Source: a virus. From it: a stretch of 45,498 bases of DNA. Positions 1-45,498 of the stretch are shown piece by piece. Location of the stretch: positions 1 to 45,498 of the IMG/VR virus record IMGVR_UViG_3300009151_003627; one strand, given 5' to 3'. The position numbers and the translations under genes were made by a program. The notes under the pieces are model-generated. The model was not told the DNA's origin and did no database searches. It saw only the letters and a program-made list of their open reading frames with translations. Within the stretch, counting starts at the first letter, position 1; every line of letters starts with the position of its first letter.

Positions 1-336
1 CCATTCAAGATATTGATCACAGTTTGCAATAACTAACGGCTTAGAATTATTAATATAAGGTAGTGCCATCAACGTGGTGCACGCAGCACCCTCAGTAACA
101 ATATCCAAAGGAATAATTGTACCTTGTTGCTCAAGAAATTCTTGAAGCCCGTTATCTAAATGTTCTTTCAATGCAATAAAAATAAAATTACATTGGCTAT
201 GTTTAGAAGTAAGAGAATCAATGACTCGTTTAATCATTGGAACGCCAACTACATCAATCATTGGTTTAGGTTCTTTGTAACCACTTTCAACAAATCGCTG
301 ACCTCTACCGGCCATTGGAATAACTACATTAATCAT
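1..336 (-). CDS. Sugar-nucleotide NTP transferase (partial)
   Basis: N-terminal 112 codons of a nucleotidyltransferase; the frame is open at the left edge, so the C-terminus is missing. The start reads MINVVIPMAGRGQRF, the G-x-G-x-R-F nucleotide-binding signature of the NTP_transferase family, followed by a KEPKPMIDV substrate loop at about residues 22-30. Such enzymes activate a sugar phosphate as NDP-sugar in the cytoplasm. The ATG at 336 lies just after the stop of the upstream gene at 348. It is the last visible member of the surface-glycan operon. The exact sugar and nucleotide cannot be told from this fragment. Confidence 0.8.
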   Translation of the reverse strand, partial: MINVVIPMAGRGQRFVESGYKEPKPMIDVVGVPMIKRVIDSLTSKHSQCNFIFIALKEHLDNGLQEFLEQQGTIIPLDIVTEGAACTTLMALPYINNSKPLVIANCDQYLEW

Positions 337-347
337 TTAAATCCTTA

Positions 348-1025
348 TTATGGAAATCTAGCTAAGATTTCTTCGTTTATTGGAATTTTGCTGCGCAGAC
401 GATCGCAATAATCTCTGGTACATAAACTTGTTAGTAGGTGACCACTCAATTGTGGTTCCTCACTCATAAAGTGAATATTTTCGGCACCCATGATAGGAGC
501 AAGTATAGAGTAGAAGTTGTGCATATGATTAAAATCATACTTAACTTCACCGTTAGTAAGTACATTAAAACCTTGAACTACTTGATCGTGAAGTCTCTTT
601 GGCCATGCATAAAATGTATCCCCTACAAACTGCTGACTTTCCCAAAAACCATTTCCTTCTCGGGAAGTAATATTAAACTTATCCCAATCCAAATTAAATT
701 CTTCTAAACTTTTATTGTAATGAATGTCAAATCTTGTCATAATATAGAAATCAATATAATCATTACCTGTTACTGTAGAGGCTTTTGTACGGGTAGTATT
801 TTGATGACTACCTTCAAATGATATGCTAATTAATTTCTTAGGATTAAGTAGTTTATTAACTTCATCCATTCTATCGTTATCATACGTAACGACATAATTA
901 TGTACAGAATGGTTTTTTTTAAGAGGTTGGATTATGTTGCGGTCAATATTAGGAAAACAATGATTAAAGTCTCTTTCTGATTTATGACCGAATGATATAC
1001 CTACAAATATTAATGCAACATTCAT
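348..1025 (-). CDS. Glycan-cluster protein of unknown fold
   Basis: A 225-residue protein starting MNVALIFVGISFG, a Rossmann-like first strand. The stretch YIMTRFDIHYN at about residue 94 resembles the region around a glycosyltransferase metal site, but no DxD motif is clear. It sits between glycosyltransferase-like and sugar-nucleotide genes, so a role in making or attaching a glycan is inferred from context only. An exact T4-type late -10 box TATAAATA lies 22 bases upstream of the ATG, with GGGT as a weak ribosome site, which suggests late expression. It could equally be a small conserved phage protein unrelated to sugar transfer. Confidence 0.6.
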   Translation of the reverse strand: MNVALIFVGISFGHKSERDFNHCFPNIDRNIIQPLKKNHSVHNYVVTYDNDRMDEVNKLLNPKKLISISFEGSHQNTTRTKASTVTGNDYIDFYIMTRFDIHYNKSLEEFNLDWDKFNITSREGNGFWESQQFVGDTFYAWPKRLHDQVVQGFNVLTNGEVKYDFNHMHNFYSILAPIMGAENIHFMSEEPQLSGHLLTSLCTRDYCDRLRSKIPINEEILARFP

Positions 1026-1045
1026 ATGACCCTTTAATTAAATTT

Positions 1046-1783
1046 TTATTTATAATTAAATTGCTGCATAAATGGTTCTTGAGCTAATTCTTTACTATGT
1101 GACAGGTAATCTTGGTAAATAGCATTCAGCTTTTCTTCATTAGTATTATGCTGTGTACCATAGCCCTTAGCAAAATCTGATGGGGGTATTTTAGTTTGTA
1201 TTTGTAGTTTTCTTTTAACTGCTTCTGTATTATACGGTGAGAATCCATACCAGAGAACAACCATTTTTTCTGTTGTATGTGGCGTATCAAAATGTCTGCC
1301 AAGAGGATAAACATATAAACGTTTACTATGAATAACTCTTGATCTTCTTATTTTAGATGCACCATCGTTATAATGCATACCATATGTCTTTTGTTCAACC
1401 AAGGACTTAGTAGGGGCTGGAATAATTTCTGGCTTATCGTCTACCATTACACAGCAAGGAAGAACCAGATTATCACTCGTTGCATTATCAAGAATAGAAT
1501 AATCACCAACTAAAAATTCTGTGACATTAAGACACATTTTCCAACCAGGGTATTGACTTTCATAATCAATTACCTCGTCATCACAAAGTTTAGCATCAAA
1601 GAATTCATTCCTTGATTTAACAATAGTCCATGTCGGGCATATCTTTTTAATAATCTCAACAGATGAATCGGTAGAATTATAATCGATCATAACCCCGTGA
1701 TCAAAATACTTCTTATGATGCTCAAGCCACCAAGGGAGTAAATACTCTTCATTAAAAAAATGAGTAACAACGGTTTTACGCAT
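1046..1783 (-). CDS. Glycosyltransferase, GT2/GT92-like
   Basis: A 245-residue protein beginning MRKTVVTHFFNEEYLLPWWL and continuing HHKKYFDHGVMIDYNSTD. This matches the N-terminal pattern of GT_2_4/GT92-type transferases (Nxx-E-x6-W-x-x-H-H followed by D-x-x-S-x-D). The family moves a sugar from a nucleotide donor. MIDYNSTDSS at about residues 32-41 is the likely nucleotide-binding strand. Its stop overlaps the late-promoter-like box that precedes the gene ending at 348. The acceptor is unknown; decoration of virions or of the host surface is possible. Confidence 0.7.
   Translation of the reverse strand: MRKTVVTHFFNEEYLLPWWLEHHKKYFDHGVMIDYNSTDSSVEIIKKICPTWTIVKSRNEFFDAKLCDDEVIDYESQYPGWKMCLNVTEFLVGDYSILDNATSDNLVLPCCVMVDDKPEIIPAPTKSLVEQKTYGMHYNDGASKIRRSRVIHSKRLYVYPLGRHFDTPHTTEKMVVLWYGFSPYNTEAVKRKLQIQTKIPPSDFAKGYGTQHNTNEEKLNAIYQDYLSHSKELAQEPFMQQFNYK
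1047..1054 (-). promoter_or_regulatory. T4-type late promoter in glycan cluster
   Basis: Exact TATAAATA upstream of the gene ending at 348, overlapping the stop of the preceding gene. Confidence 0.6.
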
Positions 1784-1792
1784 AATTAACTT

Positions 1793-2341
1793 TCAAAATT
1801 TTGGATCTAATTTATAATCTTCAAACGACATAGCGTTTTTATCTTTATCGGAGATTATAGCTTTATTTCTTGCAAAAGGCAAGTCAAGCATCAACGTAGT
1901 ATCAAGGGGGCATATTGCACTTTCCGATTCAGCGTTGTGTACGGCAGAACAACTGTAACAGAAGTGAGTCTCTTCTTCTAAAGAAATAAACGCATGACCG
2001 AACCCAGGTGGTACCCAGACTTGTTTAAAATTATCTTCCGATAGGTACACCATAACGTATTTACCGAATGTAGAAGAATTAGCACGCAAGTCAACCGCTA
2101 CATCTATACCTGCACCTTTTACTACTCGACATAACTTACCCATCGGGTTATTCCATTGATAATGGATACCCCTGATAACATATTTGTGAGACATAGAGTG
2201 ATTGTCTTGCACGAACGTCACACCAAGTATTTGTTCAACAAGAGGGTTAAGAGACTCAGTAAAGAAACCACGGTGATCAGAATAAACTGGTCTTTCGATT
2301 ATCTTAACATCTGGTATAAAAGGATTAGATTCAATTTTCAT
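1793..2341 (-). CDS. rmlC: dTDP-4-dehydrorhamnose 3,5-epimerase (RmlC-like)
   Basis: The 182-residue length is typical of RmlC, a cupin that epimerises C3 and C5 of dTDP-4-keto-6-deoxyglucose. Visible signatures are SDHRGFFTES (residues 21-30), the RGIHYQ block with the catalytic His60, VDLR at 83-86 and the VPPGFGHAF loop at 110-118; Y129 lies near the usual catalytic Tyr position. RmlA, RmlB and RmlD are not complete in the window. The partial nucleotidyltransferase at the left edge and the SDR at 3056 may feed it, or host dTDP-sugar pools may be used. It lies 2 bases from its upstream neighbour, which supports one operon. Confidence 0.85.
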   Translation of the reverse strand: MKIESNPFIPDVKIIERPVYSDHRGFFTESLNPLVEQILGVTFVQDNHSMSHKYVIRGIHYQWNNPMGKLCRVVKGAGIDVAVDLRANSSTFGKYVMVYLSEDNFKQVWVPPGFGHAFISLEEETHFCYSCSAVHNAESESAICPLDTTLMLDLPFARNKAIISDKDKNAMSFEDYKLDPKF

Positions 2342-2343
2342 AA

Positions 2344-3063
2344 TTAATATTTCTGTATAATATTTCTCAAGTCTTGTTTAGACTGCTCATTCCATCTTCT
2401 ATGTGAACCTGCCACGTAGTGCATACCCATTAAATTACCTAATTCATTTTTAAAATAGCAATCACCATAATAGGTAGCATCAGTCTGCCAGGCTAACGTT
2501 TTAATTTGGTTATCTAAGATGTGTTTTCTTATTTTCCAACCAACTTCGACAAACCCTGTTGACCGATTTTGATCTACTTCTTGTTGCGTTAATACCCAGC
2601 TCTTAGATCTTGCAAGGTTGATGTCATAGTATGAACCAAAACAACAAGGTATGTTTTTAAAATTATCTGGATTAATATTTACCCATTGGCTGGTATCCTT
2701 GCCATCGTTGTATTCCGTACCTACGGCTTTATACCCTTGTTCGAATTTATCTATAATGTAGTAATGTATATTATTATTTAATACAAAGTAATCAGAATCA
2801 ATAATAGATACTATACCTGTAGTACAAAACGTTAAACCGTAATCTATAGCCCTACCGTGGGAAAGACCGTCAAAGGTTGGAGTACTGTTACAGTACACAT
2901 ATTGATAGTCTTCAGTTTCCGGTAAAACTCTTTTTTCAGAGTTCGGGGTATTGTCTACTACAATTAAATTGTAATGTTTTCTATCGAATCTCTTCTTGAA
3001 ATTTTCAACCTGTAGTTCTAGTAGGTCATAATTCCTATAGATTACTGTTACATAATCAATCAT
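2344..3063 (-). CDS. Family 2 glycosyltransferase
   Basis: A 239-residue GT-A-like transferase. The start MIDYVTVIYRNYDLLELQV resembles GT2 N-termini, LIVVDNTPNSE gives the nucleotide-binding VxD strand, and VSIIDSDYFVL at about residue 85 is the DxD-type metal site. It overlaps the SDR epimerase start-to-stop by 8 bases, so translation is probably coupled. It should transfer a sugar made by the neighbouring nucleotide-sugar genes; donor and acceptor cannot be read from sequence. Confidence 0.75.
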   Translation of the reverse strand: MIDYVTVIYRNYDLLELQVENFKKRFDRKHYNLIVVDNTPNSEKRVLPETEDYQYVYCNSTPTFDGLSHGRAIDYGLTFCTTGIVSIIDSDYFVLNNNIHYYIIDKFEQGYKAVGTEYNDGKDTSQWVNINPDNFKNIPCCFGSYYDINLARSKSWVLTQQEVDQNRSTGFVEVGWKIRKHILDNQIKTLAWQTDATYYGDCYFKNELGNLMGMHYVAGSHRRWNEQSKQDLRNIIQKY

Positions 3064-3946
3064 TATATTCTATATAATCTTTTCTAATTACAACGTTTGT
3101 CGATGGATCTTTGTAACATTCAATAACACTATTAACAGTTGACTCAATTGTTTCTGTAAACTTAAAGTCATAGTCTTTGCAAAGCTTATCTGTATTAATA
3201 TCGAAGTTATATGCTCCTGCAGTATTGCCTTTATCTACAATTTCAATTCCTAGCTTCTTACTAACATAACTAGAAATCTCGTCCACTGTAGCAGTAAATG
3301 AAGCCATATTATACATACCAGGAATAAAGTTATGTCTGCCTTGGTATACTATGCGCTCGACAGCCCGCACAAGATCTTCAATGCATAGGATAGAACGATT
3401 AATATGTTTATTAGCAACCGTAATCTTACCTTCATTAAGTGCATTATACACCATCATATTAATCATAAGGTCGCGGCGAATAACAGGGCTTCCTCCATTA
3501 ACTGTACCGAATCTTAAACCTAAGAGCTGTCTGCCTTGGGCAAGATATTTTTGAGCAGCAATATCTAGAGTAATTTTAGTAAGATCGTAGTTATTAAGAA
3601 TTTCTAACGACATTTTATTTTCAAAAGACATATTATCTGAATTACCGTAAACAGATGCACTGCTTGCGTAAATAATTTTAGTATCCTTAGAAGTCTTTTC
3701 TACAAGGTTAATAAAATTACGGACGTTATTATGCCATGGTGATCTGATATCACCAACACACATCTGTACACTTGAATGCCCAGCTAAAAGAATAATTGTC
3801 TTAAATGGTTCAAGAAACTTTGTAGTAAGTTTATTATAGTCATTAGATCTATTACCATAAACTTCTACTTCATGATTATGACTTCTTAAATAAGGTACTA
3901 AACGCGAACCAATATAGCCGCTACCACCAATTACTAAAATACTCAT
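3056..3946 (-). CDS. NAD-dependent sugar epimerase/dehydratase (extended SDR)
   Basis: A 296-residue extended short-chain dehydrogenase. The Rossmann motif GGSGYIG is at residues 7-13, the serine region YASSASVYG at 93-101 and the catalytic Y120-x3-K124 follows. This family performs NAD(P)-dependent epimerisation, dehydration or reduction of nucleotide sugars. It begins 2 bases after the aminotransferase stop and overlaps the next glycosyltransferase. A 4,6-dehydratase or a 4-epimerase are both possible. Confidence 0.85.
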   Translation of the reverse strand: MSILVIGGSGYIGSRLVPYLRSHNHEVEVYGNRSNDYNKLTTKFLEPFKTIILLAGHSSVQMCVGDIRSPWHNNVRNFINLVEKTSKDTKIIYASSASVYGNSDNMSFENKMSLEILNNYDLTKITLDIAAQKYLAQGRQLLGLRFGTVNGGSPVIRRDLMINMMVYNALNEGKITVANKHINRSILCIEDLVRAVERIVYQGRHNFIPGMYNMASFTATVDEISSYVSKKLGIEIVDKGNTAGAYNFDINTDKLCKDYDFKFTETIESTVNSVIECYKDPSTNVVIRKDYIEYND

Positions 3947-3947
3947 A

Positions 3948-5027
3948 TTATGTTCCTGTATATTCGTTCAACGTCTTAATAATGTGTTCAGTATCAGCAA
4001 GATTCAGCCACCACCCGTTAGGTATACAAACTTGTGTATCTGTAAACGCTGATACACCAGGTAAGTCACCTTCTCTGAATTGAGTAATACTACTATACAT
4101 GTCATTTCTAAAATGAACCGGGCTTGATGCAATAAAATTTTCAGTTAAGTATTGAGTAAAGTGATCTTTAAGGCCAGGCTTGACATGCATACTGAATAAC
4201 CAGTATGAACAGTTAGGATCCCATTCAGGCAAGGTCAATAACGGGTTTTTAACCTTGTTAATATATTCTCTAGAATTTCTTCTGCTACAAGTTACAGAGT
4301 ATTCTGCTTTACTAATATTAGATAAACCAATAGAGGCATTAATATCGTTCATATGATACTTAAACCCAACTTTAGTAATGTCTTGCGTACATCTAAAAGA
4401 CTCATTTTTGGTTCTGTCTAAACCATACCAGCGAAGTGTTCGTGCTTCGTTTTCTGTATCAGGTGGACATATTAAAATACCACCGTCCCCTGTAGTCAAA
4501 AATTTAATTGCTTGAAAACTGTAGCAAATATAATCTCCGCGTTCTAATATATCTGTTGCATGCACATCCCAGCAATGAGCAGCATCTTCAATAACCGGGA
4601 CACCTGTTGCCTTGAGAGCTTTATAATCACAAAACTTACCAGCCCAGTTAACAGCTAAAATAGCTTTAGTTTTAGGTGTAACTAATTTTTTAACTGACTC
4701 AGGATCAATCAAGCCTGTCAAAGGATCAATATCAGCCCAACGAATTCTTGCACCACGATGAATTGCACCAACATTAGAGGCAAAACACGTCTGTGGCGTA
4801 GCAATAACCTCATCCCCAGGTTTAATACCGATTATATCCAGAGATAGATCAATAGCAGCGGTACAGGAATTAACTGTCACCGGTCTTGTCTTACTACCTA
4901 ATACTTTCCATAGTTCATCTTCAAACTCTTCTACAACAGGACCTTGACCGATAAAACCAGACTTTAAAACTTCTGTAACTCTGTCTGCGGTAACGTCAGA
5001 CATTCCTACTTTAAATAACGGAATCAT
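3948..5027 (-). CDS. DegT/DnrJ/EryC1/StrS aminotransferase
   Basis: A PLP-dependent sugar aminotransferase of 359 residues that converts a keto-sugar nucleotide to an amino sugar. PLP-binding elements are VIEDAAHCW (Asp148) and SFQAIKFLTTGDGG with the Schiff-base Lys175. The chosen start is the ATG at 5027 (MIPLFKVG), the usual family N-terminus; an upstream in-frame extension lies within the preceding gene. It overlaps the GNAT gene by 17 bases. Aminotransferase followed by N-acetyltransferase is the classical pair for an acetamido-dideoxy sugar. Confidence 0.9.
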   Translation of the reverse strand: MIPLFKVGMSDVTADRVTEVLKSGFIGQGPVVEEFEDELWKVLGSKTRPVTVNSCTAAIDLSLDIIGIKPGDEVIATPQTCFASNVGAIHRGARIRWADIDPLTGLIDPESVKKLVTPKTKAILAVNWAGKFCDYKALKATGVPVIEDAAHCWDVHATDILERGDYICYSFQAIKFLTTGDGGILICPPDTENEARTLRWYGLDRTKNESFRCTQDITKVGFKYHMNDINASIGLSNISKAEYSVTCSRRNSREYINKVKNPLLTLPEWDPNCSYWLFSMHVKPGLKDHFTQYLTENFIASSPVHFRNDMYSSITQFREGDLPGVSAFTDTQVCIPNGWWLNLADTEHIIKTLNEYTGT

Positions 5028-5475
5028 ATTGATACTCCATAAAAAATAAATTATCGTTTTCACCTGTTACTTTAAAGTTCAGGCCTTCGTATGTTTTAAA
5101 TGCTCGTGTATTAGTTTTTAATACTTCAAGCCGAATAGGTAATGATTTGTGACATTGGTCAACAAGAAACTTAAAAATAACTTTACCTAATCCTTTGTCT
5201 CTGTATTCAGGTACCAGTCCCCCTGTTAATAAAAACTCATCTTCATTTTTATGAACGACACCAAAACCAGCATCAACAATACATACCCCGTGTTCGATAG
5301 CATATGCAATGTAAAGATCGTATTTACGGAACGCAGTCTTAAACCACTCTTCTTGCTGCTCTGGGGTAATGTAGTCTGTACTACGCGTCATATATTCCCT
5401 ACACTTATTACGTATAGTACGAAGGATTTCTGCCTCTGCAGGCGTTGTAACTCTTTTAAAAACTATCTGTGTCAT
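5011..5475 (-). CDS. GNAT N-acetyltransferase
   Basis: A 154-residue GNAT-fold protein. The acetyl-CoA pyrophosphate loop is seen as YRDKGLGKVI, and FKTYEGLNFKVTGEN gives the typical C-terminal Y/F-E-x-x-G-F segment. Its position directly upstream of and overlapping the DegT aminotransferase suggests that it acetylates the amino sugar made by that enzyme, as WecD-type enzymes do. It overlaps the glycosyltransferase gene upstream by 4 bases (ATGA). Protein acetylation is an alternative. Confidence 0.8.
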   Translation of the reverse strand: MTQIVFKRVTTPAEAEILRTIRNKCREYMTRSTDYITPEQQEEWFKTAFRKYDLYIAYAIEHGVCIVDAGFGVVHKNEDEFLLTGGLVPEYRDKGLGKVIFKFLVDQCHKSLPIRLEVLKTNTRAFKTYEGLNFKVTGENDNLFFMEYQYDSVI

Positions 5476-6422
5476 AGAAACACCTCTTTAAATTTATTCA
5501 TTACAGGTACAGGTTTAAATTGCTCTACCCTCTTAGTCCAATCTTCTTTAAAGTCAGGAAGATTGTGAAGTAGGTAATTCAAATGACTTGCATCATTATA
5601 TAATAGACCGCTATCTTTTAACATATCTAAATGGTTTAAATCGTGACCATTGTTCCATGCAAGGACCGGTTTATTAAGCGATAAGAACTCGGCAATAGAT
5701 AGACCGAAACTCTCCCCTCTTTCCCTTGCATGTAACATCACATCACAAGTATTAATAAAGTCTGCTTTACGTTGAACGTCATGAATTTCGTTAATGAACT
5801 TTACATTAGGATGAGATACGAAAGGCTCGGTACCCATCATAAGAAAAACAAACGTATCATTGTCTTTAACCAACTTGGTAATATAATCTTTTACGAATTT
5901 AATATCAAAAGTAAAATAACCGCCCAAGCGACCAATTACAATTTGATCTGGTCTGATACCCAACGCTTCTCTATAATCTTTTTTCGGTTCCGGTAGGTTA
6001 ACAATATGTGGAACAAACGGCATCTTACCATCTGACATTTTATTAGATAACCACTCAGAAATATATGCATACTTGTCACCATGAGGTTCATAATGCTGAA
6101 AGACTGCATGTATAGCTGTCTTAGTATTAGTTACAAGGTCACCCTCTTTGTGACCGGCTCGGATAAAGTAAGCCATGTCTACTTTTTCTTTATCTACAAG
6201 ATTTTGTAACTGGCCGTCTTTATAACAAACGATTTTAAAACGTTGCTTAAGGTTATGGAGTACTACTGCTTCTGTACCCATGTCTTTTTCATAGCCTAGA
6301 CTTTCGTTATAAACAATGACACTCTCATTACCGAGAATCTCTTCATTGTACCTTGCGTAATCTGTTACCGCTACTGTTGTACCTCGGTAGTTTAATGTAT
6401 TTGCGTGGAATAAAATTTTCAT
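5472..6422 (-). CDS. Glycosyltransferase, GT4-like (GT-B fold)
   Basis: A 316-residue GT-B transferase. The N-terminus MKILFHANTLNYRGTTVAV resembles the glycine/threonine acceptor loop of GT4 enzymes. GRLGGYFTFDIK opens the second domain, and ARERGESFGLSIAEFLSLN is the E-x7-E donor-binding motif at about residues 235-253. It overlaps both neighbours by 4 bases. Donor and acceptor are unknown. Confidence 0.8.
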   Translation of the reverse strand: MKILFHANTLNYRGTTVAVTDYARYNEEILGNESVIVYNESLGYEKDMGTEAVVLHNLKQRFKIVCYKDGQLQNLVDKEKVDMAYFIRAGHKEGDLVTNTKTAIHAVFQHYEPHGDKYAYISEWLSNKMSDGKMPFVPHIVNLPEPKKDYREALGIRPDQIVIGRLGGYFTFDIKFVKDYITKLVKDNDTFVFLMMGTEPFVSHPNVKFINEIHDVQRKADFINTCDVMLHARERGESFGLSIAEFLSLNKPVLAWNNGHDLNHLDMLKDSGLLYNDASHLNYLLHNLPDFKEDWTKRVEQFKPVPVMNKFKEVFL

Positions 6423-7084
6423 ACTGTAAATGTTGTAGCTGATGTAAAAAATTCAGTTGTAAATTCGTCTCTAATAACCTGATCGCAACGTTTAACAAAC
6501 ATCTCGATATTTTCAGCCATTCTTGACTGATAGAGGTGGTAGATAGAATTATCAAACACTGTACCAATACCATAGTAGCCAAGATTACTTAAAGGCCAAA
6601 TACCTTCTGAAGAAGGCTTCTCAAAATATGTAGGCATCAGTGCACGGTACTTCATACCTTTTTCTTCAGCCATATAACATATTTCTTCAGCTGTATCTGA
6701 ACGACGTGTTTCAGTAAATGACGGGCGGTCTAGCCTATCATATGCTTTCTTAGAGATTGCATAGAAGCCGGGTGCAGCGTAGATATGAGATTTAGGGGGG
6801 ATGTGATTTGAGACTTGAGCAATGCCAACAAACGTTCCGTCTCTGTATGTATACTTAATATATTCTAAGTAGTTCTTATTGAGAGGAATACAATCGGGTT
6901 CCATAAACACAATAACATCACTTTTAGAATTATTAATTACCCATTGCATCCACATGCCATGATTATGACCATCGCGGTTATCATAATTCATTGGAATTTT
7001 AAAATAATCCATAACACGTTGATGTGCCGATAGCATATCCTTGTCAACGTTATTCCAATGTAACGAATTAAACTCAACTTTCAT
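6419..7084 (-). CDS. Glycosyltransferase, GT-A-like
   Basis: A 221-residue protein with VIVFMEPDCIPLN at about residues 57-69, a DxD-like metal site in the right place for a small GT-A enzyme, preceded by GHNHGMWMQW. The first residues VEFNSLHWNN replace the usual hydrophobic strand, so it may be a short or divergent family member. It overlaps the GT4-like gene by 4 bases and the halogenase-like gene by 11 bases, so the halogenase is transcribed together with the glycan genes. Confidence 0.65.
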   Translation of the reverse strand: MKVEFNSLHWNNVDKDMLSAHQRVMDYFKIPMNYDNRDGHNHGMWMQWVINNSKSDVIVFMEPDCIPLNKNYLEYIKYTYRDGTFVGIAQVSNHIPPKSHIYAAPGFYAISKKAYDRLDRPSFTETRRSDTAEEICYMAEEKGMKYRALMPTYFEKPSSEGIWPLSNLGYYGIGTVFDNSIYHLYQSRMAENIEMFVKRCDQVIRDEFTTEFFTSATTFTV

Positions 7085-8558
7085 TCAAACCTCTTTTATG
7101 TAAATAATTATAATTAGCTAAATTTAAGTAATCTCGGTGACTCGTTACAGTACAATTTTTTATAGAATTATAGACCTCGATAGCCCTGTCACGGTTAATG
7201 TTATTGTATGTTACTCTGTTTAAATTTAAACTCTCAGTTAATAAATTTTTATCTATTAAATTAAGGCCAGCGGCAACTTGATAAAAATTAGCTAATTTAA
7301 ACATGTAGTTATCTTTATATTCTGTATTTAAAAAAATACCTCTTTTAAATAACGGTAAATTTTCTCTGTTAAATTCTGTAAGCTTAAATGGTTTATCTTG
7401 CCAAAATTTTGTATCGTTTCGATCTCCAAGGTAATGTAACTGCAAATAATTAATTATATTATTAAATATATCGTCCATTTGTTTATTAAAATTTTCACGT
7501 ACATTTTTATTAAGAGGCCATGCGTCGAGATAATCAAGTAAGACTTGTAATTGTACTATTGTAAATCCAATGCTTTGTGCCTCTAGTGGTTCAGCAAAGC
7601 TACCGGCAAGACCTACACTAATGACATTTTTAAACCAAAATTTATCCACTTTACCGGCTTCGAAAGGTATATCTCTAGCAAATTTCTCAACATTAACACC
7701 AAGGGTCTGGGATAACTCTGATAGTGCTCTATCTGAATCTATATACCCGGTATTAAAAACGTACCCGTTACCATATCTTTCTTGTGTAGGTATTCTCCAC
7801 GACCAACCGGCAGAAAGAGCTGTAGAAGTTGTATAAGGTTCAATGTTTTGATTTTTAATTTGTTCTGTTGGAAATGCAATTGCTCTATTAAGAGGAAGAT
7901 ATTCAGTTTTTGATACCCATTGGTTACCAAGCTTATTAGAAAGAATTCTTTTAAATCCGCTACAATCAATAAACAAATCACCAGAAATATTTCCTTGCTC
8001 CGCTACTAACTCATGTATATCACCGTTGTTATTTAAAATAACATCTGTAATAATATTATCTTCTATACTAATATCTTTATCTACACATATTTTAGAAAGA
8101 TAACTACCGAGCTTAAAAGTATCAAAATGATATTGATTTGTACTTCTAAAATTATTACATGTAGGTATTAAGTGTTTAGAATAAATTGGTTTAAAATGCG
8201 GTGATAATGGAAAGTCTTCTTGATTACCATTAAGGTAGAGATGGTGGAATAATTCAGGTCGATTAAGACCTGATAATGTAAAATGAGATATGCTATGTAC
8301 ATAGGCTGGACCTGAATGCCAGTCTTTAAATAAAATTCCTATTTTTGCAGTAGCTTTTGTTTCATAAAGCAATTCAAGATTATTAATACCGACATAATCC
8401 ATAAACCAAGCCCAATGCTCAGTCGATCCCTCCCCAACCCCTACTATACCAATAGTATCAGATTTAACAATGGTAATTGGGTAGGTAGGATATTTTTCCC
8501 TGAGTATAAGAGCAGTAATTAACCCAGCTGTACCTGCTCCAAGAACAACGATTTTCAT
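7074..8558 (-). CDS. Flavin-dependent halogenase, tryptophan-halogenase family
   Basis: A 494-residue FADH2-dependent halogenase. The start is the ATG at 8558, which has AGGAG six bases upstream; longer in-frame starts lack a site. The FAD motif GAGTAG is at residues 7-12. The halogenase signature W-x-W-x-I-P is exact at W252-P257 (WSWRIP). AKIGILFKDW places a lysine (K72) at the position of the catalytic Lys of PrnA-type enzymes, and EPLEAQSIG carries the conserved glutamate near the active site. The family halogenates indoles, phenols or other electron-rich substrates through hypohalous acid. The substrate here is unknown. The gene continues into the glycan operon. Confidence 0.9.
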   Translation of the reverse strand: MKIVVLGAGTAGLITALILREKYPTYPITIVKSDTIGIVGVGEGSTEHWAWFMDYVGINNLELLYETKATAKIGILFKDWHSGPAYVHSISHFTLSGLNRPELFHHLYLNGNQEDFPLSPHFKPIYSKHLIPTCNNFRSTNQYHFDTFKLGSYLSKICVDKDISIEDNIITDVILNNNGDIHELVAEQGNISGDLFIDCSGFKRILSNKLGNQWVSKTEYLPLNRAIAFPTEQIKNQNIEPYTTSTALSAGWSWRIPTQERYGNGYVFNTGYIDSDRALSELSQTLGVNVEKFARDIPFEAGKVDKFWFKNVISVGLAGSFAEPLEAQSIGFTIVQLQVLLDYLDAWPLNKNVRENFNKQMDDIFNNIINYLQLHYLGDRNDTKFWQDKPFKLTEFNRENLPLFKRGIFLNTEYKDNYMFKLANFYQVAAGLNLIDKNLLTESLNLNRVTYNNINRDRAIEVYNSIKNCTVTSHRDYLNLANYNYLHKRGLNES

Positions 8559-8614
8559 ACCATACTCCTTTTTCATAATTATAACATAGACAAAAGAAAA
8601 CCGCCACTGAGACA

Positions 8615-8636
8615 GTTTATTTATCAATAAATAAAC
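8615..8636. promoter_or_regulatory. Divergent late-promoter-like palindrome
   Basis: A perfect 10-bp inverted repeat (GTTTATTTAT-CA-ATAAATAAAC) lies midway between the minus-strand halogenase and the plus-strand J-domain gene. Each arm carries a 7-of-8 match to the T4 late -10 box TATAAATA: AATAAATA at 8626-8633 on the plus strand and GATAAATA at 8618-8625 on the minus strand. The spacing to both start codons fits. A bidirectional late promoter is the simplest reading; an operator is also possible. Confidence 0.4.
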
Positions 8637-8655
8637 AACGTTACCAAATTAAAAT

Positions 8656-9234
8656 ATGAACCCTTATACAGAATTAGATGTACCTGTTGATGTTTCGTTA
8701 GAAACTATTAAACAAAGGTATAGAACACTTGCGCAGATGCATCACCCCGATAAGGGCGGCGATGAAGAGTTATTTAAACGTATTAAGCTTGCATATGAGA
8801 TATTAAGTGACCCTGTTAGAAGAAAACAATATGACATTACTGGTGAGACTACTACTACAAATGCTAAAGATGAAGCAGTAGCAAACCTGGTTCAAATACT
8901 GTTACATGTAGTACCAAACTTCAATGTAGATCAAGACGACCTAATCCATATTGCTGAAATGGAAACAAGAACCATGCTTGATCTTGTTAATAAGGATATA
9001 GGTGTTACTGAAAGATATATTCTTAATCTTGAAAAAGTATTAAGCAAGTTAAGAATAAAAACTGAAGGTGAAAATTTACTAAGTAGCTTTATTGCTAACC
9101 AAGTTAACCAAAAAAGACAAGAACTTGTAACCTTTCAACATAGAGTCCAAGTTTGTAATCTTATGTTAGAGATACTTAAAGATTACGAATACGGTTTACG
9201 TAATTTAATATTTGAAGCCCCGCCAACAGAATAA
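8656..9234 (+). CDS. J-domain (DnaJ-like) protein
   Basis: A 192-residue protein, one of only three plus-strand genes here. The N-terminal 70 residues form a J domain: helix II with QRYRTLAQMHH, the HPD tripeptide at residues 30-32, then ELFKRIKLAYEILSD and RRKQYD. There is no Gly/Phe linker, zinc finger or substrate domain typical of full DnaJ; the rest is a helical domain of about 115 residues. J domains stimulate Hsp70 ATPase, so it probably redirects host DnaK. It is transcribed away from the halogenase, possibly from the palindromic late-promoter-like site just upstream. Confidence 0.9.
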   Translation: MNPYTELDVPVDVSLETIKQRYRTLAQMHHPDKGGDEELFKRIKLAYEILSDPVRRKQYDITGETTTTNAKDEAVANLVQILLHVVPNFNVDQDDLIHIAEMETRTMLDLVNKDIGVTERYILNLEKVLSKLRIKTEGENLLSSFIANQVNQKRQELVTFQHRVQVCNLMLEILKDYEYGLRNLIFEAPPTE

Positions 9235-9235
9235 A

Positions 9236-9264
9236 TGGTCCGGTGACCAGGAATCGAACCTAGA
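9236..9264 (-). pseudogene. tRNA 3' fragment (T arm to CCA)
   Basis: On the minus strand this reads CTAGG-TTCGATT-CCTGG (a 5-bp T stem with canonical T loop), then a 7-base acceptor strand TCACCGG, discriminator A and CCA. No matching 5' half (CCGGTGA) is present upstream; instead the broken thioredoxin frame runs straight into the T arm. It is therefore a remnant of a tRNA gene, left by deletion, recombination or integration. Confidence 0.6.
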
Positions 9265-9396
9265 TTGATAGCTTAGAATTAGCATCAATATCTATTTCCT
9301 CTACAGGGTAAGGGATTTCATCTTTAATACTTGCAATAGTCATAAACAACATTTTACAGGGACCACACAAGAGGCTGAGAACTTTAAAATCTTCAT
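9260..9396 (-). pseudogene. Truncated, frameshifted thioredoxin gene
   Basis: Starting at the ATG at 9396 (AAGGA ribosome site) the frame reads MKILKFSAS and then falls out of frame. From 9367 a -1 frame reads CGPCKMLFMT...EEIDIDANSKLSI and stops at 9260. Restoring one G after 9368 (TCT TG[G] TGT GGT CCC TGT) gives the SAS-WCGPCK active site of thioredoxin followed by its alpha2 and beta3 segments. Only about 46 of some 85-105 residues remain, and the end is replaced by a tRNA 3' fragment. Both a frameshift and a truncation are seen. A sequencing error could explain the first but not the second. Confidence 0.7.
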
Positions 9397-9462
9397 TTTA
9401 TTCCTTAAAGTAAATAATTACTTATAATTAAACACTATATTTTACTGATTGTAAATTTATAT

Positions 9463-9470
9463 TATTTATA
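9463..9470 (-). promoter_or_regulatory. Late-promoter-like box TATAAATA
   Basis: An exact T4-type late -10 octamer on the minus strand, 67 bases upstream of the thioredoxin remnant, inside a very AT-rich stretch. Base composition makes chance matches likely here, so it is only a candidate. Confidence 0.3.
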
Positions 9471-9476
9471 TTATCA

Positions 9477-10658
9477 TTATAGAGGGTACAAGTTTAGTAA
9501 TTCTTTAAACTTATGTTTGAGACTTAGACCTTCTAAATTTTGATGATATGAGGCTGGACCCCAACCACTATATTGATCTCTGTTAAAATCATTCATCAAA
9601 TTATGTCTATCCTTATCGAATGACATTCTAATAACATCTGCAAAATTTTTATCACGCAGAGCGTTTGTAATGCATTGTTCACCGCGGTGTTTTGCATATT
9701 CCCAAAATGGTGTTTTATATTTAGAACCAGCCATGTAATGTAGCATAATCATTACCTCAGCTTCTCGTATAAGAGTATGATATTTCCTGTTACCTTCAAA
9801 TGGTTCATATAACCCGTTCCATATATCATATGCATATCTTTGTATTTTATCACCAATCCAAAAGGAAGTAGCTTCTAAAGGCTCTAAGAAAAAGGAGGCA
9901 TTACCGCAGTACGCTACTCGTTTTGTAAAGTTTTCTTTACGAACATAACTTTTAAAATTTAAACTGTTAGTATGCTCGCTTGGAGTTAAGTTAAGTTCTT
10001 TAATCGTCTCTAATGCATCAGCTTTAACATCTTCTAAATTATTATAATCACTATTATAGATATACCCTACAGCACATCGATTCTGTAACGGAATTCCAAA
10101 ATGCCATCCGTATTTTGTAGCGTTAGCTAGTGAATATTGAAATTCAGGTCGTTCCCAATAACACATTGTAACATGAACTGCATTAACTGCAATATAATTT
10201 AAAATATGATGATTATTAAAATTAGAAGGCTTACCGGAACAATCCATAATAAAATCAGCGTCTATATCATCATAATTAATAATGTTTTTATCATGATAAG
10301 AGACTCTAGGATTTTCTTTAATTTTATTAAAAATAAAAGTTTGAAGTTTAACTGCATTAAAATGGTATGCCACAGAACCTGGAAGTAAATGATGAAAAAA
10401 CTGTAATCCTCTTTCACCCCAACCTGCCTTACTAACCCCTGTCTTAAAAGTACCATCAATACTTTCTAAATCAAAAACATTGAACCCAACCGTATTATAA
10501 AGATCTTTAGTTAGACCTGGCCAAGTAGCTTCTCCAACTGCTTGAGGTTTTATACTAGAATCAAAATACAGATCTATTTGCCAATCAGTATGTTTTAAAA
10601 AATGAGCTGCAGCAATACTACCTGCTGTACCTTTGCCTATAATTGCTAATTTTTTCAT
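9477..10658 (-). CDS. Second flavin-dependent halogenase-like protein
   Basis: A 393-residue flavoprotein, about 100 residues shorter than classical tryptophan halogenases. The FAD motif GKGTAG lies at residues 8-13 and VGEATWPG at 42-49 matches the flavin loop of halogenases. TFKTGVSKAGW carries the candidate catalytic lysine, GWHFGIPLQ replaces W-x-W-x-I-P with W-x-F-x-I-P, and FFLEPLEATS holds the conserved glutamate. Compact viral halogenases related to this family are known from cyanophages. It is only distantly similar to the halogenase at 7074. The substrate is unknown; its 5' side abuts the tRNA cluster. Confidence 0.8.
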   Translation of the reverse strand: MKKLAIIGKGTAGSIAAAHFLKHTDWQIDLYFDSSIKPQAVGEATWPGLTKDLYNTVGFNVFDLESIDGTFKTGVSKAGWGERGLQFFHHLLPGSVAYHFNAVKLQTFIFNKIKENPRVSYHDKNIINYDDIDADFIMDCSGKPSNFNNHHILNYIAVNAVHVTMCYWERPEFQYSLANATKYGWHFGIPLQNRCAVGYIYNSDYNNLEDVKADALETIKELNLTPSEHTNSLNFKSYVRKENFTKRVAYCGNASFFLEPLEATSFWIGDKIQRYAYDIWNGLYEPFEGNRKYHTLIREAEVMIMLHYMAGSKYKTPFWEYAKHRGEQCITNALRDKNFADVIRMSFDKDRHNLMNDFNRDQYSGWGPASYHQNLEGLSLKHKFKELLNLYPL

Positions 10659-10678
10659 ATTTTTAATTTCTTTTATAA

Positions 10679-10755
10679 TGGGGCCCCAGAGGAGACTTGA
10701 ACTCCTAAAATTTGGCTTCTAAAACCAACACGTATACTAATTCCGCCACCGGGGC
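10679..10755 (-). tRNA. tRNA-Leu (anticodon TAG), short variable loop
   Basis: A 77-base cloverleaf with encoded CCA. The acceptor is GCCCCGG/CTGGGGC, the anticodon stem TTGGT/GCCAA with loop TTTAGAA gives anticodon TAG (Leu, CUA codons), and the T arm is AGGAG-TTCAAGT-CTCCT. The 5' half (GGTGGCGGAATT) looks like a normal leucine tRNA, but the variable region is only 5 bases instead of a long arm, and the discriminator is C instead of A. Function or charging may be altered. Confidence 0.75.
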
Positions 10756-10764
10756 AAAAAAAAA

Positions 10765-10836
10765 GCACTCTTGTTTGGATTCGAACCTTGTTCTAGTATT
10801 GTCTATCTGCGCTTCCCACAGTGCTGACAAGAGTGC
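10765..10836 (-). tRNA. Degenerate tRNA-like element
   Basis: Seventy-two bases closed by a perfect 9-bp stem (GCACTCTTG/CAAGAGTGC), with a canonical B-box/T loop GGTTCGAATCC and tRNA length, lying between two tRNA genes. The T stem pairs at only two positions, no clean anticodon stem can be drawn, and CCA is not encoded; a T tract follows. It may be a decayed tRNA, a tRNA-like processing signal or a terminator. No isotype is assigned. Confidence 0.3.
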
Positions 10837-10847
10837 ATTATTATATA

Positions 10848-10921
10848 TGGAGCGGGGTAAGAGAATCGAACTCTCCGCATGAGCTTGGAAGGCTCAGGTA
10901 TTACCACTATACGAACCCCGC
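10848..10921 (-). tRNA. tRNA-Gly (anticodon TCC)
   Basis: A 74-base cloverleaf with encoded CCA. The acceptor pairs GCGGGGT with ACCCCGC, the anticodon stem is TGAGC/GCTCA around CTTCCAA (anticodon TCC), and the T arm is GAGAG-TTCGATT-CTCTT. All arms pair normally. Confidence 0.93.
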
Positions 10922-10929
10922 AATTAAAA

Positions 10930-11004
10930 TGGAAGAGCGTAGGAGAATCGAACTCCTCTTATTAGGATGAAAACCTAATGTCCTAACCGATAGACGAACG
11001 CTCC
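10930..11004 (-). tRNA. tRNA-Glu (anticodon TTC)
   Basis: A 75-base cloverleaf with encoded CCA. The acceptor is GGAGCGT/ACGCTCT, the anticodon stem TTAGG/CCTAA with loop TTTTCAT gives anticodon TTC, and the T arm is GAGGAG-TTCGATT-CTCCT. It is separated from tRNA-Gly by 8 bases and from tRNA-Asp by 2 bases, so they are probably cut from one precursor. Confidence 0.93.
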
Positions 11005-11006
11005 AC

Positions 11007-11081
11007 TGGCGGTCTCAAGGAGAATCGAACTCCTATCAACGGCGTGACAAGCCGCTATACTAACCGTTATACTATGAGACC
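11007..11081 (-). tRNA. tRNA-Asp (anticodon GTC)
   Basis: A 75-base cloverleaf with encoded CCA. The acceptor GGTCTCA pairs with TGAGACC, the anticodon stem GCGGC/GCCGT with loop TTGTCAC gives GTC, and the T arm is AGGAG-TTCGATT-CTCCT. It is the first tRNA after the presumed structured RNA. Confidence 0.93.
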
Positions 11082-11089
11082 TAAATTAG

Positions 11090-11302
11090 TTGTAGGCTAC
11101 GTCTTCCACCATCGCCCCTACCTGAGCAGTTACTCTGTCCGTCCCCATTTATTCAAAGTCTGTGTGCAGTTGAGATTCTGCCTATCAGAGTCTGCGGGGG
11201 TAGTTGCCATCCCTACGCTAACGGTTTTCTGCCACCGGATCTCTATCGCTAATCAAACGCTACTTTAACGATCTAAGTAGGAACGGGATCTTTTAACTCT
11301 AT
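11090..11302 (-). ncRNA. Putative structured RNA upstream of tRNA cluster
   Basis: About 210 bases with no convincing reading frame, clearly more GC-rich than the flanks, lying between a strong promoter and the tRNA genes. On the minus strand it contains complementary pairs such as GTAGG/CCTAC near the 3' end, GTAG(9)CTAC, GCAG...CTGC and GAG-TAACTG-CTC. I tested it by eye for RNase P, tmRNA, SRP, 6S and group I intron signatures and found none. It may be an independent non-coding RNA or a structured leader of the tRNA precursor. The ends are estimates: the 5' end from the promoter and the 3' end from the tRNA-Asp start. Confidence 0.5.
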
Positions 11303-11337
11303 GTATACATTATATTATAAATGTATACCTTGTGCAA
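11303..11337 (-). promoter_or_regulatory. sigma70 promoter with palindromic operator
   Basis: TTGCAC (11332-11337), a 17-base spacer and TATAAT (11309-11314), reading toward the putative RNA and tRNA cluster. A perfect 9-bp inverted repeat, GTATACATT(8)AATGTATAC at 11303-11328, covers the -10 and most of the spacer, as expected for an operator. It is the only promoter-like signal seen for the tRNA cluster. Confidence 0.6.
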
Positions 11338-11393
11338 GAGTTACTTTTAAGCTAATTCCAAAACGGCAGTAATTTTTTAAGAACGTTATTTAA

Positions 11394-12137
11394 TTAAGTA
11401 AAACAAGTGAATTTCATGTAAGATGTTTTACCCGTAGAATAATATTGTTCCTTAGTTGTAGCATTACCAACACACCAATCTCTTAATTTTATGTCTGTAA
11501 TTTGCGAGAAAGTTTTTATATTATCTCTACAAGAATCCATCACATTTTTTGTTATATTTTTTTCTTCTATATTTTTAAATAGATTACTTTGATAAAGTGT
11601 CGTTATTCTTGAGACACCTCTTGAAGTATCATCACCAAAGATATCTGTATAACAAAAGACACCACCAGGAGCTAAAACTCTATGAACTTCACTAATAAAT
11701 TTTTCAAAATTAGAGTAACAATGAGCTGATTCAACATTAGTAATAATATTAAAGCTTTGATCGTTATATTGTAAAGCTGTTGCATTACATACCTTAAAAT
11801 CTATACCGGTATAAGAGGTCTTACAAAATTCAATACTTAAAGGATTTATATCACATGCAGAAATATTTTTAATATTTGTATGATTCTTATACACCAGTGC
11901 ACCACCACCGCGACCACAACCAATATCTAATAACGACTTATTAGATAAATCCAAGCCCTCAATGAGATTAAAATATAACGAAGCTTGATTCCTTAAAAAA
12001 TATTTTTCCAAAGAACGATAGGGTGGGTAAAACCCATGGTTCATAAATTCAAAAAAACTATTATCACGTACGTAATCTGTAAAGAAATCATTATAAATAG
12101 CTAAATAGTGGGGGGTATGGATATCTTGTTCATGCAT
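11394..12137 (-). CDS. Class I SAM-dependent methyltransferase
   Basis: A 247-residue methyltransferase. LLDIGCGRGGGALVY at about residues 69-83 is motif I for S-adenosylmethionine, SACDINPLSIEFC gives the acidic residue of motif II, and EVHRVLAPGGVFCYTDIFG the late motif of Methyltransf_11 enzymes that act on small molecules. The N-terminal 60 residues are family-specific. The gene follows groES with 3 bases between. Substrate unknown; no DNA-methylase NPPY/DPPY motif is present, so a small-molecule or sugar substrate is more likely than DNA. Confidence 0.8.
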   Translation of the reverse strand: MHEQDIHTPHYLAIYNDFFTDYVRDNSFFEFMNHGFYPPYRSLEKYFLRNQASLYFNLIEGLDLSNKSLLDIGCGRGGGALVYKNHTNIKNISACDINPLSIEFCKTSYTGIDFKVCNATALQYNDQSFNIITNVESAHCYSNFEKFISEVHRVLAPGGVFCYTDIFGDDTSRGVSRITTLYQSNLFKNIEEKNITKNVMDSCRDNIKTFSQITDIKLRDWCVGNATTKEQYYSTGKTSYMKFTCFT

Positions 12138-12140
12138 TAT

Positions 12141-12404
12141 TTACTCCTCTAATACTGCAATAATTTCTTTTTCAGAAATCATAACTCTCTGTGCACCGTC
12201 TACGTTGATAGGAGAAGATTTACTCCAGTCAAGGTAGACGGTGTCGCCCTCTTTAACCTCTTTAACATCGGGACCTACAGCTAAGACGACACCGGGGGTT
12301 GTATTACCCAGGCCGCGGCCATCTAGAATAATACCACTTTCTGTTGTAGTATCTTTCTTGCCTTCAGCAATCAGTACCTTATCTTTAAGAGGTTTAACAA
12401 TCAT
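12141..12404 (-). CDS. groES: GroES-like co-chaperonin
   Basis: An 87-residue Cpn10-family protein. The start MIVKPLKDKVLIAEGKKD and TTTESGIILDG match the GroES first strand and mobile loop, and PGVVLAVGPDVKEVKEGDTV matches the core barrel. In T4 the co-chaperonin gp31 replaces GroES for folding gp23; this phage seems to carry a more canonical GroES for the same job. The ribosome site is AAGGA before the ATG at 12404. It overlaps nothing and ends 3 bases before the methyltransferase. Confidence 0.9.
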   Translation of the reverse strand: MIVKPLKDKVLIAEGKKDTTTESGIILDGRGLGNTTPGVVLAVGPDVKEVKEGDTVYLDWSKSSPINVDGAQRVMISEKEIIAVLEE

Positions 12405-12426
12405 TATAATTCCTTTTTTAATTTAA

Positions 12427-13401
12427 TCAAGCAGTTTCTGCGTACTCAACGGCCAGGTCAAGGGCACGTTCTTTCTTTACACGATTCAGACCGTACCAGG
12501 CAGAAGTCAAACGACTATCGCGTGAACGACCCATCTTGTGATCGGTCATATAGGTAACGGCATTAAATGCCTGCCACCAACTACCCTCGGCAAAATTAGC
12601 ACCAGGCTGAGTATGAACAATTGCCATTGCCTCTTCGGCCTGACGGCTGATAGGGAATGCAGTATTAGCTCGCTTCAACTCATCCTTAGACATAGATGGG
12701 AATACACGATTAAAATACTCAACAATCGTTTCCTTGTTATATTTCTTCTGTCCCAGAAACTGGGCCTGCTCTTTATAATGACTTAACTGGTCCTTGGCAA
12801 TACCCAAGGTCTCTTTTACAGTGTCACCATTGAATACTGCACGGTGATTAATCTTTACAGCATGCTTTGCAGTACTACCCAGTGCCAGAGTCAAGGTATT
12901 GTTACATACCACTCGTACAGGCGTGAAACGAACATCAATAGAGCGACCAAACTCATGAGGGTTACTAAAAAGTAGGTATCCTTCAACTTTATCTCCACCA
13001 AACAGTGTAAACGAATCCTTAATCTGAGCCATAGCCCAGACCATCTTACCACCCTTAAGGGATCCGGCGGTATGCATCTCCATATCGCCTGCATGAACGA
13101 AATCATTGAAGAATTCGAATGCTTCCAGGTTCTGAACTGGGTTCCAATTATCGGAAACCACGGTCAATACCTTGTTATCGGTAGAGCGTACCAGGGCCTG
13201 GGCCGTAGTAAGTACAGGACCACCTTCAGAATTGAAGAATAACTGCTTTTTACTGACAGACCAGTCCAGGTTAGCGGCTTTCAGCATCTGCTGGGGCGAG
13301 ACATCGTTAGGAACGCGTTTACCCAGGCCATGCCAGGGGGTTTCTCCGACGAATGCCATATTAGCTTCGCCGTTTTTTGCAATTTCAAGTTCATGTGACA
13401 T
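12427..13401 (-). CDS. DUF932 phage/plasmid-like protein
   Basis: A 324-residue protein of the DUF932 (TIGR03299-type) family found in phages and plasmids, recognised from AFVGETPWHGLGKRV at residues 16-30, the central RVVCNNTLTLAL and the C-terminal NAVTYMTDH segment. The biochemical role is unknown. It has its own sigma70 promoter and a leader, and is the last gene of the early array before groES. GC content is higher than in the glycan genes, as for many of its early neighbours. Confidence 0.85.
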   Translation of the reverse strand: MSHELEIAKNGEANMAFVGETPWHGLGKRVPNDVSPQQMLKAANLDWSVSKKQLFFNSEGGPVLTTAQALVRSTDNKVLTVVSDNWNPVQNLEAFEFFNDFVHAGDMEMHTAGSLKGGKMVWAMAQIKDSFTLFGGDKVEGYLLFSNPHEFGRSIDVRFTPVRVVCNNTLTLALGSTAKHAVKINHRAVFNGDTVKETLGIAKDQLSHYKEQAQFLGQKKYNKETIVEYFNRVFPSMSKDELKRANTAFPISRQAEEAMAIVHTQPGANFAEGSWWQAFNAVTYMTDHKMGRSRDSRLTSAWYGLNRVKKERALDLAVEYAETA

Positions 13402-13431
13402 GATATATACCTTTTAAGTTAAGATGTACTA

Positions 13432-13460
13432 ATTATAACGCGGTTTCACGATAAAATCAA
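13432..13460 (-). promoter_or_regulatory. Early sigma70 promoter for DUF932 gene
   Basis: TTGATT-17-TATAAT, followed by TTAGTACATCTTAA, a downstream sequence shared with several other early promoters here. GTAACAG lies directly upstream of the -35 box. Confidence 0.7.
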
Positions 13461-13717
13461 CTGTTACTTTCGAAAATCTTGGAATATACATGTAATTTCT
13501 TTTGTTTTGCCATGATCATGTTACCAAATTCACTTGGTTCATACGTAACCACCTTGAATGCTTCGACCAAATCAAGCATACAGCGGAGATCGGCAAGTTC
13601 TTGCTTAAGTGATTGCTCATTTTCTGCTAAACCAAAGCGTCTGACCTTAGAAATAGCCTGAATCACCTCAGCGCACTCCTCCTGGAGTATAATTAAAATT
13701 TCATCGTTACGTTTCAT
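13457..13717 (-). CDS. MazG-like nucleotide pyrophosphohydrolase
   Basis: An 86-residue all-alpha NTP pyrophosphatase candidate: LQEECAEVIQAISKVRRFG holds the E-E-x-x-E metal site and LKQELADLRCML the second E-x-x-D. The family hydrolyses (d)NTPs to monophosphates and diphosphate, and phage members may shape the nucleotide pool or lower ppGpp. It overlaps the SprT-like gene by 4 bases (ATGA), giving a two-gene operon. Confidence 0.75.
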   Translation of the reverse strand: MKRNDEILIILQEECAEVIQAISKVRRFGLAENEQSLKQELADLRCMLDLVEAFKVVTYEPSEFGNMIMAKQKKLHVYSKIFESNS

Positions 13718-14208
13718 GGGTATTTTTCCTCTAAAATTGAACAGACCGTTTCGGCCAGGTACATCTGACGATTCCAGGCCTCTTGTTCCCAGGGCTGATC
13801 CCTGTAAGCCTTATAGGTAGTACCCTTCTTCCCAGGAGTACCGTTCCAGTGATGTAACCAACCTTTTCTCTGGACGTATTTCTTCTTTAGTTTACCTATG
13901 TGGTATTGCTCGGCATGAACTAATTCATGGGCAATTACTTCTAGAGCTTTAGCCCAGCCCAGTCTACAATCAATAACGGCCAGTTTACCCTCTACCATAT
14001 AGTAACCATTGGTATTTTTAGCCTTAATAGGAGCCACTCGAAACTGAACGTCTCTGGGTAGATCCAATTGCTTACGAAACTCTGGCAAAGACCTTTTAAT
14101 CATTAAAGCAATAACCTTGGCAGACTTAGTATGGGTATAGATAGCCGAGGCAGACATATAGATGCCCTTACTAACCATCTTATCGGTACTTTTAATTTCA
14201 CTGATCAT
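13714..14208 (-). CDS. SprT-like zinc metalloprotease-fold protein
   Basis: A 164-residue protein with HELVH at residues 94-98 (VIAHELVHAEQYH), the HExxH zinc motif, in a context resembling SprT/SprT-like domains. The start has AGGAG nine bases upstream. SprT/Spartan proteins cut DNA-protein crosslinks in eukaryotes, while phage members are uncharacterised. First gene after its own promoter and coupled to the MazG-like gene. Confidence 0.7.
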   Translation of the reverse strand: MISEIKSTDKMVSKGIYMSASAIYTHTKSAKVIALMIKRSLPEFRKQLDLPRDVQFRVAPIKAKNTNGYYMVEGKLAVIDCRLGWAKALEVIAHELVHAEQYHIGKLKKKYVQRKGWLHHWNGTPGKKGTTYKAYRDQPWEQEAWNRQMYLAETVCSILEEKYP

Positions 14209-14232
14209 ATTATATTACTCCTTCGATACCCT

Positions 14233-14260
14233 ATTATAAAGGCTCGAGCGAAAAAATCAA
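14233..14260 (-). promoter_or_regulatory. Early sigma70 promoter for SprT-MazG operon
   Basis: TTGATT-16-TATAAT, then AGGGTAT, a downstream stretch shared with the promoters at 17210 and 21750. Directly preceded by AAGTAACTG, which abuts the end of the upstream operon. Confidence 0.65.
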
Positions 14261-14263
14261 CAG

Positions 14264-14617
14264 TTACTTAATTAAATGCTGAGCCAGTACCATGCATGAT
14301 AACCATGCCCACATGGTATTGAATCCAACCAGGGTAGGAAGGAATTTCTTATTGGATGCCCAGATTAATGTAATTGAAGTTGCCAAGGTCAGGAAATACA
14401 ACCACCATATAGAAATACCAAAAATAAGACCAGGAACGATAATAATAGCTTTGGCTAGCCAGCTCACAAATTCCACTGTATTATAATCAGTCCAATATTC
14501 TTTGGTTAACCACATACCGTAACATTCTCGTATTTTCTGCCATGTAATGTGCCAGTAACTAACCCCGATAAAAATTGCCCAAACGGCTGTTGCTGCTAAT
14601 ACTTGTTCTGTTGTCAT
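14264..14617 (-). CDS. Small multi-pass membrane protein
   Basis: A 117-residue protein with three or four hydrophobic segments: AATAVWAIFIGVSYW near the N-terminus, AIIIVPGLIFGISIWWLYFL in the middle, and FNTMWAWLSCMVLA at the end. I chose the ATG at 14617, which overlaps the upstream stop as ATGA. It is probably inserted in the host inner membrane. No family recognised. Confidence 0.65.
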   Translation of the reverse strand: MTTEQVLAATAVWAIFIGVSYWHITWQKIRECYGMWLTKEYWTDYNTVEFVSWLAKAIIIVPGLIFGISIWWLYFLTLATSITLIWASNKKFLPTLVGFNTMWAWLSCMVLAQHLIK

Positions 14618-14922
14618 GCTGTAATCCATTTCGTTTCAGTTTTAAACATAATGCTTTCGTTACCATCGAAGTCTTCGATAATAAATTCGGTACCGGGAGG
14701 AACCCAGGCAACAGCCAGATCGGAGGCACCACCGTAATAATGATCCCCGTAAACCGTTTTGCAGTAAAGTTCTATAGTCTCCGAAGAGGTTTTCTCCAGT
14801 ACCATATCTACAACTTTGGGATCAAAGAGCAATTCGGCTATATTGTGCCACGTATACCAGCCGGCACCAAAGCCGGGAGAATACAAGACAGCTACCAGCC
14901 CGTTTTCAGTCTTTTTTTGCAT
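14614..14922 (-). CDS. Conserved phage protein, unknown function
   Basis: A 102-residue soluble protein rich in aromatic and glycine residues (SPGFGAGWYTWHN near residue 15; YGGASDLAVAWVPPG near residue 63). The later part suggests a small beta-rich domain. It sits in an overlapping chain of short genes. I do not recognise a named function. Confidence 0.65.
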   Translation of the reverse strand: MQKKTENGLVAVLYSPGFGAGWYTWHNIAELLFDPKVVDMVLEKTSSETIELYCKTVYGDHYYGGASDLAVAWVPPGTEFIIEDFDGNESIMFKTETKWITA

Positions 14923-15070
14923 ATTCTTTCCTTATCAGTTTGGCAAACTTCTTAAGTTCCTTATCGTAGTCACACGACCAATCGATGTTGCCCTTGCCGG
15001 GACCCCAGGACGAGTCATCCCATATCACAAAGCCGGCTTTCTTAGCCAGTTTTTTAATCTTTTTTTTCAT
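14906..15070 (-). CDS. Small lysine-rich protein (54 aa)
   Basis: Starts MKKKIKKLAKKAGFVIWDD and contains SSWGPGKGNIDWSCDYD in the middle, ending in another basic helix. The ATG at 15070 overlaps the preceding stop as ATGA, and the frame overlaps the next gene by 17 bases, which supports it as a real coupled gene. The D-W-S-C-D-Y core resembles small acidic/aromatic segments in phage proteins. Function unknown. Confidence 0.6.
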   Translation of the reverse strand: MKKKIKKLAKKAGFVIWDDSSWGPGKGNIDWSCDYDKELKKFAKLIRKEYAKKD

Positions 15071-15270
15071 TCTGTTACCTCAAAGAAATCTTTAATTAGT
15101 TGACCGGTTTTTTTATCTCCGTTAAATACAGCAATCTTCGTACATTCAAATATTATCATTTGGGCGAACCTTTCCGGATCTATCAACAACACCGATTGCA
15201 TCTGACCATCAACCAGTATGGTCTTGTATACCTTAGATAACTCGGCAAATTGTTTAATCTTTGGATTCAT
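15067..15270 (-). CDS. Hypothetical early protein (67 aa)
   Basis: Starts MNPKIKQFAELSKVYK. Predicted alpha/beta, with IDPERFAQMIIFECTKIAVFN in its second half, a pattern seen in small phage proteins that precede other unknown genes. Overlaps the next gene as ATGA and the previous one by 17 bases. Function unknown. Confidence 0.6.
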   Translation of the reverse strand: MNPKIKQFAELSKVYKTILVDGQMQSVLLIDPERFAQMIIFECTKIAVFNGDKKTGQLIKDFFEVTE

Positions 15271-15556
15271 ATAATTTCACCATGGTAATTTTAGCCTGTT
15301 TCTTGATATCTTCTAATACGGTCATGGCGTAGAACGACATCCCGTACCTCTTCTTATAACAGGTATAGACTGAACTAGATTTATTCCTGATAATATATGA
15401 ATCTTCTAACTCTTCTACCTCGGTGATACCGGATGAGAGCCTCCAGCTATCGGCCCCAGTCCATCCCCCGTACCAGGAAGAGAGGATTTTCTGGGTCTTC
15501 ACACCTTCATAATCTAACTCAATCACCACCCATTTGTCGGGTGTATATTCACTCAT
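15254..15556 (-). CDS. Hypothetical early protein (100 aa)
   Basis: I chose the ATG at 15556 (MSEYTPDKWVVIEL), which overlaps the upstream stop by 8 bases; the longer in-frame start lies inside that gene. The sequence looks beta-rich, with YGGWTGADSWRLSSGIT near residue 30 and VYTCYKKRYGMS near 64. Function unknown. Confidence 0.6.
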   Translation of the reverse strand: MSEYTPDKWVVIELDYEGVKTQKILSSWYGGWTGADSWRLSSGITEVEELEDSYIIRNKSSSVYTCYKKRYGMSFYAMTVLEDIKKQAKITMVKLYESKD

Positions 15557-15728
15557 TGACATTCTCCATATCAAACCACTCATACAGTTCATGCATGATA
15601 CTTTGCTTGATCTGGTCTGTTATCTGTTCTTCTGTAGGATTATCATTGTGTTTAAATGCACGTCTATAGCCATAGGCCAGACCATTCTCAATACACATCT
15701 CTAATACAGGTAAAAATTTAGGTTTCAT
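15549..15728 (-). CDS. Hypothetical early protein (59 aa)
   Basis: Frame MKPKFLPVLEMCIENG... ending ...EWFDMENVNE. A mostly helical protein with the NPTEEQITDQIKQSIMHELY amphipathic helix. It overlaps the next gene by 8 bases, consistent with a real coupled gene. Function unknown. Confidence 0.6.
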   Translation of the reverse strand: MKPKFLPVLEMCIENGLAYGYRRAFKHNDNPTEEQITDQIKQSIMHELYEWFDMENVNE

Positions 15729-15742
15729 AGTAATTCACACAT

Positions 15743-15856
15743 TCATAATATAAGCAATAATAACAGCCACCAGGGCGATGCCTCATTATAGATGATAAAG
15801 CATACAAAGGCAATCTTTACCAGTAAAGAACAGAAGTAATAGGAATACTGGTTCAT
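15743..15856 (-). CDS. Membrane peptide (37 aa)
   Basis: Frame MNQYSYYFCSLLVKIAFVCF... with two hydrophobic stretches separated by YNEASP and ending WWLLLLLIL. The ATG shares one base with the preceding stop (TAATG), typical of coupled phage genes. It probably inserts in the inner membrane; function unknown. Confidence 0.5.
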   Translation of the reverse strand: MNQYSYYFCSLLVKIAFVCFIIYNEASPWWLLLLLIL

Positions 15857-16086
15857 TACTTGAACATTACCTTATTACGGCGTTTAATCTCCCGATCCAT
15901 ATCCATGATCCAGTCCATGATGGTCCTGGTGTTGTACATGGTATCGTACCCGTTAACGCGGAGTTTTCGCCTGCGATCTTCGGCGTACCCGTGGAGGGTC
16001 CTCACCGTGTTGTACAGATGGTTGGTTTCCATCTCTTTAATGGGGATTGCGCCATTCTTGGATGGCCATGCAGTTAGACGTGACAT
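15856..16086 (-). CDS. Conserved small phage protein (76 aa)
   Basis: The start is the ATG at 16086 (MSRLTAWPSKNG), with AAAGGA nine bases upstream. The motif IPIKEMETNHLYNTVRTL followed by a basic helix, IMDWIMDMDREIKRRN, recurs in many phage proteins of unknown role that open with a tryptophan/lysine turn. It is the first gene of the 14.3-16.1 kb chain. Confidence 0.65.
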   Translation of the reverse strand: MSRLTAWPSKNGAIPIKEMETNHLYNTVRTLHGYAEDRRRKLRVNGYDTMYNTRTIMDWIMDMDREIKRRNKVMFK

Positions 16087-16306
16087 AATAAAGTTCCTTT
16101 CTAGGGATTGTTCCACGGGGTTTTTCTAGCGCAAAAATTTTCTCCAGAGGGAGTTCTAGAGCTAAATTCTATCACACCGAGTTGTTGCGCGCGGAAATTT
16201 TTAAACATAGGTATAAGTAACTGTGCCTGAAACCTGGTTGATAGAGTAACTATACTTTTTTTTGAGAAAGTGAGTACCACTGTTTTCTATACAGTAGCCT
16301 GTACTG
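16087..16306. other. Intergenic region without a gene
   Basis: Two hundred and twenty bases with no plausible frame. It holds a weak hairpin (ACTGT-7-ACAGT near 16283) and an AAGTAACTG...GAGTAACTATACTTTTTTTT stretch at 16215-16265 that resembles the inverted GTAAC repeats seen near 18.1 and 20.2 kb. No sigma70 promoter of the local consensus was found for the gene at 16086, but one must exist here or further upstream. Confidence 0.4.
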
Positions 16307-16507
16307 TTATTCTTCTCCGTAGTAGTCTGCCATCTCGTCCACTACTTCTTCTGTGTAGGGTACGAATTCTTGGTCGTTCCACTGTTCGGCCTTCTGAATC
16401 AATTCCTCGGCCATACTAGGATGTATACGGAGAATACGTACGATTTCGTGTTCGGTGTAGCCTAGAATCAACATCTCGGCTGCTTGCTCAATAGAATCTT
16501 TCATCAT
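16307..16507 (-). CDS. Helical hypothetical protein (66 aa)
   Basis: Mostly alpha-helical: EMLILGYTEHEIVRILRIH resembles a helix-turn-helix pair, followed by an acidic tail (VVDEMADYYGEE). A DNA-binding role is possible but not shown. It overlaps the membrane peptide upstream as ATGA. Confidence 0.55.
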   Translation of the reverse strand: MMKDSIEQAAEMLILGYTEHEIVRILRIHPSMAEELIQKAEQWNDQEFVPYTEEVVDEMADYYGEE

Positions 16508-16605
16508 TGACCTTTCATCATGAACAGCATATAATAGAAGAAGGGGCCGCCAATCAAGGTGGCCATCATGGTTGCTTGTACCAGCTCTTTAAAAAACTGC
16601 TTCAT
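16504..16605 (-). CDS. Membrane peptide (33 aa)
   Basis: Frame MKQFFKELVQATMMATLIGG...FFYYMLFMMKGQ: a short amphipathic start, one membrane span and a basic tail. It sits 1 base after the upstream stop and overlaps the next gene as ATGA. Function unknown. Confidence 0.5.
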   Translation of the reverse strand: MKQFFKELVQATMMATLIGGPFFYYMLFMMKGQ

Positions 16606-16606
16606 C

Positions 16607-16933
16607 TTAGGCTCCCAAAGCGGCGAATGGGTTACCCTTGGCAGTAGGAGCATTAGCCAAGAAAGCATCAATCTCTTTGAGCTTTTGTGCCTTCTTAGTG
16701 GCTGTAGTGCCCTGGACAGACTCAGAGACCTTCTTATATTGTGGAGATACCTTGGCCATCACCTCGTCCACGTTAGAAGCGGAGAACAAGATCTTAGAAG
16801 CTTTAGTATGGTATACGAAAGCATTAGAGCGGGACACGCCCAAGATGTTCATGATCTCGGATAAAGCCAGGGCCTTATCAGGAGTATTGCGAACGATTGA
16901 AACTGCTGTCTCGAGGTTAGTTACTTTAGTCAT
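16607..16933 (-). CDS. Putative HTH-type early protein (108 aa)
   Basis: The N-terminal half (ALSEIMNILGVSRSNAFVYHT) looks like a winged or simple helix-turn-helix. The C-terminal half is lysine/alanine-rich (TTATKKAQKLKEIDAFLANA) and ends NPFAALGA. A similar small helical domain ends the protein at 25607. The gene has its own sigma70 promoter with a 37-base leader carrying AAGGA. A transcription regulator is a reasonable guess. Confidence 0.55.
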   Translation of the reverse strand: MTKVTNLETAVSIVRNTPDKALALSEIMNILGVSRSNAFVYHTKASKILFSASNVDEVMAKVSPQYKKVSESVQGTTATKKAQKLKEIDAFLANAPTAKGNPFAALGA

Positions 16934-16969
16934 TTTGATTTCCTTGTGTGTTTGTGTTAAGATGTATCT

Positions 16970-17011
16970 ATTATAGTCTGGATCCGGATAAACGTCAAGT
17001 AATACCGGATC
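16970..17011 (-). promoter_or_regulatory. Early sigma70 promoter inside an inverted repeat
   Basis: TTGACG (16993-16998), 17-base spacer, TATAAT (16970-16975), then AGATACATCTTAA. A perfect 7-bp inverted repeat, GATCCGG (minus strand 17011-17005) and CCGGATC (16987-16981), flanks the -35 box and could be an operator. Confidence 0.7.
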
Positions 17012-17012
17012 T

Positions 17013-17204
17013 TTACGTAAGGTTATTACGTTCGGCCTGATCTTCTAAAATACAGGCTTCCATGGCCGCCTTGGCATCAGCTTTGTAATGATACCCGTCA
17101 ACCACATGCTTACCATCAACCACCAACTTCCACCCATTCTTAAGAACTGTACCGTTCTTGTTCATGGTGAAAATCGGCTCTATGGTGTACGTTTGCTTGC
17201 TCAT
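17013..17204 (-). CDS. Hypothetical early protein (63 aa), leaderless
   Basis: Starts MSKQTYTIEPIFTMN and looks like one small beta-beta-alpha domain (GWKLVVDGKHVVDGYHYKAD). The ATG lies only 5 bases after the -10 box, so the transcript should begin at or next to the start codon with no ribosome site, a leaderless mRNA. Function unknown. Confidence 0.6.
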   Translation of the reverse strand: MSKQTYTIEPIFTMNKNGTVLKNGWKLVVDGKHVVDGYHYKADAKAAMEACILEDQAERNNLT

Positions 17205-17209
17205 ACCCT

Positions 17210-17238
17210 ATTATAGTCTCTTTTTAATAACCGTACAA
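17210..17238 (-). promoter_or_regulatory. Early sigma70 promoter, leaderless
   Basis: TTGTAC-17-TATAAT, followed by AGGGT and then the ATG of the gene ending at 17013. The expected transcription start coincides with the start codon. Confidence 0.6.
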
Positions 17239-17247
17239 CTGGTAGGG

Positions 17248-17466
17248 TTATTCAGTAACTGGCGCCAGAAGGCGTTGGAATCCACGGAATGCGGTTCTGA
17301 AGGCGTTCCTCTGAACTGAATCCAGTTCGTCGTAGTTATCAGACATCCAGGTCATAGTTTCCAGAAGACCCATGCCCATCGACACGGCCTCTTGTTGAAC
17401 GATATCCAGGGCTTCTGCCTGGCTCATAGTCTCGAAAGACTGGTCTAAAGTTTTCCAATTGCTCAT
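17248..17466 (-). CDS. Helical hypothetical protein (72 aa)
   Basis: Mostly alpha-helical, starting MSNWKTLDQSFETMSQAEAL, with amphipathic helices and the C-terminal FRTAFRGFQRLLAPVTE. Last gene of a four-gene chain (17248-18042) linked by ATGA or TAATG overlaps. Function unknown. Confidence 0.6.
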   Translation of the reverse strand: MSNWKTLDQSFETMSQAEALDIVQQEAVSMGMGLLETMTWMSDNYDELDSVQRNAFRTAFRGFQRLLAPVTE

Positions 17467-17648
17467 TTAATTCTCCGACGTGTTATAGGTGTGAACATGC
17501 AACCTTCTGTAGGAAAGCCGCGCTTTGCAATTGCACCAAGCAGGGCATAAGAACCGCCCCAGCTGTATGCACTCCTCTTTACCTTCTTCTCAGCATACAC
17601 CGATACCAGTATGCCATCGGTGTTAACGTATTGGCTAATGGCTTTCAT
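17463..17648 (-). CDS. Hypothetical early protein (61 aa)
   Basis: Starts MKAISQYVNTDGILVSVYAE, then AYSWGGSYALLGAIAKRGFP, ending in a basic tail (TPITRRRIK). Overlaps both neighbours by four bases. Function unknown. Confidence 0.55.
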   Translation of the reverse strand: MKAISQYVNTDGILVSVYAEKKVKRSAYSWGGSYALLGAIAKRGFPTEGCMFTPITRRRIK

Positions 17649-17800
17649 ACAGCCTCCACTTGCTTAAATACACGCAAGATTTCGGGGCACGCTTCACGGG
17701 GCAGACCCTCCTCAACCATCAGATCGATGATGAGGTCTTCGGAGAGATCGCAGGCAATAGCATCTGTGATGAGCATATGCAGCTCAGACATTCTAGACAT
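17645..17800 (-). CDS. Hypothetical early protein (51 aa)
   Basis: Frame MSRMSELHMLITDAIACDLS...RVFKQVEAV. A helical, acidic protein with VEEGLPREACPEILRVFK. It starts one base into the preceding stop (TAATG) and overlaps the next gene as ATGA, so it is well supported by context. Function unknown. Confidence 0.6.
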   Translation of the reverse strand: MSRMSELHMLITDAIACDLSEDLIIDLMVEEGLPREACPEILRVFKQVEAV

Positions 17801-18042
17801 TATACAGACTCCTTGTTATCCATCATTTCACATAAAATAAACTTGGCCACGTTCATCTTCTGACGGGCATACTCTACAGCACGAGGACCGGCACCCATTG
17901 CCAACATCTCCTGGCAGTCAGAGAGAATGCCCATCACCACCATCTCTTGACCGGACATCTTAGCGGTCAAGGATTCCATGTACTGGCTACGGATCTGAGC
18001 TTCCGTCATGCCGTACATTTTAGTTTCTGAATACGTTGTCAT
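17800..18042 (-). CDS. Helical hypothetical protein (80 aa)
   Basis: I chose the ATG at 18042 (MTTYSETKMYGM), which has AAAGG upstream; the longer start lies close to the -10 box. It is mostly alpha-helical and methionine-rich (MSGQEMVVMGILSDCQEML). First gene of its operon, behind a near-consensus promoter. Function unknown. Confidence 0.6.
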   Translation of the reverse strand: MTTYSETKMYGMTEAQIRSQYMESLTAKMSGQEMVVMGILSDCQEMLAMGAGPRAVEYARQKMNVAKFILCEMMDNKESV

Positions 18043-18068
18043 AATAGCCTTTCTGTTGAACATACGTT

Positions 18069-18097
18069 ATTATAACCGAGTTCGGACCAAACGTCAA
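18069..18097 (-). promoter_or_regulatory. Early sigma70 promoter
   Basis: TTGACG-17-TATAAT then AACGTATGTT, with overlapping hairpins (ACCC/GGGT and CAACC/GGTTG) and CGTAACG directly upstream of the -35 box. Confidence 0.75.
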
Positions 18098-18132
18098 CCT
18101 AATACCCTTACGTTACGGTTGGGTACTTCGCG

Positions 18133-18184
18133 AAAGTAACTAGATCATTTGCATTTCATTCTGCATATAATATAGTTACTTTTT
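18133..18184. repeat. 52-bp inverted-repeat element, copy 1
   Basis: Matches 43 of 52 bases with 20197-20248. Both copies are bounded by AAAGTAACTA and TAGTTACTTT, contain TGCATATAA, end in a T run on the plus strand, and lie between the end of one operon and the next early promoter. Confidence 0.6.
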
Positions 18185-18256
18185 GGTGAAAGCGTTTAAG
18201 AAGACGGCAAAATACTATTTTCTTCGCTATAAATACATACCAATTTAAAATAAATA

Positions 18257-18277
18257 TTAGTAAGTCTACCTTACTAA
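18257..18277 (-). terminator. Rho-independent terminator
   Basis: Minus-strand hairpin TTAGTAAG-GTAGA-CTTACTAA (8-bp stem, 5-base loop) followed by TATTTATTTT, directly after the stop of the gene ending at 18278. Confidence 0.7.
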
Positions 18278-18475
18278 TTATTGCATTCTAGTCTTTAAAA
18301 ATGCCATTAACTCCGTAATATCTTTTCTACGGAATGCTTTAGATGAAAGTATCACATAAGGATTAATAGTACCCATTAATTGTTCCTTCTTATTAAGAAA
18401 CTCATATTCTGGATTATTATTAATAAAATACCTAACATCATCGTAATTTAATCCAATAATAAACTTTTTAGTCAT
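18278..18475 (-). CDS. Hypothetical early protein (65 aa)
   Basis: Starts MTKKFIIGLNYDDVRYFINN; then a linker and an amphipathic helix, KDITELMAFLKTRMQ. The ATG overlaps the upstream stop as TAATG. Last gene before a strong terminator. Function unknown. Confidence 0.6.
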   Translation of the reverse strand: MTKKFIIGLNYDDVRYFINNNPEYEFLNKKEQLMGTINPYVILSSKAFRRKDITELMAFLKTRMQ

Positions 18476-18723
18476 TATCTATTCCTCGATTGAATAAACT
18501 TATTATAGCCCTCTTCCGTACCTATATCGTATTCACTGATAATAATGGTATTTCTATCGATTCCGGCATCTATATTATTACCTTTTAATCGTTCTATCTC
18601 GTTTGCGGCCTCTTCCAATAGATCAGATAATCGATCGGGCTGGTTTTCCTGGACACTTTTCCTTGTAGGAATTTGTCTACGGATTTCCGCTCTTTTTCTA
18701 AGTCTGTATATGAGGTCTTCCAT
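18475..18723 (-). CDS. Coiled-coil hypothetical protein (82 aa)
   Basis: The start is the ATG at 18723 (MEDLIYRLRKRAEIRRQ); the longer frame runs through the upstream gene. The helix RLSDLLEEAANEIERLKG is typical of small phage proteins that precede unknown early genes. Function unknown. Confidence 0.6.
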   Translation of the reverse strand: MEDLIYRLRKRAEIRRQIPTRKSVQENQPDRLSDLLEEAANEIERLKGNNIDAGIDRNTIIISEYDIGTEEGYNKFIQSRNR

Positions 18724-18724
18724 A

Positions 18725-18925
18725 TCAATAACTCTGATGTGAATGACCGATTCGGTACATCGGATTACCCGGAACGATTTCTTCTGTATCAGGCGTATAG
18801 AGTTCCGGCAACATAATATCGGCAAATTCCCCATAACAGTAGTACCCAGACTCGGTTACTACCAATTCTGCATCTGAAGGCAATTGACTTAATGCCTCTA
18901 TCATCTCTCTTACTGTAATAGTCAT
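18725..18925 (-). CDS. Conserved small phage protein (66 aa)
   Basis: Starts MTITVREMIEALSQLPSDAEL with VVTESGYYCYGEFADI following, a pattern common in small phage and prophage proteins (a helix, then a two-strand sheet, often with 'L-x-x-L-P-x-D-A'). Sits one base after the AAA+ gene. Function unknown. Confidence 0.65.
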   Translation of the reverse strand: MTITVREMIEALSQLPSDAELVVTESGYYCYGEFADIMLPELYTPDTEEIVPGNPMYRIGHSHQSY

Positions 18926-18926
18926 A

Positions 18927-19817
18927 TCAGTTCCCCTGAGTTAAAACGTACTTGGCTAAATCCTTCCATTGAGGATTACCGGTATTGGCAATCTTCGTAA
19001 CCGCAATCAAGCTACGGAGAGACATATTAGGAATCCTACCCAAATTAGACTTCAGGAAGTCCAGAGCCAGACCCTTGGCAATAGCATTTACTTCCGGAAG
19101 AAACTCATCCGAAGTAGCAATCACTTCCATTCGTTCGAGTTTCTGAGCTTCAGTCATCGACAAGTCAACAACCAGGCTACGGGTACGAATCGCCTGATCG
19201 ATCTTATCTAAAGCCATATTCGATACGAATACGATAGAACCGGTAAACTCAAAAGAGCGCGGCAGATCATCGTCTCTCATATCGGCATTCCATGAGATAT
19301 AGCGCTTAGAATAAGAATCCAAAGCACCCTTCAAGAGGTTCTTAGCCACATCGTCTTTCAGGATACTATCGCAATCGTCAAAAACGATAACCATACCGTT
19401 ATTCTCAAACAACGTACGATAGAGACCTTTAGCGGTAGAGTAACCCTTAACAACCGTATAGGACTTAGCCTTATTGACCTTTGCACCGATAGCAAAATTA
19501 GCCAGGTCAGTCAGATTCGTAAAACCGTTCTTTTCCAAAGACTTCAGAACCGTATACGACTTACCAAGACCACCTTCGCCGGTAATAACGGCAGAAGGGA
19601 GAGTCTTCTGAACGATCATATCAACCATCTGCTCAACAAAGCTAAAACGCTGGTTAATACCGAACTCGGACTCAACAGGAGCAGGAGCCTCTTTGAAAGC
19701 CAACTTCTGACCGTCCAACTGACGCTGAACATAGTAGCGAGAAGTAGACTTAACAACCACCTTACCGTTAACCAGACCGTGGAATTTACCTTCGGAGAAT
19801 TTAATTTCTGTATTCAT
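18927..19817 (-). CDS. AAA+ ATPase
   Basis: A 296-residue P-loop ATPase. Walker A is GEGGLGKS at residues 80-87, Walker B VIVFDD at 143-148, a sensor-1-like VFVSNM follows, and the arginine-containing region AIRTRSLVVDLS comes after. The first 60 residues form a short basic N-terminal domain. Such phage proteins are often MoxR-like or loader ATPases, but no partner gene is recognised. It has its own promoter. An ATP-driven chaperone or helicase-loader role is possible. Confidence 0.8.
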   Translation of the reverse strand: MNTEIKFSEGKFHGLVNGKVVVKSTSRYYVQRQLDGQKLAFKEAPAPVESEFGINQRFSFVEQMVDMIVQKTLPSAVITGEGGLGKSYTVLKSLEKNGFTNLTDLANFAIGAKVNKAKSYTVVKGYSTAKGLYRTLFENNGMVIVFDDCDSILKDDVAKNLLKGALDSYSKRYISWNADMRDDDLPRSFEFTGSIVFVSNMALDKIDQAIRTRSLVVDLSMTEAQKLERMEVIATSDEFLPEVNAIAKGLALDFLKSNLGRIPNMSLRSLIAVTKIANTGNPQWKDLAKYVLTQGN

Positions 19818-19843
19818 GTGTGTGTTCCTTTAAACGATGACCA

Positions 19844-19885
19844 ATTATAAGCTAGTTTCGGCGTTACGGCAACTTAAGCCGTAAC
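19844..19885 (-). promoter_or_regulatory. Early promoter overlapping a terminator-like hairpin
   Basis: TTGCCG (19867-19872), 17-base spacer, TATAAT (19844-19849) for the AAA+ gene. A perfect 8-bp hairpin, GTTACGGC-TTAAGTT-GCCGTAAC (19863-19885), ends the upstream gene: its first arm contains the last codons and the stop of that gene, and its second arm contains part of the -35 box. Confidence 0.6.
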
Positions 19886-20101
19886 CCTTGCTGAATACCA
19901 GCCTTCTTTTTCAATCTTGCGGTTAGCCCGGCGAATGGTGTTGTAAGCTTTCTCAACGCCTGGAGTTGAGAGAGAGGCATGAATTGAACCGTTAGCCTGA
20001 AGGAAGGCAACAGCATCGTGCTTGGCTTTATAAGTCTTGAAAGCAATTGCAGGGATTAACATTTCGTAACCGCCTACTGGTGTGAACTTTACTTTTTCCA
20101 T
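19874..20101 (-). CDS. Hypothetical early protein (75 aa)
   Basis: I chose the ATG at 20101 (MEKVKFTPVGGYEM), which has AAGGAG seven bases upstream. A basic, helical protein (AYNTIRRANRKIEKEGW). Single-gene operon with its own promoter. Function unknown. Confidence 0.6.
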   Translation of the reverse strand: MEKVKFTPVGGYEMLIPAIAFKTYKAKHDAVAFLQANGSIHASLSTPGVEKAYNTIRRANRKIEKEGWYSARVTA

Positions 20102-20125
20102 ATCGTTTCTCCTTAACATGTACCA

Positions 20126-20153
20126 ATTATAGTCCAAATTAGAGAAACGTCAA
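20126..20153 (-). promoter_or_regulatory. Early sigma70 promoter
   Basis: TTGACG-16-TATAAT, then TGGTACATGTTAAGGAG, sharing TACAT-C/G-TTAA with the promoters at 13432 and 16970. A small hairpin TACGG-TTAATAT-CCGTA lies upstream. Confidence 0.75.
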
Positions 20154-20196
20154 CTGTTACGGATATTAACCGTACATTTTGTAAGGTATTCGTGCA

Positions 20197-20248
20197 AAAG
20201 TAACTAGTTAATTTGCCGTTTAAAATGCATATAAAATAGTTACTTTTT
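20197..20248. repeat. 52-bp inverted-repeat element, copy 2
   Basis: Second copy of the element at 18133; it lies between the end of the operon at 20249 and the next promoter. See copy 1. Confidence 0.6.
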
Positions 20249-20587
20249 TTATGAATTTTTCTCTTTGAGTTTGGTTTCAATGGCTATGGCAAAACGCAAA
20301 GTGTCATCGCGTGGGGAAATGCCCTCTTGAGACTTAACTGCGGCCTCACAAATGTCCTTTTCCGTCAGCCCAACCCATGTGCGCTGTAGTGGGATAGTCC
20401 ACATCGGGGTCGATGGCGGCATCGTTATGTATGGCATCTGCTCTGGCTGTGCCAAGGCTTCTTTAATGGCGGTAATGGCTTCCGCACATTCTTTGAAGTT
20501 GTGTGCTGGCATTAGGTCTGATTCGGTAGGCCAATATGCGTTTGTCAACGCCTCCAGCGCTAGCTTCAATGCTTCGTCTTTAGTCAT
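20249..20587 (-). CDS. Prophage-type hypothetical protein (112 aa)
   Basis: Starts MTKDEALKLALEAL, then ECAEAITAIKEALAQPEQM and QRTWVGLTEKDICEAAVKS. This pattern is common in prophages and phages of betaproteobacteria. The start is the ATG at 20587, which overlaps the upstream 27-aa frame by 8 bases and has only a weak ribosome site, so coupling is likely. GC is higher than in most of the window. Likely acquired horizontally. Confidence 0.65.
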   Translation of the reverse strand: MTKDEALKLALEALTNAYWPTESDLMPAHNFKECAEAITAIKEALAQPEQMPYITMPPSTPMWTIPLQRTWVGLTEKDICEAAVKSQEGISPRDDTLRFAIAIETKLKEKNS

Positions 20588-20663
20588 TTTTATTAATATC
20601 CCACAGCACAATTCCTACCCCGGTTACCATGATTATTATGAAAATAATTGTATCGGTATTCAC
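20580..20663 (-). CDS. Membrane peptide with GTG start (27 aa)
   Basis: Frame from GTG at 20663: MNTDTIIFIIIMVTGVGIVL, then WDINKND. GGAG lies six bases before the GTG and the end overlaps the next gene by 8 bases. One membrane span; function unknown. Confidence 0.45.
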   Translation of the reverse strand: MNTDTIIFIIIMVTGVGIVLWDINKND

Positions 20664-20664
20664 C

Positions 20665-20865
20665 TTATTCTCCCTCTAACCACTTGGCCACATCTGCCTC
20701 GCCAAATAGAACCAGATCTTCGTTCTCATACACCTGATAGCAATTATTACAGACCGTTCTATAGTCGACCGCTCTGTTGTTCTCCCTGGTATATGCCTTG
20801 GTGGAAATAGTCCATCCATTCTCGTCATCCTTGGCCTTATGACCACACGTAAATATTACTGACAT
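20665..20865 (-). CDS. Small zinc-finger-like protein (66 aa)
   Basis: I chose the ATG at 20865 (MSVIFTCGHKAKDD). Four metal-ligand-like residues, CGH near residue 7 and CNNC near residue 40, suggest a small zinc ribbon. AAAAGGA precedes the start. Function unknown. Confidence 0.55.
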   Translation of the reverse strand: MSVIFTCGHKAKDDENGWTISTKAYTRENNRAVDYRTVCNNCYQVYENEDLVLFGEADVAKWLEGE

Positions 20866-20866
20866 T

Positions 20867-21049
20867 TTAATCCTTTTCAAGCTGAATCTCTTGCCCCAGA
20901 CGCTGAACTTCTTTAATAGCATTTACCCGGACAGCTGCCTCCCAGCCTGCCCATGCCCAATAAGCCGGGCTTCCCTCTCTGTACGGGTTCATACTACCGT
21001 TGTAGTCGCCGTTCCACCAATCTCCGAATTCATCGCTTGTTGCTGACAT
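20867..21049 (-). CDS. Hypothetical early protein (60 aa)
   Basis: Tryptophan-rich: FGDWWNGDYNGS, then WAWAGWEAAVRVNAIKEV. The WEAAV segment is common in phage early proteins of unknown role. Sits one base after the next gene's stop. Function unknown. Confidence 0.6.
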   Translation of the reverse strand: MSATSDEFGDWWNGDYNGSMNPYREGSPAYWAWAGWEAAVRVNAIKEVQRLGQEIQLEKD

Positions 21050-21204
21050 TAATTTACCTCAATATTTAAATTGTATATAGGAGTATTATCTAGTTGAGAT
21101 AACCAAAGAGCGACCCTATCTAAGACGTCTTCCTTATCGTTTGTTTCGTAAACGAAATCAGAATGAAACTCATCAGTTACGGTTAACTTAAAGCGCGGGA
21201 TCAT
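21049..21204 (-). CDS. Hypothetical early protein (51 aa)
   Basis: The start is the ATG at 21204 (MIPRFKLTVTDEFHSDFVYE); the longer frame lies inside the upstream gene. Two strands followed by a helix, ending in a beta strand. Overlaps the upstream gene by 17 bases. Function unknown. Confidence 0.5.
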   Translation of the reverse strand: MIPRFKLTVTDEFHSDFVYETNDKEDVLDRVALWLSQLDNTPIYNLNIEVN

Positions 21205-21349
21205 TTGAGCCGCTTTCCATTCTCGTAAGAACGTAGTCTGCAACCGCAATCGCAAAAGGTCTTAGATCCTCTACCTTCACCCACTTACCTGAAACGTCAG
21301 TAGGAACTTTTTCAATAAGAACGTCTAAAATAGGTCTTTGTGCTTCCAT
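21188..21349 (-). CDS. Hypothetical early protein (53 aa)
   Basis: The start is the ATG at 21349 (MEAQRPILDVLIEKVPTDVS), which has AAGGGA upstream. Ends with a helix, FAIAVADYVLTRMES. Function unknown. Confidence 0.5.
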   Translation of the reverse strand: MEAQRPILDVLIEKVPTDVSGKWVKVEDLRPFAIAVADYVLTRMESGSNDPAL

Positions 21350-21371
21350 AATTTCCCTTTTTCTCCACATA

Positions 21372-21527
21372 TTATTGTTCCATCGGATCGCCGAGCTCGT
21401 ACTCAGTAATCTCAACCATTTCCCAGACCCCACCTTTGCGGTTGAACTGATCCAGGAGTTGAATAGCTAACTCCTTATTACGGACAATGTATCCGTTCTC
21501 ATCACCCATTTTTCTAATTCGCCACAT
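21372..21527 (-). CDS. Hypothetical early protein (51 aa)
   Basis: Frame MWRIRKMGDENGYIVRNKEL...EYELGDPMEQ. Small and mixed alpha/beta. Starts one base after the gene upstream and ends 22 bases before the next. Function unknown. Confidence 0.5.
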   Translation of the reverse strand: MWRIRKMGDENGYIVRNKELAIQLLDQFNRKGGVWEMVEITEYELGDPMEQ

Positions 21528-21528
21528 A

Positions 21529-21726
21529 TTAATACCTTATACAAACTTCTTCAATACAATCGTTAGTATGATTCATAGTATAACGAATTTTACTAATAAT
21601 CTCTCTAACCTCTTCGGGATAAGGAATATCATATGTATGAGAAAGATAGTATTCAATCTCATAAGGCTTTACACCTGATTCTAATTTTTCAATTACATCG
21701 ATTATAATATCTTTAATCTTTGACAT
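21529..21726 (-). CDS. Helical hypothetical protein (65 aa)
   Basis: Starts MSKIKDIIIDVIEKLESGVK, then YLSHTYDIPYPEEVREIISK. Acidic, helical, possibly a small regulator. First gene of its operon, with its own promoter and AAGGA site. Confidence 0.6.
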   Translation of the reverse strand: MSKIKDIIIDVIEKLESGVKPYEIEYYLSHTYDIPYPEEVREIISKIRYTMNHTNDCIEEVCIRY

Positions 21727-21749
21727 TTCGTTTTCCTTCTCTATACCCT

Positions 21750-21778
21750 ATTATAGTCCAGAAACAAAGAACCCGCAA
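21750..21778 (-). promoter_or_regulatory. Early sigma70 promoter
   Basis: TTGCGG-17-TATAAT, then AGGGTAT. The -35 hexamer is part of the right arm of the hairpin at 21770-21795. Confidence 0.7.
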
Positions 21779-21795
21779 CTGTTACGTTACGGGTT
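21770..21795 (-). terminator. Terminator-promoter hairpin, copy 1
   Basis: AACCCGTAAC-GTAACA-GTTGCGGGTT: a 10-bp stem with one G.U pair, followed by a mixed T stretch. All 26 bases are identical at 24071-24096. It ends the operon terminating at 21806 and supplies the -35 box of the next. Confidence 0.65.
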
Positions 21796-21805
21796 AAGTT
21801 TTCTC

Positions 21806-22339
21806 CTAAGTAGAATTGTAAGCAATAACAGTTTTTATTTTATCCGATAGATTAGGCTTTGAGCAGTGTTCGAAAAAAGAAGGGAACGATAATATCTGGC
21901 CTTCTTTTACTTCTACTTGAAATTCTTTACCTAAAAATCTAAAAGTTGTTTTTGAGGCCTCAGCTGGGAGGTCAACATAATATATACTATTAAATACACT
22001 TTTACTATGTCTATGCCAATCATGAAAATCATTTTTTGCATATTGTTGATACCATATATTAGCTATAGATATGTTTTCATGTTTATAATCTAATAACTTA
22101 GATAAACTTTCATTATGTTGTTTGAAAATAGGGTTAACTAAATCATAATAAGTCTCATCTTTATACTCAGATTTAATATAGAAATCTGAATTATATAAAC
22201 TTTCCACTTGTTTATTCTTGTACCCAAATAGAGGGTTGTTTTTTAAAAAATTTAAAAATTGTTGTTTAATGTTAAAATGATCTTTTACATCAGAAACATA
22301 AACACAGCATGGCACATCCCCTGTTTTAATCTCTATCAT
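21806..22339 (-). CDS. 2-oxoglutarate/Fe(II) oxygenase-like protein
   Basis: A 177-residue cupin-type oxygenase candidate. HDWHRHSKSVFNSIYYVDLP (starting His106) gives the first metal-ligand region with H106, H109 and H111, and EGQILSFPSFFEH (His158) gives the second, followed by KIKTVIAYN as the cosubstrate strand. This is the layout of phage 2OG-Fe(II) oxygenases of the prolyl-4-hydroxylase-like group. The start is the ATG at 22339, within the upstream gene's end. AT content matches the glycan genes, unlike most neighbours, suggesting a later insertion. Substrate unknown. Confidence 0.7.
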   Translation of the reverse strand: MIEIKTGDVPCCVYVSDVKDHFNIKQQFLNFLKNNPLFGYKNKQVESLYNSDFYIKSEYKDETYYDLVNPIFKQHNESLSKLLDYKHENISIANIWYQQYAKNDFHDWHRHSKSVFNSIYYVDLPAEASKTTFRFLGKEFQVEVKEGQILSFPSFFEHCSKPNLSDKIKTVIAYNST

Positions 22340-22556
22340 ATAATCCAAATTCTTTACGGATAATTTCACCATAAAACCAGCCTCCCTGGCGTCTTACTTT
22401 ATCAACCTTTTTTGCGCATTCATTAATAAGAAGAACAGCAAACTTCTCGTATGCTCCCTCAATATCTTCCCCGGTCATGTTCTTCGGCCAAGGCTCTCCA
22501 TTAAAATCCACATAAAGCCCGGCTTCAATGGCTAATGCCTTGATCTTTTTATTCAT
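22326..22556 (-). CDS. Conserved phage protein (76 aa)
   Basis: Starts MNKKIKALAIEAGLYVDFNG, with a predicted helix FAVLLINECAKKVDKVRR. This arrangement recurs in many phage early proteins with no assigned function. Overlaps the next gene by 14 bases. Confidence 0.65.
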   Translation of the reverse strand: MNKKIKALAIEAGLYVDFNGEPWPKNMTGEDIEGAYEKFAVLLINECAKKVDKVRRQGGWFYGEIIRKEFGLYDRD

Positions 22557-22569
22557 GCTTTAAAAATTT

Positions 22570-22737
22570 CTAGTGATCTTCATAATGGTCTTTTAAATCG
22601 AGATAGGGATTAAGAATAGAATGAGGAATAATACCATCCCCATATTGCTCAATTAATTGATCTATTGCCTTAATCAACACCCTAGCTAGTAATACTTCTT
22701 TATGAGTCCCAATAGGACTGGTTTCAAAGTCTGACAT
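22570..22737 (-). CDS. Hypothetical early protein (55 aa)
   Basis: Frame MSDFETSPIGTHKEVLLARV...KDHYEDH. Helical, acidic C-terminus. Ends 13 bases before the next gene. Function unknown. Confidence 0.55.
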   Translation of the reverse strand: MSDFETSPIGTHKEVLLARVLIKAIDQLIEQYGDGIIPHSILNPYLDLKDHYEDH

Positions 22738-22746
22738 ATAACTCCC

Positions 22747-22947
22747 TTAATAGTTCTGAATTAACCAACCTGAAAGTTCTTTAACTCGATGCTCTAACGT
22801 CGATATGGTAGTATGTATATGCCCTGTGTCATGGGGCTGAATTTGTTTCTTTAAGTACTCAATCTCTTCCTTAAGAAACTGAATATGATTGGGAGGATGA
22901 GATATACCCTCAATAATACTATGATCTCTGATATCTTTAATAATCAT
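22747..22947 (-). CDS. Helical hypothetical protein (66 aa)
   Basis: Starts MIIKDIRDHSIIEGISH; a long amphipathic helix, FLKEEIEYLKKQIQ, and a second, HTTISTLEHRVKELSGWLI, suggest a coiled coil. Overlaps the upstream gene as ATGA. Function unknown. Confidence 0.6.
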   Translation of the reverse strand: MIIKDIRDHSIIEGISHPPNHIQFLKEEIEYLKKQIQPHDTGHIHTTISTLEHRVKELSGWLIQNY

Positions 22948-23129
22948 ACAAAATCCTTAAACATTTTTTTTCGGCCTTCTACAGTTAACTCTTGGTCAAA
23001 GATTTCTTTAGTTCTCTGAAGCATAACGCATGCCATCATAAGAAGCTCTTCCCTAGAGTCACACATCATAATTTGTTTCTCAATGGGTTCGGCTAGCTCA
23101 CCCATTCTTATAGATACTTCATCTCTCAT
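22944..23129 (-). CDS. Helical hypothetical protein (61 aa)
   Basis: Starts MRDEVSIRMGELAEPIEK; helices with MMACVMLQRTKEIFDQ. The start is one base into the upstream gene's stop. Function unknown. Confidence 0.55.
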   Translation of the reverse strand: MRDEVSIRMGELAEPIEKQIMMCDSREELLMMACVMLQRTKEIFDQELTVEGRKKMFKDFV

Positions 23130-23434
23130 TAATCTTCCTTTTCCTGCATGAAAAACTCATCCAAGTGCCCCTGAACTCGCTCGTCATCAGAAGAATAGAA
23201 TACCATATCACCAAGTACAGTCACATGCTCTTCATCCACGTATTCAAACCCGCCATAGTAATCTAGGCCTTGTCGATCACTCTTACGAACGGCTATATGA
23301 TCTTCGTTAATAAAGAGTTGATAGGCAGATCTATTATCTAAACCAACTTCTGTAGGCTTTACAACGCGGAACTCGTCATCAATCAATTGATCAACCATTT
23401 CGTTAAGCACCTGTTTAATATTATAGATATCCAT
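23129..23434 (-). CDS. Hypothetical early protein (101 aa)
   Basis: An acidic, mixed alpha/beta protein starting MDIYNIKQVLNEMVDQLIDD and ending in an acidic helix, DDERVQGHLDEFF. Overlaps the upstream gene by 14 bases. Function unknown. Confidence 0.6.
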   Translation of the reverse strand: MDIYNIKQVLNEMVDQLIDDEFRVVKPTEVGLDNRSAYQLFINEDHIAVRKSDRQGLDYYGGFEYVDEEHVTVLGDMVFYSSDDERVQGHLDEFFMQEKED

Positions 23435-23801
23435 AAGTTACTCCTTCTAAGTTAACTAACATCATTTCATTATAAGTCTTACGAATAGCAGGGTATTTAA
23501 TCTCACCATCGTACTCCATCTGGCTTTTCTCCAACCAGGTCTGATAGTCGTCTTCAACCTTCTCGAAGCCGATAATATTACTACGATAGAAGTCGTTAGA
23601 CTCATCGATAATGAAGCGGAGTTCATCTACAATCATACGAAGGTTCTTATCGGCAAACGAATCGTTCCAGCGAAAGCCTTCGACGTCAACAATATAATCG
23701 GTTCCGCCCTTCATCTTCCAATACTGGGGAACTTCGCCTTCGCCATCCCAATCATGGGCGCCATAATTCTCTTGATCTTGGGTAAAGATATACAATTTCA
23801 T
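23421..23801 (-). CDS. Conserved phage protein, ENYGAHDWDGEG type (126 aa)
   Basis: The first residues MKLYIFTQDQENYGAHDWDG followed by EGEVPQYWKMKGG define a small family seen in many phages, with an aromatic-rich, probably beta core. Biochemical function unknown. The ATG overlaps the upstream stop as ATGA. Confidence 0.75.
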   Translation of the reverse strand: MKLYIFTQDQENYGAHDWDGEGEVPQYWKMKGGTDYIVDVEGFRWNDSFADKNLRMIVDELRFIIDESNDFYRSNIIGFEKVEDDYQTWLEKSQMEYDGEIKYPAIRKTYNEMMLVNLEGVTYGYL

Positions 23802-24025
23802 ACAAACTCACATTCTTGGTTATTGAACAATTCCCACTCTTGACCGCATTTATAATTATAGTTGTATTCTTCAGCCATTGCAATACATTCTTCCATTACG
23901 TCAGAGTAAAATACTACCTTACCCAAGCGTACACCATTAACAGGGTTATCCCATTCAGTCACATCGTAACGCATACGCTTATCATCGTAATCGTATGTAA
24001 ACTTGGCTTTGTAATAATCTTGCAT
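23798..24025 (-). CDS. Hypothetical early protein (75 aa)
   Basis: I chose the ATG at 24025 (MQDYYKAKFTYDYDD), which has AAAGGAGAT seven bases upstream. A small acidic, tyrosine-rich protein. First gene of the operon that runs from its own promoter down to about 21.8 kb. Function unknown. Confidence 0.65.
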   Translation of the reverse strand: MQDYYKAKFTYDYDDKRMRYDVTEWDNPVNGVRLGKVVFYSDVMEECIAMAEEYNYNYKCGQEWELFNNQECEFV

Positions 24026-24050
24026 TTCGTTATCTCCTTTAGATGTATCT

Positions 24051-24079
24051 ATTATATACCAAAAAAAGAAAACCCGCAA
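24051..24079 (-). promoter_or_regulatory. Early sigma70 promoter
   Basis: TTGCGG-17-TATAAT, then AGATACATCTAAAGGAG, sharing the ATACATCT stretch of the 16970 promoter. The -35 box lies in the right arm of the hairpin at 24071-24096. Confidence 0.75.
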
Positions 24080-24096
24080 CTGTTACGTTACGGGTT
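24071..24096 (-). terminator. Terminator-promoter hairpin, copy 2
   Basis: Identical in all 26 bases to 21770-21795 (10-bp stem, 6-base loop), here followed by TTTTCTTTTTTT, so a working terminator for the operon ending at 24122 is likely. Confidence 0.75.
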
Positions 24097-24121
24097 AGAA
24101 AGTAAATAAGACTAGTTACTT

Positions 24122-24553
24122 TTAGCAGTATTCATAGTTAACGGATTCTTGATTCTCCCTGAAGGTAATCGCACCGTTTTTATGATGAAAGTTCTTTGCC
24201 ATATCTGTCTTGGGAGATAAAGTGACAAATCGTTTGATTTCAGGTTTAGTTTCTTTAATGTGTTTTACTGCATCAAAGATTAAGTTTCTTCCTGCCCCAG
24301 GAACATAACTCCAAATGGTATAAAATACCGCTGTGTCAGCTTGGCCGTCAATGAATAATTCACTTTCGGAGGTAGGAATAGATGGTTGGTACGATACACA
24401 GGTGATAGCTTTTGCTTTGTTTTCATCATCTTTAAGGACAAAAATGTCCTTGCTTTCGCCAAATCTTTGTGTATGAGGTATGTGAGGGCGCACGGGGTCT
24501 TGACTTAACAAACTAAAAAAGCTATCAGTCAGGCTTCTGATCTGATATAACAT
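24122..24553 (-). CDS. GNAT-like acetyltransferase fold protein
   Basis: A 143-residue protein. Strand-turn features (AVFYTIWSYVPGAGRNLIFD) resemble the GNAT acetyl-CoA loop, and the following HIKETKPEIKRFVTLSPKTD with AKNFHHKNGAI matches the region around motif B. The core R/Q-x-x-G-x-G/A is imperfect (PGAGRN), so this may be a divergent or non-catalytic member. Last gene of its operon, before a strong terminator. Confidence 0.5.
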   Translation of the reverse strand: MLYQIRSLTDSFFSLLSQDPVRPHIPHTQRFGESKDIFVLKDDENKAKAITCVSYQPSIPTSESELFIDGQADTAVFYTIWSYVPGAGRNLIFDAVKHIKETKPEIKRFVTLSPKTDMAKNFHHKNGAITFRENQESVNYEYC

Positions 24554-24704
24554 TTTTGTTTCTTTCTTCTATTAATTTAAATGCTTCGTCTTCTATAACT
24601 GCGTCATCTATTTCTTTAGGAGACTTACCAAAAACAGAGTTCCAGTTACTACTGTATTTATCAAAGTCGACGCCGAGAGGGCGAGCTCTTGATCCTTTAC
24701 TCAT
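24525..24704 (-). CDS. Conserved small T4-like phage protein (59 aa)
   Basis: Frame MSKGSRARPLGVDFDKYSSN..., then WNSVFGKSPKEIDD. Small proteins beginning MSKGS-x-x-R-P and ending with a helix are widespread in T4-like phages; their role is unknown. The start overlaps the upstream stop as ATGA and the end overlaps the next gene by 29 bases. Confidence 0.65.
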   Translation of the reverse strand: MSKGSRARPLGVDFDKYSSNWNSVFGKSPKEIDDAVIEDEAFKLIEERNKNVISDQKPD

Positions 24705-25120
24705 GGCTTCCTCTTTGCTATAGTGCTGTGTGCGTACTCTTCACCGAATGACATGACATCATAATCAGCAATAATAAGTCCCTTACGCTCCAAGGAAGCA
24801 ACAGCGGCAAGAGTAATAAACGAGTTCAAATGCTTATATACATCTTCAATACATTCAGTCTCTACCCCCTCCGCTTTAGCTAACATCTCTGCCAGGAGAA
24901 GGATATCGCTGAGCCTCTCGTCCTCTTCATCCTCTGATGCTTCAAGAATTAACTGAAGGTCATCAGTTCTCGCCCTTTGAAGAAACGTTCCTATAGACAT
25001 ATAGGGGTTCTTCATTAGATCGGCAGCAAGCAACCTCACCATAGGAAGTATACTATTATTGGTTAATATCTTCTCATAGTTAATTTCCATAGGAAAATTA
25101 AAGTCGAAATCCTCATCCAT
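24701..25120 (-). CDS. Acidic helical protein (139 aa)
   Basis: Starts MDEDFDFNFPMEINYEK and contains long helices (LQLILEASEDEEDERLSDIL; YKHLNSFITLAAVASLERK). It overlaps the nucleotidase gene by 8 bases. Possibly a structural or scaffolding-associated protein; no family recognised. Confidence 0.6.
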   Translation of the reverse strand: MDEDFDFNFPMEINYEKILTNNSILPMVRLLAADLMKNPYMSIGTFLQRARTDDLQLILEASEDEEDERLSDILLLAEMLAKAEGVETECIEDVYKHLNSFITLAAVASLERKGLIIADYDVMSFGEEYAHSTIAKRKP

Positions 25121-25610
25121 ACGAAATTACCTCGTTAAGTCGTTTAATTGAAGCATCCACATCTCCTGTATGATAGATAGCAATTCCTCCAACTGCAGTC
25201 CATTGCTCAATATTAGATGGACGATCATCTATTAAGATATCACCAGGCTTGCACCACTTTTGTTTATGATGACTATAAGGTCCAATATCCATTCTCATAC
25301 CAGGAAAGTATTTATTAACCCATGCCTGCTTATCATCTTTAGCCGATGGGATAGTAGAACGACGAGGAACCGCAGTAAGAAATCCTACATGAAACCTCGT
25401 AGATAAACTCTTAACATATGCAACTAATTTAGTAGCATCAGGCATCAAAGAAAACTGATAGTAAAGACGATCAACAGAGGCAAGCCTCTCCCATTCTTCA
25501 TCAGTTAAATCTGTAGAAGAATCCCATCCAATCTTTCGACCAAGAAGGATTGAAACATACGAATCAAAGTCTGCAACCACCCCATCCATATCTAGATATA
25601 TTGTTCTCAT
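25113..25610 (-). CDS. 5'(3')-deoxyribonucleotidase (HAD family)
   Basis: A 165-residue HAD phosphatase. Motif I is DMDGV (D7 and D9), GFLTAVPRR gives the motif II serine/threonine region, and DILIDDRPSNIEQW the motif III-IV acidic pair. NT5C-type enzymes dephosphorylate deoxynucleoside monophosphates and occur in T4-like phages as part of nucleotide metabolism. The ATG overlaps the upstream stop as ATGA. Confidence 0.85.
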   Translation of the reverse strand: MRTIYLDMDGVVADFDSYVSILLGRKIGWDSSTDLTDEEWERLASVDRLYYQFSLMPDATKLVAYVKSLSTRFHVGFLTAVPRRSTIPSAKDDKQAWVNKYFPGMRMDIGPYSHHKQKWCKPGDILIDDRPSNIEQWTAVGGIAIYHTGDVDASIKRLNEVISYG

Positions 25611-25933
25611 TTAGTTCTTTCTTTCACCTTCTTCAAGTAGATAGAGGCATTACCTTTAGAGATATCGCCTAGCTTCAACTGGAAGAGAGTAACAAATTGT
25701 GCATCGGTTAGACCTTGATTGTTCTTAAACAATTCAATAGCTTGATCGATTTTAGAGGCGCCAGAAGAGGCAGGCTTTGCAACACTCTTCTTAGGCAAAG
25801 GTTTAGGTTTAGTTACGGCTCTCTCAACAGGTATAGCCATAACGAATTTAGCAGGGACATCTGGAGTTGATTTATTAATCAAATCCGTATATTCAGTTGC
25901 AGTAACTTCAACATCATTAAAAAAATAACGCAT
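25607..25933 (-). CDS. Two-part hypothetical protein (108 aa)
   Basis: I chose the ATG at 25933 (MRYFFNDVEVTATEY), which has AAGGAGAT upstream. A short N-terminal domain, a proline/lysine/serine linker, and a small helical C-terminal domain (DAQFVTLFQLKLGDISKGNA) like that of the protein at 16607. First gene of its operon. A nucleic-acid-binding role is a guess. Confidence 0.55.
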   Translation of the reverse strand: MRYFFNDVEVTATEYTDLINKSTPDVPAKFVMAIPVERAVTKPKPLPKKSVAKPASSGASKIDQAIELFKNNQGLTDAQFVTLFQLKLGDISKGNASIYLKKVKERTK

Positions 25934-25954
25934 ATATCTCCTTATCAATACGTT

Positions 25955-25983
25955 ATTATAACCTACTTCGGACGTTACGGCAA
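25955..25983 (-). promoter_or_regulatory. Early sigma70 promoter
   Basis: TTGCCG-17-TATAAT, then AACGTATTGATAAGGAG, sharing AACGTAT with the 18069 promoter. ACGTAACG motifs lie upstream. Confidence 0.7.
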
Positions 25984-26004
25984 GCGTTACGTTAATCTAC
26001 AGTT

Positions 26005-26034
26005 AAAAAAAAGCCCAGCCGTAAAGACTGAGCT
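26005..26034 (-). terminator. Rho-independent terminator
   Basis: Minus-strand hairpin AGCTCAG-TCTTTACGG-CTGGGCT (7 bp with one G.T) followed by eight T's, after the gene ending at 26051. Confidence 0.8.
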
Positions 26035-26050
26035 CAAAGGCAACGGCAAA

Positions 26051-27427
26051 TCAGTCTCCCGTATATTCACCAGGTTTCTTGCTGGCGTAATAGTCACCAG
26101 GGCCCCCATCCTTCTTAGGAGCAGGACCTTTAGGAACTTTGTCTTTATGGTTACGAATCTCTTGCTTAATAGCATTATTGCGTTCTTGAGCTTTATTAAT
26201 TTCCTCTTGAGGAGCCTTGGCGCTGATTAATTTAGAGGTTTCAGTATGTGCAGCCATATGCTTACCCATCAATTTATCTAGCTCTTTCTTATGAGCAACT
26301 GGATCAAAGGGAGCATCTTCTTTCAAGGCGCCCGCATGGTGCTTAGATAGTTGAAATGTAAACTTACCACCCTGAACTGGCTTACCTGTATGAATAGCTT
26401 GATGCTTTACATCTGTACCGTGAATAGCATTGGCAACAGAAAGATTAGCATGAGTATGAATATTACCTTCTTCATCCTTTGTAACCACTAAAGGATCCTC
26501 ATGAGTTGTCTTAATTTCTTCATGAACAGGCTTAATGCCGTTCCATATTTTTAAGAAGTCAATACCTTCATTGGTTGACTTAAGTACTTGTTGCACTCTT
26601 GGGTGCTTGGAGAGACCAGGTTTCATTTTTTCCATTGTCTTGACGGCTCCTGACATGTTACCGCCAGCATAGCGTTTATCCTTGGCTACTCCAACGGCCA
26701 TCTTAATATCTCTAGATGTAACTTTTTCGTCCATTTGTTCTTCCATTCCCTTGGCAATATTAATGTATCTCTTACTCTTACTCATAGCAGCGTCAGCGGT
26801 CATTTTATCTCCAGATGCGCTTGCAGATTTAGAAGCGGTAACTAATTTTTTAGCTTTAGACTTTGCAACCATATGTCGTTTAGTAGTTTGAAGTTTTTGT
26901 ACTAATTTAACAATTGATTTAGGAGCTTCAGACATCTGCTCAGCTTCTTCGTTATATTTTTTCTTAAGGTAACCTGTTACCTTGCGATCGTACTCATCAG
27001 CCGGCTTTTTAGCGGCGGGCTTAGCGTGCTCAGAAGTATCAAAGTGATGATAAGGTAGGGTGGTAAGAGTACTACCTGTTTTAGGACGAGTCAAATGAAC
27101 TGTATCACCTTCACGATGAGCATGAACAGTAGAATTAGTCTCATCTTTAAACGTAGTCTTCATTCCAGGTCTTAGCTTCTTGATAGCAGACTGGTGTTCA
27201 GGGTGAAGAGGGTATGAGGTATCAGAGCCATGATGAACGGTCATCATAGTTCCCCAGGAATGTTTTTCTTTTTTAACCGAAACTGCTTCCTGGAGATCCT
27301 CTTTAACCACTTTAGTTTTCTTGGGTTTAATTTCTACAAAAGACATTGGATCTTCTTGGACATCGTCAATTTCTGATACTCCAGGCTCAACCGAATTACC
27401 TTCTCTAATAGATTTAAATGATTTCAT
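26051..27427 (-). CDS. Lys/His-rich putative virion-associated protein (458 aa)
   Basis: A long, low-complexity, very basic protein. Two histidine-rich beta-like modules (HSWGTMMTVHHGSD near residue 57; HTHANLSVANAIHG near 322) flank a helical, lysine-rich centre. The segment DKRYAGGNMSGAVKTMEKMK near residue 254 resembles stretches I recall from structural proteins of marine T4-like phages. C-terminal GDYYASKKPGEYTGD. A head-internal, DNA-binding or scaffold-associated role is inferred from composition only. No promoter of the early family precedes it; CCTAAATATT near 27450 is a weak late-box candidate. It is followed by a terminator. Confidence 0.5.
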   Translation of the reverse strand: MKSFKSIREGNSVEPGVSEIDDVQEDPMSFVEIKPKKTKVVKEDLQEAVSVKKEKHSWGTMMTVHHGSDTSYPLHPEHQSAIKKLRPGMKTTFKDETNSTVHAHREGDTVHLTRPKTGSTLTTLPYHHFDTSEHAKPAAKKPADEYDRKVTGYLKKKYNEEAEQMSEAPKSIVKLVQKLQTTKRHMVAKSKAKKLVTASKSASASGDKMTADAAMSKSKRYINIAKGMEEQMDEKVTSRDIKMAVGVAKDKRYAGGNMSGAVKTMEKMKPGLSKHPRVQQVLKSTNEGIDFLKIWNGIKPVHEEIKTTHEDPLVVTKDEEGNIHTHANLSVANAIHGTDVKHQAIHTGKPVQGGKFTFQLSKHHAGALKEDAPFDPVAHKKELDKLMGKHMAAHTETSKLISAKAPQEEINKAQERNNAIKQEIRNHKDKVPKGPAPKKDGGPGDYYASKKPGEYTGD

Positions 27428-27465
27428 TGCTTCTCCGAGGAATTATTCCTAATATTTAGGCGTTT

Positions 27466-27879
27466 TTAATCCTCGTCATCAGTCTTAATTACAATATGAC
27501 CAATACGAATTACCCCGTCCCAATCACGGCGATTTTCATATCGATCTCCTCCAGATACTGTAAAATCACTATCAAACTGAATAATTTGACCGCCTCGAGT
27601 AAAGTTACCATCAGCATTTAAATCAATATCATTCAATGCAATACAACCAATTAAACCAGCATCTACACCATACTCTTCTCCATACTGATCGAAGTATGCT
27701 CCATCACCGTACTTAGTATTAAATGATGCAAACTTACGGCCATCTTTTAGCTCAAAGACCCCTTGGTTACATCCATGGTCATCTCGTCCTTTAAAGAACA
27801 AACCGCACACCTCATCCCATTCATCGTGCATTACGTAACAGAGGTCGCCACAATAATATTTTCCGGCAGGCATCATCAT
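27466..27879 (-). CDS. Conserved phage protein, MPAGKYYCGDLCYV type
   Basis: I chose the ATG at 27879 (MMMPAGKYYCGDLCYV); a longer frame would overlap the divergent endonuclease gene. A 137-residue, acidic, glycine-rich protein (HDEWDEVCGLFFKGRDDHG; KYGDGAYFDQYGEEYGV). Similar proteins occur in many T4-like and T7-like phages with no known function. It is divergent to the GIY-YIG gene, only 30 bases apart. Confidence 0.65.
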   Translation of the reverse strand: MMMPAGKYYCGDLCYVMHDEWDEVCGLFFKGRDDHGCNQGVFELKDGRKFASFNTKYGDGAYFDQYGEEYGVDAGLIGCIALNDIDLNADGNFTRGGQIIQFDSDFTVSGGDRYENRRDWDGVIRIGHIVIKTDDED

Positions 27880-27909
27880 CTCAAGATCTCCTATGTAATA
27901 AATAATAAA

Positions 27910-28566
27910 ATGATTATACACTCAATTTACAAATACACCAACAGGGTTACGGGGAAAAGTTACATAGGGTATACTAAACACCCTGAGAAACGTCACCGTG
28001 ATCATATTAGAAACGCTAAAACTGCGCACAATGCATTTTACTATGCTGTGAGAAAACACGGGTGGGAAAGCTTTAGTTACAATATTATTTTTCAGAGTAC
28101 GGACGGTTATTATTGTCATAATATTATGGAAGAATTCTTTATTAAAGAACACAGGTCTCATGTAAATGAAAACGGGTATAACCAGACGGAAGGAGGGGAT
28201 GGGCTAAAGAATCCAGACGCTGTAACAAGATGGAAAATTGGATCCGCAAATCGTGGTAAAAAACGAGGACCTCCGAGCGAAGAAACTAAGCGAAAAATAG
28301 GACTTGCTAACAGTAAGAAAAGAAGAACCGAAAAAGAAAAGGAACATCTTCGTCAGGTTAGAACTGGTACGAAAACAAGTGAGGCTACTATTTTAAAACA
28401 TAGTAAAAGATACATCGTATGTACACCTAATAATGAAGAGATAAAAGTTACTAATCTATTTAAATTTTGTAAAGAAAATCAAATTAGTCAAAGCGCTATG
28501 AGTGCAATTGCTTTAGGAAAAAGGCAATATCATAAAGGTTGGACTGTTCGGTTTGATACTACTTAA
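27910..28566 (+). CDS. GIY-YIG homing endonuclease
   Basis: A 218-residue nuclease. SIYKYTNRVTGKSYIGYT gives the GIY and YIG strands, KHPEKRHRDH supplies the catalytic arginine region, and NIMEEFFIKEH the metal-binding glutamate. The second half (PSEETKRKIGLANSKKRRT) is a NUMOD3-type DNA-recognition module and the end (FCKENQISQSAMSAIALGKR) an HTH-like module. It is a free-standing homing endonuclease, on the plus strand against its neighbours, as expected of an inserted element. The start at 27910 (MIIHSIYK) is directly before the GIY strand. Confidence 0.85.
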   Translation: MIIHSIYKYTNRVTGKSYIGYTKHPEKRHRDHIRNAKTAHNAFYYAVRKHGWESFSYNIIFQSTDGYYCHNIMEEFFIKEHRSHVNENGYNQTEGGDGLKNPDAVTRWKIGSANRGKKRGPPSEETKRKIGLANSKKRRTEKEKEHLRQVRTGTKTSEATILKHSKRYIVCTPNNEEIKVTNLFKFCKENQISQSAMSAIALGKRQYHKGWTVRFDTT

Positions 28567-29114
28567 TGATTCATTTCTACTGTTACGACGTAACAAAGAC
28601 AATTCTAATTTCTGATCAGCCTGTTGACAAGGTGAGAATTAAGTATGGCCATCGTTACGAGTTACTTAACTCAATAAAAGATAATTCTGCTGTAGATATT
28701 ATAAGAACAAGACTGTTACGAAGTTACAGTAAGTATGAGTTTGTAGAATGGTATCAATATGTTCGTAAGCCAATGTCAGATGAGACCAAGCGTAAAATGT
28801 CTGAGGCCAAGATGGGTAAGCCTAGAGATGAGGCCACAAGGCAGAAGATATCAGCTGGTTTAAAAGGTAGATCCAACTTTCAAGGTAAGAAGCATACCGC
28901 TGATACAAAAGATGTAATGGCTGAAAAGAAGTTAGGTAACCAGCATACAAAAGACTCTTATTGGGCATACGATCCTAGATCAGATAAAGAGACAAGAGTT
29001 AAAGATAGAAATAATCTACCTCCTGGTTATACCCTTGGAAGAGACTATGACTCTATTGAGGTTGGTCTCTATCATATAGATGAGCACAGGAAATCAAGAG
29101 CGCGTAATAGCTAA
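28566..29114 (+). CDS. NUMOD-containing homing-endonuclease-like protein
   Basis: A 182-residue protein overlapping the GIY-YIG stop by one base. It has tandem NUMOD3-like DNA-binding repeats (SDETKRKMSEAKMGK, then EATRQKISAGLKGRSNF) but no GIY-YIG or HNH nuclease motif that I can see in its first 70 residues, which may be a degenerate or different nuclease. It ends inside the convergent gene. Either a DNA-binding partner of the upstream endonuclease or a decayed endonuclease. Confidence 0.6.
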   Translation: MIHFYCYDVTKTILISDQPVDKVRIKYGHRYELLNSIKDNSAVDIIRTRLLRSYSKYEFVEWYQYVRKPMSDETKRKMSEAKMGKPRDEATRQKISAGLKGRSNFQGKKHTADTKDVMAEKKLGNQHTKDSYWAYDPRSDKETRVKDRNNLPPGYTLGRDYDSIEVGLYHIDEHRKSRARNS

Positions 29115-29489
29115 AATCTTTTCTATTTGCTTTTCTATAATAGGTGCACGTCCTGGCCATTTAATTGTATCCTTCTCAGGGTTCTTCATTAAGTTAACCA
29201 ATAGAGGCAGAATCATTTTTTCAAGAGCAGTTAATTTGGCTTTAACGTCTTTTTCAATCAATGCTTTATACTCATCAGTATCTAAGGGAGTTGAGGCGTT
29301 CTCTAACCTTGATACTGTATCAGCCATGTCAGTTATTAAAGCCTCTAATGCTTGTAGCTTCTCAATAATAGGTTCAGATATGTCTTGAGTATTAACAACT
29401 GGGATAGGTGTATGTACTACAGTCTCATCATCTGCTGTTGAGAAACCAAAATCAAATTCGGAGTCTAGGTATTCTTTAGGAATTGCCAT
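29094..29489 (-). CDS. Hypothetical protein following deformylase (131 aa)
   Basis: The start is the ATG at 29489 (MAIPKEYLDSEFDFGFSTAD), which has GGAAG upstream; a longer frame lies in the deformylase gene. The opening is a short conserved peptide common to T4-like phages, followed by a long helical region (IEKLQALEALITDMADTVSR). Overlaps the deformylase stop by 14 bases and the convergent NUMOD gene by 21. Function unknown. Confidence 0.65.
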   Translation of the reverse strand: MAIPKEYLDSEFDFGFSTADDETVVHTPIPVVNTQDISEPIIEKLQALEALITDMADTVSRLENASTPLDTDEYKALIEKDVKAKLTALEKMILPLLVNLMKNPEKDTIKWPGRAPIIEKQIEKILAITRS

Positions 29490-30051
29490 TTGTTTGTTCT
29501 TCCATTGCTTTCTTAATTTCAAGAAGCTTTTTCTGAGTATACTTCTTGACTAGTTTTTGTTTATAATTATTAAGACGCTTGGTAGCCATATCCCATTTCA
29601 ATTTAGATACTTTGTCTTTCATAGTAGTACCCTGAAGGTGATCAAAGGCATGCTGAAAGATTCTAGCTGTTAATCCTTGAAACTCATTCTGTTGTAGCTC
29701 ACCATTTTTATTGTAGTATTCTACAGTGACCGCAATTGGTCTTTTTACAATAACTAATATGCCTGGGAAGGTAAGACTTCCTTCATTCATTAATGCTTCT
29801 TCTTTTGAATAAGACAATATAGTAGGATTAAACACTTCTACCCTTGCATGGTCTATACCCATAACGAACATACACATATCAAGACCAACTTGGGGAGCAG
29901 ATAGAGCAGCCCCTCCCATCTCAGACATTCTATCAAACATAATGTTGGTAAGCATAGAGGCGTCTACATCGTCAAAATTAAACTTAGAAGCAAACCCTTG
30001 ATTTAATTCATTAACCGGTAATATCTTTAATTCACTCTTTTTAATAATCAT
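29476..30051 (-). CDS. def: Degenerate peptide deformylase (probable pseudoenzyme)
   Basis: A 191-residue peptide deformylase fold. Motif 1 is GGAALSAPQ (residues 46-54), close to G-x-G-x-A-A-x-Q. Motif 2 reads EGSL instead of EGCL, replacing the metal-ligand cysteine by Ser92, and motif 3 reads HAFDH instead of HExDH, replacing the catalytic glutamate by Ala135. Both changes would be expected to abolish normal catalysis. The C-terminus is a lysine-rich helix. Active deformylases are known from other marine phages. It overlaps gp46 as ATGA. It may have a binding role instead. Confidence 0.8.
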   Translation of the reverse strand: MIIKKSELKILPVNELNQGFASKFNFDDVDASMLTNIMFDRMSEMGGAALSAPQVGLDMCMFVMGIDHARVEVFNPTILSYSKEEALMNEGSLTFPGILVIVKRPIAVTVEYYNKNGELQQNEFQGLTARIFQHAFDHLQGTTMKDKVSKLKWDMATKRLNNYKQKLVKKYTQKKLLEIKKAMEEQTNGNS

Positions 30052-31760
30052 TTTGCAATCCTGCTAAAGTTCTGATGTTTCTCAAATTTAATTACCGATC
30101 TAAACTTATCAAATAAAGCATCTTTATGACTGATAATAAAAATATTATTATCTTCTCCTATAGTATTTAGGATAGTCATAACGAAATCTGTACCATTAAT
30201 ATCCAATGACCCGTCAAATACTTCATCTAACATCAATAGATTGGTAGAGGCTGAGTTCTTCATTCTTGCAATACTACGCCATGTAAATAGTAACGCTAGG
30301 TCAATTTTAGCCTTCTCACCCTCTGAGAAAGACGCATAACTAAATTCATCACGATGCCTAGATTTAATCCTCTCGTTAAACGCCTCGTCTATCTCAAACG
30401 AGATGAAGAAGTCCATCGCCTGGAGGTACTTGTTGACGAGTTTGTTGATAACGGGAAGATATTGTTTAATAATCTTCGTCTTGATTCCCGTATCCTTGAG
30501 GAGTACGGAGGCAATTTCAAGATAATGCCTCTCTTCAACCAACGCACTCTTTGCTTCCGAATAAGTGACCACCTCTTTAGCAATAGCCTTGAGCTTGGAC
30601 TGCTCCTCAGTAAGCTTAGATACATCCGCACCTGATGTAGGCATATCTTGGTTGAGCTTTTGTATGTAGTTCTGACTGGCGATAATTCTGGTGTTGAGTG
30701 TAATGATATTGCTTTTATGTTCAGCGATTTTCTCTTCAACCAGAGTAATCTCATCAAGTCGTGTCTCAATAGCGTCAAGTTGTTCGGTAAGGGTTTGAAC
30801 AGCGGTTTCAATTTCACCAATTTTATGCTGGTGAGACGTCTTTGCATTCTCTTTGACTTTAGCCTCCAGAGCTTGGTTACATGTCGGACATACATCATGT
30901 TCGTCGTAAAACGATACATGTTTCTCTTGTGTCTTAATTCTCTCGGATAGTTTTCTAAGGAGCGCATCCAGTTCCGTACGTTTAGTACGCTTCTCGGCGT
31001 TGTCCACAATACTGGATTGAAGTAGACTCGCCTCGCTGTTTTCTGCCTCGACACTACTCTGAAGATGTACAATCTCGGCATTCGATTCAGATATTCGTTT
31101 TTGTACATCCTCTACCTTCTTCTGCTTATCTTCTTCAAGCGTCTTAATATAGTCCTGTTGAATCTTTACCCTAGACTTACCTAACTCAATTTTATTATCA
31201 AGATCGGTAATTTTAAGTTTAATGTCGTTAGCCTTATCCTTCAGTACAGTATTCATAACTGTAAAGATCTTAATATCTAATAGATCTTCAATCACCTCTC
31301 GTCTGTGGGCGGCAGGTAACTGCATAAAGGGTGTAAAGGAGGCAGAGCCCAGAATAACAATCTGAGTAAACGATTTATAGTTTAACTTTAATACCTGATC
31401 TTCTAAGTACTTCTGATAGTCTCTAGCAGCGGCATCCTGATTCAACAACTCACCATTGAGATAGATCTCGAACACGGTTGGCTTACCGCCACGGCATATC
31501 TTATACTCTTTACTACCAATAGTAAACTCAACCTCTACCAACATATTCTTACCGTTGATAGAGTTAACTAACTGAGGCTTATTAATATTACGGAATGGTT
31601 TATTGAATAGAGCAAAGCATAGAGCGTCTAAAATAGTAGACTTACCTGCCCCGTTCTCACCTATGATTAAAGTCGTAGGTGACTTATCAAATTTAACTTC
31701 TGTAAATTGTGCGCCAGTTGATAGGAAGTTTTGCCATCTTATAACTTTAAATTTAATCAT
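30048..31760 (-). CDS. gp46: gp46 recombination endonuclease subunit (Rad50/SbcC-like)
   Basis: A 570-residue SMC-type ATPase. Walker A is GENGAGKS at residues 34-41, a long coiled coil carries a zinc hook CPTC at 291-294, and the C-terminal half has the signature YASFSEGEKAKIDLA and Walker B LLMLDEVFDGSLD. With gp47 it forms the T4 recombination and host-DNA degradation nuclease. Overlaps gp47 as ATGA and the deformylase likewise. Confidence 0.95.
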   Translation of the reverse strand: MIKFKVIRWQNFLSTGAQFTEVKFDKSPTTLIIGENGAGKSTILDALCFALFNKPFRNINKPQLVNSINGKNMLVEVEFTIGSKEYKICRGGKPTVFEIYLNGELLNQDAAARDYQKYLEDQVLKLNYKSFTQIVILGSASFTPFMQLPAAHRREVIEDLLDIKIFTVMNTVLKDKANDIKLKITDLDNKIELGKSRVKIQQDYIKTLEEDKQKKVEDVQKRISESNAEIVHLQSSVEAENSEASLLQSSIVDNAEKRTKRTELDALLRKLSERIKTQEKHVSFYDEHDVCPTCNQALEAKVKENAKTSHQHKIGEIETAVQTLTEQLDAIETRLDEITLVEEKIAEHKSNIITLNTRIIASQNYIQKLNQDMPTSGADVSKLTEEQSKLKAIAKEVVTYSEAKSALVEERHYLEIASVLLKDTGIKTKIIKQYLPVINKLVNKYLQAMDFFISFEIDEAFNERIKSRHRDEFSYASFSEGEKAKIDLALLFTWRSIARMKNSASTNLLMLDEVFDGSLDINGTDFVMTILNTIGEDNNIFIISHKDALFDKFRSVIKFEKHQNFSRIAK

Positions 31761-32818
31761 GCTTCTTCGTAGTTCTGCGCTTCAACATATAACGTCTTCA
31801 TTAACGTTTTAATGCGGTCTTTATCTGCCTCAGTATCCAAACTATCAACATATTGTGACAATAAGGTAACAGTATCTTCTAAATCTATCTCTTGATCACC
31901 CATTGCATCGGCTTCAAACTCAGATAGATCCTCAATAATTTTTAACTCTAAAGGGTTAACTTTATACAGTCTCTCAATAAACTGATCGTACTTATAGTAA
32001 TCTTTTTTATTAACAACTATTAACTTAATGTGCTGGTTAGCATACTGGCTTACATCAACAGTAGAAGGATCTACTTTCTCGTCGTCGTAATAGACTTTAG
32101 AAAAGATTGAAAACGGGTTTTGAATAAAATCCAACGATCTCTCACTGGTGTCGAATATATGAAAGCCTCTAGGGTCTTCGAAATCCGCCCAGGTAAGCTC
32201 ATAAGGATTTCCAAGATAGTTAATGTTCCCATTACTACTACGGTGATGAAAATGTCCAGAACAAACCGTATCAAACTTCTCAAATATCTTAGGATCAAAT
32301 CCTTCATCGTTCTCATGACCTTTATACATCTGAAAGCCGGCAATTTCAAAATGCCCGAACAATACCTGGGCATCGGTAGTCTTAATAGCTTCCATACTCT
32401 GATTATAATTATCTGTACATATCCATGGCATCATGAATATCTTAGACCCATCATCGAATACTAACTCGGAAGGTGTATCAATAACATTGAACTCATAGTC
32501 CTTAAGCAATAGACGAGGAGAGTTAACATCGTTGGTATTCTTAAAAAAAGTATCGTGGTTACCTACAATCATATGTAGTTCGATATTCCTTTTCTTAATT
32601 TCGTCAAAAAAGTAATTACGACAAGAAGACAGGGTATTAAAATTGATATACTTACGGCGATCGAAACAATCACCAAGGTGCACAATATGCCGTATACCTC
32701 CTTTATCAATCTCAGGGAAGAAGACTTCCTCATAAAATCTCCTAAAGAAATTATCAAAGGGGATACTATCCGAACGGGCACCGAAGTGGGTATCGGTGAC
32801 CAAGCATAATTTAGTCAT
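31757..32818 (-). CDS. gp47: gp47 recombination nuclease subunit (Mre11/SbcD-like)
   Basis: A 353-residue calcineurin-like phosphoesterase. Metal motifs are DTHFG near residue 9, HLGDCFDRR, VGNHD and GHFHH, the Mre11 set. The start is the ATG at 32818 (MTKLCLVTDTHFG), which overlaps the QueD stop by 8 bases; a longer frame would run through queD. With gp46 it processes DNA ends for recombination-dependent replication. Confidence 0.95.
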   Translation of the reverse strand: MTKLCLVTDTHFGARSDSIPFDNFFRRFYEEVFFPEIDKGGIRHIVHLGDCFDRRKYINFNTLSSCRNYFFDEIKKRNIELHMIVGNHDTFFKNTNDVNSPRLLLKDYEFNVIDTPSELVFDDGSKIFMMPWICTDNYNQSMEAIKTTDAQVLFGHFEIAGFQMYKGHENDEGFDPKIFEKFDTVCSGHFHHRSSNGNINYLGNPYELTWADFEDPRGFHIFDTSERSLDFIQNPFSIFSKVYYDDEKVDPSTVDVSQYANQHIKLIVVNKKDYYKYDQFIERLYKVNPLELKIIEDLSEFEADAMGDQEIDLEDTVTLLSQYVDSLDTEADKDRIKTLMKTLYVEAQNYEEA

Positions 32819-33287
32819 TAAACTCGTTATCTTCTTGATGTCCAACACGCATTGCCATATTACTATCAGTCTCACGTACCTCTACCTTACAGCACCAGAT
32901 GCGGTCTTGCTCTCCATAGCTTGGTAAGAAGATTGTATTGATATACTCATACAAAAAGTCTGCCAAACCTTCACACCCGGTCTTTTCTACTTCTGTAATC
33001 TTAGCAATACCTTGCTTACCTAATTCTAGTAAGTACTCTCTCTTAGGGTCGTCTTGTGCAACAAGTAAGGTATGATCAAACCATTCTTCTAGTTTATCTT
33101 TCAGAGGGCGTAAGCCTCCAAAGTCCATTACCCAATTGCGAACATCTAGCGTGTCAGACTCAAACTCAAAATGAAATGATAGAGCATAGCCATGGACCAA
33201 GTTACAATGACTATCAGCTCTCCACTGACGGTATGCAACAGGGCCAATCTGCTTATAAGTTTTAGTTGAGATATATTTTTTTGCCAT
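32811..33287 (-). CDS. queD: 6-carboxytetrahydropterin synthase (QueD)
   Basis: A 158-residue PTPS-fold enzyme that converts dihydroneopterin triphosphate to 6-carboxytetrahydropterin, step two of 7-deazaguanine synthesis. SHCNLVHGYAL (C28, H32) aligns with the catalytic cysteine and zinc site; the usual third HGH histidine is a tyrosine here, a variant I recall from phage and alphaproteobacterial members. VMDFGGLRPLK and FDHTLL (D71-H72) give the other conserved blocks, and VRET carries the substrate glutamate. Overlaps gp47 by 8 bases. Confidence 0.9.
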   Translation of the reverse strand: MAKKYISTKTYKQIGPVAYRQWRADSHCNLVHGYALSFHFEFESDTLDVRNWVMDFGGLRPLKDKLEEWFDHTLLVAQDDPKREYLLELGKQGIAKITEVEKTGCEGLADFLYEYINTIFLPSYGEQDRIWCCKVEVRETDSNMAMRVGHQEDNEFND

Positions 33288-33357
33288 TTTATTCCTATGT
33301 TAGTTAGCATAGGCAGCAGAGTTTATATAGCGGGGTGACGCCGGAGACCGCTTTGTA

Positions 33358-33888
33358 TTATGTATACTTTTTATCGTGCTCTTTGCCGATACCATAACTG
33401 CCATCGTACATTTTTAATGCTTCTGCATCAAAGGATAAGTACTGCCCTACCCTCGTACCTTGCCTAATGCGAGCCGGGCCAGTCGTAACATGAAGTACCC
33501 CGGCCATGACACCATGATAGCCAGAATCATAAAGACCTGAAGTAATAAAACAACCATTGCGGTTAAGAGTGCTACGAGTAATGACCCAACCAGCTTCACC
33601 CTCACCCACATGGATGACGTTTTCCATAACGATCTCATAACTCCCCGGGTATAGCGTATAATAACCTTCTCCGTCTGTAAAGAGTTCTTCAGAGCCTCTA
33701 TGCCTCTTGTGATCATTACTTACCTCAAACATTTCTTGGTTGATTTGAAATACTTTACCTAAACGTAGATCTACAGCATTAGGTTGAATATCTTCATCAA
33801 CAACATTACTCAGCTTAGTCCTACTACTCTCACCCATTACATGCTTCATACTGAAGGGCTCTGAATATAATTTATATGTAACTGTCAT
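33358..33888 (-). CDS. dUTPase/dCTP deaminase-like protein
   Basis: A 176-residue trimeric dUTPase-fold protein. QPNAVDLRLGKVFQ is motif 1, RSTLNRNG motif 2, GLYDSGYHG motif 3 with the nucleophile-activating Asp, and ARIRQGTRVGQYL motif 4. The Asp favours a dUTP/dNTP pyrophosphatase over a dCTP deaminase, though neither can be excluded. Overlaps the amidotransferase gene as ATGA inside the 7-deazaguanine operon; it may serve general nucleotide metabolism or help keep modified-base precursors clean. Confidence 0.75.
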   Translation of the reverse strand: MTVTYKLYSEPFSMKHVMGESSRTKLSNVVDEDIQPNAVDLRLGKVFQINQEMFEVSNDHKRHRGSEELFTDGEGYYTLYPGSYEIVMENVIHVGEGEAGWVITRSTLNRNGCFITSGLYDSGYHGVMAGVLHVTTGPARIRQGTRVGQYLSFDAEALKMYDGSYGIGKEHDKKYT

Positions 33889-34502
33889 ACATTCTCCGGA
33901 ATATAATATGGATTCTCCATCGTTTCAAAATAGGCGACTGGAGATATTTGCTTGTATTTAAGATTAATTTTAAATACTTTATTAGGTAGTAGAGATTCAG
34001 TAAACTCCACTTTAGTAGAAGAGAAGTTTAAATCTTTATCATAGAACATTGGTGAGATTTCATTTCTGAATACAAACAACTCACCACTATTATACATGAT
34101 ACAGGCAAAAGTGCCATCGACTCTGGATAATGCACTCCACCCGTAATTAAGAACTTGCTCAAGTAACCATTGAGTATCCCAGGTACCTTCAGTCAGATTC
34201 TTTTGCTTGATAATACCATTATGCCACAGCATGCAATCCCCATACACTGCCGGGTGAATGTTATTGGCGTTAGTAGTAGGCGCCTGGCTGTGTGCAATAT
34301 AATATTTGTTCTCTCCTTCAGCAAGACCCTTAATAAGACCCTCAGGCATTTTATCTCTATCCTGCATCATGGTATCCAAACGTACTTTATGCTCATCGAA
34401 CGAAAACGCGGAAAGGGAGTAACTTAACTCCCCCCTATAAGCATTCAATCGATATAAATCGGTCAGTTTATTCTGACTAAATGAACCAGTTATTGCACAC
34501 AT
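33885..34502 (-). CDS. Class II glutamine amidotransferase, QueC partner
   Basis: A 205-residue Ntn-type glutaminase domain without a synthetase domain. The nucleophile Cys2 follows the initiator Met (MCAITGSF), AHSQAPTT and LWHNGIIK give the conserved amidotransferase loops, and VDGTFACIMY the C-terminal strand. It begins one base after queC. In some phages the same domain is fused to QueC, so this protein most likely feeds ammonia from glutamine to QueC for nitrile formation. Overlaps the dUTPase-like gene as ATGA. Confidence 0.8.
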   Translation of the reverse strand: MCAITGSFSQNKLTDLYRLNAYRGELSYSLSAFSFDEHKVRLDTMMQDRDKMPEGLIKGLAEGENKYYIAHSQAPTTNANNIHPAVYGDCMLWHNGIIKQKNLTEGTWDTQWLLEQVLNYGWSALSRVDGTFACIMYNSGELFVFRNEISPMFYDKDLNFSSTKVEFTESLLPNKVFKINLKYKQISPVAYFETMENPYYIPENV

Positions 34503-34503
34503 T

Positions 34504-35265
34504 TTATACCTTCATTTTTCCGATTAGGTCTTGCCAGGGGATTACTTTAGAATACTCTACAGGATCATTATAACCTATCTTAGCGAAATTTGCAATACGT
34601 TCCGAACAACTTGGGCACTCCCCACATGAACGATGTTGGTCATCTGGATTGTAACACGTCATAGTAAATGCTGTCAACATAAAGTTACCATCTAGCTCTT
34701 GCAAGATCTGTAACTCATCGTACTTAGAAAGCTGACTGAAAGGTGCAGTTAGTTTAATCTTAATGATTCGGTTTTCAGACAGCAAGTCGTTTACTTTATC
34801 AACCCAGCGTTGTGTAGTATCGTGATAACCATACTCATCATGTACCTGTAACCCACATACAACTGTATCGACATTTTGTGTCTCTGCAAATGCAGCAGCA
34901 ATAGACATCAGAATCATATTACGGTTAGGTACGTAAGTCTTAGGACGAGGATCACCTAAAACATCTTTAATAGTAGGCATAGCCATGTCGGTATCGACGT
35001 TAGCAGAGAAACCTTTACTGATATCGCCAAGGAAAGATGCATCTACAACTCGATGCTTTACACCGAGTATCTGAGTAGACATTTTAGCCATTTCAATTTC
35101 ACGCTTCTGCTTCTGACCGTAGTAGAAGGTTAGAGCAGATACATTTTCCTTGCCATACTTCTGTACCGCTAGTCTCATAGCAATGGTACTGTCCATACCA
35201 CCAGATAAAATAACTACACAGCCCTTAACATCAGGCAATAATGCTAACGCTTCATTTGAGGTCAT
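34504..35265 (-). CDS. queC: 7-cyano-7-deazaguanine synthase (QueC)
   Basis: A 253-residue ATP-PPase-fold enzyme converting 7-carboxy-7-deazaguanine to preQ0. The ATP loop SGGMDS is at 21-26; zinc-binding cysteines are C204, C214, C217 and C220. FYYGQKQKREIEMA and YVPNRNMI are further family signatures. Overlaps the upstream MazG-like gene by 14 bases and is followed after one base by the amidotransferase gene. Confidence 0.95.
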   Translation of the reverse strand: MTSNEALALLPDVKGCVVILSGGMDSTIAMRLAVQKYGKENVSALTFYYGQKQKREIEMAKMSTQILGVKHRVVDASFLGDISKGFSANVDTDMAMPTIKDVLGDPRPKTYVPNRNMILMSIAAAFAETQNVDTVVCGLQVHDEYGYHDTTQRWVDKVNDLLSENRIIKIKLTAPFSQLSKYDELQILQELDGNFMLTAFTMTCYNPDDQHRSCGECPSCSERIANFAKIGYNDPVEYSKVIPWQDLIGKMKV

Positions 35266-35497
35266 CTTGTTTCCCTTTCAATTCTTTTTGTATACGGTGA
35301 ATATAGACAGTAGCATCCATTAGTTCTTCTTTAAGATGCTGAATCCATTGCATAAGATCAAGATCAGTACGCTCGGTAGTTACCCCGTACTTTACGAACC
35401 CGTGATCGGCCCTTTTCATGAACTCTAAGCATATTTCATTAACGTTGTTATCTTCTACGCTTAGTTCAAATTTAACTAATTTATTTCGCTTCATCAT
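35252..35497 (-). CDS. MazG-like small protein in 7-deazaguanine operon
   Basis: An 81-residue protein with DHGFVKYGVTTERTDLDLMQ and WIQHLKEELMDATVYIHRIQ, a pattern recalled from small phage dNTP pyrophosphohydrolases of the MazG superfamily (EE-x-x-D metal site). The full four-helix set is too short to be sure. Overlaps queF as ATGA and queC by 14 bases. It may clear competing nucleotides such as dGTP or be unrelated to the pathway. Confidence 0.55.
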   Translation of the reverse strand: MMKRNKLVKFELSVEDNNVNEICLEFMKRADHGFVKYGVTTERTDLDLMQWIQHLKEELMDATVYIHRIQKELKGKQDDLK

Positions 35498-36414
35498 TGT
35501 CTTGCAGTCTTTTCACAAAAGTTATAAGCATCTATAATAGGTGCTTGATTTAAAAGATAATAATTAGATGCACGAGTAGGGTTAATATCGATACCGCCTC
35601 TGCGAGTGTACAAGCAGGTTACCAATAACTCTTCAGGGTCTAGTAAGTCCCACAGGCGTTTGTAAATGCATTCAGCGATCTCTTCGTGAAAGTGATTTTC
35701 TTTGCGCATCGATACAATATACTGTAACAATGATTCAGGAGTAACAGACTTCTCACCCTTAATATGAATATAAACATCACCCCAATCAGGTTGATTAGTT
35801 ACCCGGCAATTGGAACGTAGTGAATGAGATCGCCATCTTTCATAACGTCCAATAGAAGGTACAACTTCTAAAATATCAGATGACTCATTAAAGTGATCAA
35901 ATGACATCCCAGCAACGTTACAATACTCTTCAAGCGACATAAAGTCACCCTTCAAAGGCTTAACTGTATCAACGTCACCAACTGCAATATAGACACCAAC
36001 TTCACCACCAACGGCTTTAGAAAGGTCTCGTTCAATTTGCTCTTCAATAAAGTGAAGCTCTTCCTTACCAATAATTAATCGAGCCATATTGTAAGAGTTT
36101 AAATACAACTTGACAGACTTAGACTCAACAATATTAGGAGTACTAGAGGAGTAAGTAAACTTTAACCAACCGGAGATAGGAAAGCCATTCTTTTGTAGAG
36201 TAGAGAACTCATAAGCATTCCAAGCATCCATACCAACAAAAGGTAACTCTTCTTCATGAATATCGTAACCTGTACGATTTAAATGACGAGGTACAGAAAC
36301 CAATAGGCTTGGATCTACTTCATCAGGAGTTACATAAGGCTTGACAGCTGACCCGTCTCCAGCCTTACCAAGGTGAACACCGACCAGCTTATTCAGTTCT
36401 TCTTGATTATCCAT
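35494..36414 (-). CDS. queF: preQ0 reductase, long form (QueF)
   Basis: A 306-residue, two-module (E. coli type) nitrile reductase that reduces preQ0 to preQ1 with NADPH. ESKSVKLYLNSYN (97-109) marks the T-fold module; the catalytic Cys203 and Asp210 are in LRSNCRVTNQPDWGD, and FHEEIAECIY (H243, E244) follows. All catalytic residues are present. QueF in an operon with a DNA transglycosylase means preQ1-type DNA modification is expected. Overlaps its neighbours by one base (TAATG) and four bases (ATGA). Confidence 0.95.
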   Translation of the reverse strand: MDNQEELNKLVGVHLGKAGDGSAVKPYVTPDEVDPSLLVSVPRHLNRTGYDIHEEELPFVGMDAWNAYEFSTLQKNGFPISGWLKFTYSSSTPNIVESKSVKLYLNSYNMARLIIGKEELHFIEEQIERDLSKAVGGEVGVYIAVGDVDTVKPLKGDFMSLEEYCNVAGMSFDHFNESSDILEVVPSIGRYERWRSHSLRSNCRVTNQPDWGDVYIHIKGEKSVTPESLLQYIVSMRKENHFHEEIAECIYKRLWDLLDPEELLVTCLYTRRGGIDINPTRASNYYLLNQAPIIDAYNFCEKTARQ

Positions 36415-36947
36415 TATCTTCCTTCTAAATGATCTATAATTGTATTAACTCTATTACGCACAGAGCCTTTGACTCTAAGCATACTTAATTCATTTTTTTC
36501 AATTGTTGCTTCAAACAAATCTGCAATTTCATCTCTAAATTGTTTATTAGTACTACGTACACCGTCATCTATAATTTCAAACTCTGGTTCAATATAGAAC
36601 ACGTAATCATACGAATGCCATACCTTGTTAAATACATCTTTAACATATCTTAAGGTACTGGCATTAATTCGATTATTTTTAAACAAATACGCACTATAAA
36701 CTAAACCATCTAATGCAGTACGATCGGTTAACATATTACCATACATGAATACATTAACGATATGCTCATTCATAATGAGACGTTGAGTAATATCAGTACC
36801 TTCTTCGTTAATAGGTAATCCATAACTCTTTACGCGACGAGTAACCTCATCACATATAACATAATCTTTAAATAGTTTTTCAGAGCGCAATGCATTTAAT
36901 AATGTAGTCTTACCTACCGATTGCGCACCCGTAATACCAATCTTCAT
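36414..36947 (-). CDS. P-loop kinase-like NTPase (AAA_28 type)
   Basis: A 177-residue P-loop protein starting MKIGITGAQSVGKTT; the start at 36947 overlaps the formyltransferase stop as ATGA and has AAAGGG upstream. YGNMLTDRTALDGLVYSAYL is the acidic/arginine signature shared by NadR-type and related kinases, and FYIEPEFEIIDDG resembles the lid region. It may phosphorylate a nucleoside or base precursor. It is placed between the formyltransferase and queF in the same coupled operon, so it is a candidate 7-deazaguanine pathway member, but nothing in the sequence proves that. Confidence 0.65.
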   Translation of the reverse strand: MKIGITGAQSVGKTTLLNALRSEKLFKDYVICDEVTRRVKSYGLPINEEGTDITQRLIMNEHIVNVFMYGNMLTDRTALDGLVYSAYLFKNNRINASTLRYVKDVFNKVWHSYDYVFYIEPEFEIIDDGVRSTNKQFRDEIADLFEATIEKNELSMLRVKGSVRNRVNTIIDHLEGR

Positions 36948-37486
36948 AATCCCTTTTCCCTCAAGAAGAAATTCCATGCTGATAACGAAGTCATCTTAAG
37001 TGAAGCATATAAGTCTTCTCTATTATAATTTCTATTACGTAGATGAACAGCTTTTAATACATCACCTCCATCTAATTCAGCAGTACATTTATGTACAACA
37101 CTTCCTATTATAGTATACTTGTCATTATCTTGCCATACTTTTTCTTGCGGATCCTTACCCTTTAACTCAGGGTAGAGATCAATTGCTCCAGGATGGCCGT
37201 TATATATTTCGTATTTCTCACATATATCAGCTGGTAGAATGCGAAGGTAGCCATGAAGACTAATAAGGGTCTGAGGAACATTATATACTACCTGATTTCT
37301 AAAGTAATTCATTATCATATCATGTTTGGCAGACATGATAGTAACACCCAGTTCACGAATGCCTGGGTGAAATTTAATTTTATCTTCAAAATTATTAGTT
37401 ACCAGTAAGTCTGGCTTACGTCCAATAGACTTAGATAACTCTACAATCTCGGAGCCTGTTTGACTAAAGAATGCAACCCAATTCAT
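36944..37486 (-). CDS. dpdN: preQ1-type formyltransferase, DpdN-like
   Basis: A 180-residue formyltransferase with the PurN fold. The catalytic triad is intact: N96 and H98 in YNGHPG and D139 in ELDGGDV. The opening MNWVAFFSQTGSE corresponds to the PurN first strand and phosphate loop, but the GAR-binding part is shortened. The family transfers a formyl group from 10-formyltetrahydrofolate to an amine. In a preQ1-DNA operon the expected target is the aminomethyl group, giving 7-(formylamino)methyl-7-deazaguanine; DpdN is the name used for the predicted phage enzyme. It overlaps the DpdA-like gene by one base and the NTPase as ATGA. Confidence 0.7.
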   Translation of the reverse strand: MNWVAFFSQTGSEIVELSKSIGRKPDLLVTNNFEDKIKFHPGIRELGVTIMSAKHDMIMNYFRNQVVYNVPQTLISLHGYLRILPADICEKYEIYNGHPGAIDLYPELKGKDPQEKVWQDNDKYTIIGSVVHKCTAELDGGDVLKAVHLRNRNYNREDLYASLKMTSLSAWNFFLREKGL

Positions 37487-38295
37487 TATCTGTAACCATG
37501 AACGTATGATCTAAAATACTTAATATTATGGTTAATGGTATGCATAGTGGCTACCGAGGGTTCAGGAGTGTTAAGTAGCTCAATGAGTTTGAGGGATTTC
37601 TTAGTAGCCAGACCGCCAGGCTCGTAGCCAATGCCCAACAAAGCGTGAACAATAGGGCTAGAGGTATCGAGCGATTCGATCCAATCAAACCCCTCACGGT
37701 AGAACATAAATTCAATCGGTAACGCACACCCAAGGAGGTGATGCGGCTTTTCAGTATTGATAACACCATCTTCTAATAATCTTGTTAAAGTTTGCACCCT
37801 ACCTAATGTATAACCCATCCATTTATTAGGATGAGGACAAATCTCGAGGTAGTACGAGTAGTCAAATGAAATTGCAATCTTATCTACACCAATCACATTA
37901 TCTAGATAGTCGTAGCATTGAACGAGATCTTCATAACTCTTACCCTGAACAACACCTATACTTTTACTATTCTTTGGTGTCTTACCCCAATAGTTCTCTT
38001 TCCAGTCCAATGCTTTATCCATTGTGCCTAGAGTATCTTCAAGTACGTCAGGAATAATATACTCAGTAGGTTTAAGTTTATCAATCCATTCAAAATACTT
38101 ACCTGCTTCAAAAGCAGTACCTAACTCAAAAATAGAATTATCTAGCAATACCTGGCGGCCCTGGGCTAGAGAATCTTCAAAGAATTGGTAGTAGGTTGGT
38201 TCTGTTTCGAACAAGTGGACAAGAGCGTAATCGTAATCGTTATAACTACGAGACCGATCAAGAAGGCAAAGCGGGGATTCATGGCTAATTTTCAT
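37486..38295 (-). CDS. dpdA: DpdA-like DNA guanine transglycosylase
   Basis: A 269-residue TIM-barrel protein of the tRNA-guanine transglycosylase superfamily, shorter than tRNA TGTs and without their zinc site. Marks are LLDNSIFELG (Asp52), IIPDVLED (Asp83), GVVQGKSYEDL (Gln117), HHLLGCALP (residues 185-193) and SLDTSSPIVHA (Asp210, candidate nucleophile). Phage DpdA proteins insert preQ0, preQ1 or derivatives in place of guanine in DNA. It sits with all biosynthetic genes in one operon, which strongly supports this role. Subfamily cannot be assigned by eye. Overlaps the nuclease-like gene upstream as ATGA. Confidence 0.75.
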   Translation of the reverse strand: MKISHESPLCLLDRSRSYNDYDYALVHLFETEPTYYQFFEDSLAQGRQVLLDNSIFELGTAFEAGKYFEWIDKLKPTEYIIPDVLEDTLGTMDKALDWKENYWGKTPKNSKSIGVVQGKSYEDLVQCYDYLDNVIGVDKIAISFDYSYYLEICPHPNKWMGYTLGRVQTLTRLLEDGVINTEKPHHLLGCALPIEFMFYREGFDWIESLDTSSPIVHALLGIGYEPGGLATKKSLKLIELLNTPEPSVATMHTINHNIKYFRSYVHGYR

Positions 38296-38729
38296 TGTAG
38301 TTTCTCAATAATATCTAATGCAACAGGAGCCCAGATTACAGTATCATCGTACTTAGTTTTCTTGGCTCGGTGCTCATTATTACTTACATAAGTTATCATA
38401 TCTTCTATATTATAACGGTAAATAGATTTTGTATCCACGTCTACACCGTAAATTTGTTTTGCTGATGTAGTATACAACCACCCTGCCTGCTGTTTTTTAT
38501 TATTAAACAATTCCACGCAAAGAGTACCCATGTAATAGTTTGCTTTAACATCAACAGGAATACCATTAATGATACAATCAATCTTTAGTCTTACTTGACT
38601 AATAATATCGTTTCTATCTTCAAATAGTATATTATTAGTCTTGCAATATTCTTCTACAATGGCCTCGCCAAGATCGCCCTTGGCACCTTTAGCACCATAG
38701 CGACCTTCGGAGTTTGCATACCAAGTCAT
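38292..38729 (-). CDS. PD-(D/E)XK nuclease-like protein
   Basis: A 145-residue protein: KGDLGEAIVEEYC (E22) begins the core helix, KIDCIINGIPVDVKANYY gives D51 and the D60-x-K62 pair, the classic PD-(D/E)XK active site, followed by a helical end. It overlaps the DpdA-like gene by 4 bases and follows folE by three. It may be a DNA repair or restriction-like nuclease; its place directly upstream of the transglycosylase makes a link to modified DNA (targeting or cutting unmodified DNA) possible but unproven. Confidence 0.6.
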   Translation of the reverse strand: MTWYANSEGRYGAKGAKGDLGEAIVEEYCKTNNILFEDRNDIISQVRLKIDCIINGIPVDVKANYYMGTLCVELFNNKKQQAGWLYTTSAKQIYGVDVDTKSIYRYNIEDMITYVSNNEHRAKKTKYDDTVIWAPVALDIIEKLQ

Positions 38730-38732
38730 AAA

Positions 38733-39410
38733 TTACTTCTTAATAAGAGACATGAACTCAGCTCGGCAATCGGGCTCACTCTTAAAGCAACCACCAAGCT
38801 TGGCTGTGAGGGTAGAAGAGGAATGATCTTCAACACCTCTGCTCTTAACACAGTAATGAGTACCTTCAATCACAACTGCAACGTCTTCAGTACCTAGGAT
38901 AAAAGACAGAGCATGATATACTTGCTCGGCAATACGTTCCTGCACCTGAGGGCGACGGGCAAAGTACTCTACAATACGGTTCAACTTAGATAAACCCAGG
39001 ACTTTACCCTTAGGAATATAACCAATGTGTGCCTTACCGTCGATAGTAACAAAGTGATGCTCGCAGTTAGACATCATAGTAATGTCTTTTTCAACCACCA
39101 TTTCATCGTACCCCATTTTATTCTCAATCACGGTACACTTAGGAAAGTTCTCAGGCTTAAGACCCCAAAAGATTTCCCGTACAAACATCTTAGCTACACG
39201 CTTAGGTGTATCCATCAACGAGTCATCGGTCAAATCAAGACCCAACGTCTCCATAATGACAGCAAAGTTCTTTTCAATCTTTGCAATCTTACGCTCATCT
39301 TTTACTCCAAGTCTATCTAGTACAATAGGTGTATGCACACCTTTAGAGATAAGATACTCTTCTACTTTATAGCCTAGTTCGGCGTCTGTTTTTCCAGCTT
39401 GTAATGACAT
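38733..39410 (-). CDS. folE: GTP cyclohydrolase I (FolE)
   Basis: A 225-residue enzyme converting GTP to dihydroneopterin triphosphate, the first step of 7-deazaguanine synthesis. Zinc ligands C116 and H119 (NCEHH) and C187 (THYC) are intact, and GYIPKGKVLGLSKLNRIVEY and FARRPQVQERI are the family signatures. It starts one base after queE, confirming operon membership. Serving folate synthesis is an alternative role but less likely here. Confidence 0.95.
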   Translation of the reverse strand: MSLQAGKTDAELGYKVEEYLISKGVHTPIVLDRLGVKDERKIAKIEKNFAVIMETLGLDLTDDSLMDTPKRVAKMFVREIFWGLKPENFPKCTVIENKMGYDEMVVEKDITMMSNCEHHFVTIDGKAHIGYIPKGKVLGLSKLNRIVEYFARRPQVQERIAEQVYHALSFILGTEDVAVVIEGTHYCVKSRGVEDHSSSTLTAKLGGCFKSEPDCRAEFMSLIKK

Positions 39411-39411
39411 T

Positions 39412-40269
39412 TTAGGTTCCCCATTCGTTTTTAAATAAAGGCACTTGAAGTCGATCGCTGTAGCGATAACCCTTCTTCATGGCAAGTTCTGCCACAGCCC
39501 GGTTGTTCATATGATATACCGACTCAACACCTCCAACAGGCATTAAGTATACCGGTCCCATGAAGCCAGCTGCACGGTATGCTTCTACTGCCTTCTCTGC
39601 TTCATCTGCATCCTCTTGAGATGCAACTACAAATTTTAAGTACACATAACCTACCATACCATAATCGGCAACAATTTCTGGCTTAATAGCATCATCCCAT
39701 TTTTCACCTGATACCGATAGCTTAGGTGATACAGAGAATGTAATTTGGCGATCAAAGTTACCAGGTACTCCCCAGCCCCATCTATCTAAATGGTCTTTAA
39801 ACTCTTTAGTTAGTTCTTGTGTACCATTGGTCTCAAAGGTAATCTCTTTTAATGCTCTCATCTTAGGATGATTAAGCAAATCTGGGTATGCTCTTTGCCA
39901 CCCTAGTAAAGGCTCACCCCCGGTAATTACAAGATGTTCTTCTTTCCATTCTTTGTATGGTAGAGAATCCACAATAGCTTCGGCAACCGAGTCAGTATCA
40001 AGAACGGGAGATAGATGCTTAAAACGAGGATCCCAACTAGCGTATGAATCACAGCCAGTACTAACCAACGGTAGTTCTTTATAGTTAAGAAATTTACCAA
40101 CTTCTGCGGCCACAAAATCGACCTCCTTACTTTGTTCACCTTTAGGCATACCAAAGCCACTACAGGTAAAATTACAACCAAAGGTACGAAGAAATACAGA
40201 AGGTACGCCCATGTAGCGACCCTCACCTTGAATAGAATAGAATAATTCTGCTACTTTAAGTTTAGCCAT
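39412..40269 (-). CDS. queE: 7-carboxy-7-deazaguanine synthase (QueE)
   Basis: A 285-residue radical SAM enzyme acting on 6-carboxytetrahydropterin. Start MAKLKVAELFYSIQGEG is the standard QueE opening, LVITGGEPLL the GGE motif, and MPVGGVESV a later signature. The iron-sulfur motif is split: C32 and C36 (GCNFTC) are followed by a 36-residue insertion before C73 in GCDSYASWD, which aligns with the C-D-T-x-Y-x-W-D end of a normal CX3CX2C motif. First enzyme gene of the operon; overlaps the membrane-protein stop by one base. Confidence 0.92.
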   Translation of the reverse strand: MAKLKVAELFYSIQGEGRYMGVPSVFLRTFGCNFTCSGFGMPKGEQSKEVDFVAAEVGKFLNYKELPLVSTGCDSYASWDPRFKHLSPVLDTDSVAEAIVDSLPYKEWKEEHLVITGGEPLLGWQRAYPDLLNHPKMRALKEITFETNGTQELTKEFKDHLDRWGWGVPGNFDRQITFSVSPKLSVSGEKWDDAIKPEIVADYGMVGYVYLKFVVASQEDADEAEKAVEAYRAAGFMGPVYLMPVGGVESVYHMNNRAVAELAMKKGYRYSDRLQVPLFKNEWGT

Positions 40270-40439
40270 TATACTAACTCCTCTGCAATGCCGAGGATCT
40301 CTGCGATGATTAAAAAGATGCCAGCTAAGATAAGACTTTGTGGCCAGATGAGAGAGATACCAGCAAAAATTCTGATGATACTCTTAACGAACGAAATACG
40401 CGCATGCCAGTTGGCATCAGGTTGATTAAAGGTCAACAA
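40269..40439 (-). CDS. Small membrane protein (56 aa)
   Basis: Ends in two hydrophobic spans (IRIFAGISLIWPQSLILAGI, then FLIIAEILGIAEELV). The longest frame runs from GTG at 40469, which is only 5 bases after a -10 box. AGGAG lies 5 bases before the TTG at 40439 (8 before the TTG at 40436), so I favour a TTG start. Translationally coupled to queE (TAATG). Function unknown. Confidence 0.5.
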   Translation of the reverse strand: MLTFNQPDANWHARISFVKSIIRIFAGISLIWPQSLILAGIFLIIAEILGIAEELV

Positions 40440-40474
40440 TTTAACTCCTAGTTGTACGTGGAAGGGCACGATCC

Positions 40475-40504
40475 ATTATATAGGCTAGTCATAATCTGGA
40501 TCAA
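40475..40504 (-). promoter_or_regulatory. Candidate sigma70 promoter ahead of 7-deazaguanine operon
   Basis: TTGATC-18-TATAAT inside the end of the gene at 40485. If used, it would drive the membrane-protein gene, queE, folE and onward. Weaker than the other early promoters because of its spacer. Confidence 0.4.
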
Positions 40505-40799
40505 CTGGTTCTGGTGGTTTCTCGATAACATATCTACCGAAAGCCAACCTAGCTTTTTTCAGCTTAGGAAAAGGTGCAAGAGGCCAATCGGGGTTAATCC
40601 AAGTTGGCTTCTTACGGGGGGAACAGGAAGTATTAATTATAAAGAAACGTTCGCGGGGAACTCCGGCCAATTTGCGAGCTTTATTAATATGCTGCCACAG
40701 AAAGAGACCATCTTCATCCTCTGGAATACTCTCATAGGTCTTATCCTCTGAAGCGTAACCGTCTTTATCTTTAATATAGTAATATACTTTAACAGGCAT
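40485..40799 (-). CDS. Hypothetical protein (104 aa), leaderless
   Basis: A basic, aromatic protein starting MPVKVYYYIKDKDGYASED and ending EKPPEPVDPDYD, with KKPTWINPDWPLAPFPK near the middle. The ATG lies 6 bases after a consensus -10 box, suggesting a leaderless mRNA. It is the first gene after gp55. Function unknown. Confidence 0.6.
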   Translation of the reverse strand: MPVKVYYYIKDKDGYASEDKTYESIPEDEDGLFLWQHINKARKLAGVPRERFFIINTSCSPRKKPTWINPDWPLAPFPKLKKARLAFGRYVIEKPPEPVDPDYD

Positions 40800-40805
40800 G
40801 TACCT

Positions 40806-40834
40806 ATTATAGGCTATACCCTATTGAATGTCAA
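40806..40834 (-). promoter_or_regulatory. Consensus sigma70 promoter, leaderless
   Basis: TTGACA-17-TATAAT, both hexamers perfect, overlapping the end of gp55. The start codon of the gene at 40799 is 6 bases after the -10 box. Confidence 0.75.
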
Positions 40835-41393
40835 GTGTTCCTTCGTCAGAAACGTCTTTTTTCTTAGGTTTTTTGACCGTTCTCTTATCAATATCAATGT
40901 TATCTACATGCTTTCTCATCATTTCTACCAATGAATTTGCAAATTCTTCATTACCATCAGAATGTGCTATCAGCATATCAATATCAATGTTTTCTAGTAA
41001 CTTGTATTTAGTTGCTTGTTGTTTCTTTTCTTTCTGTATACGTCTTACGAACGCAAAGAAAGTAATCTGGGTGAAGTAAGCAAAAGGATTCATACCCCTA
41101 TTAGGGTCAAACTTCTCAACAGCAGTCAAGCAGTTCTCTATACCATCAGAGATCATATCGTCTTTAAACGTATAATTAATAAAGTTAGCTTTATATGATA
41201 GGTGGGTGGCAATCTTGAGAAAGCACTCACCAATATATTCTGTAACTCTAGGCTTTTCTAGATTACCCTCTTTTGCCTCTAATACCTTTTTACGATATTC
41301 AACTAAAGCTTCGAAGAACTTTTTATTGTCTACGTAATGGGCTGGGGCTTTTTTAGTGGAGGGTACGTGCTCCACTACTTGTCCAACTATCAT
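40821..41393 (-). CDS. gp55: gp55 late-transcription sigma factor
   Basis: A 190-residue T4 gp55-like sigma factor that with the sliding clamp directs RNA polymerase to TATAAATA late promoters. SDGIENCLTAVEKFDPNRGM and PFAYFTQITFFAFVRRIQKE are the diagnostic region-2-like blocks. The start is the ATG at 41393, which has GAGGAG seven bases upstream; the longer frame overlaps the preceding gene. The C-terminus is a lysine-rich tail. Matching late boxes occur in this window. Confidence 0.92.
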   Translation of the reverse strand: MIVGQVVEHVPSTKKAPAHYVDNKKFFEALVEYRKKVLEAKEGNLEKPRVTEYIGECFLKIATHLSYKANFINYTFKDDMISDGIENCLTAVEKFDPNRGMNPFAYFTQITFFAFVRRIQKEKKQQATKYKLLENIDIDMLIAHSDGNEEFANSLVEMMRKHVDNIDIDKRTVKKPKKKDVSDEGTLDIQ

Positions 41394-41775
41394 TATCATC
41401 CTCCTCGGTGATTTCAATTTCATCAGTATCGTCATCACCCGAAAGTGCTTGTTCAATATCTTCTTCTGTAGCCATTTCTAAATTATCGTACTCAATAATA
41501 AATTGCTTATATTGAGATTCTGCTTTTTCTAACACATTGGTTGCAATTACAACATTACGTGCTGGAATTCTTAAAATTTCTTTTGCAGACATTTTAAGCC
41601 ATGGCTGCATAATATAGGACTCAATCACGCCCCCGGCATAAGGCATCTTCATTGAATGTATTTCTACTGGCTCGGTAACTTCAATATACTTCTTATCAGC
41701 CAGATCCGTACACTCATCTTCAGTAGAGACAATTAAATTTTCTCCGCTGGTTAATTTTAAAAACTTACAGTACAT
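41353..41775 (-). CDS. Lsm-like conserved phage protein (140 aa)
   Basis: Starts MYCKFLKLTSGENLIVSTED and continues with IEVTEPVEIHSMKM. Similar small proteins lie near gp55 and UvsW in T4-like cyanophages and marine phages and look Sm/Lsm-like (a short beta barrel with S-G-E-x-I-I). The acidic C-terminus is variable. An RNA-binding role is a guess. Overlaps UvsW by one base and gp55 by 41 bases. Confidence 0.65.
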   Translation of the reverse strand: MYCKFLKLTSGENLIVSTEDECTDLADKKYIEVTEPVEIHSMKMPYAGGVIESYIMQPWLKMSAKEILRIPARNVVIATNVLEKAESQYKQFIIEYDNLEMATEEDIEQALSGDDDTDEIEITEEDDNDSWTSSGARTLH

Positions 41776-43253
41776 TATAGAGGTACCTTTACTAATTTGT
41801 AGTCAAAGTGCTCATCATTATAGGTCTTAATTCTTTCGATCATATGTAATAATGTATAGTTCTTTCTTGTCTTCCAAGTCAGATCATCACCAATATCATA
41901 TAGATTACAATGTGTCTTTGCATCACCTTTTCGTAAACCTCTACCTACCGACTGTAAGTTTCTAATCTTAGACTTCGTAGGAGATGCAAATATAATATTG
42001 TGAAGGTTCCTAATATTTATACCAGTAGAAAACGTACCGTAGGATGCAACAATAATAGCATCATTCTCTAACTCAGTAATTCGTCTGATATCTTCTCTAT
42101 CAGCAGTCTCAGTACCACCGAATACAAAGAATACTTTTCTATCACCGCCTTTGGCCTTAATCATATCAAAAAGTATTTGTCCATGCTTCTCTACATACTG
42201 AAATAATACTAAAGAGTTACCCGTCTGTGAGATAGCTAGATTACGAATAAATTTATTTCTAGGCTCGTACCCGCAAAGGAAATCCATCTCATCAGGGTAC
42301 TTATTATCTTTACAAGCTTTCTTTACATCGTCAGGATATTGGAGTACCAGACCAAAGATCTTTAACTCGGCTAACTGATCGTTATCCATTAACTGTTTGG
42401 TAGACGTTACTTTATAAACAGAACCAAATAGACCTTCTAGTACCAGTTTATGAGTCTTAGTTCCGTCCAAGGTACCTGTAGTACCTATACGATAAGGTGT
42501 GTTAACCATCTTATGCATGATACCAGTTAAGGACTTTGCCTTGAAGGTATGAGCCTCATCACCGTAGACTACCTGATAGTTCTCAAAGAACTTCTTAGGT
42601 AATTCATATACCGATTGCCAAGTAGAAATAACTATTGGAAGGAGGTTCTCTTTAGAATGCCCTGCATATATACGTGAGCAAGATTCTGATACTTTCCATC
42701 CATTGTTTTGAGAATAAGATTGGAAATCTGCGTACATTTGCTCGACCAAAGAGGTCGTAGGGACCAGGATAAGCTGTCGCCGTTTAAACTTTTCATTCCA
42801 ACGGAGTAGACAGTATATAATGAGAGACTTACCGGAACCTGTTGGTGACAGAAGAAGGCGTCTTCCATCGGTAATTGCTCTATAAACTGCATCGAGTTGA
42901 TAATCTCTGATGGACTCGCCACCGGGCAGTGATAGGTTGAGTTCATTAATAAATTCTTTCAGTACTTCAATGGTTATAGAATCAGACTGATCAATATATT
43001 CACTGTAGTCAATTGTATAGTTATTGACTTCAGCAAAATGTTCTAGATAAGTTTTTAGACCAACATATAACTCTTTAGTGAACATGGAGAAGAGTCTAAT
43101 CTTCCCATCCCATAGCTTGTTGCGAAATAAAGGATGAAACTTAGCCCCTGGAGCATCAAAAGAAAAATGATCTACTAATTCCTGTGCAATAGAAGGATCT
43201 GATTGAACTGTTAGGTAAACATTGTTTTTCTTTTTGATTGCTATATCGGCCAT
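41775..43253 (-). CDS. uvsW: UvsW helicase
   Basis: A 492-residue superfamily 2 helicase. Walker A is PTGSGKS at 137-143, DEAH box at 232-235, motif III GTTGTLDG, and motif VI SVGRGLRKGD. An N-terminal domain of about 110 residues precedes the helicase core as in T4 UvsW, which unwinds branched DNA in recombination-dependent replication. It overlaps UvsY by one base. Confidence 0.95.
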   Translation of the reverse strand: MADIAIKKKNNVYLTVQSDPSIAQELVDHFSFDAPGAKFHPLFRNKLWDGKIRLFSMFTKELYVGLKTYLEHFAEVNNYTIDYSEYIDQSDSITIEVLKEFINELNLSLPGGESIRDYQLDAVYRAITDGRRLLLSPTGSGKSLIIYCLLRWNEKFKRRQLILVPTTSLVEQMYADFQSYSQNNGWKVSESCSRIYAGHSKENLLPIVISTWQSVYELPKKFFENYQVVYGDEAHTFKAKSLTGIMHKMVNTPYRIGTTGTLDGTKTHKLVLEGLFGSVYKVTSTKQLMDNDQLAELKIFGLVLQYPDDVKKACKDNKYPDEMDFLCGYEPRNKFIRNLAISQTGNSLVLFQYVEKHGQILFDMIKAKGGDRKVFFVFGGTETADREDIRRITELENDAIIVASYGTFSTGINIRNLHNIIFASPTKSKIRNLQSVGRGLRKGDAKTHCNLYDIGDDLTWKTRKNYTLLHMIERIKTYNDEHFDYKLVKVPL

Positions 43254-43693
43254 TACATCATACCGTTAGTAAACTTTGCCCACTCAATACCTGATTTAAT
43301 ATCCCAGGTACGAGAGTTAAGTGATCTGATTATTTGTTCTAGCGTATAGATAGTAGTCTTAAAATATTCTATCTTATCTTGTAACTCTACAAGAGTTTGA
43401 TCACATTCAAGCAACTCATCCATCTCATTCTTTAATGGCTTGTTACCCTGGTATTGCGACCAATTTTCATCCTCTAATTCCTGCTTAGTCATTTCACCTC
43501 TAAAGTACTTGTACTTCAGACGTCTGGTGTTAAGGTAATCAGACTCAGCTTTACGTAGTTGTAGCTTAGTCTTAGACAATACAGTAATATACTTGGCATG
43601 GAGGATAGGAACCCGGGCAGCTTCGTGCCCAAGGTTCGTTTCATTAATAGGAGCGTCTCTAGTCCACTCCTCCGTCAATTCACTTAATTTCAT
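43253..43693 (-). CDS. uvsY: UvsY recombination mediator
   Basis: A 146-residue, highly charged helical protein whose opening (MKLSELTEEWTRDAPINETN, then HEAARVPILHAKYI) matches T4 UvsY, which loads the UvsX recombinase. No other domain. Coupled to uvsW, a T4-like arrangement. UvsX itself is outside the window. Confidence 0.85.
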   Translation of the reverse strand: MKLSELTEEWTRDAPINETNLGHEAARVPILHAKYITVLSKTKLQLRKAESDYLNTRRLKYKYFRGEMTKQELEDENWSQYQGNKPLKNEMDELLECDQTLVELQDKIEYFKTTIYTLEQIIRSLNSRTWDIKSGIEWAKFTNGMM

Positions 43694-43711
43694 AATGTAG
43701 TTAGGTTAACT

Positions 43712-44578
43712 TTATTCTGGAAGATCTAAAGTTAAAATTTCTTCTCTCTTCTCTTCCGGCTGAGGCCCGAAGCTAATAATAGCCTCTGGATTACCTTGGA
43801 AACAGAAGTGTCCATAGTGGTTCAGAGAGATAGAAGGATCAAGCCAAACATCACCACCAATTTCTTGCCAGCGACGGCAGAAAGTATAGTCTTCTGATAG
43901 ATAACGACGATCGATAGGATCAATCATGGTATCGAACAATGCATAGAAATGATCTTTCAAATCAGCATTAGCGATATTAACGTCGTTATTATACTTAAGT
44001 TCAGGATACGCCTTAATCATCTTAAGAATAGCTTCACGACTAATCATCATAAAGCCTGTACCGGCATCATGAAGTTTAATCAGACCGTTCTCAACTCCAA
44101 TGGTCTTTGTCTCCTTATCTACAAACTTAAAGTTAATAGCATAATCAGAACCGAAGGATGCCATATCACGATCGGATAACTCTTTACCTTTATTTGCAGG
44201 ATCAGATAGGTTAGCTCTAATCTTATCCCAGGCAACACCCTTCTTAGGATATGCACCTACAACAACATCCTTCTTGTGAGCATATAGTTTCAAAATGTCT
44301 TCAGTCTGAAATTCAATATCAGCATCAACGAACATAAGATGGGTATAGTCAGATGCAAGGAAGTAGGCTACCAATACATTACGGGCCCGTGTTACCAAGG
44401 ACTCATTAGCAATAGTACCAAATGCAAGAGGGATTTGATGACCGTTAAAGAATGTCATCATCTTGATGACTGAACGGAAATAGGGTTCGTTTAGCTGACC
44501 ACCATAGCATGGTGTTGCGATAAAGAATTTGCTTTTACGAATCTCTTCAACAGAGAGTTGAACTTGCTTAGTTGCCAT
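43712..44578 (-). CDS. Glycosyltransferase between uvsY and gp19
   Basis: A 288-residue GT-A-like transferase. FIATPCYGGQLNEPYFRSVI opens the fold, THLMFVDADIEFQ at about residue 88 holds the DxD metal site, and HDAGTGFMMISREAI near 170 matches the acceptor-side loop. Such enzymes are common in the structural-gene neighbourhood of T4-like phages but their acceptor is rarely known. It has its own ribosome site (GGAG). Confidence 0.75.
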   Translation of the reverse strand: MATKQVQLSVEEIRKSKFFIATPCYGGQLNEPYFRSVIKMMTFFNGHQIPLAFGTIANESLVTRARNVLVAYFLASDYTHLMFVDADIEFQTEDILKLYAHKKDVVVGAYPKKGVAWDKIRANLSDPANKGKELSDRDMASFGSDYAINFKFVDKETKTIGVENGLIKLHDAGTGFMMISREAILKMIKAYPELKYNNDVNIANADLKDHFYALFDTMIDPIDRRYLSEDYTFCRRWQEIGGDVWLDPSISLNHYGHFCFQGNPEAIISFGPQPEEKREEILTLDLPE

Positions 44579-44598
44579 AATTTAGCTCCAAAAAAGAA

Positions 44599-45186
44599 TT
44601 ATAATACTTCAATTTCAAATTGTTTATATTTAAAAGAAGCGATGCCTACGAAATAATCAACCGAAGAGGAGGTAATATCAAAATCAAGAGCTTCAACTGA
44701 AACAGGGAAAGCATCTTTAAAATTAATATTAGTCTTCGGTACGTTGTTACTATCCAAAATAGTTAGAGTTGCGTCTGAATAAGCTACAGCAATCGAACCA
44801 CCAGAAGCGTTTCTAACGAAAGGAAACCTATTCAACCTTTCACCAGTAAAATTTCTATATTGATTATAGTCTGTTGGAAAGCCAAGTGCAACTAACCATT
44901 CGTATAATTCAATGTAATTTGACATATCTTCGGTAATTAAAAACCGAATTGTAAAGTCTCCAAATACGTTTTTATCCCCGACATGTGGTATATCGATAAA
45001 AGGCGTCGGTTGACTAGCAAAACCTAGAGTTAACGAAGGTAAATTTGCCGATTGACATGTGAATGCCACACTAGGTAGGTTTTTAATAGTAAACCTAAAA
45101 GCATTAGGTCTAAGAAAGTTAGCAACCGGTGTGGTTGTTATACTACTTACATCATTTAATATTGTTGAAAGATTGGCTGTAAACAT
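44599..45186 (-). CDS. gp19: gp19 tail tube protein
   Basis: A 195-residue protein. Features FRFTIKNLPSVAFTCQSANL and WLVALGFPTDYNQYRNFTGE with a beta-rich C-terminus identify a T4-like tail tube monomer. It lies downstream of gp23 behind its own late promoter. The close relative gp54 (baseplate tube initiator) is an alternative, but the length and the gp23 neighbourhood favour gp19. Confidence 0.75.
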   Translation of the reverse strand: MFTANLSTILNDVSSITTTPVANFLRPNAFRFTIKNLPSVAFTCQSANLPSLTLGFASQPTPFIDIPHVGDKNVFGDFTIRFLITEDMSNYIELYEWLVALGFPTDYNQYRNFTGERLNRFPFVRNASGGSIAVAYSDATLTILDSNNVPKTNINFKDAFPVSVEALDFDITSSSVDYFVGIASFKYKQFEIEVL

Positions 45187-45204
45187 TGATTGTTTCCTTT
45201 ACAA

Positions 45205-45212
45205 TATTTATA
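45205..45212 (-). promoter_or_regulatory. T4-type late promoter for gp19
   Basis: Exact TATAAATA, 18 bases upstream of the gp19 ATG, with AAAGGAAAC as ribosome site. gp55 in the same window is the matching sigma factor. Confidence 0.8.
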
Positions 45213-45218
45213 AACAAA

Positions 45219-45245
45219 AAAAGGGAGCTTTTTAGGCTCCCTTTT
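45219..45245 (-). terminator. Terminator after gp23
   Basis: Minus-strand hairpin AAAAGGGAGC-7-GCTCCCTTTT (10-bp stem with T tract TTTTTTT), preceded by a smaller CCCG(3)CGGG hairpin. Located between gp23 and gp19. Confidence 0.85.
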
Positions 45246-45284
45246 AACCCGTTTCCGGGATCCGTTCTTATCGACGGCTTTAGA

Positions 45285-45498
45285 TTACATCAAGTTAGTA
45301 ACCTTAGTACGACGATAGTATTGGTTACGGTTAGCTGTAAAGGTCGATGCATCAGCAGCGCCGGAAGCAGAAGTTGTAACGTATGGGTTAGCAATCATAC
45401 CGTAACGAGTCTTGAAGCCGATCTTTGGCTGGAAGCTGTTAGGATCAACTGCACGAACCATTTGCAATGGAACGTAAGGGCAGTAGAAAATACCTGCG
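45285..45498 (-). CDS. gp23: gp23 major capsid protein (C-terminal part)
   Basis: Open at the right edge. The last 70 or so residues read GIFYCPYVPLQMVRAVDPNS, FQPKIGFKTRYGMIANPYVT and a final YYRRTKVTNLM, the highly conserved C-terminus of T4 gp23-like capsid proteins. Followed by a strong terminator. Confidence 0.93.
   Translation of the reverse strand, partial: AGIFYCPYVPLQMVRAVDPNSFQPKIGFKTRYGMIANPYVTTSASGAADASTFTANRNQYYRRTKVTNLM

Follow-up and report, generated by a model that had tools for sequence, protein, structure and literature searches.

By its sequence, the locus reported here comes closest to the PeSL (promoter-early stem-loop) cassettes that T4-like phages carry (Arbiol et al. 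2010; Comeau et al.; both as cited in PMC4503421). Related arrangements have been described elsewhere. E. coli mRNAs that carry both a 5′-terminal upstream AUG and an SD leader function in the leaderless and the leadered mode simultaneously (Beck, Fleming and Janssen 2016, PMC4965119), and one uORF listed there ends in an ATGA overlap. Lambda cI is leaderless (PMC9031893, PMC4965119), and T4 early promoters have the composition UP/−35/TGn/−10 (PMC2988021). Literature searches for leaderless early transcripts in phages gave no directly relevant report.

The window, a stretch of 45,498 nt from an uncultured virus, is a fragment of a T4-like phage of the T4 superfamily; no near DNA match was found among named phages. 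It resembles the PeSL system, as described in PMC4503421, in having a repeated sigma70-like early promoter and stem-loop between small variable genes of shuffled order, but it belongs to another lineage with another sequence, and a clear stem-loop accompanies only part of its promoters. The PeSL description in PMC4503421 makes no mention of the 5′-AUG frame rule set out below. An AUG-first mRNA combined with an SD-led gene, as in E. coli, is seen in the sequence at promoters 18069 and 20126, with the 5′ end predicted; the E. coli cases were chosen out of frame, whereas those predicted here are mostly in frame and occur in many phage early genes. As with cI, the start codon at 17210 and 40806 lies at the predicted 5′ end, 5–6 nt past the −10 box, but here the arrangement occurs at early promoters, both in T4-like and in other uncultured phages, and the 5′ ends are predicted. 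Like T4 early promoters, these are of the host sigma70 type, are conserved at additional positions and precede non-essential small genes; they differ in having G at −15, TGn only rarely, and GTAAC upstream, and T4 makes little use of a 5′-AUG.

We propose, with a probability of about 0.68, that strong early promoters and stem-loops form cassettes in which a 5′-AUG start yields leaderless or dual-start early mRNAs. Each of the repeated cassettes in the shuffling region of the phage would drive a single small gene or a few of them, with host RNA polymerase starting at the A of the AT downstream of TATAAT. With G as the third base, the message would begin with AUG, on which ribosomes could initiate directly. 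As the only start, this AUG would make the message leaderless (17210, 40806); as a second start, it would lie in frame with an SD start 18–27 nt downstream (18069, 20126). Out-of-frame 5′ AUGs would mostly be selected against, or their reading frames would stop at the real start or next to it, where translation coupling is possible. The upstream hairpin may also terminate transcription from the preceding cassette.

Results and Discussion

A family of minus-strand promoters

Promoters are named by the coordinate of the last T of TATAAT on the minus strand (Table 1). A strict site was defined as TTG-N3-N16..18-TATAAT (TTG-N19..21-TATAAT) and compared with 500 dinucleotide shuffles. Between 13.0 and 26.2 kb, the minus strand holds 12 strict sites against a shuffle mean of 0.56 (sd 0.78, max 3 in 500), and the plus strand holds one; over the whole window the counts are 21 and 2, with 2.4 expected. 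A loose sigma70 consensus scan was uninformative (71 sites versus 57.7 expected), its signal not being separable from chance. The preliminary description, which reported at least ten minus-strand TATAAT promoters with a regularity beyond chance sigma70 similarity, is borne out on both points by these counts, and exact TATAAT with TTG at 16–17 nt spacing occurs at 10/10 of its coordinates. Its TTG-A/C rule for the −35 box holds for nine promoters and fails at 17210. It did not include the eleventh promoter, 40806, which lies beyond its range, the hairpins across −35 boxes, the 55-bp repeat or the AUG at the predicted start.

The sites form a real family of strong sigma70-type promoters with near-consensus hexamers, and their class is most likely early. 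Positions beyond the two hexamers are conserved as well: TTG is preceded by C or G, GTAAC stands at ∼−42 and G at −15. This exceeds what bare sigma70 recognition needs. Position −15 is G in 80% and T in 8% of 40 promoters, a composition that departs from the extended −10 (TGn) element.

Table 1. Promoters and associated features of the window. A colon precedes the predicted +1.
Feature	Position	Strand	Remarks
Promoter 13432, TTGATT-17-TATAAT	13425..13460	-	predicted +1 at 13425, the A of ATC; DUF932 gene start 13401
Promoter 14233, TTGATT-16-TATAAT-AGGGT:ATC	14227..14260	-	gene 13714-14208, weak metallopeptidase-like match
Promoter 16970, TTGACG-17-TATAAT-AGATAC:ATC	16963..16998	-	gene 16607-16933
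Hairpin GATCCGG/CCGGATC around -35 box of 16970	16981..17011	-	z -2.8; arms also in relatives
Promoter 17210, TTGTAC-17-TATAAT-AGGGT:ATG	17204..17238	-	start codon = predicted +1
Predicted leaderless 63-aa gene of 17210	17013..17204	-	no match in family search
Hairpin AATAACC/GGTTATT across -35 box of 17210	17226..17252	-	z -2.3
Promoter 18069, TTGACG-17-TATAAT-AACGT:ATG	18063..18097	-	5′-ATG at 18063, SD-led ATG at 18042; 21 nt apart, in frame
Dual-start gene of 18069 (predicted)	17800..18063	-	87 aa from 5′ AUG, 80 aa from SD-led AUG
55-bp inverted-repeat cassette element	18130..18184	-	∼60 bp upstream of -10 box of 18069; repeats D3, I9
Promoter 19844, TTGCCG-17-TATAAT-TGGTC:ATC	19838..19872	-	nrdC.10-like gene 18927-19817
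Hairpin GTTACGGC/GCCGTAAC overlapping -35 box of 19844	19863..19885	-	z -4.6
Promoter 20126, TTGACG-16-TATAAT-TGGTAC:ATG	20119..20153	-	5′-ATG at 20119, SD-led ATG at 20101; 18 nt apart, in frame
Dual-start gene of 20126 (predicted)	19874..20119	-	81 aa from 5′ AUG, 75 aa from SD-led AUG
55-bp inverted-repeat element, second copy	20194..20248	-	82% identical; ∼65 bp upstream of -10 box of 20126
Promoter 21750, TTGCGG-17-TATAAT-AGGGT:ATA	21744..21778	-	-35 inside 3′ arm of terminator-like hairpin; gene 21529-21726
Terminator-like hairpin AACCCGTAACGTAACAGTTGCGGGTT, weak T tract	21770..21795	-	z -2.6
Promoter 24051, TTGCGG-17-TATAAT-AGATAC:ATC	24044..24078	-	-35 inside terminator hairpin, spacer = T tract; gene 23798-24025
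Intrinsic-terminator-like hairpin AACCCGTAACGTAACAGTTGCGGGTT + TTCTTTTTTT	24071..24096	-	z -3.8
Promoter 25955, TTGCCG-17-TATAAT-AACGT:ATT	25949..25983	-	gene 25607-25933
Intrinsic-terminator-like hairpin	26011..26035	-	directly upstream of promoter 25955
Promoter 40806 (eleventh), TTGACA-17-TATAAT-AGGTAC:ATG	40799..40834	-	start codon = predicted +1
Predicted leaderless 104-aa gene of 40806	40485..40799	-	

Start-site geometry

Downstream of TATAAT the promoters fall into groups, as first described: AGATACATCT (16970, 24051), TAGTACATCTTAA / TGGTACATGTTAA (13432, 20126), AGGGTAT (14233, 17210, 21750) and AACGTAT (18069, 25955), with 19844 (TGGTCATC) outside every group. TATAAT-N3-TACAT occurs six times on the minus strand and never on the plus strand. 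The geometry common to them is TATAAT-N(4-5)-Y:AT, the AT being preferred 5–6 nt past TATAAT, and the apparent common initial transcribed sequence probably reduces mainly to this fixed start site, a pyrimidine followed by AT at the predicted +1. Regulon-level control had been suggested as the reason for the regularity; the promoter family is real, and geometry, cassette duplication and a constraint on the 5′-terminal AUG account for the shared start better than an operator or anti-termination would. The predicted +1 triplet is ATC, ATA or ATT in 7/11 window promoters. Where AT stands at +1, ATG does not clearly exceed the frequency predicted from base composition, and the constraint may therefore reflect avoidance of harm rather than gain.

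Reading frame of the 5′-terminal ATG

In the window, an ATG at the predicted +1 either is the opening codon of the gene (17210, 40806) or shares its frame with an SD start (18069, 20126). The 104-aa gene of 40806 has a 92% identical orthologue in a 160-kb relative, likewise starting at TATAAT-AGGGC:ATG. In a first set of promoters, the 5′-ATG was in frame in 34/37 cases versus 33/86 for ATC/ATT/ATA (p 1.3e-8), and in an enlarged set of 287 non-redundant promoters from relatives of the window phage, the counts were 43/53 versus 51/129 (p 2.6e-7), with the caveat that promoters of related phages are not fully independent. When the frame was also required to be stop-free, the enlarged set gave 41/53 for ATG and 29/129 for the control triplets (p 7e-12); counted per gene family, ATG was in frame in 30/39 (binomial p 3e-8) versus 23/72 for controls. 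The spacing from 5′-ATG to SD start in this set is mostly 18, 24 or 27 nt, whereas controls are spread. Ten of the 53 5′-ATGs are out of frame, several of them overlapping or abutting the real start and others not. In the family of the 18069 gene, every member with a 5′-ATG, eight in this set and others besides, has it in frame, at 21 or 24 nt. This retention of frame across relatives suggests that some early genes could be translated from the first base of the message.

A position control covered 12 large phage records and the window. After TATAAT with a −35 box, ATG stands at offset 6 in 69 cases, 51 of which open at least 40 codons, compared with 8–23 cases at offsets 3, 4, 7 and 8; without a −35 box, offset 6 gives 18 cases, 7 of them open. 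This supports a transcription start at the start codon, as predicted from the −10 position. In a pattern-picked sample of a viral collection, an ORF of at least 40 codons runs from the ATG in 88/125 versus 33/168 for control triplets (p 2e-18). The few cases there with a separate SD-led start are mostly out of frame (3/13 in frame), which indicates that in-frame dual starts characterize the T4-like set, whereas plain predicted leaderless starts are general. T4 was tried as a yardstick and does not clearly show the pattern: of its 21 SD-led promoter-like sites, a single one carries ATG at offset 6, and although this ATG is in frame, a stop codon intervenes. A 50-kb portion of Pelagibacter phage Mosig yielded too few sites for the frame test.

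On balance, and with less assurance than for the proposal above, we lean toward the view that many uncultured T4-like phages set early transcription start on AUG, giving leaderless or dual-start mRNAs, with the frame of the leader between the two starts under selection. If so, early genes of phages would offer a large natural collection of such messages. Start-codon annotation would change in many phage genomes, through N-terminal extensions of 6–9 residues and through the addition of small genes overlooked because they have no SD site. Leaderless initiation is thought to run on 70S ribosomes, with a different response to initiation factors (PMC9031893), so early genes might stay translated while phage or host alters initiation.

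Cassettes, hairpins and gene shuffling

A hairpin (z below −2) crosses the −35 box in 5/11 window promoters; terminator-like stems with T tracts occur at two, and an intrinsic-terminator-like hairpin lies just upstream of one more. Promoters of different genes have the 55-bp inverted repeat at a near-fixed distance, ∼60 bp upstream. Repeat families in the genome comprise D2–D6 and D15, and an Rfam search returned four tRNAs and nothing else. As in PeSL, many similar copies populate a plastic region of small genes. Junctions with promoters number 242/726 among those broken between relatives and 89/416 among conserved ones (odds ratio 1.84, from reused genome pairs that are not independent), and the nrdC.10-like gene occupies different places with its own promoter; both point to a shuffling of genes around the cassettes. 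If the proposal holds, modular shuffling of the PeSL kind would extend to uncultured phages, and a moving cassette may carry the 5′-AUG start to a new gene.

In a plainer account, which we consider unlikely, strong sigma70 early promoters were copied as PeSL-type cassettes, similar starts reflect shared ancestry only and a +1 ATG has no translational role. Hairpins and shuffling agree with it, as do near-identical copies within genomes (D4, D6) and three tandem copies in one genome (L058). Shared ancestry, however, does not account for two findings: across 39 gene families the frame is kept and free of stops for ATG but not for ATC/ATT/ATA, and the enrichment of ATG at offset 6 is confined to sites with a −35 box.

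The CGTAAC element

CGTAAC had been described as recurring just upstream of the −35 boxes. It lies there at 20126, 21750, 24051 and 25955, with AGTAAC in its place at 13432 and 14233, but at 18069 it is farther upstream and at 19844 it falls within the spacer; 16970 and 17210 lack it. A regulon, in which a phage or host protein binds (C)GTAAC flanking −35 and tunes or shuts off early promoters, is compatible with the leaderless and dual-start reading, though we give it low odds. In its favor, CGTAA lies upstream of 32/52 non-redundant promoters of close relatives (1.9 expected), and in 21 cases the end of GTAAC is 2–3 nt away from TTG; minor peaks lie ∼11–12 bp to either side. That spacing is close to the usual spacing of alpha-CTD contacts. 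Against it, CGTAAC shows no genome-wide enrichment in the window (13 and 18 versus 12.0 and 15.5 expected) or the 160-kb relative (43 and 16 versus 36.5 and 27.8), and part of the element is an arm of a terminator hairpin. A strict dyad was rejected: GTAAC repeats at promoters are mostly direct, and inverted spacing is inconsistent. This distribution marks CGTAAC as a promoter-upstream element rather than a genome-wide operator; the idea of a repressor operator is so far unsupported, given the lack of enrichment, the absence of the motif at some promoters and the fact that no DNA-binding partner was identified.

That the promoters are instead middle (MotA/AsiA type) or late, classes that T4 does use, is highly improbable, given the good −35 hexamer, which a MotA box would replace (PMC2988021), the normal spacing, and a recurring sequence that differs from the T4 late core TATAAATA.

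Promoter Family and Anatomy

All ten minus-strand promoters that the preliminary description placed between 13432 and 25983 are present in the window, and they exceed chance: the minus strand from 13.0 to 26.2 kb carries 12 strict TTG-N19..21-TATAAT sites vs 0.56 expected, and the plus strand of this interval carries 1. The TTG[A/C] form assigned to the -35 box holds except at 17210, which has TTGTAC. An eleventh promoter was located at 40806, and 11 of 11 end 5-36 nt upstream of the ATG start of a plausible gene. The family also occurs in close relatives, ahead of orthologous and of different genes. We take these to be promoters of the PeSL (promoter-early stem-loop) type, early on the basis of their sigma70 consensus and gene context, with a start-site geometry fixed at AT.

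Among non-redundant close-clade promoters (n = 52, 40 with a 17-nt spacer), the base before TTG is C or G in 40/40 of those with that spacer, ACG is conserved after TTG, G occupies -15 in 80% of these 40, and some 2-3 nt separate TTG from a conserved GTAAC-like sequence upstream. CGTAA lies upstream in 32/52 vs 1.9 expected; a whole-genome count showed no enrichment of CGTAAC. In a more distant phage (L119/G006), CGTAAC is instead fixed inside the spacer (CGTAAC-N5-TATAAT) at several promoters, rather than upstream of the -35 box. The extended -10 TGn of T4 early promoters is rare in the close clade. AT is strongly preferred 5-6 nt downstream of TATAAT, the expected place of +1.

An In-Frame ATG at the Predicted Transcript Start

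At 17210 (AGGGT/ATG) and 40806 (AGGTAC/ATG), the start codon is itself the predicted +1, an arrangement shared by the 92% identical orthologue of the 40806 gene in G001, a 159,688-bp record among the close relatives in the viral collection. At 18069 and 20126, a Shine-Dalgarno-led ATG is preceded by an ATG at the predicted +1 (5'-ATG), 21 and 18 nt upstream, respectively; the two ATGs share a frame, with no stop between. With promoters bearing ATC, ATT or ATA at +1 as controls, the 5'-ATG was in frame in 34/37 vs 33/86 cases in a first set (Fisher p 1.3e-8) and in 43/53 vs 51/129 in an enlarged set of 287 non-redundant promoters, where 41/53 vs 29/129 were both in frame and open (p 7e-12); the sets include distant records reached via early-gene homologues and not each classified as T4-like. 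Tallying by the gene family to which the downstream protein belongs, which lessens but does not eliminate shared ancestry, gives 30/39 vs 23/72. The 5'-ATG mainly precedes the downstream start by 18, 24 or 27 nt, and control triplets show a broad range (13-40). Nearly all 5'-ATG promoters of a 322-kb relative (L047/G003) have a spacing of 21, 24 or 27. The frame pattern is not clearly seen in T4 itself.

A positional control covered 12 large records and the window. With a -35 box present, offset 6 from TATAAT holds an ATG in 69 cases, 51 of which stay open for 40 codons or more, compared with 8-23 cases at offsets 3, 4, 7 and 8; with no -35 box, offset 6 has 18 cases, 7 open. In independent scans of the viral collection, an ORF of 40 codons or longer followed TTGAC-N18-TATAAT-N6-ATG in 88/125 cases vs 33/168 for the same pattern ending in ATC. 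In 9 of 14 classified cases in which only a short ORF runs from the 5'-ATG before a Shine-Dalgarno-led start, the stop of this ORF overlaps the start (by 4, 1 or 8 nt), resembling the arrangement in translational coupling. Judging from contigs picked by this pattern (L138-L217), uncultured phages commonly have it ahead of a long ORF that lacks a Shine-Dalgarno site, and leaderless phage genes may therefore be widespread and under-annotated.

Ribosomes appear to use the 5'-terminal AUG, because its frame would otherwise be irrelevant. This AUG may raise expression, or it may simply be tolerated in frame; ATG has no clear over-representation among AT starts. E. coli mRNAs that combine a Shine-Dalgarno leader with an AUG at the 5' end can function in both modes (Beck et al., PMC4965119); that study left in-frame cases aside, of which the phage set would be a counterpart predicted from sequence.

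Stem-Loops, Repeats, and Gene Order

Hairpin z falls below -2 in 30% of clade promoters (n = 74). A 55-bp inverted repeat (AAAAAGTAACTA...TAGTTACTTTT), its loop conserved, precedes TATAAT by 58-66 bp at 18069 and 20126 and at promoters in two relatives, where it lies at 6151 and 8988 of L114 (the same contig as L002) and 7516 of L099 (the same contig as L003); the neighboring promoters, matched by position, are L002 9413, L002 12251 and L003 9721, which stand before different or orthologous genes. Every promoter accompanied by the repeat, in the window and both relatives, has an in-frame 5'-ATG. Gene order is shuffled among relatives, with a promoter at 242/726 broken vs 89/416 conserved junctions (odds ratio 1.84, from genome pairs that are not independent), and the nrdC.10-like gene varies in position and has its own promoter. 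Hairpin-linked promoters with shuffled gene order correspond to what has been described for PeSL cassettes.

Genome Context

The window is one complete viral record of 45,498 bp. Its gene content marks it as part of the genome of a T4-superfamily phage: it encodes gp46/gp47-like SbcCD and UvsW, together with a DUF932 protein and an nrdC.10-like protein. Named phages gave no near match to 13-26 kb; the nearest UvsW proteins, of Methylophilales phage Melnitz and Pelagibacter phage Mosig, are about 53-55% identical. The combination of halogenase-like, aminotransferase and glycosyltransferase-like genes is unusual in a T4-like phage. The two plus-strand ORFs amid minus-strand genes probably encode homing endonucleases, judging from their domain matches.

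Features of the window, by coordinate
Feature	Position	Strand	Remark
Promoters	24051, 21750	minus	-35 box in 3' arm of AACCCGTAACGTAACAGTTGCGGGTT hairpin
Promoters	19844, 17210, 16970	minus	hairpin across -35 box
55-bp inverted repeat	18130-18184, 20194-20248		
Glycosyltransferase-like gene	1046-1783		
DegT-type aminotransferase gene	3948-5063		
Tryptophan-halogenase-like genes	7074-8627, 9477-10658		
DnaJ-domain gene	8656-9234	plus	
GTATACATTTATAATATAATGTATAC palindrome	11290-11340		-35-like TTGCAC upstream; near tRNA cluster (10679-11081)
ORFs	27763-28566, 28566-29114	plus	matches to GIY-YIG (slightly below cut-off) and NUMOD3
Peptide deformylase gene	29476-30051	minus

Follow-up and report, generated by a model that had tools for sequence, protein, structure and literature searches.

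A PurN-fold formyltransferase linked to dpdA and queF in an uncultured virus and its probable role in preQ1 formylation

Described 7-deazaguanine systems and the operon in the window

Cui et al. 2023 (NAR 51:9214, doi 10.1093/nar/gkad657) reportedly found phage DNA to contain 2'-deoxy-7-(formylamino)methyl-7-deazaguanine (fdPreQ1) and put forward DpdN as a predicted dPreQ1 formyltransferase. The same work is said to have introduced the name DpdA3 in connection with full guanine replacement and to have concluded that insertion is post-replicative. A literature search on DpdN, fdPreQ1 and DpdA3 returned nothing on topic. In two other systems the DNA has been analyzed: Campylobacter phages CP220 and CPt10 have 100% of dG replaced by dADG (PMC8306585), and about 15% dPreQ1 was measured in the DNA of Vibrio phage 6E35.1a (PMC12028318).

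The window, by which we mean the whole 45.5-kb IMG/VR viral record analyzed here, encodes a related operon. Its minus-strand order is queE, folE, a 145-aa ORF, dpdA, the formyltransferase gene, a kinase gene, queF, an 81-aa ORF, queC, gat, dcd and queD, with the following features:

39412..40269, minus strand: QueE, radical SAM 7-carboxy-7-deazaguanine synthase (weak Pfam radical SAM/Fer4_12 matches; cluster position and conservation)
38733..39410, minus strand: FolE, GTP cyclohydrolase I (Pfam E 1e-60)
38292..38729, minus strand: 145-aa ORF between folE and dpdA, conserved in many relatives (no Pfam or PADLOC match)
37486..38295, minus strand: DNA-guanine transglycosylase, DpdA3-like type, 269 aa (phrog_19058; homology to DpdA)
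36944..37486, minus strand: PurN-fold formyltransferase, DpdN-like, 180 aa, triad N96/H98/D139 (ORF, Pfam Formyl_trans_N, structural model)
36414..36947, minus strand: AAA_28 P-loop nucleoside/nucleotide kinase, 177 aa from an internal ATG (Pfam AAA_28 E 9e-16)
35494..36414, minus strand: QueF, preQ0 to preQ1 reductase (Pfam QueF_N and QueF; TIGR03138 at 231 bits, under the 293 cut-off)
35252..35497, minus strand: 81-aa ORF between queF and queC, conserved among relatives (phrog_17558; MazG-like by eye only, no Pfam match)
34504..35265, minus strand: QueC, preQ0 synthase (Pfam QueC E 1.7e-52; TIGR00364 above cut-off)
33885..34502, minus strand: stand-alone class II glutamine amidotransferase (Gat), beginning MC, hence Cys2 (phrog_12378 E 8e-44; Pfam GATase_6 E 1.6e-4, below cut-off)
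32811..33287, minus strand: QueD (Pfam PTPS, phrog_2389)

Overlaps of 1 to 4 nt join dpdA to the formyltransferase gene, the formyltransferase gene to the kinase gene, and the kinase gene to queF. The first is a TAATG, in which dpdA shares 1 nt with the formyltransferase start, and the second is an ATGA shared by the formyltransferase stop and the kinase start. For the kinase, the ATG at 36947, which overlaps the formyltransferase stop, is a more likely start than the one upstream at 36977. The original prediction had placed the formyltransferase gene between a DpdA-like gene and queF; dpdA does adjoin it, but the kinase gene separates it from queF.

QueF retains the motifs ESKSVKLY, SNC..QPDWG (SNCRVTNQPDWG) and FHE. 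In this nitrile reductase these are the NADPH motif, the catalytic Cys and Asp, and the His-Glu pair. With a separate Gat beside queC, the operon carries the fused Gat-QueC in split form, and Gat may feed ammonia to QueC. The two are likewise separate in Vibrio phage 6E35.1a (L189 7676-8281) and Pseudomonas phage pf16 (L190 7719-8357).

The closest isolate operon is that of Flavobacterium phage vB_FspM_immuto, which has the same order of dpdA, formyltransferase, kinase and queF. The window differs from it in the separate Gat gene by QueC and in the order of folE, queD and queE. Its DpdA is 51% identical to the gene annotated as DpdA in immuto and about 40% identical to the homologues in CPt10 and CP220, phages with full guanine replacement; we take it to be of the DpdA3 type. 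CP220 and CPt10 share this type of DpdA and have a homologous AAA_28 kinase immediately after dpdA, whereas they have neither a formyltransferase nor queF beside dpdA, and their end product differs. Phage 6E35.1a has folE, a transglycosylase, queF and queC in a row, and its QueF is 46% identical to that of the window. Unlike the window, however, it has a long transglycosylase of 458 aa, a cluster that lacks the formyltransferase, and no kinase in the genes checked.

A first search for relatives of the formyltransferase yielded 34 loci, and a profile search found relatives encoded on 491 IMG/VR stretches; on the reading given below, this large family of uncultured-virus genes would be tied to one DNA-base modification. 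In cellular genomes (n = 84,980) the only match lies on an 11.6-kb contig carrying the same gene cluster; the family is therefore virus-bound. Among the relatives, queF follows the formyltransferase gene in all 66 with enough flank, the AAA_28 kinase gene lies between the two in 60 of these 66, and dpdA is directly upstream in 63 of 70. In its linkage to queF and dpdA, the phage formyltransferase gene agrees with the description of DpdN. Another locus, L167 (5998-7724), has a dpdA of the window type and, immediately after it, queF; it lacks both the formyltransferase gene and the kinase gene and offers a natural comparison for a pathway that ends at dPreQ1.

Fold, active site and probable substrate of the formyltransferase

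The ORF predicted at 36944-37486 occupies exactly these positions on the minus strand (180 codons, ATG start). Its product matches Pfam Formyl_trans_N barely above the cut-off (27.7 versus 26.1 bits) and also matches phrog_9240. It is not a chance ORF, given its relatives on hundreds of IMG/VR stretches and a predicted fold that matches PurN over most of its length. The AlphaFold model (pLDDT 95.1, pTM 0.89) has PurN as its best structural match (Z 20.2, rmsd 2.2 Å, 171 of 180 residues), and PurU, Fmt and ArnA rank behind it (Z 17-19). This comparison, which the original prediction had named as a check, bears out its PurN fold. So does the alignment for the intact N/H/D triad: N96, H98 and D139 are invariant in 53 members and align with E. 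coli PurN N106, H108 and D144. The LxGxxRI strand is likewise common to both proteins. 10-formyl-THF amine formyltransferases have this fold and this triad.

The part that binds glycinamide ribonucleotide (GAR) had been described as shortened. We reject this, as the model and PurN chains of 184-191 aa match from one terminus to the other; the difference lies in the substrate-contact residues. PurN N13 and E173 contact the phosphate and ribose of GAR. The PurN loop SGNGSN13 reads SQTGSE13 in the formyltransferase, with E13 in 53 of 53 members, whereas PurN chains in the PDB have N at the equivalent position. In the multiple alignment with the family, PurN E173 falls on an invariant S167; a pairwise alignment shifts this by one and puts it on L168, and neither residue is acidic. 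The acidic E13 could instead read the guanine edge of the base. Together, E13, H78, D112, Q114 and S167 distinguish the family from PurN, the name under which isolate homologues are annotated.

We consider it probable, at roughly 85%, that the protein is a 10-formyl-THF-dependent enzyme of the DpdN kind that N-formylates the preQ1 aminomethyl group, and that the product reaches phage DNA via the adjoining transglycosylase. In this scheme FolE, QueD, QueE and QueC, the last with its separate Gat, would produce preQ0, which QueF would reduce to preQ1. The N96/H98/D139 site would act on the preQ1 amine to give (formylamino)methyl-7-deazaguanine, and DpdA would swap guanine for the modified base. 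The linkage to queF, the intact QueF motifs and the dPreQ1 in 6E35.1a, which has a related QueF, indicate that preQ1 is very probably the product of the operon's earlier steps and the substrate of a formylation that follows. We infer the substrate, product and folate donor of the enzyme. Formylation of the aminomethyl group, as originally predicted, gains support from the fold and triad, from the linkage to queF and dpdA, and from the family-wide replacement of the residues that hold GAR.

Formylation of preQ1 has already been proposed as a prediction, under the name DpdN, and the kinase association may be new. We presume that the window enzyme is of that kind, given the description of DpdN and the immuto phages of Flavobacterium, the one group of isolate homologues and the only full-length isolate matches (42% identity). 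What the two share is the predicted conversion of dPreQ1 in phage DNA to (formylamino)methyl-7-deazaguanine and, to judge by the description, the gene context; the window copy comes from an uncultured virus and is matched to DpdN by description.

Three substrates can be considered for the formylation step: the free base and DNA, as originally proposed, and a nucleotide, which we add on account of the kinase neighbor. Formylation before replication is at least as likely as formylation on DNA, given this neighbor and the acidic residue at the PurN phosphate site. We see about an even chance that the enzyme acts on free preQ1, or on a deoxynucleotide derived from it, before the base enters DNA, and that DpdA or a polymerase handles the formylated form. 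PurN itself uses a small molecule, the kinase gene adjoins, and glutamate in place of the phosphate-contacting N13 would suit a guanine edge better than a phosphate. However, formyl-preQ1 as a DpdA substrate is hypothetical, and the DpdA of L167, located beside queF with no formyltransferase, presumably handles unformylated bases.

It is somewhat less probable that the enzyme acts after replication on dPreQ1 already in DNA, as the name dPreQ1 formyltransferase implies. Recent literature treats phage 7-deazaguanine modification as occurring at the nucleic-acid level (PMC12783734), and the family median pI of about 7 would permit contact with DNA. Yet the model and the fold comparison show nothing added to the PurN fold, neither an extra segment nor a domain that would bind DNA, and it is not obvious what the adjoining nucleotide kinase would do if bases are exchanged on DNA.

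A role as an auxiliary PurN that raises purine production, of the kind found in cyanophages, is very improbable. The fold, the phrog_9240 match and the PurN annotation of the Flavobacterium homologue would be consistent with it, but the protein scores only 26 bits against the PurN equivalog TIGR00639, whose cut-off is 150 bits and which recognizes both E. coli PurN (281 bits) and a cyanophage PurN (190 bits). The cyanophage protein also retains the equivalents of N13 and E173, and its gene adjoins neither dpdA nor queF, whereas queF always accompanies the formyltransferase. In a small tree, two PurN sequences stand apart from the formyltransferase clade on a long branch with support of 1.0. 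We therefore reject this role on the TIGR00639 result, the gene context, the replaced GAR contacts and the tree, on all of which cyanophage PurN differs.

Equally improbable are a different amine as the substrate, for example a sugar or preQ1 bound to tRNA, and hydrolysis of formyl-THF, since Fmt, ArnA and PurU do share the fold but the protein, at its small size, lacks their extra domains and is syntenic with dpdA and queF; an amine of the same pathway would be a possible substrate compatible with that synteny.

Kinase genes beside dpdA

The model of the kinase (pLDDT 90.5) resembles the NadR kinase domain (Z 18.2), deoxynucleoside kinases (15.8) and thymidylate kinase (15.2). In the six loci that lack the AAA_28 kinase, a protein of 81-89 aa occupies the same spot, and the four distinct sequences tested all match DUF3310 (E 3e-10 to 3e-12). 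T7 gp1.7, a kinase for dGMP and dTMP, belongs to this family (PMC12846349, PMC7693777).

Relatives of the window-type DpdA, previously unannotated, also occur in five isolate phages, each directly beside a small P-loop kinase gene:

L175:4001-4780, Cellulophaga phage phiST
L088:5896-6684, Bacillus phage BSP7
L176:4001-4771, Weizmannia phage Youna2
L089:5980-6774, Chryseobacterium phage MA9V-3
L086:7001-7777, Campylobacter phage CPt10

The neighbor is an AAA_18 protein in MA9V-3 and phiST, and another small P-loop protein, dNK-like, in BSP7 and Youna2. We considered the kinase as part of formylation and dropped this, as AAA_28 follows dpdA in Campylobacter phages that have no formyltransferase or queF alongside.

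With DpdA sequences clustered at 70% identity, a kinase-like neighbor is present in 41 of 44 window-type clusters (42 with phiST included on the strength of its Pfam match) and in 0 of 12 9g-type clusters, most of the clusters having been collected via the formyltransferase operon and only five kinase-bearing isolate lineages being independent of it. Independent evidence for the association therefore comes from these five lineages and from the exchange of the kinase for DUF3310. The clustered counts supersede a raw 107 of 111 DpdA loci that included duplicate contigs. The exceptions are L167, where the formyltransferase is missing too, and Brevundimonas phage StAshley. No kinase was found in the genes checked around the long DpdA of pf16, as around that of 6E35.1a. 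The kinase association tracks the DpdA type, not formylation.

The contrast between DpdA types, together with the replacement of the kinase by DUF3310 at the same spot, suggests incorporation at the nucleotide level. We tentatively propose, as a possibility of less than even odds, that the modified guanine is made as a deoxynucleotide: the short DpdA would put preQ1 or formyl-preQ1 in place of the base of dGMP or of a comparable small molecule, the kinase would phosphorylate the product and a polymerase would insert it. The kinase would fit such a route; in a base swap on finished DNA, which releases guanine as the base and not as dGMP, it has no obvious task. The main alternative role of the kinase is ordinary precursor supply. 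The isoelectric points of the DpdA types, a hint of DNA binding, are not decisive (5.5 versus 5.9).

If incorporation does occur via the nucleotide, full guanine replacement would be allowed. The kinase link makes it testable how some phages replace every guanine while other transglycosylase phages modify only part. Should the modified nucleotide prove to be what the kinase acts on, an exception would be needed to the accepted view that DNA receives 7-deazaguanines only once it has been replicated.

Inserted and neighboring genes

Several relatives have inserts in the operon. In L011, a tryptophan-halogenase family gene (5153-6709, Pfam E 5e-92) and a DUF6445 gene (3946-4614) flank the formyltransferase gene, and further decoration of the base is conceivable. 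Genes of the 2OG-Fe(II) oxygenase family occur in L018 (1451-2038) and L015 (1913-2431), and another DUF6445 gene in L024 (7339-8001).

In L026 (385-945, 911-1588), the gene after that of the formyltransferase codes for a GIY-YIG homing endonuclease. The C-terminal half of this formyltransferase is divergent, while its N-terminal half and the neighboring genes stay close to those of the window; the mosaic arose perhaps by co-conversion. A similar half-and-half pattern is seen in L025. In the window itself, the 145-aa ORF (38292-38729, minus strand) has by eye a PD-(D/E)XK nuclease-like pattern (GDLGEAIVEEY, IDCIINGIPVDVK).

The window also encodes a peptide deformylase homologue (29476-30051, minus strand, Pfam E 2.5e-32). 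It is probably inactive or altered, as EGCLS reads EGSLT and HExDH reads HAFDH, and we set it aside as a reversal step for formylation because this copy looks inactive. The deformylase of L014 has similar motif changes, and more distant relatives, one with EGCLT, are located near the operon in other loci.
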